A stretch of DNA of 42,979 nucleotides. Source: Salegentibacter agarivorans. Its GTDB lineage: Bacteria; Bacteroidota; Bacteroidia; Flavobacteriales; Flavobacteriaceae. This document shows positions 1 to 42,979 of this stretch, piece by piece. Location: NCBI RefSeq assembly GCF_900113135.1, contig NZ_FOOH01000033.1, positions 1 to 42,979 on the forward strand, given 5' to 3'. A program made the position numbers and the translations under genes. How positions within the stretch are numbered: the first letter of the stretch is position 1; each line of letters starts with the position of its first letter. The notes beneath the pieces are model-generated. The model had not been told where the DNA came from. It worked only from the letters and a program-made list of their open reading frames with translations, and made no database searches.

Positions 1-285
1 AAAGGCGAATAATCAGGCTTCCCCCGTTAAGCAAACATTCCTGTTAGTGAAGCCATCCGTTTTAACATATATTGCTATTCGGATTTTGGGCATCGGCACT
101 TTTTGCAACCTTACCCCCAATATATGCCAGAATCGGTTCGATTTCTCTATATTCCACTAACTTGCTAGGTCTTCCTTCACACCCCACCGTTGCCAGTGAC
201 GCACTTGACTTTACATTGCTCTTCCCTCCGATCAGGTGAGCGGGCTTTCTTTCAAGTCCCGGAATTGTTTGCATGCAGGGCAAAC
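1..285 (-). mobile_element. Structured insertion interrupting the ATPase gene; possible 5' part of a group II intron
   Basis: Similarity of the minus-strand reading frame to OLD-family ATPases stops near position 286. The DNA from there to the left edge is of a different kind. It holds a self-complementary stretch (TTGTTTGC and GCAAACAA, about 265-285) and, read on the minus strand, purine-rich blocks with GGGG runs, a GTGCG at 204-200 and GGGACTTGAAAG-like segments. These recall domain I of bacterial group II introns. The element continues beyond the window, so neither its 3' end nor a reverse transcriptase can be seen. Another structured element, such as a cassette recombination site, cannot be excluded. 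The class is inferred; the change of sequence character is what is seen. Confidence 0.35.
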
Positions 286-568
286 AAAAAACTTCAATTT
301 TGATTGAAGGCGGTGCTAATGGTGTTTCAGTTTGAAGACTTTCAATATACTCTTTTACTATTACTTTGTTAAATATATATTCATTTAGTTCATTGTGAAT
401 ATATCTACCCTTAAACCAACCAGAAAGTATAAGGTTTAAGGCTTCTATAATTGTTGATTTTCCTGCTTCATTTTCTCCAACAATGATATTAACATTTTTG
501 TTTAATATCAACTCAAACTCGTTTCTGAAACATTTGAAGTTCTTTATTTTTATTTTCTCAATATGCAT
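62..568 (-). CDS. AAA/OLD-family ATPase, N-terminal fragment with a foreign tail
   Basis: The first 90 or so residues read as the start of an ATP-binding OLD/RecF-like protein. They contain IKIKNFKCF followed by the Walker A GENEAGKST (about residues 32-40) and then the segment LAPPSIKIEVF. Family members are normally several hundred residues long and carry signature, Walker B and TOPRIM regions, none of which follow. After about residue 94 the frame stays open by chance through the structured insertion (residues ending NPNSNIC). The gene is therefore probably inactive as it stands, unless the insertion is a self-splicing intron that restores the mRNA. Its native role would be ATP-dependent DNA processing or phage defence, as known for OLD proteins; that is not testable here. 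Confidence 0.6.
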   Translation of the reverse strand: MHIEKIKIKNFKCFRNEFELILNKNVNIIVGENEAGKSTIIEALNLILSGWFKGRYIHNELNEYIFNKVIVKEYIESLQTETPLAPPSIKIEVFCLPCMQTIPGLERKPAHLIGGKSNVKSSASLATVGCEGRPSKLVEYREIEPILAYIGGKVAKSADAQNPNSNIC

Positions 569-928
569 CTAGTTTGGTTTTTTGAATGAAGCACAACTCA
601 TTATAATTAATCCCCTATTTCTTTAACAGCAATTCTCCACGAATAGCAAGTATTAAGTCGCAAAAATTTGCATTTTAAAAACTTCCGGAATAAGCTTACT
701 TATTCCAAAAAATTCAGAAATATGAGATTTTGATAAAACAAACAGCCTGTAGGGATGGCTGTTCTGATAGTTGCTGTTTTAAAAACAACTACCGCTGTTA
801 AATTTTTAACAATATAAGAAGAAGATTAAATTTTTATAGAAAATCCTGAAGAAAATCTTTTAGCCATCAAAAGTCTATTCACCTAAAGCAAATAATTATT
901 AAATTAATGCTGGAAAAAAATTTTGGAG
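569..928. other. Gene-free stretch with one hairpin
   Basis: This AT-rich stretch separates the divergent ATPase fragment and the DUF4256 gene. The only clear structure is a hairpin at 741-763 (AACAGCC, nine-base loop, GGCTGTT), followed by a looser inverted repeat around 768-792 (AGTTG...CAACT). No reading frame with coding character was found on either strand. The hairpin is not followed by a T run, so I do not call it a terminator. Confidence 0.5.
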
Positions 929-1492
929 ATGAGTAAGAGAAAATCACTTTCTAAAGACGGGGAAGAAGAAATAATTCAAATGCTAAAAAGCCGTTTTGAG
1001 AAGCATAAAACCCGCTTTAAGCAATTAGAATGGCTTAAAATTGAGGAAAAACTAAAGGCAAATCCTGAGAAACTTTGGGTTTTAAGCGAGATGGAAGAAA
1101 CCGGCGGGGAACCCAATTTACTTGGTTATGATGCTAAAACCAACGAGTTTACTTTTTGTGATTTCTCAAAAGAAAGTCCCACAGGCAGGAGAAGTTTATG
1201 CTACGATCGCGAAGCCCTGGAATCCAGGAAAAAATTTAAACCAAAAAACAACGCCCTGGACCTGACAGCCGAGATAGGTATTGAAATCTTAGATGAAGCG
1301 CAATACCGGGAATTACAGCAATTGGGAGAATTTGACACTAAAACTTCCAGTTGGCTCAAAACACCAAACGAAATAAGAGAACTTGGTGGAGCCATTTTTG
1401 GAGATTTTAGGTATGGAAAAGTCTTTATTTACCATAATGGCGCCGAATCTTATTACGCCGCCAGGGGTTTTCGCGGGTTTTTAAAGGTTTAG
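929..1492 (+). CDS. DUF4256 family protein
   Basis: This is a 187-residue soluble protein starting MSKRKSLSKDGEEEI. Its length and motifs match the DUF4256 family: an N-terminal helical segment with W-rich LEWLKIEEKL, then EMEETGGEPNLLGYD, a CDFSKESP segment, and a C-terminal GGAIFGDFRYGKVFIYHNGA. The function of the family is unknown. A TTG two codons upstream (923) would add only two residues; the ATG at 929 is preferred. The gene stands alone, with no signal peptide or membrane segment. The call rests on family recognition by eye. Confidence 0.8.
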   Translation: MSKRKSLSKDGEEEIIQMLKSRFEKHKTRFKQLEWLKIEEKLKANPEKLWVLSEMEETGGEPNLLGYDAKTNEFTFCDFSKESPTGRRSLCYDREALESRKKFKPKNNALDLTAEIGIEILDEAQYRELQQLGEFDTKTSSWLKTPNEIRELGGAIFGDFRYGKVFIYHNGAESYYAARGFRGFLKV

Positions 1493-1496
1493 GTTT

Positions 1497-1615
1497 TTGA
1501 AAAATAGAGTTGACACCGTCACCCTGACGAACCAGGGAAAAATCAAACCTTGTCTGGTCGAGCACAGTCGAGATCTCTCTAGGCTTCAGTCTGACGAAAC
1601 CCAACCAGATAAGGA
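1497..1615. repeat. Intergenic GTCGAG-type repeat typical of flavobacteria
   Basis: The spacer between the DUF4256 and exonuclease genes contains CACCCTGACGAACCAGGG and TGGTCGAGCACAGTCGAGA (about 1555-1573), with the hexamer GTCGAG twice. Short elements of this wording are scattered between genes in many marine flavobacterial genomes. It occurs once here, so its extent and family status cannot be proven from the window. It is non-coding. Confidence 0.4.
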
Positions 1616-1677
1616 ATATTTCCATTATTTAGTATTTTTTCCTTTTAAACTTTCAGAAATAATCATAATTTGGCCGC

Positions 1678-3105
1678 ATGAAAGATGTGAAATTTGCCAT
1701 TACCGATATTGAAACCACCGGCGGCGGCATTAAAGGCAATAAGATCACCGAAATTTGCGTGCTGGTAGTGCAAAACGGAAAAGTTATAGACGAGTACAGC
1801 TCCCTGGTAAATCCCGGGACCGAGATTCCGCTATACATTGAAACGCTTACCAACATCAATGATAAAATGGTGGCCGATGCACCAAAATTCGCCGAAATAG
1901 CTTCTGAAATTGATAAAATCACCAAAGATTGTGTGTTTGTGGCCCACAATGTGAATTTTGATTATAATATTATTAAGGCAGAATTTAATAATCTGGAACT
2001 GCCATTTCAAAGAAAACGCCTGTGTACGGTACGGCTGGCCAAAAAACTAATTCCGGGGCTTTTTTCTTATAGCCTGGGAAATATTTGCACCTCTATAAAT
2101 ATTCCGCACGTAGATAGGCACAGGGCGCGCGGCGATTGTGAGGCTACAGTCACGCTTTTTCAGCGTTGCCTGGACCTGGATCCCAATTATGAGGTTTTTA
2201 AAGCATTTTTAAATCAAAGAACGGCGGCTTCTTATCTTCCGCCCAATTTTAAAAATTCAGATTTCGAAAAATTACCCGCTACAACCGGAGTCTATTTCTT
2301 TAAAGATAAAGATGGGATTCCACTTTATATAGGGAAAGCTAAAAATATTAAAAGCCGCATAAAATCTCATTTTCAGGAAAAATCTAACCGGAAATATAAG
2401 CTGATGCAGGCCACTTACAGCATAGACTACGAACTTACCGGCAGTGAATTGCTGGCACTTTTACGGGAATCTGCTTTAATTTTAAAATATTTCCCTGAAT
2501 TCAATAAAGCCCAGAAAAAGGTGAGCAGGCCTTATACGCTTACCTCCTACCACAACCAAAAAGGGATTGAGCAATTTGTGATTCATAAAAACAAAGTCTC
2601 ACCGGTAAGTTGGATGAAGTTCTATACTCGCGAAGAAGCTATAAAATTCCTGGAAAATATTTGCCAGGAATTTGATTTATGCCCGCGGTATTGCGGCTTG
2701 CAAACCGGTGTATCACATTGCAGCCATTACAAAATAACCAGTTGCAGCGGGATGTGTAAAGGTGAAATTGATAAAGAAGAATACAACCGGCGGGTTTCTA
2801 AGGCGGTAGAATATATTCAGCAATATGAAAATTCCTGTTTGCTGGTAGAAAAAGGAAGAACTAAAGCTGAAAAATCTTTTATCTATCTCAAGAAAGGTCG
2901 CTATGCCGGTTACGGATTTGTAGAAAATTCTGATGATTTTAATGGTCCTGAACAGTTTGAAGATTACCTGGTACCGCAAACAAATTCCAGTTATGCCGAT
3001 AGGATTGTGAACCGGTATTTAAACACCAAAAAGAACATTACCCGTTTAGACCTGAATACCGGTGAAGAAGTGGAAGAACGCGAAGCCGAAGAATGGTTTG
3101 GGTAA
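1678..3105 (+). CDS. DnaQ-like 3'-5' exonuclease fused to a UvrC/Cho-like GIY-YIG nuclease
   Basis: The 475-residue protein has two nuclease parts. Residues 1 to about 170 form a DEDDh exonuclease: DIETTGGG gives the first Asp and Glu, HNVNFDYNII the second Asp, and HRARGDCEAT the His and last Asp. About residues 198-280 form a GIY-YIG endonuclease (TGVYFFKDKDG, then PLYIGKAKNIKSRIKSHF). The C-terminal third has cysteines in the pattern seen after the UvrC/Cho catalytic domain (YCGLQTGVSHCSHY, SCSGMC). Fusions of a PolIII-epsilon-like exonuclease with a UvrC N-terminal-like nuclease are known in several phyla and are presumed to act in DNA repair. Exact substrate is unknown. The ATG at 1678 lies directly behind a TAATTTG sequence, suggesting a very short leader. 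Confidence 0.88.
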   Translation: MKDVKFAITDIETTGGGIKGNKITEICVLVVQNGKVIDEYSSLVNPGTEIPLYIETLTNINDKMVADAPKFAEIASEIDKITKDCVFVAHNVNFDYNIIKAEFNNLELPFQRKRLCTVRLAKKLIPGLFSYSLGNICTSINIPHVDRHRARGDCEATVTLFQRCLDLDPNYEVFKAFLNQRTAASYLPPNFKNSDFEKLPATTGVYFFKDKDGIPLYIGKAKNIKSRIKSHFQEKSNRKYKLMQATYSIDYELTGSELLALLRESALILKYFPEFNKAQKKVSRPYTLTSYHNQKGIEQFVIHKNKVSPVSWMKFYTREEAIKFLENICQEFDLCPRYCGLQTGVSHCSHYKITSCSGMCKGEIDKEEYNRRVSKAVEYIQQYENSCLLVEKGRTKAEKSFIYLKKGRYAGYGFVENSDDFNGPEQFEDYLVPQTNSSYADRIVNRYLNTKKNITRLDLNTGEEVEEREAEEWFG

Positions 3106-3271
3106 ATTAATTCATATTTTTTTAAGTTGAAATGCAATACGCATCTTCCGCACCAGGGTTAAGCGCACAAATTTTTAAGTTGAATTTTTAATCGGTTTTT
3201 TGGGGATTTTCAGCAACTCCTACCACGAATTCAGGAAGGTTTAAATTGCGTTTATCGGGCAATTTTTAGGC

Positions 3272-3289
3272 TTATGACCAGACTCATAA
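3272..3289. promoter_or_regulatory. Crp/Fnr-type operator upstream of ric (TTATGA-N6-TCATAA)
   Basis: The sequence is a perfect 6+6 bp inverted repeat with a 6-bp spacer (CCAGAC). Its centre is 29.5 bp upstream of a -7-like box GATATTTG at 3310-3317 (one mismatch to TAnnTTTG). That would put the centre close to -42, the position of an activating class II Crp/Fnr site. The identical half-sites recur upstream of the nos operon and at 22744-22761. The palindromes and spacing are seen; binding is inferred. Confidence 0.7.
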
Positions 3290-3350
3290 AATAGCAGGAA
3301 GTCAAGGCAGATATTTGTAGAGAAATATTGTTCAACTTAAAGTTATTATT

Positions 3351-4073
3351 ATGAATACCGAAACTGTAAAAACCGTAGCCGATTATGTTACCGAAAATAT
3401 TAAAAACGCGCACCTGTTTAAAAAACACGGGATCGATTTTTGTTGCGGTGGCGGAATTAGTTTAGCCCAGGCTGCGACAAAAGCTAATGTGAGCCTTGAG
3501 GTACTGAAGAAAGAATTAGAGGAAACAGCCACGGTTACCACTCCCGGTTACGATTACAAAAACTGGAAACTGGATTTCTTAACCGACCATATTATAAACG
3601 TACATCACCAGTATGTAGAAGAAAATATCCCATTACTTATTCAATATGCGGCGCGTGTTGCCAAAGTGCACGGCCACGAAAGACCAGAACTTATAAGAAT
3701 TCAGCAATTATTTACCGAAGTTGCCCAGGAATTAAGCGCCCATTTAAAGAAAGAAGAACTTATTCTATTTCCATTTATCAAGAAACTGGTAAGAGCCGAG
3801 GAAGAAGGAACACCGGCACCAAAACCGCAATTTGGAAAAATTGATAATCCTATTAAAATGATGGAAACTGAGCACGATGATGCCGGTGCCATTTTTAAAG
3901 AAATTTCAGAATTAAGCGATAATTACAATTATCCTGAATGGGCTTGTAATACCTACAGGGCATTTTATGCAAAACTGGAAGAATTTGAAACCGACCTGCA
4001 TCACCACGTGCATTTAGAAAACAATATACTTTTCCCTAAGGCCATTGAGCTTGAACGCAGTTTAAACAGTTAA
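3351..4073 (+). CDS. ric: Iron-sulfur cluster repair di-iron protein (Ric/ScdA/YtfE family)
   Basis: This 240-residue cytoplasmic protein has the DUF542 N-terminal domain with the signature HGIDFCCGGG (Cys31-Cys32). A hemerythrin-like four-helix domain follows, with iron-ligand histidines and acids in DHIINVHHQYVEE, HLKKEELILFPF, METEHDDAG and HHHVHLENNILFP. Members repair iron-sulfur proteins damaged by nitric oxide or peroxide. The length equals that of ScdA/YtfE. It is transcribed alone, with an operator at 3272-3289 and a terminator after it. Sharing that operator with the nitrous oxide reductase operon fits a nitrosative-stress role. Confidence 0.93.
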   Translation: MNTETVKTVADYVTENIKNAHLFKKHGIDFCCGGGISLAQAATKANVSLEVLKKELEETATVTTPGYDYKNWKLDFLTDHIINVHHQYVEENIPLLIQYAARVAKVHGHERPELIRIQQLFTEVAQELSAHLKKEELILFPFIKKLVRAEEEGTPAPKPQFGKIDNPIKMMETEHDDAGAIFKEISELSDNYNYPEWACNTYRAFYAKLEEFETDLHHHVHLENNILFPKAIELERSLNS

Positions 4074-4150
4074 AGGTTGTTATATCCTGGAATCCCCATG
4101 CCAGGGTAGATTTAGTTTTTTATTTTAGAATGTTTTAATTGTGTTGATGA

Positions 4151-4185
4151 AACCCCGTAGCAGCAATGTTACGGGGTTAATTTTT
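4151..4185 (+). terminator. Intrinsic terminator after ric
   Basis: A 9-bp stem AACCCCGTA/TACGGGGTT with a 10-base loop is followed by AATTTTT. It lies about 80 bases after the ric stop and separates ric from the next gene. Confidence 0.8.
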
Positions 4186-4344
4186 GCTAATAATTGCAAC
4201 AATACAGCCATAACCCTCATTGTAATCCCGATTTTTACCGGGAGCAGCAATCTATAAATTTTACTCAAACCGGGAGTGATTGCTTAACCTTACTCGGTAT
4301 GGTGTTCCTAGTTCAATTTTTAAGTTAACTTCTTTTCTTTTTAG

Positions 4345-4352
4345 TATCTTTC
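4345..4352 (+). promoter_or_regulatory. -7 box next to the start codon of the membrane protein gene
   Basis: TATCTTTC matches the Bacteroidetes -7 consensus TAnnTTTG except for the last base. It ends five bases before the ATG at 4358, which implies a leaderless or nearly leaderless transcript. It also argues against a longer reading from 4280. The wording TTTnGGCCTATG is repeated before the gene at 40223. Confidence 0.5.
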
Positions 4353-4357
4353 GGCCT

Positions 4358-5578
4358 ATGTTGCGTTTGGATTTAAAAGCTCATCACAAAATAGCTATCG
4401 CCTATTTTTTCCTGGCCGCTTTGCTGGGAATTTTCCTGAGATTATTTTACGTAACCCCGGTTCCCGGGAATTATAAATACATTCTTCACACGCATTCCCA
4501 TATTGCTTTATTGGGTTGGGTGTATCTCGCTTTAACCGGCATTATTTATAGATTGTTTTTTCATAAAACTGAACTTTCAAGAAAATACATCTATATTTTC
4601 CTGGCTACAAATATTAGTTTGTTAGGAATGTTGTTTAGTTTTCCCTTCCAGGGCTATGCGGTGATTTCCATAATTTTTTCAACACTTTTCCTAATCTGCT
4701 CCTATTTTTATGCAGGCTTTGTGCTCCGCAATATTCCAAAGAAGCATAGTACAACTAAAAGCTTTAAACTTATAAAAGCAGCCTTATGGTATATGGTAAT
4801 TTCCAGCATAGGACCCTGGGCGCTTGGAGGGATTATGAGTACCCTGGGCAATACCTCAATTTGGTATAAACTCGCTGTATATTTCTATTTGCATTTTCAG
4901 TATAATGCCTGGTTTTTAGTGGCCTTACTGGGAATTTTATTTTATCTCTTTCAAAAATTAAATATAGATTTTGGCAGAAAGAAATTTAAACGGTTTTTCC
5001 TGTTGCTGAATTCCGGCGTTATTTTAAGCTTTTTTCTTTCCACTTACTGGACCAACCCACCGTTAATATTTTATCTAATGGGTGGGCTCGGAGTGATTTT
5101 ACTCCTCATCGCTTTTTACCAGTTTTTCGCCTTTATACTGCGGAATAGAAATCTTCTAAAAACAGGATTAAGTTCATTTAGTTATCGACTTTTAATGATT
5201 TCAGGCATATTGTTAGTCGGTAAAATTTTAATGCAAAGCCTTAGCGCCATACCCTTCTTCGCCGATTTGGCTTTTAATAATCTTGACTTTGTAATTGGCT
5301 ATTTGCACTGGGTTTTCCTGGGTTTTGTTTCCCTGGCTTTATTCGCTTTCCTAAACTGGTTCAAGCTAATTCGAATCCCGAAAAATGCTTTTTACCTTTA
5401 CCTCAGCGGTTTTCTAATTTCAGAAGCACTAATTTTCTACAAGGGCCTGGTACTTTGGTTAGGACTGCCTTTTTTTGGTAATTACTTTTTTTTACTGGTT
5501 TTAGTAAGTGCCTTAATGCCTATTGCCGTGGGATGGATTTTAGGAGTGAATTTGTTGAAAAGGCCGCCTCAAGAATAA
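4358..5578 (+). CDS. Polytopic membrane protein resembling heme-copper oxidase subunit I (NorB/cbb3/NnrS-like)
   Basis: The 406-residue protein is almost entirely hydrophobic, with about 12 membrane segments. Histidines sit inside helices in a way that recalls the heme ligands of heme-copper oxidase subunit I: HTHSHIALLGWVYL in the second helix, HFQYNAWFLVALLG midway and HWVFLGFVSLALF late. The paired copper histidines of true oxidases are not evident. It follows ric, so a role in nitric oxide or respiratory metabolism is plausible but inferred. An in-frame start at 4280 would add 26 residues, but a promoter box lies inside that extension. The exact family is uncertain. Confidence 0.55.
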   Translation: MLRLDLKAHHKIAIAYFFLAALLGIFLRLFYVTPVPGNYKYILHTHSHIALLGWVYLALTGIIYRLFFHKTELSRKYIYIFLATNISLLGMLFSFPFQGYAVISIIFSTLFLICSYFYAGFVLRNIPKKHSTTKSFKLIKAALWYMVISSIGPWALGGIMSTLGNTSIWYKLAVYFYLHFQYNAWFLVALLGILFYLFQKLNIDFGRKKFKRFFLLLNSGVILSFFLSTYWTNPPLIFYLMGGLGVILLLIAFYQFFAFILRNRNLLKTGLSSFSYRLLMISGILLVGKILMQSLSAIPFFADLAFNNLDFVIGYLHWVFLGFVSLALFAFLNWFKLIRIPKNAFYLYLSGFLISEALIFYKGLVLWLGLPFFGNYFFLLVLVSALMPIAVGWILGVNLLKRPPQE

Positions 5579-5646
5579 TTAATTTTCTTTCCTCGATAAT
5601 CGAGATTTAAATGCTCCGAGGTAGTTTACGATGATTTATATCTATT

Positions 5647-5676
5647 TTGAAAATAGTAACTTTTAAGTTACATTTG
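5647..5676 (+). promoter_or_regulatory. higBA promoter with an overlapping palindromic operator
   Basis: TTG at 5647-5649, a 19-bp spacer and TACATTTG at 5669-5676 match the Bacteroidetes promoter consensus (TTG-N19/20-TAnnTTTG). A 7-bp inverted repeat, GTAACTT-TT-AAGTTAC (5656-5671), lies between the two boxes and overlaps the -7 box. This is where a HigA-type antitoxin would bind to repress its own operon. Sequence features are seen; repression is inferred from the family. Confidence 0.7.
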
Positions 5677-5689
5677 TATTGGTGGAAAA

Positions 5690-6028
5690 ATTAGAAAAGT
5701 AATAGCATACAAGAATTATTTTCAAGATTTCCTGAGCAAACAACCTATAAAAGTTCAGGATAAAATCTATAAATTAATTGAAGCTATAGAAACATTTGAC
5801 CGCATTCCATCACATTATTTAAAAGCTCTAAAAGAGACAAACGGGCTTTACGAAGCACGCATAAAATTAGGCTCTGATATTTGGCGGGTTTTCTGTTTTT
5901 TCGACAAAGGAAAATTAGTGATTTTACTAAATGGTTTCACTAAAAAAACACAGAAAACTCCGAAAAGAGAAATAGACAAAGCTTTAAAATTAATGAAATC
6001 GTATTACTTAGATAAAAAGAAAAAATGA
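5690..6028 (+). CDS. HigB/RelE-like toxin (Gp49-type) with an apparent ATT start
   Basis: The frame encodes about 112 residues beginning (M)RKVIAYKNYFQDFL. It contains the family features LKALKETNGLYEARIKLG, SDIWRVFCFFDKGKLVILLNGF and a C-terminal KKTQKTPKREIDKALKLM. These are typical of Gp49-like HigB ribosome-dependent mRNA interferases. No ATG, GTG or TTG lies in frame near the N-terminus; the family start falls on ATT at 5690, six bases after GGTGG. Its TGA overlaps the antitoxin ATG (ATGATGG). The toxin is either translated weakly from ATT or silenced by loss of its start codon. The family call is firm; activity is uncertain. Confidence 0.8.
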   Translation: MRKVIAYKNYFQDFLSKQPIKVQDKIYKLIEAIETFDRIPSHYLKALKETNGLYEARIKLGSDIWRVFCFFDKGKLVILLNGFTKKTQKTPKREIDKALKLMKSYYLDKKKK

Positions 6029-6318
6029 TGGATGCAAAAGACTGGAAAACAATAAAAAATGAAGTTTACGGAGAGAAAGGAACTCCAAGAAGAGATGAAT
6101 TAGACAGGGATTTTGAATCTTTTAAAATAGGTCTTTTACTAAGAAAAGCGAGGGAAGAAAAAAACCTTACCCAAGACCAATTAGCAGAATTAATTGACAA
6201 GAAACGCACATATATTTCCCGGGTAGAAAACAACGGCAGTAATTTAACTTTAAAAACTCTCTACGATATCGTGGAAAAAGGGCTCGGAGGAAAAGTAAAG
6301 ATTTCAATAGAAATGTAA
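6025..6318 (+). CDS. HigA-like antitoxin, XRE-family DNA-binding protein
   Basis: This 97-residue protein has an N-terminal charged region and a C-terminal Cro/C1-type helix-turn-helix (IGLLLRKAREEKNLTQDQ, then LAELIDKKRTYISRVENNGS). The gene overlaps the upstream toxin by four bases, the toxin-first order typical of higBA. It probably neutralises the toxin and represses the operon through the palindrome at 5656-5671. Confidence 0.88.
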   Translation: MMDAKDWKTIKNEVYGEKGTPRRDELDRDFESFKIGLLLRKAREEKNLTQDQLAELIDKKRTYISRVENNGSNLTLKTLYDIVEKGLGGKVKISIEM

Positions 6319-6403
6319 GTGATCACACGTCTTAGGCTGTTACTACCTGTCACCAACTATCTCAAATTTTGACCACATTAACCTATGGTTTCCTTGTTTT
6401 TTA

Positions 6404-6411
6404 TAAGTTTG
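6404..6411 (+). promoter_or_regulatory. -7 promoter box of the Crp/Fnr gene
   Basis: TAAGTTTG matches TAnnTTTG and ends 20 bases before the ATG at 6432. No clear TTG box was found at the expected -33 distance, and no TTATGA-N6-TCATAA site is present, so autoregulation through that site is not supported. Confidence 0.5.
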
Positions 6412-6431
6412 CTTTGATTAAAATTTAAAAT

Positions 6432-7028
6432 ATGGTTGCGGAAAATATTTTACTGGAATTTGGAGCTTCAAGAGAAACTTACCATAAAGGTGACCAGCTT
6501 TTTAGGGAAGGAGAAATTGCACTTAATTTCTTTCAAATTATTTCCGGGGAGATCAAGATGAATAATTATAATGCCGACGGAAAGGAGTTTATACAGGGAA
6601 TGTTTACTGACGGCCAAACTTTTGGCGAACCACCCTTGCTGGCCGATGTGAAATATCCCGCCAATGCTGAAGCTATAAAAACCTCTGAAGTTTTAAAACT
6701 CCCCAAACTAAATTTCCTGGAGCTACTTACAAAGCATCCCGAAACCCACCTAAAACTCACCCGCACCCTGGCTGAAAGGCTTTTTTACAAAGCGATTATG
6801 GTTTCAGAAATTTCAAGCCAGGATCCGGAGCATCGAATAATCAGGATCCTGGATTATCTAAAGCGTTACGTACATCAGATTGAAGGGCAGTTTAAATTTA
6901 AAGTAAACCTGACCCGCCAACAGATAGCAGATTTAACCGGACTTCGAGTAGAAACTGTAATTAGGGCTATGAAAGGGCTGGAAAAGAAAGGTGAACTAAA
7001 AATTAGAAGCGGAAAAGTTTATCGTTAA
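6432..7028 (+). CDS. Crp/Fnr-family transcriptional regulator
   Basis: The 198-residue protein has an N-terminal cyclic-nucleotide-type beta barrel (residues about 10-120, with KGDQLFREGE and FGEPPLL). A dimerisation helix and a C-terminal winged helix follow (LTRQQIADLTGLRVETVIRAMKGLEKKG). It has no cysteine, so it cannot carry an Fnr-type iron-sulfur cluster; DNR/NnrR-like or ligand-binding Crp types are more likely. The recognition helix keeps the Glu and Arg (VETVxR) that contact the TGA core in Crp and Fnr half-sites. It faces the end of the nos operon only a few bases away and is the best candidate for binding the TTATGA-N6-TCATAA sites. Confidence 0.88.
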   Translation: MVAENILLEFGASRETYHKGDQLFREGEIALNFFQIISGEIKMNNYNADGKEFIQGMFTDGQTFGEPPLLADVKYPANAEAIKTSEVLKLPKLNFLELLTKHPETHLKLTRTLAERLFYKAIMVSEISSQDPEHRIIRILDYLKRYVHQIEGQFKFKVNLTRQQIADLTGLRVETVIRAMKGLEKKGELKIRSGKVYR

Positions 7029-7033
7029 TTCGG

Positions 7034-7816
7034 TTAAAAATCTTTTTTTGAAGCCAGGCGTAGCATTCCCCAAACCGGTAGAATTACCCAGGCCAGCAAC
7101 ACCCCAAAACTTATAATACTCCCTTTGGTTGTACCAAAAAATGATTTAAACACTGCACCGGTATATCCTAAAAGTGCTGAAATATCTAATTTTAGTAAAA
7201 TTAAGGTTCTGCTTAAATCTATAGGATTTAGTACACTTGCAGCCAAGGCAAAATCTTCTAAAGGATATTCCTGGAAATACATTAAAAGTAAAAGGAAAAT
7301 TCCGTCGTAAATAATTGCCAGGAAAAGCCACATTAAAATTGCCATCCCGAAACCTTTAATTTTATTCTCAAACCTGAGAGCAATTCCAAAGGAAAGTGCG
7401 GTAAAAATAAAAGTTAGAAAAGAACCCACTACCAATAAAGAAAGGAAATCCCAAATGGCTGAAGATTCCAATAAGCCATAAATTATAAAAGGAATTCCCA
7501 GCCCCAAAACCAGGCTAAGAGCCAACGATATTGCCACGCCTAAATATTGCCCTAAAAAAATATGTTTACGGGCTATGGGTTGCGCCAGGAGCAGCTCGGT
7601 AAATTCCCGGGAATTATAAAAATACATAATCCCAAAAATAGTCCCAATAAGCGGTACCAGAACAATAATAACATTCATTAAGGTAATGATCGCATTAGAA
7701 AGGTCGTTGTTTAAAAACAATAACACCAAACCTAATAACAGATAGAAGAAGAAATAAACAAAGCTCCACCGACTTCTAAAAAGATCAAAAAAACTGTATT
7801 TAAGAATTTTAAACAT
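7034..7816 (-). CDS. nosY: NosY, ABC transporter permease of the nos maturation system
   Basis: This 260-residue inner-membrane protein has about six transmembrane helices and the REFTELLLAQPIARKHIFLGQ segment typical of NosY and related ABC-2 permeases. With NosF and NosD it forms the transporter thought to supply sulfur or copper-site material to NosZ in the periplasm. It is the last gene of the operon, starting five bases after nosF, and ends five bases from the convergent Crp/Fnr gene. No terminator is seen in that tiny gap. Confidence 0.9.
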   Translation of the reverse strand: MFKILKYSFFDLFRSRWSFVYFFFYLLLGLVLLFLNNDLSNAIITLMNVIIVLVPLIGTIFGIMYFYNSREFTELLLAQPIARKHIFLGQYLGVAISLALSLVLGLGIPFIIYGLLESSAIWDFLSLLVVGSFLTFIFTALSFGIALRFENKIKGFGMAILMWLFLAIIYDGIFLLLLMYFQEYPLEDFALAASVLNPIDLSRTLILLKLDISALLGYTGAVFKSFFGTTKGSIISFGVLLAWVILPVWGMLRLASKKDF

Positions 7817-7821
7817 AAGGC

Positions 7822-8517
7822 TTAGGTTAATATTTGGGCAATAGCGTGTTCAAGATCATCCTGACCGGTTTGTGTTTTTAGCTCGGTAATACTACCGTTA
7901 AAATAAATTACGCCTTCTAACAAGAATAAGATTCTATCAGCTGTTTCTTCTACGAAATTCATAATGTGAGAAGTAATAATTATTGTTTTCCCGGCAGCTT
8001 TTTCCTTTTGCAATAACTCTCTTAGTTTTATTAAAGAAGCAGGATCCAGCCCCGAGGTAGGTTCATCTAAAATTATCAACGGACTGTCAAACATAAAACA
8101 CAGTACGATATTCACTTTTTGGCGGGTACCACCAGAAAGTTTACTCAGTTTTTTATCCAGAAAATTTTCTATACCAAAAAAAGCAATTAGTTCTTTATCC
8201 CGGGCAGGTTTTCCCCTTAAATCCTTGATCATTCCAATCAATTCTTTTACGGTAAGGTTGCCGGGAAAATTGGCAATTTGCGGTAGATAATCAATCTCCT
8301 GCCGGTAGTCACTTTGCCGGCGAATTTTCTTACCATTTACAGCGATTTTTCCTTGTTGCGGAATTACCATACCCAGCAAGCTTTTAATAAGAGTGGTTTT
8401 TCCTGAACCATTGGGACCAAGCACCGCAATTATTCCCGCGACATTGGTCTCCAGGTTGAGGCCGTTTAAAACCTTTTGGGATCCAAAACGTTTATGAAGA
8501 TTTGTTACCGTTACCAT
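7822..8517 (-). CDS. nosF: NosF, ABC transporter ATPase
   Basis: The 231-residue cytoplasmic ATPase shows Walker A GPNGSGKT (residues 34-41), the Q-loop in IDYLPQIANFPGNLT, the signature LSGGTRQK, Walker B PLIILDEPTSGLDP and the switch His in IITSHIMNFVE. It powers the NosDFY complex. Its start overlaps the nosD stop by seven bases, implying coupled translation. Confidence 0.93.
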   Translation of the reverse strand: MVTVTNLHKRFGSQKVLNGLNLETNVAGIIAVLGPNGSGKTTLIKSLLGMVIPQQGKIAVNGKKIRRQSDYRQEIDYLPQIANFPGNLTVKELIGMIKDLRGKPARDKELIAFFGIENFLDKKLSKLSGGTRQKVNIVLCFMFDSPLIILDEPTSGLDPASLIKLRELLQKEKAAGKTIIITSHIMNFVEETADRILFLLEGVIYFNGSITELKTQTGQDDLEHAIAQILT

Positions 8518-9746
8518 TGTATTTTTCTAATATAAGGTTGTTGGTCCAGCACATTGGCCGGTGTAAAAATGGGAGAAACTTTTTCTGAAAATTCAATTAG
8601 GTCTATAAACAGGCTTCTAAGCATTACAATACTTTCAGGCGTTTTATCTACTAAATAAGAAAATAAACTCACCGGCCTGTAAGGGATATCTCCAAAATTG
8701 TTTTTATCAAGATCGTAGCCGGAATAATTGCTCCAATAATTTCCGTTAAAAGTATTTCCGTTACTATGCCCAGTATAGGTAAGATCAAAAGAATTATATA
8801 AAAAATTATTTCGATTAAAAACGTTATTGTAGCAGCCACCTCTAATTTTCACAGCATAGCCGTTACTTTTAAAATTGTTTTCTATATAATTTATCCGGTT
8901 GGTATTATCGGCGCTAATGCCTACGGTGTTTTCTTCAAAAGTATTCTGTTTTAATTCAGAGTCTGTTATGTCTTTCAGCAACAAACCATAAGAAGCGCTT
9001 CCCCAGTTGTTTTTAAAGGTATTGCGGTACATTAAAATTTCTTTTGAATACATTACCGCTACTCCTGCTCCATTATTATCAAAAAGATTCCCGGAATAGG
9101 TATTACCATCAGAAAACATAAAATGCAGCCCGTATCTTAAATTATTCTTACATACATTATTTATAATTTCGGTATCGTCTGTAAATTCCAGGTAAATTCC
9201 GTCGCGAACGCCTTCCAGGTGATTATCTTCAATATGCATTTCTGAAGTTTTCCAAAGATGAATAGCATTGCCGGAATGAGCCTGGCTGGTTGCTTTACCG
9301 GTCACCTGGTTACCCACAATACGCCCGTTATTAGAACGTTCTATTAAAATTCCGAAGAAAATATTATCAAAACGGTTATTCTTAACTTCAAAATTAGTGG
9401 AATTACTGACTAAAATTGCGGAAAAATCGCTGGTATGACTTCTCCCTATATTGATGATTTTAAAGCCTTCAATTGTAAATGCATCAGCCCTAAAACTAAT
9501 TGCCGTACCTTGCATTTCAGCATCAATAACCGGGAAATCTTCGCCAATTAGGGTTAAAGATTTATCACTTATAACAATATCATTTTCCTTGTAAACACCG
9601 GGTTTTACCCTAATGGTGTCCCCAGATTTCGCAACTTCAACCGCGTTTTTGATAGATTTGATTTCACAGGTTTCACAAACCGTAATTTCTGTAGCGTAAA
9701 AGCTGAAACTAATAAAAAAAAGGAAGATGAAGAGCACAGCTTTCAT
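8511..9746 (-). CDS. nosD: NosD, periplasmic copper/NosZ maturation protein
   Basis: The 411-residue protein begins with a Sec signal peptide (LFIFLFFISFSFYATE). Repeated short beta-strand units follow, rich in N and G (NNRFDNIFFG, NNLRYGLHFMFSDGN, YWSNYSGYDLD). These form a right-handed parallel beta-helix of the CASH/NosD type. NosD delivers components for the CuZ centre of nitrous oxide reductase together with NosF and NosY. Its length and ending fit the family. Confidence 0.92.
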   Translation of the reverse strand: MKAVLFIFLFFISFSFYATEITVCETCEIKSIKNAVEVAKSGDTIRVKPGVYKENDIVISDKSLTLIGEDFPVIDAEMQGTAISFRADAFTIEGFKIINIGRSHTSDFSAILVSNSTNFEVKNNRFDNIFFGILIERSNNGRIVGNQVTGKATSQAHSGNAIHLWKTSEMHIEDNHLEGVRDGIYLEFTDDTEIINNVCKNNLRYGLHFMFSDGNTYSGNLFDNNGAGVAVMYSKEILMYRNTFKNNWGSASYGLLLKDITDSELKQNTFEENTVGISADNTNRINYIENNFKSNGYAVKIRGGCYNNVFNRNNFLYNSFDLTYTGHSNGNTFNGNYWSNYSGYDLDKNNFGDIPYRPVSLFSYLVDKTPESIVMLRSLFIDLIEFSEKVSPIFTPANVLDQQPYIRKIQW

Positions 9747-9752
9747 GGTAAA

Positions 9753-10157
9753 TTACTTAAAATTATTTTTCAATTCTTCCCAGTCCTGAAGTTCTCCGTT
9801 ATCACGGCTTTCTTTTTTCACAGCGGCAAGGTTAGCTCCCATTGGGCTTCGTAAACTATCGTTTTGCACAAAGCCGGCATCAGAAACCGGTAGCATGTTG
9901 CCGGGTTTATCGTAATTAGAAACTAAAAGAAAAGAAGTTTGGTATTCTCTCTGGTTCATATCATTCACCAGGCATTCTATAGCATCGTATTTATACTGTT
10001 TACCCTTATCGGTCACTAGCTGTGCCGAGTAAGCCTGCTCTACAATCGTCATTTGACAAAAGTGGCAATGGTCTTTACCATACTTAATTGGTTCTGGCTC
10101 AAAACTACAGGCCGAAAAAACAAAGACTATGGCTAATATGTAAAATGAAAATTTCAT
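9753..10157 (-). CDS. nosL: NosL, copper-binding lipoprotein
   Basis: This 134-residue lipoprotein has lipobox FVFSAC and the metal-binding motif HCHFCQM near the N-terminus, the known Cu(I) site of NosL. It is thought to carry copper to the NosZ assembly machinery. Its start codon overlaps the stop of the upstream membrane protein, and nosD follows six bases later. Confidence 0.92.
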   Translation of the reverse strand: MKFSFYILAIVFVFSACSFEPEPIKYGKDHCHFCQMTIVEQAYSAQLVTDKGKQYKYDAIECLVNDMNQREYQTSFLLVSNYDKPGNMLPVSDAGFVQNDSLRSPMGANLAAVKKESRDNGELQDWEELKNNFK

Positions 10158-10771
10158 TATTTCAGGGTTTTTAAAGCTTTTTTACGAATCCACCAGGCTA
10201 CCAAAGTTAAAGACATTCCAATAAACATTAGATAAGCACCGGTTCTGGGATACGAATGGGCGGTAAAGTTCAGAATTTTTTGCGTACCGAATAATGGTGG
10301 TTTATAGTTTATAGGGTTTCCCTCAGAATCGGTTAATTTTATAATTGCCTTAGGATCCAGATCCGTACCATAATCTAACAACCAGTTATTGAAATCGTAC
10401 ATTCCCAGCAAACCAAGAACAAGCATTAAGATAAACCAACCTAAAAACCAGGAAGCGGAGATTTTTTTAAAAAATCCTAAAGCACCTAAGAGAACTCCTA
10501 ATATGGCCATACCCGCAATGACTATGGGAAAAACCTGGAACTCCCACATTTCAGCCGGCTTTGGAATTTTCTTCATTCCTATATAATGATTTACCCCGTC
10601 TATATTCTGAATATCAAATTCTTCTTCTCCTTCTATCCCGCTAATAAAAATATCCATTCCCATAGGATCGGGGTATTGGGGTGCGCCAAGTTGAATATTC
10701 CATAAAGGAAAATAAAACAGGCCTAACAAGAGAAGTGAGCCCAATATCATTAAAATTGCAGATCGTTTCAT
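10157..10771 (-). CDS. Conserved nos-cluster membrane protein of unknown function
   Basis: This is a 204-residue protein, starting MKRSAILMILGSLLLLGLF. It has about four membrane helices: one at the N-terminus, two in the middle (FPIVIAGMAILGVLLGALG, WFLGWFILMLVLGLLG) and one at the C-terminus (TGAYLMFIGMSLTLVAWW). A periplasmic loop contains YPDPMGMDIFISGIEG. A longer reading from 10870 is rejected because it would run through the terminator-like hairpin. Comparable small membrane proteins accompany nosZ in Bacteroidetes; the function is unknown. The position between nosZ and nosL suggests a part in NosZ maturation or electron transfer. Confidence 0.7.
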   Translation of the reverse strand: MKRSAILMILGSLLLLGLFYFPLWNIQLGAPQYPDPMGMDIFISGIEGEEEFDIQNIDGVNHYIGMKKIPKPAEMWEFQVFPIVIAGMAILGVLLGALGFFKKISASWFLGWFILMLVLGLLGMYDFNNWLLDYGTDLDPKAIIKLTDSEGNPINYKPPLFGTQKILNFTAHSYPRTGAYLMFIGMSLTLVAWWIRKKALKTLK

Positions 10772-10841
10772 ATGCTTATGTATTATTAAACAGATTTGGG
10801 AGGCTATAAAAAAGTATTGTCTTAGAAAGTCTTTAAAAAAT

Positions 10842-10880
10842 AAAGGAGGGCGCAAACAACTGGCCGCCACCCTCCTTTTT
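10842..10880 (-). terminator. Terminator/attenuator inside the nos operon, after nosZ
   Basis: Read on the minus strand, a GC-rich stem (AAAGGAGGG pairing with CCCTCCTTT) is followed by TTTATTTTTT. It lies between the nosZ stop and the next nos gene with no new strong promoter seen. It probably ends part of the transcripts, so that nosZ is made in excess of the maturation proteins. Confidence 0.7.
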
Positions 10881-10901
10881 CAATCTAAAAACAACCTTTA
10901 A

Positions 10902-12869
10902 CTAGTTACTTGTATATTCGTCATCTAAGCCCCATTTCATCGGGGTATTAGCTCCTTCTGCAGAAACTCTTATGTAACCCTGCATTTCCTGGTGAAGTGC
11001 AGAACAGAAGTCGGTACAATAGAATGGCCATACACCGGGTTTCTTAGGTTCCCATGTAATGGTTTTTGTTTGTCCGGGCATTATTAAAAGCTCTGATGTA
11101 TTAGCTCCAATTACTGCGAAACCGTGAGGTACATCAAAATCCTGCTCTAAGTTGGTTACGTGGAAATATACTTTATCTCCCACGTGAATACCTTCAAGGT
11201 TATCTGGAGCAAAGTGGCTTCTTACCGTGGTCATATACACGTGAACTTCATTGCCCTCACGAACCATTTTGGTTTCACTTTCATTAACAGCGGCATACTT
11301 GTGATTATTCTCATCTAAACGATAAATCTTTTTTGAATTTTCTTTGATTTTATCGGCTTTAATGGCAGCTGCGTAATGCGGCTCACCGTGTGTTGGAAAA
11401 TCAAGTAACAACTCCATTTTATCACCTGAAATATCAAACAACTGCGCAGAGTGTTCTAGCTCGGGGCCGGTTGGTAAATACCTGTCTTTGGTAATTTTGT
11501 TTAAGGAAATCATATATTTTCCATCTGGTTTTCTTGAGTTTCCTCCAGAAATCATTAAGTGACCTACAGAGTAATAACTAGGCTGTCTATCTACAACTTC
11601 CCAGGTATCTAATTTCCATTTTACAACTTCAGAAGAGATAAAGAATGTAGTATAAGCATTTCCTTTATCATCAAATTCGGTGTGCAATGGGCCTAAACCT
11701 GCTTCCTTAACGGTTCCTGCTAAGGTAGACTCGAAATTAAGTACTGGAATTCCGTAAGCATCTCCATCAAATTCTTCATTTTCAATAGCATCAAGCATTT
11801 TACTGAATGAATGCACGGTAAGGTCACTGGAAAGTTTTCCGTTTCCAATAATATATTCTCCTGAAGGATCTACATCACAACCGTGAGGAGATTTGGGAGT
11901 TGGCATAAAATATACTGCACCGGGTATATCACGAGGATCTACTCTAAGCACTTCGTTTTTGGTGGTAGAAATAGTAGTTTGAGTATCGTGGTCAAACACA
12001 TTATGAACATACTCAGCATCCATAGTTTCCCCGCCTCCATTTTCTACATATTCGCTTATTTTCTTCCAGTTAACTGCAGCAATAAAATCCTTATCGTTTT
12101 GCGAAGCATTTACTTCCTGCATAGTATGTGATTCTTCTGTATTATACGTAGTAAAGAAGAACCAACCGTGAGATTCCCCACGCCCTGGGTGAGAAAGATC
12201 ATAGTTAAAGCCGGGCATATCTATTTGAAAGTCAATTTCCATATGGCCATCATCGCCTACTGCAATAAAAGTTAAGGGCCCTCTAAAATTTCCTTTCATT
12301 TCATCTATAGGCATGTCTTTTTGAGGATAAGGCACTGAAAATCGTGTACCGGCCACCACATATTCGGTGTTTTCGGTAACATAAGAAGAAGAGTGGTTAC
12401 CCGCACTGTGTGGGATCTCAATAATCTCTTCGGTTTCAAAAGTTTCCAGGCTTATTCTGGCAATCCTGGGGGTGTTGTTCTCATTTATAAAAATCCACCT
12501 TCCATCTATTTCCCCGTTAGTTTGAGAAATATCGGGGTGGTGAGAATCTCCCCACGGCACCATACCAAACGAGGTTTTTAGCATATCTTTAGTTTCTTCG
12601 GAATAACCATACCCATTGGTAGGAAACTGAGAAAATACAGGAATTTCTTTTAGCATCCTTCCAGATGGAAGCCCGTAAACGGTTAGGTTCCCACTGTAAC
12701 CTCCAGAAAGGAAAGCGTAGTATTCGTCGTGTTCTCCAGGGCTAACATAAACTTTTTCTGCAGCGCTGGAAGCCATAGCACCCGATTTCCCTCCTTCATC
12801 ATTCTGGTTACAGGATGTAAAGATTGCGGCAAGTGCAAATACGGCGATAAAATTTGTGATTGTTTTCAT
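10902..12869 (-). CDS. nosZ: Nitrous oxide reductase, clade II type, lipoprotein
   Basis: The 655-residue enzyme reduces N2O to N2 in the periplasm. It begins with a Sec lipoprotein signal (LAAIFTSC) instead of a Tat signal, a mark of clade II NosZ. The seven-bladed propeller carries CuZ histidines in GDSHHPDIS, IPHSAGNHSSS, SPHGCDVDPSG and GEPHYA. The C-terminal cupredoxin domain has the CuA ligands CTDFCSALHQEM, preceded by HGFAVIG. It follows the cytochrome c gene by 68 bases and is presumably co-transcribed from the promoter near 13480. A mid-operon terminator follows it. Confidence 0.96.
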   Translation of the reverse strand: MKTITNFIAVFALAAIFTSCNQNDEGGKSGAMASSAAEKVYVSPGEHDEYYAFLSGGYSGNLTVYGLPSGRMLKEIPVFSQFPTNGYGYSEETKDMLKTSFGMVPWGDSHHPDISQTNGEIDGRWIFINENNTPRIARISLETFETEEIIEIPHSAGNHSSSYVTENTEYVVAGTRFSVPYPQKDMPIDEMKGNFRGPLTFIAVGDDGHMEIDFQIDMPGFNYDLSHPGRGESHGWFFFTTYNTEESHTMQEVNASQNDKDFIAAVNWKKISEYVENGGGETMDAEYVHNVFDHDTQTTISTTKNEVLRVDPRDIPGAVYFMPTPKSPHGCDVDPSGEYIIGNGKLSSDLTVHSFSKMLDAIENEEFDGDAYGIPVLNFESTLAGTVKEAGLGPLHTEFDDKGNAYTTFFISSEVVKWKLDTWEVVDRQPSYYSVGHLMISGGNSRKPDGKYMISLNKITKDRYLPTGPELEHSAQLFDISGDKMELLLDFPTHGEPHYAAAIKADKIKENSKKIYRLDENNHKYAAVNESETKMVREGNEVHVYMTTVRSHFAPDNLEGIHVGDKVYFHVTNLEQDFDVPHGFAVIGANTSELLIMPGQTKTITWEPKKPGVWPFYCTDFCSALHQEMQGYIRVSAEGANTPMKWGLDDEYTSN

Positions 12870-12937
12870 ATGATTAGGTATTATTTCAAATATGGTTCAA
12901 AACTAAAGTGTAGGTTTATAGGTTTTTATGAGTATCA

Positions 12938-13453
12938 TCAGTTTTCGGCATCATACTGTCTAAAATATTCTACAATAGCCCTGGCCTGATCTTCTTCCAG
13001 TCCCTGATTGGCCATAATTGCCATATTAGACTCTACCATTAATCTTTTGGCGATAGGATCTTTTTTAATCATCTCTTCGGGATTAAGAATCATATTCATA
13101 ATCCATTCTGGTGATCTTCTTTCGGTTACACCTTCTATAGCCGGACCAACAAATTTCTTATCCATTTTATGGCAGGCAGAACACATATTCTTAAAGATAC
13201 TGGCTCCATTGGCTGCCATATCAGAATTAATGCTTTCTGGCAAATCCAAAGATTTTACCGGGCCAATTCCTTTATTAGATAAATCGTCTCCCGAATCTGC
13301 GGCAGCTTCTGTGGTTTCAGTTTCTTTTTCTTTTGGTTGTGAAGAGTAATCGTCCAGGCGTAGGCTTTCTTTTTCGTCTTTTTCAGAATTGCCACAAGCC
13401 ACAAAAGAAAATACCAGCGCTACAGCCAATCCTATTTTTACAATTAATTTCAT
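12938..13453 (-). CDS. Monoheme c-type cytochrome lipoprotein, likely electron donor to NosZ
   Basis: This 171-residue protein starts MKLIVKIGLAVALVFSFVAC, a lipoprotein signal. An acidic linker and one cytochrome c domain follow, with heme motif CSACH (in FKNMCSACHKMDKKFVGP) and a later Met ligand candidate (MAIMANQG). It is the first gene of the nos operon. Clade II nos clusters usually include cytochromes c that pass electrons to NosZ, the likely role here. A longer reading from 13498 would start inside the promoter and is rejected. Confidence 0.88.
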   Translation of the reverse strand: MKLIVKIGLAVALVFSFVACGNSEKDEKESLRLDDYSSQPKEKETETTEAAADSGDDLSNKGIGPVKSLDLPESINSDMAANGASIFKNMCSACHKMDKKFVGPAIEGVTERRSPEWIMNMILNPEEMIKKDPIAKRLMVESNMAIMANQGLEEDQARAIVEYFRQYDAEN

Positions 13454-13477
13454 AGTTATAGATTTTGATTTCGGTGG

Positions 13478-13485
13478 TAAAATTA
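13478..13485 (-). promoter_or_regulatory. -7-like box of the nos operon
   Basis: On the minus strand TAATTTTA (one mismatch to TAnnTTTG) lies 25 bases before the ATG at 13453. It is exactly 29.5 bp from the centre of the palindrome at 13506-13523, the same distance as at ric. No good -33 TTG is evident, as expected for an activator-dependent promoter. Confidence 0.5.
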
Positions 13486-13505
13486 CCCGAGAAGTCAATC
13501 TTATT

Positions 13506-13523
13506 TTATGACCCCAATCATAA
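13506..13523. promoter_or_regulatory. Crp/Fnr-type operator of the nos operon (TTATGA-N6-TCATAA)
   Basis: This is a perfect inverted repeat with spacer CCCCAA, 53 bases before the start of the cytochrome c gene. It has the same half-sites as the sites at 3272-3289 and 22744-22761 and the same distance to the -7 box as at ric. It is the probable activation site for denitrification-linked expression. Confidence 0.72.
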
Positions 13524-13655
13524 GGAAGGGGATCAACTGAAACAGAACTGCTTAAGCCACTGTTAATAAGGTATTTAAATTAAATATATGGAGTGAAGTT
13601 TTACGGTAATTTTTAATAAAATATTTCTGTATTTTAAAATGAATCTAATTCTGAG

Positions 13656-13670
13656 TAGTAGAGGCTACTA
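13656..13670. repeat. Small inverted repeat between the nos and gdh operons
   Basis: TAGTAG-AGG-CTACTA is a perfect 6-bp inverted repeat with a 3-base centre, lying between the gdh-operon terminator and the nos promoter region. No T run follows. It could be an extra operator for the nos promoter or be meaningless. Confidence 0.3.
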
Positions 13671-13680
13671 TTCATTTTTA

Positions 13681-13712
13681 AAAACAAAAAAGGGGCGATT
13701 AAAAATCGCCCC
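13681..13712 (-). terminator. Intrinsic terminator of the gdh operon
   Basis: On the minus strand the 9-bp stem GGGGCGATT/AATCGCCCC with a 3-base loop is followed by CTTTTTTGTTTTT. It lies 35 bases after the stop of the last gene. Confidence 0.88.
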
Positions 13713-13746
13713 ACATTAGTCAACCAAACACAGTCAAATTTAAAAA

Positions 13747-14163
13747 CTAGTTGAAACTAACTTTTAAGAATTTAAATATCAAAACTTTAAGCTGTCGAAA
13801 ATCTTTAAAATGTTTTCTAAGTGTAGTTTTAAAAACCAGGTGATCTTTTAAATAAAAGTTTTCACACTGCACATCGTCACATTCTTTTAATCCCTCCAAT
13901 TTATTTTTATAATCAAAGAAGGTGGTTAAATGAAACTCATTGGCCTTATTTATTAACTCCAGTTGTTTCTTTAAGTAAGAAGCATCTTCCTGGTTTATTT
14001 CTACCTTAATAGTTTCTTTTAAACCTGATTTCAAAATATTGCTGAAGAAATTAATTTCCTCACTTATATAAATTAGGTGTTCTTCCCAGTCTTCTGATTC
14101 AGTTTGGATACTTAAAATTTGTATTTCCTCATCATTATGATGTTCCTGAAATTTTTCCCTCAT
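13747..14163 (-). CDS. Uncharacterised helical protein in the gdh operon
   Basis: This is a 138-residue soluble protein that I do not recognise. It is rich in E, K, L and N and appears almost all helical, with likely coiled-coil stretches (EEINFFSNILKSGLKE, YLKKQLELINKANEF, FKTTLRKHFKDFRQL). It has no signal peptide or membrane helix and two cysteines close together (ECDDVQC). It starts six bases after the upstream Rnk/GreA-like gene, so it is translated from the same message as glutamate dehydrogenase. Confidence 0.65.
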   Translation of the reverse strand: MREKFQEHHNDEEIQILSIQTESEDWEEHLIYISEEINFFSNILKSGLKETIKVEINQEDASYLKKQLELINKANEFHLTTFFDYKNKLEGLKECDDVQCENFYLKDHLVFKTTLRKHFKDFRQLKVLIFKFLKVSFN

Positions 14164-14169
14164 CTTCCT

Positions 14170-14583
14170 TTATTTTTGCATTTTCATTTCCCTTACCATC
14201 TGTTCTACTTTTATAATATCAATAGCGTTCTTACCAGTTGGGAATTCCCATTCTACCTTATCTCCCTGGGCATAGCCAAATAAGGCCAGACCCATAGGAG
14301 CAAGAATAGAAATCTTATTTTCTTTAATATTGCTATGATCTGGAGTAACAATTTGGTATGTTCTATTAATACCAAAAGGAGTAGCTATTTCAACTTTAGA
14401 GTTGAATCTCACCACATCTTCGGGCATATTTTTTTCACTCACAATTTTAGCAAATTCAAGTTCGTTCTTTAGCTTTTCTATAGACGCACGGTAGGTACTA
14501 TCTTTATAATATTGCGCCATGGAAACTATACGTTTTAAAAGCTCATATTCTACCTTTTCAATTATAATGACATCATATTTCAT
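14170..14583 (-). CDS. GreA/GreB C-terminal domain protein, Rnk-like
   Basis: The 137-residue protein has a short N-terminal helical part and a C-terminal GreA/GreB FKBP-like domain (NKISILAPMGLALFGYAQ, then GDKVEWEFPTGKNAIDIIKV). It lacks the full coiled-coil of GreA and therefore resembles Rnk, which binds RNA polymerase without cleavage-factor activity. The gene sits 17 bases after gdh in the same operon. The function in Bacteroidetes is not established. Confidence 0.8.
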   Translation of the reverse strand: MKYDVIIIEKVEYELLKRIVSMAQYYKDSTYRASIEKLKNELEFAKIVSEKNMPEDVVRFNSKVEIATPFGINRTYQIVTPDHSNIKENKISILAPMGLALFGYAQGDKVEWEFPTGKNAIDIIKVEQMVREMKMQK

Positions 14584-14600
14584 TTCTTCACAACAATTAA

Positions 14601-15881
14601 TTAAGGAAAAATACCTCGCTGGTTATAGGCCGTCTCAATCCTGGAAATAGCCAGAATATAAGCAGCAGTTCGCCAGTCGGTTTTTCGTTCTTCAACTTCT
14701 TTTTCAACTTTCTTAAACACCTGAAGCAATTTTTTCTCTAATTTCTGCATTACTTCATCAAGCTCCCATAATTCACCATTACGGTTTTGCAGCCATTCAA
14801 AATAACTACCAATCACACCTCCAGAATTACATAAAATATCGGGTATAATGGTGATTCCTTTCTCCAAAAGAATCGCTTCACCTTCTTCGTTTGTAGGTCC
14901 ATTAGCACCTTCAGCAACTATTGAAGCTTTTATTTTGAAAGCATTATCACCGGTAATCTGGTTACCCAGAGCAGCAGGAATTAGAATATCGCATTCCAGG
15001 CCAAAGAAATCTTCAGGATTCATTTCGTTTGCGTCAGTAAAGCCCTGGATAGATCCTTTTCTTGGACTTGAATGTTCAAATAATTTTTCTACTGAAATTC
15101 CTTCTTCATTATACAATGTGGCGTGGGCATCCTGTACAGCAATCATTTTAGCACCGTCTTCAATTAAGAATTTGGAAGCCCAATAGCCTACATTTCCAAA
15201 TCCCTGCACAATAAAGGTTTTATCTTTTAGAGATTCTCCACGAGATTTCACAAGTTCTTTAGTGGTTAAATACACCCCAAAACCAGTAGCACGATCACGG
15301 CCTTCCAAACCGCCAGAGCCTACCGGCTTCCCGGTTACCACGTGCTGATTTTGCGAACGTTCTGAAGTAGAGATTGTAGACATATAAGTATCTGCAATCC
15401 AGGCCATAGTTTGCGCATTGGTATTTACATCTGGCGCAGGAATATCATGTTCCGGTCCTATATTTTCACCTAATGCATAGGTAAACCTACGGGTAATACG
15501 TTCCAGTTCTGCATCAGAATAATTACGGGGATCTATCTGGATTCCTCCTTTAGCACCTCCATAGGGTAAACCTGCCAACGAGGTTTTCCAGGTCATCCAC
15601 ATGGCCAGGGCTTTGGCTGCATCTACATCTACCGTTGGGTGGTATCGTAAGCCGCCTTTATATGGTCCCAGGGCATTATTATGCTGCACCCGGTAACCGG
15701 TAAAAATCTCTACTTTACCATTATCCATTTTCACGGGAAAATGTACCACGATCTCGTTATTGGTAATTTCAAGTATTTTCTTAATATTTGGATTTAGATC
15801 TATGATATCGGCTGTTTTATTAAACTGCTTAATAACCGTATCATACATACTTTGTTTGGGCATTGATTTTGTTGCTATCAT
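14601..15881 (-). CDS. Glutamate dehydrogenase
   Basis: The 426-residue enzyme interconverts glutamate and 2-oxoglutarate plus ammonium. The substrate domain shows KGGLRYHP, the catalytic LPYGGAKGGI lysine and PAPDVNT aspartate. The Rossmann domain has VQGFGNVGYW. The PYGGAKGG form and 420-residue length fit the hexameric NAD(H)-type family. It follows a small cysteine-protein gene by 12 bases. A sigma-54-type promoter upstream links it to nitrogen control. Confidence 0.95.
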   Translation of the reverse strand: MIATKSMPKQSMYDTVIKQFNKTADIIDLNPNIKKILEITNNEIVVHFPVKMDNGKVEIFTGYRVQHNNALGPYKGGLRYHPTVDVDAAKALAMWMTWKTSLAGLPYGGAKGGIQIDPRNYSDAELERITRRFTYALGENIGPEHDIPAPDVNTNAQTMAWIADTYMSTISTSERSQNQHVVTGKPVGSGGLEGRDRATGFGVYLTTKELVKSRGESLKDKTFIVQGFGNVGYWASKFLIEDGAKMIAVQDAHATLYNEEGISVEKLFEHSSPRKGSIQGFTDANEMNPEDFFGLECDILIPAALGNQITGDNAFKIKASIVAEGANGPTNEEGEAILLEKGITIIPDILCNSGGVIGSYFEWLQNRNGELWELDEVMQKLEKKLLQVFKKVEKEVEERKTDWRTAAYILAISRIETAYNQRGIFP

Positions 15882-15893
15882 TCTTTTATAATT

Positions 15894-16058
15894 TTATTGA
15901 AAATGTTCACAATACATTTTTCTGTTATCTTTCCAGCTGCAGTGGTGCCTTAAATCGCAATTAAAGCAAAGCGTTTTAAAGAGTTCGCTACCTGCATGCT
16001 CCAGTTCCTTTTCACTTTCTTCCAAAACTGCCGGTCTTTCCATTTCAACTATATTCAT
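15894..16058 (-). CDS. Small cysteine-rich protein upstream of gdh (54 aa)
   Basis: A short frame of 54 codons starts MNIVEMERPAVLEESEKELE and ends with CFNCDLRHHC-SWKDNRKMYCEHFQ. Its four cysteines are spaced C-x2-C-x5-C-x9-C with nearby histidines, a pattern able to bind zinc or an iron-sulfur cluster. The acidic N-terminus, codon use like its neighbours, the ATG 16 bases after the predicted sigma-54 start site and the 12-base gap to gdh all support a real gene. I do not recognise a named family. It may act on or regulate glutamate dehydrogenase, but that is only inferred from position. Confidence 0.72.
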   Translation of the reverse strand: MNIVEMERPAVLEESEKELEHAGSELFKTLCFNCDLRHHCSWKDNRKMYCEHFQ

Positions 16059-16083
16059 AGAATCTGTATTTTGGAATACACTA

Positions 16084-16100
16084 AAGCTAAAGCTGTGCCC
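16084..16100 (-). promoter_or_regulatory. Sigma-54-type promoter of the small-protein/gdh operon
   Basis: On the minus strand GGGCACAGCTTTAGCTT has GG and GC exactly 10 bases apart. It agrees with TGGCACG-N4-TTGCW at 9 of 12 positions. The predicted start site is near 16074, 16 bases before the ATG at 16058. A sigma-54 activator is encoded immediately upstream. Confidence 0.65.
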
Positions 16101-16228
16101 AAAAAATTAAAAAATGAGAATATATATTTTAAAGTATTGATTATCAGAACTCAAAGAAGTAAAATTGAATTCCTATTATTTTCTGTATTGGAAAGAAATT
16201 ACCCGGGTGGGAGATAATTACCCGCAGC

Positions 16229-17548
16229 TTATTTAATCTTTTCCCGTAAGGTTTTACGGTCTATTTGAAGGATTTCTGCTGCTTTAGATTTGTTTTGATC
16301 TACCGCTGCAAGAACTTTTAAAATATGCTTTTTTTCTACTTCTTTTAAGGCAACTAATTCTTCATCTACAGCCGGGACCTGGTATTTTACCGAAGCAGGT
16401 AGGTCTTGCGGAAGAATTTCATCTTCACTCATAATTATGGCTCGTTGAATCACGTTTTCTAATTCCCTAATATTCCCCGGCCAATTGTAACGCTTTAAAA
16501 TTTCAACAGTTTTATCTGATAATTTTAAACCGGTTTTGCCATAATCCTGTTGGTATTTATCCAGAAAAGTTTTGGTAAGGGGAACAATATCTTCTTTTCT
16601 TTCCCGTAAAGGCGGGGTAAGAATATCTACCACATTTAAACGATAGTAAAGATCTTCCCTGAAAGTTCCTCTTTCTACCATTTCCCTTAAATCGCTGTTT
16701 GTTGCAGCAATTACCCGAACCTGGATTTTTTCTGAATTTCTACCGCCCAGTTTTCTTACTTCTTTTTCCTGAAGCACACGCAATAACCTAACCTGAACCG
16801 CCAGTGAGGCTGTACCAATTTCATCTAAAAAAATAGTACCGCCATTAGCAGCCTGGAAGTAACCTTCGCGGGTTTCTGAAGCACCTGTATAAGCTCCTTT
16901 AGTAGAACCAAATAATTCTGATTCCAGTAAATTCTCGGGAATAGCACCACAGTTAACTGCAATAAATGGATTTTGAGCAAAAGAACCTTTATAATGAATT
17001 GCCCGTGCCACCAGTTCTTTCCCGGTACCACTCTCTCCTCTTATTAAAATTGTAGCACGGTTATTTTTCACTCTTTCTATAATATCTACCAACTCTTCAA
17101 ATTTTGCTGAAGAGCCAACCATTCCGCCATAATTATTTCTAATTTCGGGTGAAGAAGCGGTTTTTTTCGTTGATGTACGGTTGACTAAAGATTTTTTAAC
17201 TGAAGTAAGTAACTCGTTTTTAGTAAATGGTTTAGGCAAATAATCTAAAGCACCAGATTTTATTGCGGTAAGTGCATTATCTATAGAAGGATAGCCGGTA
17301 ATTACAAGTTTAGGAATTTCAGGATAATGATCGTCTACATATTTCACCAATTCCATTCCGTTCATTCCCGGCATTTGTAGGTCGGTGATCAATAAATCTA
17401 TACTGCTATGCTTTAAAATATCTATAGCTTCCATCACCGAACCAGCCTTGTAAGTATGGTAATTCTCCTGTTTTAGGTGGCGGTCCAGTACTTCAAGCAT
17501 ATCATAATCGTCATCTACAATAAGTAAGTTTTCTTTGCGTATAGACAT
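16229..17548 (-). CDS. Sigma-54-dependent response regulator, NtrC family
   Basis: The 439-residue activator has a receiver domain (phosphoacceptor Asp56 in LLITDLQMPG). An AAA+ domain follows, with Walker A GESGTGKE, the sigma-54 contact loop GAYTGA (a variant of GAFTGA), Walker B GGTIFLDEIG and the arginine-finger region. The C-terminus is a Fis-type helix-turn-helix (NKSKAAEILQIDRKTLREKIK). It starts one base after the kinase gene ends. A sigma-54-type promoter lies just beyond its 3' end, in front of the gdh operon, a likely target. Confidence 0.94.
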   Translation of the reverse strand: MSIRKENLLIVDDDYDMLEVLDRHLKQENYHTYKAGSVMEAIDILKHSSIDLLITDLQMPGMNGMELVKYVDDHYPEIPKLVITGYPSIDNALTAIKSGALDYLPKPFTKNELLTSVKKSLVNRTSTKKTASSPEIRNNYGGMVGSSAKFEELVDIIERVKNNRATILIRGESGTGKELVARAIHYKGSFAQNPFIAVNCGAIPENLLESELFGSTKGAYTGASETREGYFQAANGGTIFLDEIGTASLAVQVRLLRVLQEKEVRKLGGRNSEKIQVRVIAATNSDLREMVERGTFREDLYYRLNVVDILTPPLRERKEDIVPLTKTFLDKYQQDYGKTGLKLSDKTVEILKRYNWPGNIRELENVIQRAIIMSEDEILPQDLPASVKYQVPAVDEELVALKEVEKKHILKVLAAVDQNKSKAAEILQIDRKTLREKIK

Positions 17549-17549
17549 A

Positions 17550-18650
17550 TTAGAAATTCAATGGTAATTTTATTTTAAAAATAGTTCCTTTTGGAATGTT
17601 ATCGGCAATGCTAATTTCTCCTTTATGACTTTTAATTATCCCGTGAACCACACTTAATCCAAGACCGGAACCTTCCCCCAGTGGTTTTGTAGTATAAAAA
17701 GGTTCAAAAATTTTATCTTTCACTTCAGGAGCAATTCCTTTTCCTTCATCGGCAATTTCAATAGTATAATGTGTTTCGTTATTATTAATGGAAATAACAA
17801 TTTTGGAATTTTCCGGAGAATAATAAATCGCATTAATCACTAAATTAAAAAATACCTGGGTTAATTGTATAGGGTCTACCTGTGCTTTTAAAGCAGGATC
17901 CTGAATATTAAATTTAAACCGAATATTAGCTTTTTTAAAATTAGGTTTTAAAAGCGAAAGCGCCTGGGTAATAATGGGTTTCACCTTAATTTTTTTAATG
18001 TCTTGCGGCATATCACAGGAGAAAAACATAAGCTTTTTTACAACTTCCCTAGAATAAATTGCTGAATTAAGGATCTTTTGCGCATCTCGTTTTGTTTGCT
18101 TTTCAGCCGTTTTTTCTTCAATAAATTCAGAAAAACCTAAAATATTACCTAACGGAGTATTAAGCTCGTGCGCTATTCCCGCGGTAATTTCTCCCAGAAT
18201 AGCCAACCGGTCATTTCTTGCAGCGGTTTGTTTTAAATGTTCTTCCTGTATTTTAATATTTTGGCGTTCAAAAAACAGCGCAATTTCATCGGCTATTTTA
18301 TCTAAAAGTCGCTGTTCTTCCACCAAAAAATGCGCTTTAGATAAATCTGAGGCCGGATAATGTACTTTTATGAAACCTATTTCATTTTCAGAAATTTTAA
18401 TAATACTTTTTTGGGAATAACCTTCTTTTGGAGTTGGATTAGAACTCAAATGATACGATTCACATTGTATCTCTACAGTAGCCAATTCTGGAAAACGCCA
18501 GGCATTTTTAAGAATTTTTACAATAGATTCTAAAGTAGCCTCATAAGAACCCTCAAACTCCCTTATAGCCGATGAAACCTGATAAAGACAGGAGAGTTCT
18601 TTAATTCGCTCTTGCAATTTCTCTTCTACAGAAATACTTTCAGGTATCAT
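17550..18650 (-). CDS. Soluble sensor histidine kinase partner of the NtrC-like regulator
   Basis: This 366-residue kinase has no membrane helix. The N-terminal half is a GAF-like sensor (residues about 10-130), joined by a helix to the H box GIAHELNTPLGN (near residue 160). The ATPase domain has the N box VINAIYYSPEN, DEGKGIAP, FEPFYTTKP and GSGLGLSVVHGI. It would phosphorylate the regulator encoded directly downstream in response to an internal signal. The signal is unknown; nitrogen state is a guess from the gdh neighbourhood. Confidence 0.92.
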   Translation of the reverse strand: MIPESISVEEKLQERIKELSCLYQVSSAIREFEGSYEATLESIVKILKNAWRFPELATVEIQCESYHLSSNPTPKEGYSQKSIIKISENEIGFIKVHYPASDLSKAHFLVEEQRLLDKIADEIALFFERQNIKIQEEHLKQTAARNDRLAILGEITAGIAHELNTPLGNILGFSEFIEEKTAEKQTKRDAQKILNSAIYSREVVKKLMFFSCDMPQDIKKIKVKPIITQALSLLKPNFKKANIRFKFNIQDPALKAQVDPIQLTQVFFNLVINAIYYSPENSKIVISINNNETHYTIEIADEGKGIAPEVKDKIFEPFYTTKPLGEGSGLGLSVVHGIIKSHKGEISIADNIPKGTIFKIKLPLNF

Positions 18651-18749
18651 CTTAAACAGGGTTCTTTTAGCAAAGATAAGGGGATTTCTTAAGCTAAATT
18701 AATTTGGATTAAGTTTGATGTAGTTAAGTAAAAATACCTTTTAAAAATT

Positions 18750-18784
18750 AGGGTATAAAAAAAAGCGGCCTCTAAAGCCGCTTT
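18750..18784 (-). terminator. Intrinsic terminator after the SYLF lipoprotein gene
   Basis: The stem AAAGCGGC/GCCGCTTT (18762-18784) with a 7-base loop is followed on the minus strand by a run of T. It ends the lipoprotein gene ahead of the kinase gene. Confidence 0.85.
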
Positions 18785-18806
18785 CATACTTACAAATAAT
18801 TATTTT

Positions 18807-19349
18807 TTATCTAGGTTGAAAGGAAAAACGCTGCCCTCCTACAGAAACTCCTGCCATTGCTCCACCTTTTGGAATGGTAACTACGGCAACTCCGTCTTGA
18901 AAATCAATACTTTGAGAAGCTCCTTTATCTAGTATTACGGCAGATGCATTAGCAGAAAGCTCGTAATCTCCTTCTTTAAATCTTTCCAGATCGGCATCGG
19001 TTTCAAAGAAAAGCACTTCAATAAAAGCCTTTCCTCCAGCCTGCAAGCCAATATCTACCTGTTTTAGGTCTGCATAACCTATAATGTTATTGTTCTGATA
19101 AACAACACCATTACCGGAAGCTCCCCCAATTACATAGGCTCCTTTACCCACATTTGGAAAAATAGCATAACCCGCTGAGTTATCTAGCATATCTGCAGCG
19201 TTAGTATGATTCTGCCTAATTTCATTTCTGGCATCGGTAGCATCTCTTCTTAGATCGTCTTCAGTATTCTGCATACTTCCGCAACTTGCAAAAAGCAAAA
19301 GTGCTAATACAAATACTGGTTTGGAAAAATTGTCGGTTAGTGTTTTCAT
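18807..19349 (-). CDS. SYLF/YSC84-domain lipoprotein
   Basis: The 180-residue protein has a lipoprotein signal (LALLLFASC). The lipid-binding SYLF (Ysc84) domain follows, with SAGYAIFPNVGKGAYVIGGA, GLQAGGKAFIEVLFFET and NASAVILDKG. The C-terminus is GGAMAGVSVGGQRFSF. Such lipoproteins are widespread in Bacteroidetes and presumed to bind membranes; the role is not known. It is a single-gene unit with its own terminator. Confidence 0.88.
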   Translation of the reverse strand: MKTLTDNFSKPVFVLALLLFASCGSMQNTEDDLRRDATDARNEIRQNHTNAADMLDNSAGYAIFPNVGKGAYVIGGASGNGVVYQNNNIIGYADLKQVDIGLQAGGKAFIEVLFFETDADLERFKEGDYELSANASAVILDKGASQSIDFQDGVAVVTIPKGGAMAGVSVGGQRFSFQPR

Positions 19350-21921
<2,572 letters not shown>

Positions 21922-21945
21922 TTACTAAAAATCAGGTAATAATTT

Positions 21946-21982
21946 AACCCCATAATTATCAAATTATGGGGTTTATTTTTTT
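21946..21982 (+). terminator. Intrinsic terminator after katG
   Basis: The stem AACCCCATAATT/AATTATGGGGTT has a 4-base loop and is followed by TATTTTTTTT. Confidence 0.9.
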
Positions 21983-21997
21983 TGAATTTTTTCAGTA

Positions 21998-22684
21998 TTA
22001 ATTCAGCTCAAATTGCTGTTTGGGTTGACGTAATAGCTTTTCTAAACCTAAAAGACGAAGTACAAAAACACCGATTAAAATGGTTAATGCAATTTTAAAA
22101 TAGTAGAGTAAAGAAGTGATTCCCGAACTTGATTTATAATGTGCCATTAATTGTTGTCCTACTTCCGGTTGAATGCTGGCAATATTATGCAAATCCAGGT
22201 TTAAAACTTTAAAATAATCGTTCGCATTTTTATTAATTAGATAGCTGGCAGTAGTAAAATCTTCTTCCTTTAAATTTTCAAGAATGGTGTTTTCCAAAAC
22301 CAGGTACTCTTTATAATGCTTCTGAAAATCTTCAAAGTAAACCTCTTCCCGCTCTACTAAATAGGTTTGACTATAATCTTGTAAAACCTGATCCATTTTA
22401 GAATTATACGTCGTAATTTCGTTTAAATTGAAAGCTGCATTATACTCCCCATTGTCCTTAATATCTTCAAAGAGCATTCTTTTTTCATGGAGAATTTCAG
22501 AAAGCTCATAAATTTGGGATGCAGGTAGAAGACGATCCTGATAAAGAGAAGAAAAATCCTGATCTATGCTTTTCAAACTCCTTTTCTCAATAAATTCGGT
22601 AATTAGCAAGAACGCAAAAAAAGCACTTAACAATAAAATAAGACGTTTGCGCTTTTTTGGCTTTATGGAATAGAGGTCTTTCAT
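21998..22684 (-). CDS. Membrane protein with a four-helix-bundle (MCP-like) periplasmic sensor domain
   Basis: The 228-residue protein starts MKDLYSIKPKKRKR. It has a transmembrane helix (LILLLSAFFAFLLITEFI), about 150 residues of extracytoplasmic helices (SLYQDRLLPASQIYELSEI, EYLVLENTILENLKEEDF), a second transmembrane helix (IALTILIGVFVLRLLG) and a short basic tail. This is the layout of the 4HB_MCP sensor module of chemoreceptors and kinases, but without any output domain. A start six codons upstream (22702) is possible, but the -7 box at 22704-22711 makes 22684 more likely. The Crp/Fnr-type operator shared with ric and nos suggests a role in nitrogen-oxide respiration or signalling. Confidence 0.68.
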   Translation of the reverse strand: MKDLYSIKPKKRKRLILLLSAFFAFLLITEFIEKRSLKSIDQDFSSLYQDRLLPASQIYELSEILHEKRMLFEDIKDNGEYNAAFNLNEITTYNSKMDQVLQDYSQTYLVEREEVYFEDFQKHYKEYLVLENTILENLKEEDFTTASYLINKNANDYFKVLNLDLHNIASIQPEVGQQLMAHYKSSSGITSLLYYFKIALTILIGVFVLRLLGLEKLLRQPKQQFELN

Positions 22685-22703
22685 TTTAATAAATTTAGGC
22701 ATG

Positions 22704-22711
22704 CAAATATA
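22704..22711 (-). promoter_or_regulatory. -7 box of the four-helix-bundle protein gene
   Basis: TATATTTG on the minus strand is a full match to TAnnTTTG, 19 bases before the ATG at 22684. It lies 41.5 bp from the centre of the upstream palindrome, 12 bp (about one helix turn) further than at ric and nos. Confidence 0.6.
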
Positions 22712-22743
22712 CCTATCAATTTAATGATTTTAAGTCATTTATA

Positions 22744-22761
22744 TTATGATTATCCTCATAA
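22744..22761. promoter_or_regulatory. Third Crp/Fnr-type operator (TTATGA-N6-TCATAA)
   Basis: This perfect inverted repeat with spacer TTATCC lies between the terminator of the barrel-protein gene and the promoter of the four-helix-bundle protein gene, 59 bases before its preferred start. Half-sites are identical to those of ric and the nos operon. Confidence 0.7.
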
Positions 22762-22797
22762 AAAAAGCCTTAATTGAAAAATTAACAATTAAGGCTT
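22762..22797 (-). terminator. Intrinsic terminator after the outer-membrane barrel gene
   Basis: A perfect 12-bp stem (AAGCCTTAATTG/CAATTAAGGCTT) with a 9-base loop is followed on the minus strand by a run of T. It separates the barrel gene from the downstream operator. Confidence 0.92.
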
Positions 22798-22820
22798 GAT
22801 ATTTACTTTTTACTTTTCGG

Positions 22821-23507
22821 TTAGAAATAACATCCTCTACCTCTTCTTCGCCCGGTATTAGATTCACTATCGCCAATTTTAAAGCTAAGGCTAAGCAGGA
22901 ATTGATTTAACCTGGTGTCTGTAAATTCTGCCCGGTTTACACCGTAATCTCCATTATTAATATCTACATCTTGAATTTCTGCTGAAGCTAAACTTCTATC
23001 ATAACGAAGATCAATTTCAAATCTTCCAAACCCCACCTTTATTCCAGCCTGAGCCGCGAGTGGAGTATTTTGTGCTACAATAGTTTGATTTAATGGCTCG
23101 GTACCCTCAAGAGTTGCATTCATTATATTCTGGTATGCAGGTCCGGCATAAACATCTACAGGGCCCCATATATTATAGCCAAATAATAATGGAATACTTA
23201 ATTTTTCTACAGCATAGGTAGAATTCTGATTTGGAAAGGGAAATACAGTTTCCATAGAATTGTAAATTATTTCAGGACGAACGAAGAATTTATCGAAATT
23301 CAATTCAAAAAATATACCGGCGTGAAAACCAAACTGCGATTCAGCATTAAAGGTATCTGAGTTAAATCCTTCCCCAGAATCAAGTCCGGTTAATTCGCCT
23401 CCCATGACATAATTACCACCACCTTTTATCCCAAAACTATACTCCTGGGCCTGAGTAAAAGACACGCAAAAAATGCTAATAATAATCAGTAGAAAATATC
23501 TGTTCAT
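22821..23507 (-). CDS. Outer-membrane beta-barrel protein (porin/PorT-like family)
   Basis: The 228-residue protein has a cleavable Sec signal (IISIFCVSFTQAQ) followed by alternating strands that begin EYSFGIKGGGNYVMGG. It includes FGFHAGIFFELNFD, FVRPEIIYNSM, LSIPLLFGYNIW and a final LNQFLLSLSFKIGD, the marks of the Bacteroidetes outer-membrane beta-barrel domain. An arginine/glycine tail (TGRRRGRGCYF) follows the last strand, which is unusual for a barrel that normally ends on an aromatic residue. The function is unknown. Confidence 0.85.
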   Translation of the reverse strand: MNRYFLLIIISIFCVSFTQAQEYSFGIKGGGNYVMGGELTGLDSGEGFNSDTFNAESQFGFHAGIFFELNFDKFFVRPEIIYNSMETVFPFPNQNSTYAVEKLSIPLLFGYNIWGPVDVYAGPAYQNIMNATLEGTEPLNQTIVAQNTPLAAQAGIKVGFGRFEIDLRYDRSLASAEIQDVDINNGDYGVNRAEFTDTRLNQFLLSLSFKIGDSESNTGRRRGRGCYF

Positions 23508-23680
23508 AAAAATAGATTTATAGGTCTGTTCTTCGCGGGTAAATATATCAATTATCTAAAATAATAATAGAGTTCCCGGTTTCTTTTTAACGCATAAAAA
23601 TTCAATTGCGTATATATCTTCCATATAAATATAATTAGACGATTTAAAGAAACTTTAAATACCTAAATAATCAGTATAAA

Positions 23681-23708
23681 AAAAACGTCCGGCTAGGGAC
23701 GTTTTTTT
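23681..23708 (-). terminator. Intrinsic terminator after hsp20
   Basis: The stem AAAAACGTCC/GGACGTTTTT with loop GGCTAG lies 25 bases after the stop and has a T-rich arm in either direction. Confidence 0.8.
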
Positions 23709-23732
23709 AACTAATCAAACTAACTATCTAAA

Positions 23733-24176
23733 TTACGAAATCTCAATCATTCGTTTAGCCTGTACTTTAGCTTCTTCCCGCTTTGGCAGTTCTATAATAA
23801 GAACCCCATCTTTATAAGAAGCAGAAATTTTCTCACTATCTACTGAATCTGGTAAACTAAAAGCTCTTTTAAAAGTACTATAACTAAATTCCTTCCTGGT
23901 GTACCTTCCATTTTTTTCTGAAGTTTCATTTTCTTTTTTCTCTTCAGAAGAAATGGTTAATACATCGTTGTCTAGCTCAATATTAAAATCTTCTTTAGTT
24001 TTACCCGGTGCAGCAACTTCTACGCTAAAGTTGTCCTCGGTTTCCTGAATGTTTACAGCAGGAATACTGGTTCCTATACTGTTAACATTTGTAGTTCCTC
24101 CTAACCAATCGGTTTTAAACATATCGTCAAAAACCGATGGCAGCCAATTGGCCTCATTTCTTTTAATTAAACTCAT
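23733..24176 (-). CDS. Hsp20/alpha-crystallin small heat-shock protein
   Basis: The 147-residue chaperone has a short N-terminal arm (NWLPSVFDDMF). The alpha-crystallin domain runs from NIQETEDNFSVEVAAPG through LTISSEEK, YSTFKRAFSLPDSVD and ASYKDGVLIIELPK, and the C-terminal IEIS resembles an IxI motif. It holds unfolding proteins for refolding. It is a single gene with a sigma-54-like site upstream and its own terminator. Confidence 0.94.
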   Translation of the reverse strand: MSLIKRNEANWLPSVFDDMFKTDWLGGTTNVNSIGTSIPAVNIQETEDNFSVEVAAPGKTKEDFNIELDNDVLTISSEEKKENETSEKNGRYTRKEFSYSTFKRAFSLPDSVDSEKISASYKDGVLIIELPKREEAKVQAKRMIEIS

Positions 24177-24227
24177 AGCTTTTATGTTTTTGTTAGACTT
24201 TAATTTTATTGTTTCTGATAAATTATT

Positions 24228-24243
24228 AGCAATTTAGATTCCA
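24228..24243 (-). promoter_or_regulatory. Possible sigma-54 promoter of hsp20
   Basis: On the minus strand TGGAATCTAAATTGCT has GG and GC 10 bases apart and an intact TTGCW. It agrees at 9 of 12 consensus positions. The predicted start is near 24217, about 40 bases before the ATG. Confidence 0.45.
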
Positions 24244-24357
24244 TTCTATTTTTTATGTCTTTTTGGCATTTTTATTCATAATTAAACAGACAATTTGTCA
24301 ATTGAATTAAAGAAGCTTATTTCTAGTGACTTTTGAGTAACTTTCCAACAAAACTAA

Positions 24358-25647
24358 ATGAAGTATTTTTTTAATCGTATTTATATTCTCCTTTCCAACC
24401 TGCAAAGTAAAATTGCTTTTTATCCCAGTGTTTTTGCAATTCTGGGTTTTCTAATAGCCTTCACGCTTATTTATATAGAAAATCAGGGTGTATCCAGGTA
24501 TCTTTTAGATCATATTCCAATGCTGGTGGTAGATAATGGCAACACCGCACTTAGCATATTAACCGCCTGCATTACCGGCCTTATTTCTATGATGGTTTTT
24601 AGTTTTTCTATGGTGATGGTACTATTAAATCAGGCGGCGAGTAATTATTCTCCCCGGTTGCTTCCCGGACTTATTTCTGATAAAAATCATCAGGTTATTT
24701 TAGGAATCTACCTGGCTACTATACTCTACTGTATTTTCGTGGCGGTTTCTATTCAGCCCGAAGGGGACTCTTATCAAACCCCAGGTTTTTCAGTATTAGT
24801 CGGAATTATTTTTACCGTGATTTGTATTGGTGCATTTATTTATTTTATACATAATATTTCGCAAAGCATACAGATTAACAATATCCTGGATCGCATTTTT
24901 AGACAGGCAAGAACCCGACTAATTTTTTTGCTGAAAACTGAAGAAAATGAAGATCAGGAATTCCCTGACACGAAAGAATGGTACGAGTACCATTCTGAAA
25001 AAAGTGGTTATTTTCAGAATTTATCTTCAGATAATTTATTAGATATCTGTAACGAAAAAGACACCCAGTTTGAAATTCTCCCAGTAAAAGGAATTTTTAT
25101 TTTAAAGGGAATTCCGCTTTTAAAATCAAAAGAAAAATTGGACGATGAAACCTTAAAAAAGGTACTTTCTAATTTTAACCTTGCCCGCGGCGAGTTAGTA
25201 AACACCAATTATGTGCTCGCGTTTAAACAAATTACCGAGGTTATTGTAAAAGCAATGTCTCCCGGAATTAACGATCCCGGTACCGCCCTTAACGCTCTGG
25301 ATTATTTAGCCGAACTTTTGGCTTTACGAATGCAAAAACAAGACAGACAATTTTTAAAGACAGATGAAAAAGTTTTAATCAAGATGCGGAGTGTAGATTT
25401 TGAAGAACTTTTATATCAGGTTTTAGCGCCTATAAGAGCATATTGCAAACACGATATAATTATTATTCAAAAACTGGGCATGCTTTTTTATTATCTGAAA
25501 TCTCAAAAAGCAGTTAACGAAAAGTATTATGAAGTATTAGATATTGAAGCTAAAAACCTGTTTGCCGATGCAAAGTCTGTAATTAAAAATGATGCAGATC
25601 TCAAAAAAATAAACGCTATTAAAAAACAATTAAACCTGAAAAGTTAA
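24358..25647 (+). CDS. DUF2254 membrane protein
   Basis: The 429-residue protein has four transmembrane segments in its N-terminal half (VFAILGFLIAFTLIYI, ILTACITGLISMMVFSFSM, VILGIYLATILYCIF, VLVGIIFTVICIGAFIYF). The conserved ASNYSPRLLPGL lies between the second and third. A cytoplasmic C-terminal half contains the strongly conserved MSPGINDPGTALNALD. This is DUF2254, a family of unknown function. A small DUF1456 gene follows 33 bases later. Confidence 0.9.
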   Translation: MKYFFNRIYILLSNLQSKIAFYPSVFAILGFLIAFTLIYIENQGVSRYLLDHIPMLVVDNGNTALSILTACITGLISMMVFSFSMVMVLLNQAASNYSPRLLPGLISDKNHQVILGIYLATILYCIFVAVSIQPEGDSYQTPGFSVLVGIIFTVICIGAFIYFIHNISQSIQINNILDRIFRQARTRLIFLLKTEENEDQEFPDTKEWYEYHSEKSGYFQNLSSDNLLDICNEKDTQFEILPVKGIFILKGIPLLKSKEKLDDETLKKVLSNFNLARGELVNTNYVLAFKQITEVIVKAMSPGINDPGTALNALDYLAELLALRMQKQDRQFLKTDEKVLIKMRSVDFEELLYQVLAPIRAYCKHDIIIIQKLGMLFYYLKSQKAVNEKYYEVLDIEAKNLFADAKSVIKNDADLKKINAIKKQLNLKS

Positions 25648-25668
25648 AAGCAAAACTCAGGAAAAAGC

Positions 25669-25676
25669 TAAATTTG
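25669..25676 (+). promoter_or_regulatory. -7 box immediately before the DUF1456 start codon
   Basis: TAAATTTG is a full match to TAnnTTTG and ends four bases before the ATG at 25681. Transcripts from it would be leaderless or nearly so. Confidence 0.5.
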
Positions 25677-25680
25677 CCTT

Positions 25681-25938
25681 ATGGGATTAACAAACAACGA
25701 TATTTTTAAAAAACTAAGAGTCGCTCATAAATTACGAGACGACGATATTGTAAAAATTTGCGCTTTGGTAGATTTTAAAGTAACCAAAAGTGAATTAGGT
25801 GCAATATTTAGAGCCGAAGATCATCCAAAATATATAGAGTGCGGCGATCAATTTCTACGAAACTTCCTAAACGGACTCATAATTCACCTTCGCGGCCCTA
25901 TGCCACCTAAGAAAGAAAAGAAACCAGAGAAAGAATAA
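25681..25938 (+). CDS. DUF1456 (YehS-like) small protein, single repeat
   Basis: The 85-residue protein begins MGLTNNDIFKKLRVAHKLRDDDI and carries one copy of DUF1456 (IFRAEDHPKYIECGDQFLRN, then FLNGLIIHLRG). E. coli YehS has two copies in about 156 residues; this protein corresponds to its second copy. A lysine/proline-rich tail follows. The function is unknown. Confidence 0.85.
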   Translation: MGLTNNDIFKKLRVAHKLRDDDIVKICALVDFKVTKSELGAIFRAEDHPKYIECGDQFLRNFLNGLIIHLRGPMPPKKEKKPEKE

Positions 25939-25970
25939 TCTCAGTTCTGGAGATTACAAAACTTTAAATA

Positions 25971-26012
25971 AAAAGGCCTCAAAAGATTAAAAAATCTGTG
26001 AGGCCTCTTTTA
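25971..26012 (+). terminator. Intrinsic terminator after the DUF1456 gene
   Basis: The stem AGGCCTCA/TGAGGCCT encloses an inner AGATT/AATCT helix and is followed by CTTTTATA. Confidence 0.85.
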
Positions 26013-26018
26013 TATATT

Positions 26019-26097
26019 ATCCTGAACTTGTTTCAGGTTCTAACTTGAATGAAAATTAAACATCTTAGATTCTGAAATAAATTCAGAATGACGTTTT
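26019..26097. repeat. Intergenic repeat with two hairpins, flavobacterial type
   Basis: Two hairpins, CCTGAA-CTTGT-TTCAGG (26021-26037) and ATTCTGAA-ATAAA-TTCAGAAT (26069-26089), are followed by GACGTTTTTTTT. Short CATTCTGAATTTATTTCAGAAT-type elements are common between genes of Gramella-like bacteria, often near 3' ends. It may also aid termination of the convergent ettA and DUF1456 transcripts. Family status is from general knowledge; the hairpins are seen. Confidence 0.55.
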
Positions 26098-26117
26098 TTT
26101 TCTGCGAGATTAAAAAA

Positions 26118-27809
26118 TTATCTCACCAACTTCTTATACTTAATACGTTTCGGCATAATATCTCCACCCAAACGTTTTTTCTTGTTTTCTTCGTAATCAG
26201 AGAAGCTTCCTTCAAAGAAATAAACCTGAGAATCTCCTTCAAAAGCAAGGATATGTGTACAAATTCTATCCAGGAACCAACGGTCGTGGGAAATAACCAC
26301 GGCACAGCCGGCAAAATTCTCTAAACCTTCTTCCAGGGCACGGAGTGTATTCACATCTAAATCGTTGGTAGGCTCATCGAGTAGTAGAACGTTTCCTTCT
26401 TCTTTTAAGGTCATCGCCAAATGAAGTCGGTTTCTTTCTCCACCAGAAAGCATATTTACTTTCTTATTTTGTTCACTTCCGCTAAAGTTAAATCGGCTTA
26501 AATAGGCTCTTGAATTTACCTGGCGACCGCCCATCATAACCAACTCCTGCTCATCGCTAAAGTTCTGCCAAATGGTTTTTTCAGGATCTATATTAGAATG
26601 CGCCTGATCTACATAAGCGATCTTCGCGGTTTCACCAACCTCAAAACTTCCTTTATCAGGCTCTTCTTCGCCCATAATCATTTTAAAAATCGTGGTTTTA
26701 CCAGCACCGTTGGGTCCAATTACCCCAACAATTCCAGCCTGCGGAAGTTTAAAATTTAAATCTTCATAAAGCAATTTATCACCAAAAGCTTTACTCACTC
26801 CATTGGCTTCAATCACATTGGTTCCTAACCTTGGACCGTTAGGAATATAAATTTCCAGCTGCTCATCCATTTGCTTTTGATCCTGGCTCAACAACTTATC
26901 ATAATTATTTAAACGTGCTTTTTGCTTGGCCTGACGTCCTTTCGGATTCATTTTAGACCATTCCAATTCTCGTTCCAAAGTTTTTTGACGTTTGCTGGCT
27001 TGCTTTTGCTCTTGTGCCATACGTTTAGACTTCTGGTCTAACCAGGAAGAATAGTTTCCTTTCCACGGGATACCTTCTCCCCGGTCCAGTTCTAGAATCC
27101 AACCTGCAACATTATCAAGGAAATAACGGTCGTGCGTTACAGCGATAACGGTCCCTTTATACTGGGCCAAATGATGCTCTAACCAATGTACAGATTCAGC
27201 ATCTAAATGGTTAGTTGGCTCATCCAGGAGTAAAATATCCGGCTCCTGAAGTAAAAGTCTACAAAGCGCCACACGTCTTCTTTCTCCTCCTGAAAGCACC
27301 GAAATCTTTTTATCGGCTTCAGGGGTTCTTAAAGCGTCCATTGCAATTTCCAGTTTGGTATCCAATTCCCAGGCGTTTGAAGAATCAATTTTATCCTGAA
27401 GCGCAGCCTGCTTATCCATAAGCTTCTGCATCTTATCGGCATCTTCATAAACCTCGGGCAATCCAAACTGGTCATTAATTTTATTGTACTCATCAAGAAT
27501 GGCCACCGTTTCGGCAACTCCTTCTTTTACCACCTCCAGTACGGTTTTATCTTCATCTACTTTTGGTTCCTGTTCAAGGTAACCAACGGAATAGCCAGGA
27601 GAGAAAACCACATCGCCCTGGTAATTTTTATCTTCGCCGGCAATAATTCTAAGTAAAGTAGATTTACCAGAACCATTTAAACCAAGAATCCCAATTTTTG
27701 CACCGTAGAAAAAACTAAGGTATATATTTTTCAAAACCGGGGTATTCGCATTTTTATAAGTCTTGGTTACCCCAGACATTGAAAAGATCACTTTTTTATC
27801 GTCTGCCAT
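26118..27809 (-). CDS. ettA: EttA, energy-dependent translational throttle ABC-F ATPase
   Basis: The 563-residue ribosome-associated protein has two ABC domains: Walker A GLNGSGKST and GPNGAGKTT, signatures LSGGERRRVALCR and LSGGERNRLHLAM, and Walker B DILLLDEPTNHLD and NVLLLDEPTNDLD. The linker between them (ASKRQKTLERELEWSKM, NPKGRQAKQKARLNNYD) is the P-site tRNA-interaction region of EttA. It regulates the first steps of translation according to ATP/ADP ratio. The length is that of the family. Confidence 0.95.
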   Translation of the reverse strand: MADDKKVIFSMSGVTKTYKNANTPVLKNIYLSFFYGAKIGILGLNGSGKSTLLRIIAGEDKNYQGDVVFSPGYSVGYLEQEPKVDEDKTVLEVVKEGVAETVAILDEYNKINDQFGLPEVYEDADKMQKLMDKQAALQDKIDSSNAWELDTKLEIAMDALRTPEADKKISVLSGGERRRVALCRLLLQEPDILLLDEPTNHLDAESVHWLEHHLAQYKGTVIAVTHDRYFLDNVAGWILELDRGEGIPWKGNYSSWLDQKSKRMAQEQKQASKRQKTLERELEWSKMNPKGRQAKQKARLNNYDKLLSQDQKQMDEQLEIYIPNGPRLGTNVIEANGVSKAFGDKLLYEDLNFKLPQAGIVGVIGPNGAGKTTIFKMIMGEEEPDKGSFEVGETAKIAYVDQAHSNIDPEKTIWQNFSDEQELVMMGGRQVNSRAYLSRFNFSGSEQNKKVNMLSGGERNRLHLAMTLKEEGNVLLLDEPTNDLDVNTLRALEEGLENFAGCAVVISHDRWFLDRICTHILAFEGDSQVYFFEGSFSDYEENKKKRLGGDIMPKRIKYKKLVR

Positions 27810-27874
27810 AATGAATTTTTTAAGCTATTTTAAGATTTGCAAATATCTGAAATTAAAGTCAGAATTCGGTTTGA

Positions 27875-28348
27875 TTATTTATAAAGGCCGAGTAAGCGCA
27901 AGATGATTAACATTTGCCCGGTGTGATAGGCCGTATGCTCTATAACCAGCATAATTTCCCGCAATAAGCTATGATTGTCAGAGTTTTTAACCGGAAGATT
28001 TAAATCAATGTCAGTATCTAAAATAAAATTTTTAAAACGCTCCCTATCTTCAAAATAATCTTTCTTTAATTTTTTCCAGTCTTCTTCGGTATCGGGAGTT
28101 GATTCTTTCGGCCAGTAATCATCGGGCCATTCTGAGCTTTTATAATTTTCAGAAATAGAATATTCCAAAATATCCTTTTGCGCGAAAACAATATGGTAGA
28201 AAAGTTCGTAAAAGGAATACGGTAAATTTTGAGGCTTTTCCCCTAATTTTTCAAACGAAATTTTATCGATCAAATCTTCCAAAGCCATAAAAGCTTCACC
28301 TCCTTGTAAATGTTTAATTAATTGTTCTTTGTTTACGGAACCTGACAT
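27875..28348 (-). CDS. DinB-family protein
   Basis: The 157-residue protein has the DinB/YfiT four-helix bundle. Metal-site histidines are seen in SFYELFYHIVFAQKDIL and HTAYHTGQMLIILRLLG (HxxxH). Members are metal-dependent, often thiol-related enzymes of mostly unknown substrate. A small membrane protein gene lies nine bases upstream, so the two are co-transcribed. Confidence 0.88.
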   Translation of the reverse strand: MSGSVNKEQLIKHLQGGEAFMALEDLIDKISFEKLGEKPQNLPYSFYELFYHIVFAQKDILEYSISENYKSSEWPDDYWPKESTPDTEEDWKKLKKDYFEDRERFKNFILDTDIDLNLPVKNSDNHSLLREIMLVIEHTAYHTGQMLIILRLLGLYK

Positions 28349-28357
28349 ATTATCGAC

Positions 28358-28537
28358 TTAAATTCTACCTTTTAATGCATTAAACGCCCAGGAAATGGCA
28401 AAAAATCCAATCCCCGTGACCGAGAAACCAATTGCGTAATCTCGATATTTAAGCACACCCAATAAAATAATAGCGGCACCAATAATGAACAAAGCAAAAG
28501 ATGCCCAGGCGAAAATGGTATTTTTATTCATTCCCAT
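28358..28537 (-). CDS. Small two-helix membrane protein
   Basis: This is a 59-residue protein, starting MGMNKNTIFAWASFALF. It has two transmembrane segments (WASFALFIIGAAIILLGVL and AIGFSVTGIGFFAISWAFN) and a basic end (LKGRI). Similar small proteins are conserved in flavobacteria (I recall a family named after a Gramella forsetii locus), with no known function. A start six codons upstream (28555) is possible. Confidence 0.7.
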   Translation of the reverse strand: MGMNKNTIFAWASFALFIIGAAIILLGVLKYRDYAIGFSVTGIGFFAISWAFNALKGRI

Positions 28538-28714
28538 ATTAAAGATTTTATACAAATATCGGCTATTTTACATTCCCAAACCATAAGTAGAATTCACGCT
28601 ATTTTGTATTTTAGCCAAAAGACGGCTGTAAATTTAAAATTTACTGAAATTTTGATATTATTTCTACCTATTTAGAAGATTTTTCTAATTTCAGGAATTA
28701 AAAAATCATAATAT

Positions 28715-30358
28715 ATGAATATGAAATTCAATAAAAATGAAGACCATAATAAACTTTTGGTTTCTTCATTAAATCATAAACTTAAACGCGTAAAGCTTGG
28801 TGGTGGTGAAAAGCGCATAGAAAAACATCACGCCAAAGGAAAAATGACCGCCCGGGAGCGAATCGATTTTTTACTGGACGATAAATCCAATTCAATAGAA
28901 ATTGGTGCTTTTGCCGGGGAAGGAATGTACGAAGAACACGGTGGTTGCCCTTCTGGTGGTGTGGTGGTGAAAATGGGCTATGTCTCCGGGAAACAATGTA
29001 TTGTAGTTGCTAATGATGCCACTGTAAAAGCCGGCGCCTGGTTTCCTATTACGGGAAAGAAGAACCTTCGCGCGCAGGAAATAGCCATTGAAAACCGACT
29101 TCCAATTATTTACCTGGTAGATAGTGCCGGGGTATATTTACCTATGCAGGATGAAATTTTTCCTGACAAGGAACACTTCGGAAGAATTTTTAGAAATAAC
29201 GCTGTGATGAGCAGTATGGGAATCACCCAAATTGCAGCGGTGATGGGCAGTTGTGTGGCAGGTGGTGCTTACCTTCCAATTATGAGTGATGAAGCACTTA
29301 TCGTAGAAAAGACCGGAAGTATTTTCCTTGCCGGAAGCTACCTTGTAAAAGCCGCCATTGGAGAATCTGTAGATAACGAAACCTTGGGCGGTGCTACTAC
29401 ACATAGCGAAATTAGTGGAGTGACCGATTATAAAGCGAAAGACGATAAAGACGCGCTTACCCGCATAAAGAATATTATGGATAAAATGGGCGATTTTGAT
29501 AAAGCCGGATTTAGTCATAAAAAAGCTGTAAAACCAAAGGAAAATCAGGAAGATATTTACGGAATTCTTCCTAAAAAACGCAGCGACCAATACGATGTTC
29601 GGGAAATTATTTCCCGTTTGGTAGATGGTTCAGAATTTGAAGAATATAAAGAAGGTTATGGCCAAACCATTATTACCGGCTACGCCAGGATTGATGGTTG
29701 GGCCGTGGGAATTGTTGCTAATCAGCGTAAAATTGTAAAAACTACGGCGTCGAAAACGAAACCTACGGAAATGCAGTTTGGTGGAGTGATTTATTCAGAT
29801 TCTGCCGATAAAGCGACGCGATTTATAGCAAATTGCAACCAGAAAAAAATCCCGCTTGTTTTTCTTCAAGATGTTACCGGATTTATGGTTGGTAGCAAAA
29901 GCGAACACGGCGGCATCATTAAAGACGGAGCTAAAATGGTAAGCGCGGTAAGTAATTCGGTAGTTCCAAAATTCACCATAATTATGGGGAATTCTTATGG
30001 GGCAGGAAATTATGCCATGTGTGGAAAAGCATACGACCCAAGACTAATCGCAGCCTGGCCAAGTGCAGAACTTGCAGTAATGGGAGGAACCCAGGCCGCT
30101 AAGGTTTTAGCGCAAATTGAAACCGCCGCTATGGAGAAAAAAGGCGAAAAAGTTGACGAAGAAAAAGAAAAAGAGGTTTTTGAAGCCATTAAATCCCGCT
30201 ACGACGAACAAACTTCACCTTACTATGCTGCGGCGAGATTATGGACAGACGCAGTGATAGATCCTTTAGATACCAGGAAATGGATTTCTATGGGAATTGA
30301 AGCCGCCAACCACGCGCCTATTGAAAAAGACTTTAATGTAGGAGTAATTCAAACATGA
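28715..30358 (+). CDS. Acyl-CoA carboxylase carboxyltransferase (beta) subunit, methylcrotonyl-CoA-like
   Basis: The 547-residue protein has the two crotonase-fold halves of biotin-dependent carboxyltransferases: KMTARERIDFLLD, GGCPSGGVVVKMGYVSG, MGSCVAGGAYLPIMSDE, then VFLQDVTGFMVG, GNSYGAGNYAMCGKAY and an AAARLWTDAVIDP ending. The wording is closest to methylcrotonoyl-CoA carboxylase beta (leucine degradation). The biotin-carrying alpha subunit is not in the window. Its stop overlaps the next start (ATGA). Confidence 0.88.
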   Translation: MNMKFNKNEDHNKLLVSSLNHKLKRVKLGGGEKRIEKHHAKGKMTARERIDFLLDDKSNSIEIGAFAGEGMYEEHGGCPSGGVVVKMGYVSGKQCIVVANDATVKAGAWFPITGKKNLRAQEIAIENRLPIIYLVDSAGVYLPMQDEIFPDKEHFGRIFRNNAVMSSMGITQIAAVMGSCVAGGAYLPIMSDEALIVEKTGSIFLAGSYLVKAAIGESVDNETLGGATTHSEISGVTDYKAKDDKDALTRIKNIMDKMGDFDKAGFSHKKAVKPKENQEDIYGILPKKRSDQYDVREIISRLVDGSEFEEYKEGYGQTIITGYARIDGWAVGIVANQRKIVKTTASKTKPTEMQFGGVIYSDSADKATRFIANCNQKKIPLVFLQDVTGFMVGSKSEHGGIIKDGAKMVSAVSNSVVPKFTIIMGNSYGAGNYAMCGKAYDPRLIAAWPSAELAVMGGTQAAKVLAQIETAAMEKKGEKVDEEKEKEVFEAIKSRYDEQTSPYYAAARLWTDAVIDPLDTRKWISMGIEAANHAPIEKDFNVGVIQT

Positions 30359-31242
30359 AAAAAACATTAAAACAAAGTGTAGGTCTGCTATTCTTTTTTA
30401 TAATAACTGTATCGTATTCTCAGGATACAATTGTTAGGAATTACATCCCAATTTCAAACTATAAGGAAGCTGGGAATAAAATAACTAAAAAAGATAGTAC
30501 CAATTTCCGTTTTTACAATAGGGATACCCTAGTACAGGTTTCAGCAGATTATAAATCGACCATAGATAAGAATAAAGTGAAGGTGCCCTATGAACCAAAA
30601 GACAGTATGTTTTTGGAGCTTTATAAGAATGTGGTTTACAATACAGACAGTTTTTCAGAAAAAAAGCTGTTTATGCGTTATTGGAAAGATTCTGTAAAAG
30701 TGTATTTTGAGCCAAGCGTCCCACCTGTACACGCCAATAAACTGATGCAATTTGCTAATAACATCTCAAACGATATCGACTCCTTAAATATAAAAAGAGT
30801 TGATAACGCAGATGACTCAAATTATAGAGTTTATTACCTGAATTCTGAACACAATAAAGATTTTGAGCCTAGAATTTTAGGGAAAAGCGGATATTATGCT
30901 CACTGGAATGGTAGAAATCAGATTTACAAAACAGATTTAAAACTTAATACCAGTCTGATTCAGAAGGATTCGTATAAAATGGAATTATTAAAATTTCATT
31001 TTTTTCGTTCCCTAGGCTATTTTCAGAGTTCAAAAAAATTAGCTTGCAAAAGCTATCTTTCAGCCTGTAGAAAACCCAGGGAGTTAACCAGTATTGATCT
31101 GGACTTACTGAAATATCATTATTCCTACGGAGTTTGTAAAGGTGTAGATCTTGAAGAATTCGAAAAACTTCACGCTGATTTTCGAGAACTCAAGAAAAAA
31201 CATAAAAATATTGTATTAGAGGTTGTTCATACCAACTATTAA
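30355..31242 (+). CDS. Secreted protein resembling DUF2927 putative peptidases
   Basis: The 295-residue protein has a Sec signal (SVGLLFFFIITVSYSQ). The C-terminal part, KFHFFRSLGYFQSSKK followed by RELTSIDLDLLKYHYSYGV, resembles DUF2927 proteins, where a helix with a metal-peptidase-like motif is followed by LTxxDrxLLxxLY. The catalytic HExxH is not present, so it may be inactive. The start overlaps the carboxylase stop by four bases, but a shared function is not obvious. The family call is tentative. Confidence 0.45.
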   Translation: MKKTLKQSVGLLFFFIITVSYSQDTIVRNYIPISNYKEAGNKITKKDSTNFRFYNRDTLVQVSADYKSTIDKNKVKVPYEPKDSMFLELYKNVVYNTDSFSEKKLFMRYWKDSVKVYFEPSVPPVHANKLMQFANNISNDIDSLNIKRVDNADDSNYRVYYLNSEHNKDFEPRILGKSGYYAHWNGRNQIYKTDLKLNTSLIQKDSYKMELLKFHFFRSLGYFQSSKKLACKSYLSACRKPRELTSIDLDLLKYHYSYGVCKGVDLEEFEKLHADFRELKKKHKNIVLEVVHTNY

Positions 31243-31255
31243 TTTTAAAATAGAT

Positions 31256-32893
31256 ATGAAAAAATTAATTTTTATTCTTGCCGTTTCACTTGCAGCAATC
31301 AACATTTCCTTCGCCCAGGTATTAAGCGACAAGCAAGGGGATTATACCGAAGCCGATTCACTTAGAGGCTCATTAAGACCCGAGCGCGCCTTTGATGTTC
31401 AGAAGTATCATTTAAAGCTTAAAGTGGAACCCGAAAAGCAATTTATTTCAGGCTCCAATACTATTAGTTTTATTGCTGAAGATAATCTTTCTACCATTCA
31501 GATAGACCTTTTTGAAGATATGAAAGTGGATTCTATTCTTCAGAATAGGAAAACTTTAACTTACGAAAGAAAACACAATGCGGTTTTTATCGAGTTGGAA
31601 GAAACGGTAAAAGCCAATGAAAAAGGAGAAATTCAATTTTATTATTCCGGAAAACCCATTGTAGCAAAAAATGCACCCTGGGATGGCGGTTTTGTTTGGG
31701 ATAAAGATGATAATGGAGATCCGTGGATTGGTGTTGCGGTTCAGGGAACCGGTGCCAGCCTTTGGTATCCAAATAAAGACCACCAAAGCGATGAGCCGGA
31801 AGAAGTTCAGTTAGATATCGCAGTTCCAAACGGATTGATGAACGTTTCTAACGGGCAATTTTTAGGAGAAAAAGATTTAGGAAACGGTTATACCGAGTGG
31901 AGCTGGAAAACCGTGAATCCTATCAATAATTACAACGTAATGATCAATATCGCGAATTATGAGCATTTCTCTGACTCGTATGGCGATCTAGATCTCGATT
32001 ATTACGTTTTGCCTTACAACCTGGAGAAAGCTAAAGAGCAATTCAAGGAAGTTAAACCAATGATGGATTGCTTTTATGAAAAATTCGGGGAATATCCTTT
32101 TGTGGAAGATGGATTCAAACTAATTGAAACTCCTTACCTGGGGATGGAACACCAAAGTGCCGTAGCCTATGGAAACGAGTATAAAATGGGCTACCTGGGT
32201 AATGACCTGTCCGGCACAGGAATTGGCCTGAAGTGGGATTATATTATTATTCATGAATCTGGTCACGAATGGTATGGTAACAGTATTACCGCGAAAGATA
32301 TTGCGGATATGTGGATTCACGAAGGCTTTACTTCCTATTCGGAAGCTGTTTATGTAGAGTGCCGCTGGGGCAAGGAAGAAGCCCTGGAATATCTTAAAGG
32401 AACTCGCCGAGGCCTTGGTAATAATGCAACAATTATTGGGGATTATGGTGTGAATAGCGAAGGCTCTGGAGATATGTATTTTAAAGGCGCCAATTTATTG
32501 AATACCATTCGTAGCATTTATGATAACGATGAATTATGGTGGAAAACATTAAAAGATTACACCGAAACTTATAAACACCAGATCATCGATACCGAAACTA
32601 CTGAAAATTTCTTTGATGAAGCTACCGGGGTAGACCTAGAACCTATTTTTGATCAATATCTAAGACATACTGATTTACCGAAATTACAATTCAGAAAAAA
32701 AGAAGGTAAAACCCAGGCAAGATGGATAGCTGATGTTGAGCATTTTAAAATGCCGGTAGATATTTTGGTTGATGGAAAGGAAATTAGAATTTATCCTACA
32801 AACGAGTGGCAGAATTTAAAACAGAATATTGCGCTGGATAAAATAAAGGTAAACGACCTGGAATTTTATATAACTTCTGCTTATATAAAATAG
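31256..32893 (+). CDS. Secreted M1-family metallopeptidase
   Basis: This is a 545-residue exported aminopeptidase, starting MKKLIFILAVSLAAINISFA (signal peptide). The catalytic zinc site is HESGHEWYG with the third ligand 18 residues later in WIHEGFTSYSE. The substrate-recognition motif reads GMEH where GxMEN or GMEN is usual. A downstream Tyr (DMYFKGANLLNTIR) fits the family. A longer reading from 31223 overlaps the previous gene and would place charged residues before the signal, so it is rejected. Confidence 0.9.
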   Translation: MKKLIFILAVSLAAINISFAQVLSDKQGDYTEADSLRGSLRPERAFDVQKYHLKLKVEPEKQFISGSNTISFIAEDNLSTIQIDLFEDMKVDSILQNRKTLTYERKHNAVFIELEETVKANEKGEIQFYYSGKPIVAKNAPWDGGFVWDKDDNGDPWIGVAVQGTGASLWYPNKDHQSDEPEEVQLDIAVPNGLMNVSNGQFLGEKDLGNGYTEWSWKTVNPINNYNVMINIANYEHFSDSYGDLDLDYYVLPYNLEKAKEQFKEVKPMMDCFYEKFGEYPFVEDGFKLIETPYLGMEHQSAVAYGNEYKMGYLGNDLSGTGIGLKWDYIIIHESGHEWYGNSITAKDIADMWIHEGFTSYSEAVYVECRWGKEEALEYLKGTRRGLGNNATIIGDYGVNSEGSGDMYFKGANLLNTIRSIYDNDELWWKTLKDYTETYKHQIIDTETTENFFDEATGVDLEPIFDQYLRHTDLPKLQFRKKEGKTQARWIADVEHFKMPVDILVDGKEIRIYPTNEWQNLKQNIALDKIKVNDLEFYITSAYIK

Positions 32894-32916
32894 ATAAGAA
32901 AATTTGTTTATTCAAC

Positions 32917-32951
32917 AACCTGCAGATTATTTAATTCTGCAGGTTTTTTTA
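32917..32951 (+). terminator. Intrinsic terminator after the M1 peptidase gene
   Basis: The stem AACCTGCAGA/TCTGCAGGTT with a 9-base loop is followed by TTTTTATA. Confidence 0.9.
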
Positions 32952-32982
32952 TATACCTAACTCTTTCTTATTGATCAAAAAA

Positions 32983-34302
32983 TCACTCTGATGAAATAAG
33001 TATTAATTCCTCCTGTCTTCCGTTTAAATAACTGAAGCCTCCTTCACCCCAAAACCCTGCTTCCTCTAACATTATTCTAATTTCCTGGTTCCATTCTCTC
33101 AAAAATACGCTGGTATTGAGTTCTATTGCGTAAACTGTATTTTCATTTAGAAGATATTCCCCACTCCCGGGCACGCCGTCCTGTGAATCCCACATTCCAA
33201 TAGTTGTGCCGGCAGAATGCCCATATAATCCCAGCGGATGGGTGTAAATCATAGGTTTCAAGCCTTCTTCCCTCGCCTGGTCTAAACTTTCTGAAAGTAT
33301 CTGATTTCCAGATTTTCCTGTTTCGAAATTTTCGGTTAAAATATCCTGAACCTGGTTTCCTTTCTTAAAAGCTTGCTGAAGAAACTCTGGAGCTTCAGTT
33401 TCTCCTGGTTTTAAAACGTACGCCATTTGCTGGCAATCGGTATTCAACCTTAAATAAGTGATCCCAAAGTCACAGTGAAGCAAATCTCCATCATAGATTA
33501 TCTTTCCTTCTTTATTAGATGAGAATGCCGAAATATGGTCTTCCAACGCTTCTTCATCCCTTTGAATAGACACAGTGGGATGAAACCAGGTTTCCAGTCC
33601 AAGATCGGTTACTTTTTGTCTCATCCACCAAACCACATCTTCAGTGGTAGTTTCTCCCGGAATAATCACTTCTTCGCTAAAAGCTTCCCTGATAATATTT
33701 TTAGTAATTTCAACCAACTGGGGATAAATCTCCATTTCCATCTGGGACCTGGTTTCAATCCAACCTACTGCTAAGTCTTCTCCAGACACAAGACGGTTTT
33801 TATATTTCAATGGTAGGTAATCCATAAATTCGTCAGAATCTGTTTTTACCAGTCCATCGGCCAAACCATAATTTTTTGAAGAATTCAGTGCAATTTTTTG
33901 TGGATCTCGTTTTTCTATAATATCAATTAACGCTTTCCATTGTTCAGGTTTCTTTTCAGGATCCCAGGCTGCTTCTATACTTTCTCCAACTTCATACCTG
34001 GCTACCGCAAGGCTTTCTAAAGTATCAGTTTCTTTATTTCTGCTAAAAACGAGAATAGTGCGTCTTCTTGCATTTAACCAGGTAGCTGGTAACATGGTGC
34101 GTAATACAGGATCTTCGTTATATTCACGGGAAATTATAATCCACATATCTACTGCTGCCTTATCCATTAAATCGGGGAGAAGATTTTTAAACTTATCGTT
34201 TAAAATTTCATTTATAACAGTAGCTCTTTCACGCTCAGGAAGAATTTGAGCCGAAGTATTTAAAACACACAACAGCGCAATAACCAATAATAATTTATAC
34301 AT
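32983..34302 (-). CDS. Secreted M24-family metallopeptidase (Xaa-Pro aminopeptidase-like)
   Basis: The 439-residue protein has a signal peptide (LLLVIALLCVLNTSAQ). The C-terminal pita-bread domain has metal ligands in LLHCDFGITYLRLNTDCQQM (two Asp), HPLGLYGHSAG (His), VYAIELNTSV (Glu) and a final Glu in EIRIMLEE. It cleaves N-terminal residues before proline in related enzymes. It lies six bases downstream of menE and is probably read through from the menaquinone operon without a functional link. Confidence 0.86.
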   Translation of the reverse strand: MYKLLLVIALLCVLNTSAQILPERERATVINEILNDKFKNLLPDLMDKAAVDMWIIISREYNEDPVLRTMLPATWLNARRRTILVFSRNKETDTLESLAVARYEVGESIEAAWDPEKKPEQWKALIDIIEKRDPQKIALNSSKNYGLADGLVKTDSDEFMDYLPLKYKNRLVSGEDLAVGWIETRSQMEMEIYPQLVEITKNIIREAFSEEVIIPGETTTEDVVWWMRQKVTDLGLETWFHPTVSIQRDEEALEDHISAFSSNKEGKIIYDGDLLHCDFGITYLRLNTDCQQMAYVLKPGETEAPEFLQQAFKKGNQVQDILTENFETGKSGNQILSESLDQAREEGLKPMIYTHPLGLYGHSAGTTIGMWDSQDGVPGSGEYLLNENTVYAIELNTSVFLREWNQEIRIMLEEAGFWGEGGFSYLNGRQEELILISSE

Positions 34303-34308
34303 ATGGAA

Positions 34309-35406
34309 CTAATTCACCTTGCTTTTAAAGGTATTTTCTCTATGAATTTTACCCGTATGGGTTTCTTCAAATTTTTCTATAAAATAGATTTTTTTAGGCC
34401 GCTCGTATTTTTCCAGACTTTTTAATTCATTAATCTCTCTTTCTAGTTTTTGCAGAAAATCTTCTGAAAATTCATTTTCAACAAAAAGCACCAGTTTTTC
34501 CCCTAAGGAATCATCTGGCATTGCCGTTACAAATAAGCGCTGATCTATAATTTTGGAAAGCTTCTTTTCAATTTGTTCTGGATGAAGTTTTATTCCGCCA
34601 GAATTGATCACGTTATCTATTCTCCCTTTCCAAATAAATTTCTTGTAGGTAAGAATCTCCACCACATCATTAGTGGTAATTATTTCATCTGAAAGTTTAG
34701 GAGCCTTAATCACTAAACAACCTCTATCATCTTGCGAAATATTAATATTCGGCAAAACTTTAAAAGGACGGGATTTTTTCCTGTTTTTTGATGGATTTAG
34801 CCTTTTTGCGGCAATATGGGTAACGGTTTCCGTCATTCCATAAGTTTCATAAACCTTGGTGCTAACTTCTTTTACCATTTTTTGAAGCCTGGGCGAAACC
34901 GCACCACCGCCAACAATAAGTTTCTTTATAAGATGCAGACGCCCAACCGAATTATCTAATTGAAACGGCGTCATTGCACAAAAATCATAACGTTTAAAAA
35001 CCTGGTCTAAAGGATTTGAGGAAGGTGGCACCATATCTAATTGCCAGCCCAAAACCATTGCCCGAACCAGCATCATTTTCCCGGCAATATAGGTAGCGGG
35101 CAAACATAGTAAAGCAGTAGTTTTCTCAGGAAGATCAAAGAAACGGGAAGTTGCAATGGCAGAGTTGATCATCTGCTCTTTTTTGATCCTTATAATTTTT
35201 GGTTTCCCGGTAGAGCCAGAAGTTTTTACCTCAACATATTTTGAAGGCTTGATCCAGTCTAAAAGGAAACTTCCTATTTTCTCTTCAAATGCCTCTCCTT
35301 CTTTTATAAAGCTATAGGCCACTAAATGCAGTTCGGCATTGGAATAATGTCGTTTATTCAGCCTGAAATCGGGATGAGTTTCCGGTACTTTGTATTTATC
35401 TGCCAT
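34309..35406 (-). CDS. menE: MenE-like o-succinylbenzoate-CoA ligase
   Basis: The 365-residue AMP-forming ligase has the P-loop TSGSTGKPK, the YGMTETVTH adenylate motif, the WKGRIDNVINSGGIKLHPE hinge and the C-terminal lysine in EETHTGKIHRE. It is about 100 residues shorter than E. coli MenE, as is usual in flavobacteria, with a compact N-terminal part. The pathway assignment follows from menC and menA in the same gene run. The ATG at 35406 is preferred to a TTG at 35418. Confidence 0.85.
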   Translation of the reverse strand: MADKYKVPETHPDFRLNKRHYSNAELHLVAYSFIKEGEAFEEKIGSFLLDWIKPSKYVEVKTSGSTGKPKIIRIKKEQMINSAIATSRFFDLPEKTTALLCLPATYIAGKMMLVRAMVLGWQLDMVPPSSNPLDQVFKRYDFCAMTPFQLDNSVGRLHLIKKLIVGGGAVSPRLQKMVKEVSTKVYETYGMTETVTHIAAKRLNPSKNRKKSRPFKVLPNINISQDDRGCLVIKAPKLSDEIITTNDVVEILTYKKFIWKGRIDNVINSGGIKLHPEQIEKKLSKIIDQRLFVTAMPDDSLGEKLVLFVENEFSEDFLQKLEREINELKSLEKYERPKKIYFIEKFEETHTGKIHRENTFKSKVN

Positions 35407-35467
35407 ATTTAAAACCAAATATGTTACATTTCTACATATTGAAAGTTAGCAAATTGTAATGATAAAT

Positions 35468-36409
35468 TTAACTTTCTTCTGAAAGTTTTAAGGTTTCTGG
35501 CTTTTCTACTTTTCCGAAAAGTTTATTTTTCCAATTATTCCAGCCATATTTTTTAGCCATTATGAAAAGAAAAAGGGGATAAATTATAAATACTGGAATA
35601 GCCACATCCCAGAAACCTGCTATGGGCGCAGAAACGTCTTTAAATATAGATTCAGTTTGGAAAGCAGTCCAGTCGGCAGTAACCAATAGCGCCGCAACCA
35701 AATTATTAGCGGCATGGAAGCCAAGCGCCAGTTCAAGACCTTCATCCATTAGCGTCATAATGCCAAGCATGAATCCCGTGCCAATGTAGTGTATCATAAT
35801 TATATCTCCCAGCTGGCCTACCTCTGGATTAAAATAATGCAGCCCACCAAAAATGATAGAAGTTAGAAATAATGGAACCCAGCGATTTTTAGCAAACACA
35901 CCCAATCCCTGCATTAAATATCCACGGAACATATATTCCTCAAAACTGGTTTGCAGTGGAATAAATATAACGGCAATTCCTACCAAAATAAGAAATGAGG
36001 TGGGTTCGAAATTTAACTGATAATCTTCAGGATAAAAGAAATAATATCCCAGGGTGGTTAAGATAGTAAAGATAGCTACCAGGGTAAAAGCAAAGAAAAA
36101 CCGGCTCCAATCTAGCTTCTTTCGAGTAGTGGTTAAGGTTTTTAATGGCTGCGAATGCAGGTATTTTGCATTGAAAAAAACCGCCACCAGTCCGGCTGCA
36201 AAAGGTAATAATAAGAAAAACAACGTTAAATTAGAATCAAAGACTTTTAAAACTGCTGTTTCGTCCATAGCGGCATCAAAACCACCTTCCAAAAAAAGAG
36301 CTATCAGAAACGGGATTTGGGCCATAAAAACCGCAATCATAATTATAACTACCCCAATAATGTATCTCCATAATTCATGGTGACACCTAAACGCCTGCGC
36401 TATATACAT
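35468..36409 (-). CDS. CPBP-family intramembrane metalloprotease
   Basis: The 313-residue protein has about eight transmembrane helices and the CPBP (Abi/CAAX) motifs FEEYMFRGYLMQ (EExxxR), GGLHYFN and GFHAANN. Related enzymes cleave prenylated or membrane peptides. It starts three bases after menC and is co-transcribed with the menaquinone genes; its substrate is unknown. Confidence 0.9.
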   Translation of the reverse strand: MYIAQAFRCHHELWRYIIGVVIIMIAVFMAQIPFLIALFLEGGFDAAMDETAVLKVFDSNLTLFFLLLPFAAGLVAVFFNAKYLHSQPLKTLTTTRKKLDWSRFFFAFTLVAIFTILTTLGYYFFYPEDYQLNFEPTSFLILVGIAVIFIPLQTSFEEYMFRGYLMQGLGVFAKNRWVPLFLTSIIFGGLHYFNPEVGQLGDIIMIHYIGTGFMLGIMTLMDEGLELALGFHAANNLVAALLVTADWTAFQTESIFKDVSAPIAGFWDVAIPVFIIYPLFLFIMAKKYGWNNWKNKLFGKVEKPETLKLSEES

Positions 36410-36412
36410 TTA

Positions 36413-37447
36413 CTAAAAATTAAATTCCCAGCTTTTAGCTGGATTATACTGAATATTTCCTTTTTCTACCTCTAACGGACTTTGAATATTATTGGTATAC
36501 AAACTTCCGGTGCCAAGTCCCTGGGGCATTTTATTGTTTTTTGTATAAGTAAATTGGGAAATTGCATTTAGCCCTACATTACTTTCTAAAGCACTGGTGA
36601 TCCACCAGCCAATATTGTTTTCTTCGGCTAAATCTATCCATTCTTGTGTGCCTTTAAAACCACCGATTAAACTGGGTTTTAAAATTATATACTGTGGCTT
36701 TATTGTATGTAACAATTCTTTCTTCTTTGTTACATTAAAAACGCCAATCAATCCTTCGTCTAAAGCAATTGGCAGCGGAGTTTCCCGGCATAAATCTGCC
36801 ATTTCCTTCAGCTGTCCCTGTTTTATAGGTTGCTCTATACTATGTAATTGAAATTCACTTAAACGCTTCAGTTTTTCCAGGGCTTCTTTAGGTTTAAAAG
36901 CTCCATTTGCATCTACGCGTAATTCTATTTCTTTGGAAGAAAATTCAGAGCGAATATATTTTAAAAGCTCCAGTTCGGTTTCAAAATCTATCGCACCAAT
37001 TTTCATTTTAATACAATCAAATCCCGCTTCAATTTTCTCCTGAATCTGGGATTTCATAAATGATTTCTCCCCCATCCATATCAATCCGTTAATGGGAATT
37101 GAAGCTTTTCCTTTTGTAAATTCTGAAGGAAATATTTCAAAAGGATTTTTGGCATTTAAAGATCTAAAAGCCATTTCTACTCCTATTTGGATGCTGGGGA
37201 ATTCTTTTAACTCTTCCCAAAGCATCGTTTCGCCCAAATTAATATTGTTACAAACCCATTGCAGTTTTTCTTCATAATCTGGCCTATCATCCACACTCAG
37301 ACTTCTAAGAATACCGCATTCACCGTAACCAACTTTATCAGCATCGGTTATTTTTAAAAACCAGGTTTCTTTAGTAGTAAGAACGCCCCGCGAAGTTCCG
37401 CTGGGGCGCTTAAATTTTAAGATATACTTTTTATAATCTGCCTGCAT
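36413..37447 (-). CDS. menC: o-Succinylbenzoate synthase
   Basis: The 344-residue enolase-superfamily enzyme dehydrates SHCHC to o-succinylbenzoate in menaquinone synthesis. Catalytic and metal residues are seen in CIKMKIGAIDF (KxK), LRVDANGAF (Asp), SIEQPI (Glu), ALDEGL (Asp/Glu) and ILKPSLIGGF (Lys). The length and context (menA, menE) agree. Confidence 0.92.
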   Translation of the reverse strand: MQADYKKYILKFKRPSGTSRGVLTTKETWFLKITDADKVGYGECGILRSLSVDDRPDYEEKLQWVCNNINLGETMLWEELKEFPSIQIGVEMAFRSLNAKNPFEIFPSEFTKGKASIPINGLIWMGEKSFMKSQIQEKIEAGFDCIKMKIGAIDFETELELLKYIRSEFSSKEIELRVDANGAFKPKEALEKLKRLSEFQLHSIEQPIKQGQLKEMADLCRETPLPIALDEGLIGVFNVTKKKELLHTIKPQYIILKPSLIGGFKGTQEWIDLAEENNIGWWITSALESNVGLNAISQFTYTKNNKMPQGLGTGSLYTNNIQSPLEVEKGNIQYNPAKSWEFNF

Positions 37448-37474
37448 ATATTTTTATTGGGAAAAAAGTGGAAA

Positions 37475-38155
37475 TTAAAGTTCCAGGCTCTCTCCTATTT
37501 CAAGAAGCATAAGGTCTTTACCCTCATCAAAGAATTTTCTTTTTGCTTCTTCGTGGTCTATTTCAATATAACCAAAAGTATCATAATGGCAACCCAAAAC
37601 TTTGTCACATTCTACAAAATCACTGGCTACTATGGCATCTTCTACACCCATTGTAAAATTATCGCCAATAGGCAAAATTGCAAGATCTAAAGTAGTGCGC
37701 TGCGGAATCAATTTCATATCCATAGTAAGCGCAGTATCGCCGGCAATATAAATATTTTTGTGTTCTCCTTCAATTACGAATCCGCCGGGTTGGCCGCCGT
37801 ATTTTCCATCGGGAAAAGAGCTGGTATGAATTGCATTTACGTATTTTACTTTTCCGAACTCAAAATCCCAGCTTCCGCCGTGATTCATTGGGTGAACCTC
37901 AATGCCTTTTTCTTCGTAATGATTTGCGATCTCAAAATTACTCACAATTACAGCGCCTGTGTTTTTGGCAATTTCTTCAGCATCTAAAGTATGATCCTGA
38001 TGTGCGTGGGTGAGTAAAATATAATCAGCTTTAATGTCTTTGATATTGATTTTATCTTTGGCGAGTTCATTCCCGGTAATGAACGGATCTACCAAAACAT
38101 TGATATCTGCTATTTTAATTCCGAAGCAACTTTGTCCGTAATACGTGATTTTCAT
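37475..38155 (-). CDS. Metal-dependent hydrolase, metallo-beta-lactamase fold (UPF0173-like)
   Basis: The 226-residue protein starts MKITYYGQSCFGI and has the zinc motif THAHQDHTLDA. Other ligands lie in AIHTSSFP, YIAGDTALTMDM and LGCHYDTFG. This matches the UPF0173 group of small lactamase-fold hydrolases. It sits between menA and menC, and its homologues are often linked to menaquinone genes in Bacteroidetes. The substrate is unknown. Confidence 0.88.
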   Translation of the reverse strand: MKITYYGQSCFGIKIADINVLVDPFITGNELAKDKINIKDIKADYILLTHAHQDHTLDAEEIAKNTGAVIVSNFEIANHYEEKGIEVHPMNHGGSWDFEFGKVKYVNAIHTSSFPDGKYGGQPGGFVIEGEHKNIYIAGDTALTMDMKLIPQRTTLDLAILPIGDNFTMGVEDAIVASDFVECDKVLGCHYDTFGYIEIDHEEAKRKFFDEGKDLMLLEIGESLEL

Positions 38156-38238
38156 AATATAATTTTTATGTTCGCCCTAATTTAAGGATTCGCTGAAAAA
38201 GGTTAGAAATGACCAAATATATAATTTTGTTAAACTTC

Positions 38239-39141
38239 TTACCATATCTGGCCTAAACCAAAAAGTATAGCGGTAGCAAAGGTAGAAAGGGCTAAAATTT
38301 TAAGTTCTGGATCAAGTAAAGTAGCATTTTCATTTTCTACCACTCTTTTAAGATGTAGTATTAAGGGAATAAAAGCCGGCAGATAAAGAAAATCGTTTAC
38401 ACTTTCTAGGGTAAGTACGGTGAATAAAACCAAACAAAGTATGGCTCCCAGAATAAGTGCATAATGATAGTTTTTGGCATTTTTAGCCCCGAGTTTCACT
38501 ACAAGAGTATTCTTTCCCGCTTTTTCATCAGAAATTCTATCGCGCATATTATTGAGATTTAAAACCCCCATACTTAAAAAACCAATACTGAATGACGGAA
38601 GCAACACTAACCAGTTCCATTGATGCGCGTATAAAAAATAAGAACCGTAAACGGCAACCAAACCAAAGAAAATTAACACAAAAACATCTCCCAGCCCCCG
38701 ATAACCGTAAGCCGATTTACCTACGGTATATTTAATGGCTGCAGCAATTGCCCCAACTCCCAGTAGGAAAAAAAATAAAGCATAACCTAAATTTTCTTTC
38801 CCGAAAGCAGCATAAATAAGTAAAACAGCAAATAATAAGGTAACAATTGCAGTGATTACAATTACCTGAAACATTTCCTTTTGAGAAATAAGTCCGCTTT
38901 GTATAGCACGTTGCGGGCCTACCCTATCTTCATTATCGGTTCCTTTTACACCATCGCCATAATCGTTGGCAAAATTTGAAAGCACCTGTAATCCTAAAGT
39001 GGTGGCTAGTGCAAGACTAAAAATAGTAATACTAAAAACACCTTCGCTAACCGCAATGGTGGTTCCAACAATAATTCCGGAAACCGATAATGGTAAAGTT
39101 CTTAACCGGGCAGCGCTAATCCATGAATTTATTTTACCCAT
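38239..39141 (-). CDS. menA: 1,4-Dihydroxy-2-naphthoate polyprenyltransferase
   Basis: The 300-residue membrane enzyme has about eight to nine helices and attaches the prenyl chain to DHNA. The UbiA-family Asp-rich motif is NDYGDGVKGTDNED and the second motif is NNMRDRISDEKAG. The start WISAARLRTLPLSVSGIIVG is typical of MenA. It begins one base after the holA stop. Confidence 0.93.
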   Translation of the reverse strand: MGKINSWISAARLRTLPLSVSGIIVGTTIAVSEGVFSITIFSLALATTLGLQVLSNFANDYGDGVKGTDNEDRVGPQRAIQSGLISQKEMFQVIVITAIVTLLFAVLLIYAAFGKENLGYALFFFLLGVGAIAAAIKYTVGKSAYGYRGLGDVFVLIFFGLVAVYGSYFLYAHQWNWLVLLPSFSIGFLSMGVLNLNNMRDRISDEKAGKNTLVVKLGAKNAKNYHYALILGAILCLVLFTVLTLESVNDFLYLPAFIPLILHLKRVVENENATLLDPELKILALSTFATAILFGLGQIW

Positions 39142-39142
39142 T

Positions 39143-40147
39143 TTAATTTAAGATCTTAACCATTAATTCTTTAAGCAAATCGCCGTGAGAAATATTCACC
39201 GCGCCCACACCTTTTCCTTTTACGTCACTTTCGTGCAGCAAGCCAATTACCTGACTCACTTTTTTCATCGGATAATTTTTTGCTGCGGCTATATAATCCC
39301 CAACAAAATAAGGATGCACTTTTAGCTGTTTGGCTACGTTAGCCTTAGATTTATCGGGGAGGCCGTGATATTGCATAATTTGTGAGAAATAAGAAAATAA
39401 GAGCGAAATGGTCACCACCATTGGGTTGTCTTTCGGGTTTTGCGCGAAGTAATTTACAATGCGATGCGCCTTTAAAGAATCTCGCATTCCAATGGCTTTC
39501 CGCAGTTCAAAATTATTAAAGTCTTTACTTATTCCTATATTTTGCTCAATAAGCTCTGGGGTAATTTGAGTTCCTTCAGGCGTAATTAGTTGAAGTTTAT
39601 TTAATTCGTTATCAATTTTCCCCAGATCAATTCCTAAAAATTCTACCAGCATTTGTGCTGCTTTTGGAGAAATGGTATAATTTCTTGCCTTCAGGGTTTT
39701 CATGATCCAGTCTGCCACCTGGTTTTCATAGAGGCGTTTACTTTCAAATAAAATCCCACTTTTCTTTAGAACTTTAGAAAGTTTCTTACGCTTATCCAGG
39801 CTTTTGTATTTATAACAAAAAACCAAAGTGGTGGTAGGCTGAGGATTTTCGGCATAATCTACCAGTTTCTCTATGCTCCTGGAAAGGTCCTGTGCTTCTT
39901 TAACGATAATCACCTGTCTTTCGGCCATCATTGGGTAGCGCTTGGCATTGCTCACAATTTCATCTATATTGGTATCGCGGCCATACATAATGATTTGGTT
40001 AAAACCTTTTTCTTCTTCTGCCAGTAAATTTTGCGCTATAAAATCTGAGATCCTGTCTATATAATAAGGTTCTTCGCCCATTAAAAAGTAAAGCGGCGAT
40101 ACACTACCTTTTTGAATATTATTTACAATCTCTTTTGCTTCTTCCAT
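39143..40147 (-). CDS. holA: DNA polymerase III subunit delta
   Basis: The 334-residue clamp-loader subunit begins with PLYFLMGEEPYYIDRISDFI. The delta-type region AERQVIIVKEAQDL and the C-terminal domain (HPYFVGDYIAAAKNYPMKKV, ISHGDLLKELMVKIL) follow. It loads the sliding clamp. It is the first gene of the minus-strand run that continues into the men genes. Confidence 0.93.
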   Translation of the reverse strand: MEEAKEIVNNIQKGSVSPLYFLMGEEPYYIDRISDFIAQNLLAEEEKGFNQIIMYGRDTNIDEIVSNAKRYPMMAERQVIIVKEAQDLSRSIEKLVDYAENPQPTTTLVFCYKYKSLDKRKKLSKVLKKSGILFESKRLYENQVADWIMKTLKARNYTISPKAAQMLVEFLGIDLGKIDNELNKLQLITPEGTQITPELIEQNIGISKDFNNFELRKAIGMRDSLKAHRIVNYFAQNPKDNPMVVTISLLFSYFSQIMQYHGLPDKSKANVAKQLKVHPYFVGDYIAAAKNYPMKKVSQVIGLLHESDVKGKGVGAVNISHGDLLKELMVKILN

Positions 40148-40210
40148 TAAGGTGAAGGATTTTTGAATTTTAAATTAAACTGAAGCTTGCTGCGCTGTGG
40201 TTTTCTTTTT

Positions 40211-40218
40211 TACTTTTG
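40211..40218 (+). promoter_or_regulatory. -7 box next to the start codon of the HsdR-N-domain gene
   Basis: TACTTTTG is a full match to TAnnTTTG and ends four bases before the ATG at 40223. A TTG at 40187-40189 lies 21 bp upstream of it. It supports the start at 40223 rather than 40187. Confidence 0.6.
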
Positions 40219-40222
40219 GCCT

Positions 40223-40690
40223 ATGTTAGCGCTTAATTTTCCAAAATATTCGTTCCGGTTCAAAAATAGTGAAAATAAAATAGCCGTTTTTGATGAACTC
40301 CGGAAAAAATTTGTGGTTTTAACTCCCGAAGAATGGGTGAGACAACACGTGGTTAAATTCCTTACTTTAGATAAGAATTATCCTAAAAACCATATTAATG
40401 TTGAAAAACAACTTAAGCTTGGAAAGCTTACTAAACGCTATGATGCGGTAGTTTTTTATCCTGACGGAAAAATAAAAGTGGTGATAGAATGTAAAGCCCC
40501 ACATATTAAAATAACCCAGGAAGTTTTTGACCAGATCGCCAGGTATAATTTGAGTTTAAAAGCCGATTATTTAATGCTTACCAACGGATTGGAGCATTAC
40601 TTCTGCAAACTTGATTACAAAGAAGAAAAATATCATTTTCTACCTGAAATTCCCGATTATATTTCTTCTAAAACTTCTGAAAAACAATGA
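40223..40690 (+). CDS. Stand-alone HsdR-N (type I restriction N-terminal) nuclease domain protein
   Basis: The 155-residue protein starts MLALNFPKYSFRF. It matches the N-terminal domain of type I restriction R subunits: LRKKFVVLTPEEWVRQHVV and NVEKQLKLGKLTKRYDAVVF, then the PD-(D/E)xK catalytic part VVIECKAPHIKIT. No helicase motor, methylase or specificity gene is near, so it is not a restriction system. Such lone proteins are conserved in Bacteroidetes; the role is unknown, perhaps DNA processing. It overlaps the glycosyltransferase start by four bases. Confidence 0.85.
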   Translation: MLALNFPKYSFRFKNSENKIAVFDELRKKFVVLTPEEWVRQHVVKFLTLDKNYPKNHINVEKQLKLGKLTKRYDAVVFYPDGKIKVVIECKAPHIKITQEVFDQIARYNLSLKADYLMLTNGLEHYFCKLDYKEEKYHFLPEIPDYISSKTSEKQ

Positions 40691-41682
40691 GCACCGCAGT
40701 AGTAATCTTAAATTGGAATGGCCGCAGTTTACTGGAGCAGTTTTTGCCTTCGGTAATTCGTTTTTCTGAAGGTGCCAATATTTACGTAGCTGATAATGCT
40801 TCTACAGATGATTCGGTAGAATTTGTACAGGAAAATTTTCCGCAGGTCAAAATTATTCAGAATAAGGAAAACGGCGGATTCGCCAAAGGTTACAACGATG
40901 CGCTTTCAGGTTTATCCGAAGATATTTTTGTCTTGCTAAATAGTGACGTAGAAGTTACTAAAAACTGGCTAAACCCTATTCATGAAATCTTTAAAAACGA
41001 ACCTAAAACGGCTGCAGTCCAACCAAAAATACTTGATTTTAAAAGAAAAAACTACTTTGAATATGCAGGAGCAGCCGGCGGCTATATAGACAAATATGGC
41101 TATCCATTTTGCCGTGGGAGGATCTTTGATACTTTAGAAGAAGACCACGGGCAGTATAATGACGATACTCCTATTTTTTGGGCCAGCGGTGCTTGTTTTG
41201 CAATTAGAAATACAGTTTATTGGGAGGCCGGTGCGCTCGATGAAGATTTTTTTGCCCACCAGGAAGAAATAGATCTATGTTGGCGAATCCATAATTTAGG
41301 CTATCAAATAAAATTTTCTGGAATTTCCAACGTTTACCACGTGGGTGGTGCTACCCTGGATAGTATGAATCCCAGGAAGACGTTTTTCAATTTCAGAAAC
41401 AGTTTATATATGCTTTTAAAGAATGTTCCCACACCTAATGTTTACGGCATTTTAATTATGAGAATGATCCTGGATGGGATTGCGGGAATCAAGTTTCTGA
41501 TAAATGGGAAATTCTCACATTTATATGCTATCCTGCAGGCGCATACCGCTTTTTACCGTAATTTTCAAAAAATGCATAGAAAACGAAGAGGAATTACAAA
41601 AAACTCTGAATATTATCAGGTAAAATCTATTATTTGGTCTTATTTTTGTTTAGGCAAAAATGAATTTTCTAAATTAAAATAA
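40687..41682 (+). CDS. Family 2 glycosyltransferase
   Basis: This 331-residue GT-A enzyme has VVILNWNGRSLLEQFL, DNASTDDS, a DXD-type LLNSDVEVT, the acceptor-site segment FFAHQEEIDLCWR and the HVGGATL motif. The C-terminal part is hydrophobic and may touch the membrane. It resembles rhamnosyl/galactofuranosyl transferases of polysaccharide synthesis; donor and acceptor are unknown. Confidence 0.9.
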   Translation: MSTAVVILNWNGRSLLEQFLPSVIRFSEGANIYVADNASTDDSVEFVQENFPQVKIIQNKENGGFAKGYNDALSGLSEDIFVLLNSDVEVTKNWLNPIHEIFKNEPKTAAVQPKILDFKRKNYFEYAGAAGGYIDKYGYPFCRGRIFDTLEEDHGQYNDDTPIFWASGACFAIRNTVYWEAGALDEDFFAHQEEIDLCWRIHNLGYQIKFSGISNVYHVGGATLDSMNPRKTFFNFRNSLYMLLKNVPTPNVYGILIMRMILDGIAGIKFLINGKFSHLYAILQAHTAFYRNFQKMHRKRRGITKNSEYYQVKSIIWSYFCLGKNEFSKLK

Positions 41683-41698
41683 AGGTATTCAAACTTAT

Positions 41699-41731
41699 AG
41701 TAAAGCTTCTTTTTCCGCTTTACTTTTTTTT
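41699..41731 (+). terminator. Intrinsic terminator after the glycosyltransferase gene
   Basis: The stem AGTAAAGC/GCTTTACT with a 10-base loop is followed by TTTTTTT, 16 bases after the stop. Confidence 0.85.
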
Positions 41732-41733
41732 GA

Positions 41734-41741
41734 TACTTTTG
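41734..41741 (+). promoter_or_regulatory. -7 promoter box of the OmpA-family lipoprotein gene
   Basis: TACTTTTG is a full match to TAnnTTTG, 32 bases before the ATG at 41774. It directly follows the terminator of the previous gene. Confidence 0.6.
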
Positions 41742-41773
41742 AATCATCTAACATTAATAACAATTACAAGATT

Positions 41774-42607
41774 ATGAAACGAATTATGCTTTTATCGGCA
41801 ACCGCCGTTCTTTTGTTTTCCTCTTGCGTATCTAATAAGAAATACGCTGAACTGGAAGAAAAACAAAAACAAACCCAGGATGAACTAAACACTGCAACCA
41901 TTAAATTAAATGCGTGTTTAGAAGATAAACAAAACCTTAACCAGCAAATCACAAGACTTAACAATACCAACGCGGCATTGCTTAACAACGTAGGTGACCT
42001 TGCCACTCTTTCTAAGAAAGAAGCAGAAAACCTTGAGCGTTCTCTTGAAAGCATTAAAGAAAAAGACCTTGCTATCCAGAGTATGCGTGATGCTATTAGC
42101 AAAAAAGACTCTGTAACTTTAGCGCTTGTAACAAGCTTAAAAGGTGCTTTGGGTAATATGGCCGATGAAGACATTGAAATAAATGTTGAAAAAGGTGTAG
42201 TTTACGTTTCTATTTCTGACAAACTTTTATTTGACAGTGGAAGATACAATGTAACCGACCGTGCTAAAGAAGTACTTGGTAAAGTTGCTACTGTGGTTAA
42301 AAACAAGCCAGACATCGAGTTTATGGTAGAAGGACATACTGATGATAAAGCTATCAAAACTTCAATGTTTGAAGATAACTGGGATCTTAGTGTGAAAAGA
42401 GCTACTTCTGTAGTTAGAATTCTTCAGGATGAGTTTGGTGTAGAGCCAGCTAGAATGACTGCCGCTGGTAGAAGTTACTATGTACCTGTTGCAACCAACG
42501 AAACTGCTGAAGGTCGTGCTAAAAACAGAAGAACAAGAATTGTAGTTCTTCCTAAACTTGATCAATTCTACGGAATGATCGAAGAAGGAATGAAATCTGC
42601 TAAATAA
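41774..42607 (+). CDS. OmpA-family peptidoglycan-binding lipoprotein
   Basis: The 277-residue protein has a lipoprotein signal (AVLLFSSC), a coiled-coil stalk of about 90 residues (KKYAELEEKQKQTQDELNTA and on) and a C-terminal OmpA domain. The domain contains LLFDSGRYNVTDRAKEVL, VEGHTDDKAI, NWDLSVKRATSVVRIL and GRAKNRRTRIVV. Asp and Arg residues that bind diaminopimelate in OmpA domains are present (NWDLSVKRA). It anchors the outer membrane to the wall. Confidence 0.93.
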   Translation: MKRIMLLSATAVLLFSSCVSNKKYAELEEKQKQTQDELNTATIKLNACLEDKQNLNQQITRLNNTNAALLNNVGDLATLSKKEAENLERSLESIKEKDLAIQSMRDAISKKDSVTLALVTSLKGALGNMADEDIEINVEKGVVYVSISDKLLFDSGRYNVTDRAKEVLGKVATVVKNKPDIEFMVEGHTDDKAIKTSMFEDNWDLSVKRATSVVRILQDEFGVEPARMTAAGRSYYVPVATNETAEGRAKNRRTRIVVLPKLDQFYGMIEEGMKSAK

Positions 42608-42634
42608 GCTTTGATTCTTTTAAATATAGAAAGA

Positions 42635-42667
42635 GGCCGTCTAAAAAGTATTTAGATGGCCCTTTTT
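42635..42667 (+). terminator. Intrinsic terminator after the OmpA-family gene
   Basis: The stem GGCC-TCTAAA/TTTAGA-GGCC (one bulge pair) with loop AAGTA is followed by CTTTTTC. Confidence 0.85.
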
Positions 42668-42752
42668 CTTTATAAATGTTTTGTAAGAGGAAGCGATTCT
42701 TCTTTTTGTAAATCTTCTTTCTGATAAAAAAAGGCAAAGCAGCGCCCCCTTG

Positions 42753-42979
42753 CTATGCGATACTGAATTTTCTTAAGTTGTGCGCCATAGCTATTAATCC
42801 TATCTCAGTAGTTACTTTATCCATTCCCCGCAACATAAACCGCTTAAAGCCCATATTTTGCTTGATATTTCCAAAGACGGCTTCAACATCCCAGCATCTT
42901 CTTTTGCGATGTGCTATTCCCTCTTCACTTAGCAGTAGGTTCCTGGCCTTTTCCTTGAGGCGAATCAGGTTGTGATTAC
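42753..42979 (-). mobile_element. 3' end of an IS1182-like insertion sequence transposase (cut by window edge)
   Basis: The minus-strand frame from the edge to a TAG at 42753 encodes 74 residues. They include EEGIAHRKRRCWDVEAVFGN, IKQNMGFKRFMLRGMDKV and IGLIAMAHNLRKFSIA. This is the C-terminal end of an IS1182/IS5-group DDE transposase, including the final catalytic Glu in VEAVFGNIKQN. The end of the element lies somewhere in 42668-42752; its inverted repeat cannot be set without the other end. The transposase is intact as far as it can be seen. Confidence 0.85.

Follow-up and report, generated by a model that had tools for sequence, protein, structure and literature searches.

We report that the palindrome TTATGA-N6-TCATAA, present in three exact copies in the 42,979-nucleotide stretch of Salegentibacter agarivorans DNA analysed here (the window), is probably the operator of a Crp/Fnr-type activator that works from a class II position on a nitrogen-oxide regulon, and most likely that of the regulator encoded at 6432-7028 (REG). 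It looks like a new type of Crp/Fnr operator with a clear residue-to-base prediction; in the parts of the literature available to us, neither such an operator nor any operator or regulator of the flavobacterial nos operon is described. The reading proposed by the first-pass annotation, a nitrogen-oxide regulon governed by this protein, gains support from the rarity of the motif, its conservation, its co-occurrence with REG at ric and the haemoglobin operon and its position at -41.5.

The annotation had pointed to three exact 18-bp palindromes in promoter regions, rarely expected by chance. A scan of the window located exactly these copies, and 100 dinucleotide shuffles of the window gave no exact match. 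With up to two mismatches the window holds seven matches against 5.2 expected, so that only the perfect copies stand out. The sites at ric and at the third gene, with their putative promoters, are as follows:

3272..3289, no strand: operator TTATGACCAGACTCATAA of ric, exact match, centre at about -41.5
3310..3317, plus strand: -7 box GATATTTG of the ric promoter, 5/6 against TAnnTTTG, starting 20 bases past the palindrome
3351..4073, plus strand: ric, iron-sulfur cluster repair di-iron protein (TIGR03652, E 4.6e-73, above cut-off)
22744..22761, no strand: third operator TTATGATTATCCTCATAA, exact match, 50 bp before the four-helix-bundle gene
22704..22711, minus strand: TATATTTG, which may be the -7 box for the four-helix-bundle gene, 32 bases past the palindrome
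21998..22702, minus strand: 4HB_MCP_1 (four-helix-bundle) membrane protein (PF12729, E 8.2e-24)

The remaining copy precedes the nos operon:

13506..13523, no strand: operator TTATGACCCCAATCATAA of the cytochrome c-nosZ operon (minus-strand genes), exact match, centre at about -41.5
13478..13485, minus strand: -7 box TAATTTTA of the nos promoter, 5/6 against TAnnTTTG, starting 20 bases past the palindrome
12938..13453, minus strand: cytochrome c, first gene of the operon (PF00034, E 1.2e-9); the open reading frame is called from a TTG at 13498, the ATG at 13453 being the likelier start
10902..12869, minus strand: nosZ, Sec-dependent (clade II) nitrous-oxide reductase (TIGR04246, E 2.8e-281)
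10157-10870, minus strand: conserved membrane protein with no Pfam match
9753-10157, minus strand: nosL (Pfam match)
8511-9746, minus strand: nosD (Pfam match)
7822-8517, minus strand: nosF, ABC ATPase (Pfam match)
7034-7816, minus strand: nosY, permease (Pfam match)

The whole genome (4,298,571 bases in 56 contigs) contains five exact copies against one exact match of the reversed pattern used as control, which argues against a common, randomly placed motif. The fourth promoter copy lies on another contig, upstream of an operon that encodes a membrane protein together with a truncated haemoglobin of group III, and all four promoter sites have T as the outer base of the half-site. The fifth (C12:7565) falls inside what, by eye, is probably a small coding frame, and the identical letters recur in genome G200; it is therefore taken as non-regulatory. 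When one mismatch was allowed there was no excess of near-copies (49 palindrome matches, 52 for the reversed control), and degenerate copies were accordingly rejected as a class of additional regulon members, the one-mismatch sites being background; a few sites with an altered outer base were nevertheless retained as leads. Across the family at least 148 of 199 genomes carry one exact motif or more, a count that is uninformative, as the per-genome numbers are, among the matches listed, of the same order as those of the reversed control. Sites G203:C8:65323 and G200:C52:72371, within frames of 921 and 245 codons, were excluded from the count.

Conservation within the genus was assessed by alignment. 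At ric all 12 half-site positions are invariant in eight Salegentibacter promoters chosen without regard to the presence of a site, while the flanks keep 22 of 90 columns. All 12 are likewise invariant in five aligned nos sequences, which were selected for having the exact site; the motif is thus kept in relatives at both promoters. At the 22744 site the half-sites are preserved (12/12) and the spacer is changed in three Salegentibacter sequences, where the flanks are also conserved (72/90).

The spacing between palindrome and promoter is the second line of evidence. As had been claimed, the palindrome centre lies 29.5 bp from the start of the -7 box at both ric and nos. Mapped flavobacterial promoters have this box at -12 to -5 (PMC9723704), and a box beginning 20 or 21 bases past the palindrome hence puts its centre at -41.5 or -42.5, the arrangement of class II Crp/Fnr activation. 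Among 121 perfect TATGA-N6-TCATA sites from this genome and its relatives (no more than 200 bp from a gene, duplicates dropped), TAnnTTTG matched at 5/6 or better begins at one of these two offsets in 114, compared with a mean of 2.3 and a maximum of 7 for shuffled downstream sequence and with between 0 and 4 sites at any other single offset in the range 8-33. The third window site is out of this register, because its best box, found at the identical offset in all three Salegentibacter copies, is 12 bp further away; centred at about -53.5, it falls outside the class II position. The four-helix-bundle gene is still probably a regulon member.

The protein encoded beside the nos operon is the best candidate, and most likely, binder of the palindrome:

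6432..7028, plus strand: REG, Crp/Fnr-type regulator of 198 aa with cNMP_binding and HTH_Crp_2 domains

Matches to PF00027 (E 1.3e-18) and PF13545 (E 3.5e-9) place REG in the Crp/Fnr superfamily. Its AlphaFold model (mean pLDDT 89.9) has Clr and CRP as best PDB matches, and a structure search for the ligand class returned the general CRP fold with no closer hint. The description of a cysteine-free protein with a VETVxR helix beside the nos operon agrees with the sequence: REG has zero cysteines and the recognition helix RVETVIR. The FNR-type (4Fe-4S) cysteine cluster is absent from REG, and the 30 orthologues read have 0-2 cysteines. In cAMP-type CRP an Arg-Ser pair holds the cyclic-nucleotide phosphate; in a pairwise alignment with E. 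coli CRP this pair faces Tyr75-Pro76 of REG, invariant in 29 REG proteins, so that REG lacks the phosphate-holding residues. Orthologues matching at E 1e-20 or better occur in 35 of 199 family genomes. Helix residues R172, E174, T175, I177 and R178 are invariant across the 29 aligned proteins, an alignment that left out L122, and REG groups A and B should therefore bind alike; L122 (genome G138), the most distant orthologue read, has the helix SIEATIR and no good site. Of the 17 group-B loci (L106-L122), 13 were readable and counted (without L109, L114, L115 and L118), and in 11 of these a site with at most one mismatch ends 4-9 bases before the REG start. In group A an exact site stands upstream of REG in 1 of 13 loci, and REG of the present genome, a group-A member, has none; the argument for autoregulation thus comes from group B.

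We then compared promoters across the family, using 200-bp windows, a match of at least 9/10 to TATGA-N6-TCATA, one promoter per genome and a reversed control. At ric a site is present in 10/25 genomes with REG and 1/26 without (reversed control 0 and 0; Fisher p 0.0015 for 10/25 vs 1/28, a count that omits the G169/L190 row with its truncated ric gene), which leaves 15 of the 25 REG-bearing genomes without a ric site in the 200-bp promoter window. The haemoglobin operon has a site in 24 of 27 REG-bearing genomes (one in the reversed control) and, among named relatives, in 30 of the 31 loci holding its first gene. Its haemoglobin matches the group III structure 2ig3 (E 5.2e-12), which we take to be Campylobacter Ctb. 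The expected co-occurrence with REG orthologues thus held at ric and the haemoglobin operon and failed at nos, where the site is found in 40/44 genomes without REG and 15/19 with it.

The nos site is a family-wide feature. Clade II nosZ is above cut-off in 87 of 199 sampled genomes; in the 60 nosZ loci compared, relatives share the order cytochrome c-nosZ-10157-type gene-nosL-nosD. The cytochrome c-nosZ promoter has a site in 55/63 genomes against 1/63 in the reversed control, and the internal control promoters have none (nosD 0/61, nosL 0/63, 10157-type gene 0/63). Because it is about equally frequent without REG, the nos site alone does not point to REG, and REG as its sole reader was rejected, since most genomes without REG keep it; it is also absent from G007, a close relative carrying REG. 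A pairing of the upstream palindrome with an Rrf2 gene was unsupported (33/42 loci with Rrf2, 10/18 without, p 0.12). By sequence, sites of this type stand at ric, nosZ and the truncated haemoglobin, and relatives have them at norB and nirK as well: within the genus there is a further exact site about 200-240 bp before norB, and G007 has an ATATGA-type site upstream of nirK. G031, another genome of the genus, shows a single changed outer base in its nos site and in one of its two ric sites.

We propose that REG binds as a dimer to the palindrome at its -41.5 position and would recruit RNA polymerase at the flavobacterial promoter by class II activation, the signal probably being nitric oxide or another, related nitrogen oxide. 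REG would thereby switch on ric, which serves Fe-S repair, together with cytochrome c-nosZDFY and, on the other contig, the operon for the membrane protein and the group III truncated haemoglobin; the four-helix-bundle gene, with its promoter about one helical turn away, would be a probable fourth target. In genomes where REG and the haemoglobin operon are divergently arranged, the palindrome just before the REG start probably also serves to repress REG itself. The nos operator is wider in occurrence than REG, and is probably used as well by Cys-FNR or REC-Crp proteins that carry the same ExxIR helix.

These other proteins supply the main alternatives. Two more ExxIR-helix proteins are encoded in the genome, one of them degenerate (C20) and the other a REC-Crp fusion (C26); a Cys-bearing FNR relative has matches in 118 of 199 family genomes; the REG, REC-Crp and Cys-FNR clades each form one group (98-100% bootstrap) and all share ExxIR. 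It is conceivable, though unlikely, that in this genome the REC-Crp protein, under its adjoining PAS histidine kinase, is the main binder of the sites, which would then form an oxygen or redox two-component regulon instead of a nitrogen-oxide one. The related helix ASETLIR, its location 2.6 kb from the haemoglobin-operon site and the ATATGA-type sites before 2-oxoacid:ferredoxin oxidoreductase genes in G031 and G007, which suit anaerobiosis, would fit this, as would the strongest nosZ association of the regulators (59/86 vs 28/113, p 7e-10; for REG, 21/35 vs 66/164 across genera, p 0.04), although these Fisher values, from sets compiled by hand from the family search results for 199 genomes, overstate independence, as does that for ric, because the genomes are related. 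However, only 1 of 19 genomes with REC-Crp and without REG has a ric site, and the haemoglobin-operon site persists in 9 of 10 REG-bearing genomes lacking REC-Crp, so that the sites track REG, not REC-Crp. The outer half-site base points the same way, being T in 133/154 half-sites at the ric and haemoglobin promoters of REG-bearing genomes and A in 48/56 at nos promoters of genomes without REG; the four sites here all have T.

A shared operator, on which REG, REC-Crp and the Cys-FNR of relatives overlap, with nosZ integrating two signals here, is a quite plausible alternative. The family-wide nos site suggests that Cys-FNR and REC-Crp, with the same helix type, probably use it too; it is present in every regulator class, nos sites of REG-bearing genomes split evenly at the outer position (12 T, 12 A), and every one of the 87 nosZ genomes encodes one or more of these regulators, while 39 of 112 others lack all three. 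Against this, regulator presence is not proof of use, Crp/Fnr proteins being common, and the set of three was picked after the nos sites were seen. That the palindromes are chance products of AT-rich sequence between genes, or are bound by an unrelated DNA-bending protein, is scarcely credible: the one-mismatch parity with the reversed control and the coding-frame copy, one of the five, would suit it, but the shuffles, the fixed -7 box spacing, the empty internal promoters and the invariant half-sites amid drifting flanks in unselected ric promoters do not.

A more tentative idea concerns the family: the Flavobacteriaceae nosZ promoter may keep a fixed TATGA-N6-TCATA at -41.5 while its reader is exchanged among Cys-FNR, REC-Crp and REG. 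All three clades have Ile at CRP position 184, and this residue of the E-x-x-I-R helix may read A:T where CRP reads G and FNR T. If so, a third position would join R180 and E181 of the published two-position code, and N2O reduction in the family would be tunable by a sensor swap with the site unchanged. Flavobacteria with clade II nosZ can consume the greenhouse gas N2O; a defined operator with fixed promoter geometry allows nitrogen-oxide regulons to be predicted in Flavobacteriaceae and makes it possible to test whether N2O reduction is triggered by low oxygen or by NO.

Several known regulators resemble this system, and their motifs are quoted from PMC1274295. As with DNR and NnrR, the proteobacterial denitrification activators, a Crp/Fnr protein is accompanied here by sites at nos and, among the relatives of this genome, at nor and nir genes; 3dkw, the sequence of a DNR structure, matches the REG profile (E 6.4e-23) and ranks below CRP entries. 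DNR has a TTGATnnnnATCAA-like operator (PMC1274295), whereas TTATGA-N6-TCATAA is not close to the TTGAT-N4-ATCAA of DNR/NnrR. HcpR and HcpR2, which include Bacteroidota members (Porphyromonas, Bacteroides), are Crp/Fnr regulators of nitrosative-stress genes, but their main target is hcp and their motifs differ (wTGTGAn6TCACAw, TTGACn4GTCAA, GTAACn4GTTAC for HcpR2, and a further type in P. gingivalis; PMC1274295). At position 181, where REG keeps Glu, HcpR2 has Pro, Ser or Gln. NssR of Campylobacter jejuni is a Crp/Fnr protein that regulates a single-domain globin gene, where REG would act on a truncated haemoglobin, yet its motif TTAACnnnnGTTAA and residues A180 and Q181 (PMC1274295) set both operator and helix apart from those of REG. 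FNR is related in fold and has Glu at 181 and Arg at 185 in common with REG; the E. coli helix is VETISR against VETVIR, REG is without cysteine, and the FNR box TTGATnnnnATCAA (cited in PMC1274295) is replaced here by TTATGA-N6-TCATAA.

The three perfect copies of TTATGA-N6-TCATAA that the first-pass annotation had placed before ric, the cytochrome c-nosZ (nos) operon and a four-helix-bundle gene are where it put them, with 0 in 100 shuffles of the window. Overall, the observation is real, and its interpretation as a nitrogen-oxide regulon is largely right. Scanning all 56 contigs of the genome (4.30 Mb) gives five exact copies against one of the reversed pattern, so that a stretch of under 20 kb on contig C55 contains three of the five. 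Near-copies, with one mismatch allowed, are no more frequent than those of the reversed pattern (49 vs 52). The other two exact copies are as follows:

C26:49124, fourth promoter copy, 60 bp 5' of the gene for a 93-residue membrane protein, with a group III truncated haemoglobin gene next to it downstream (together, the haemoglobin operon)
C12:7565, fifth exact copy, inside a probable small coding frame (judged by eye)

The truncated haemoglobin of C26 matches 2ig3 (E 5.2e-12); Pfam and NCBIfam searches gave no match for it or for the 93-residue membrane protein.

The site is kept in relatives, as expected under the regulon proposal, at ric (7/7 Salegentibacter loci) and nos (55/63 genomes). 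The cleanest conservation test is that at ric, where the seven Salegentibacter loci were chosen via a regulator search, independently of the motif: the exact site lies 70–72 bp upstream in every one, and in an alignment of these loci with our own, 12/12 half-site bases are invariant and the flanks are conserved at 22/90 columns. S. echinorum (L345) has a 9/10 match at one ric, and another genome of the genus (G031) has a changed outer base at the nos site and at one of two ric genes. Nine Salegentibacter genomes, our own included, hold 33 exact sites versus 15 for the reversed control; judged from the adjoining genes, one of the 33 is 5' of norB, seven are inside frames or without an assigned target, and the other 25 are 5' of ric, the nos operon, the four-helix-bundle gene or the haemoglobin operon. 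In the remaining alignments, an exact site was the condition for including a locus. Identity of the half-sites is therefore built in, and the information lies in what changes outside them: spacer and flank columns kept are 5/6 and 22/90 at nos (five sequences), 1/6 and 8/90 at the haemoglobin operon (eight sequences) and 2/6 and 72/90 at the four-helix-bundle gene (three sequences). Among the Salegentibacter genomes read, three have the four-helix-bundle gene, with the site in 3/3.

The class II Crp/Fnr position is -41.5 or -42.5. We assembled a set of 121 distinct sites with a perfect TATGA-N6-TCATA, located upstream of nos, ric, haemoglobin-operon and four-helix-bundle genes and each counted once, and scored a -7 box as at least a 5/6 match to TAnnTTTG. 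The box starts 20 bases past the site in 84/121 and 21 bases past it in 30/121; at every other offset from 8 to 33 it is found in 0 to 4 sites, and shuffled downstream bases give a mean of 2.3/121 and a maximum of 7/121. Since mapped flavobacterial promoters have the TAnnTTTG box at -12 to -5 (PMC9723704, accessible part), the palindrome centre falls at -41.5 or -42.5. The annotated distance of 29.5 bp between palindrome centre and -7 box is exact for ric and nos. All three window sites do lie in promoters, although the common spacing stands for ric and nos and fails for the four-helix-bundle gene, whose promoters have their best box at offset 32 in 3/3, with the palindrome centre at about -53.5. 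Activation there would need a different arrangement, or a weaker box closer to the site.

The regulator encoded at 6432-7028 (REG) indeed lacks cysteine and has the recognition helix RVETVIR. Its nearest named relatives are in Salegentibacter (99% to S. salinarum DSM 23400). Of the 13 readable orthologues of group B (44–53% identical), 11 have the palindrome (one mismatch allowed) immediately upstream, its end lying 4 to 9 bases 5' of the REG start, L111 and L122 being the exceptions; in G026, G078, G119 and G156, coordinates place an exact site likewise just before the start. In group A, which includes the window REG, an exact site within 300 bp upstream was found in 1/13, at 143 bp. Because R172, E174, T175, I177 and R178 of the helix are invariant across 29 aligned REG proteins, we infer that the window REG uses the operator of group B.

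Co-occurrence with REG orthologues, proposed as a check, holds at both ric and the haemoglobin operon. The ric promoter has the site in 10/25 genomes with REG (REG+) versus 1/26 without (REG-), with p 0.0015 on a slightly larger table. The haemoglobin-operon promoter has it (at least 9/10) in 24/27 REG+ versus 0/2 REG- genomes, the latter being scarce because many loci were fetched around REG. Reversed-pattern promoter controls gave 0–1 per group, and internal control promoter windows had the site in 0/61 nosD, 0/63 nosL and 0/63 genes of the 10157 type. The site occurs in 30/31 named loci with the first gene of the haemoglobin operon (L364 is the miss), and in L347 and L350 it precedes the second of two copies. 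The membrane protein–haemoglobin pair often adjoins REG; the 93-residue protein (e.g. L015:10792-11073) is usually so paired in REG-linked loci, except in L347 and L350.

The nos site is more widespread than REG: it is present (at least 9/10) in 15/19 REG+ and 40/44 REG- genomes among the 63 with a readable promoter, and the finding thus extends to a family-wide operator. Other readers have to be weighed. Our genome has nine cNMP-binding family matches, eight above cut-off, and all but a 642-residue protein are read as Crp-like. An E-x-x-I-R helix is found in three proteins: REG, a response-regulator–Crp fusion (REC-Crp) on C26 (ASETLIR) and a degenerate REC-Crp on C20 (STESFIR). Across 199 family genomes, REG is matched in 35 at the set threshold, REC-Crp in 86 (at most ten best candidates scored per genome), a cysteine-bearing FNR-like protein (helix: TATESAIR) in 118, NosZ in 87 above cut-off and RIC in 78. 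The FNR-like search gave no match in our genome or in G031. The three regulators (REG, REC-Crp, FNR) form one group each (98–100% bootstrap); branching among the groups is uncertain. At least one of them is carried by 87/87 nosZ genomes, whereas 39/112 other genomes carry none. Fisher tests, which ignore kinship, give p 7e-10 for REC-Crp with nosZ, 0.0035 for FNR with nosZ, 0.04 for REG with nosZ and 3.6e-5 for REG with RIC. At REG+ ric and haemoglobin promoters, the outer half-site base is T in 133 cases, A in 19 and G in 2; at REG- nos promoters it is T in 7, A in 48 and G in 1, and at REG+ nos promoters T and A in 12 each, a comparison in which gene and regulator are confounded. With T on both sides, our four promoter sites are read as candidate REG operators, and REC-Crp may also use the nos site.

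Several neighbouring features were also observed. An Rrf2-family regulator gene lies in 42/60 relatives' nos loci (e.g. L179:12172-12606), more rarely in REG+ genomes (8/18 vs 34/42, p 0.012), and a second palindrome, A[AG]GAY-N6-RTCYT, lies in 43/60 of their nos promoters (L153-L212); none was seen by eye in our nos promoter. Between nosZ and nosL, window 10157-10870 encodes a membrane protein conserved in 60/60 relatives' loci, for which Pfam and NCBIfam searches gave no match. A sigma-54-type response regulator and histidine kinase (16229-18650) and a 751-residue peroxidase-family protein (19666-21921), by its size a catalase-peroxidase, are encoded between the nos operon and the four-helix-bundle gene. 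Elsewhere, TTATGAGTCGAATCATAT lies ~94 bp 5' of a hemerythrin HHE protein gene in genome G000 (L302:2024-2041; G000:C31:97523), with a CAAATTTG box starting 20 bases past it by eye; judged from this promoter, the gene is likely a further regulon member. In the same genome, ATATGATATTTATCATAT (L301:2101-2118; G000:C22:167100) separates the divergent genes of two 138-residue proteins that look alike; by eye, a -7-like box lies at offset 20 on either side of it. An exact site is 5' of norB in G031 (L305:2394-2411), and an ATATGA-type site is 5' of nirK in the close relative G007 (L308:1587-1604). ATATGA-type sites between 2-oxoacid:ferredoxin oxidoreductase and ferredoxin-like genes (L311:2017-2090, L310:1483-1500; a tandem pair in G031) suggest that the same operator also serves an anaerobiosis branch.

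The Arg-Ser pair of CRP holds cAMP; alignment places Tyr-Pro there in REG, and its structure model gives the general CRP fold only. Since REG also lacks cysteine, the mechanism of FNR does not fit it, and nor does that of CRP. The putative targets of REG (Fe-S repair and truncated haemoglobin, with norB and nirK in relatives) point to nitric oxide, which we favour, by a modest degree, as its signal. DNR senses NO through haem. HcpR does likewise (PMC12750200, accessible part), and REG may possibly share this mode.

No report of this operator, or of the regulation of a flavobacterial nos operon, was found in titles and abstract openings of the open-licence literature, and it may be described elsewhere; the main text of PMC9723704 mentions neither Fnr nor Crp, and the accessible part of PMC12750200 contains no operator consensus. 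We read the system as a Crp/Fnr nitrogen-oxide regulon that has its own operator sequence and whose readers are probably interchangeable. The accessible part of PMC1274295 gives the operators of HcpR, DNR and NssR, together with a rule that pairs R180 with G3, and E181 with A6. In REG, position 181 is still Glu and A6 is retained, and position 180 is Val, with A3; it thus obeys the rule, with a base, A3, that is absent from the rule as stated there.
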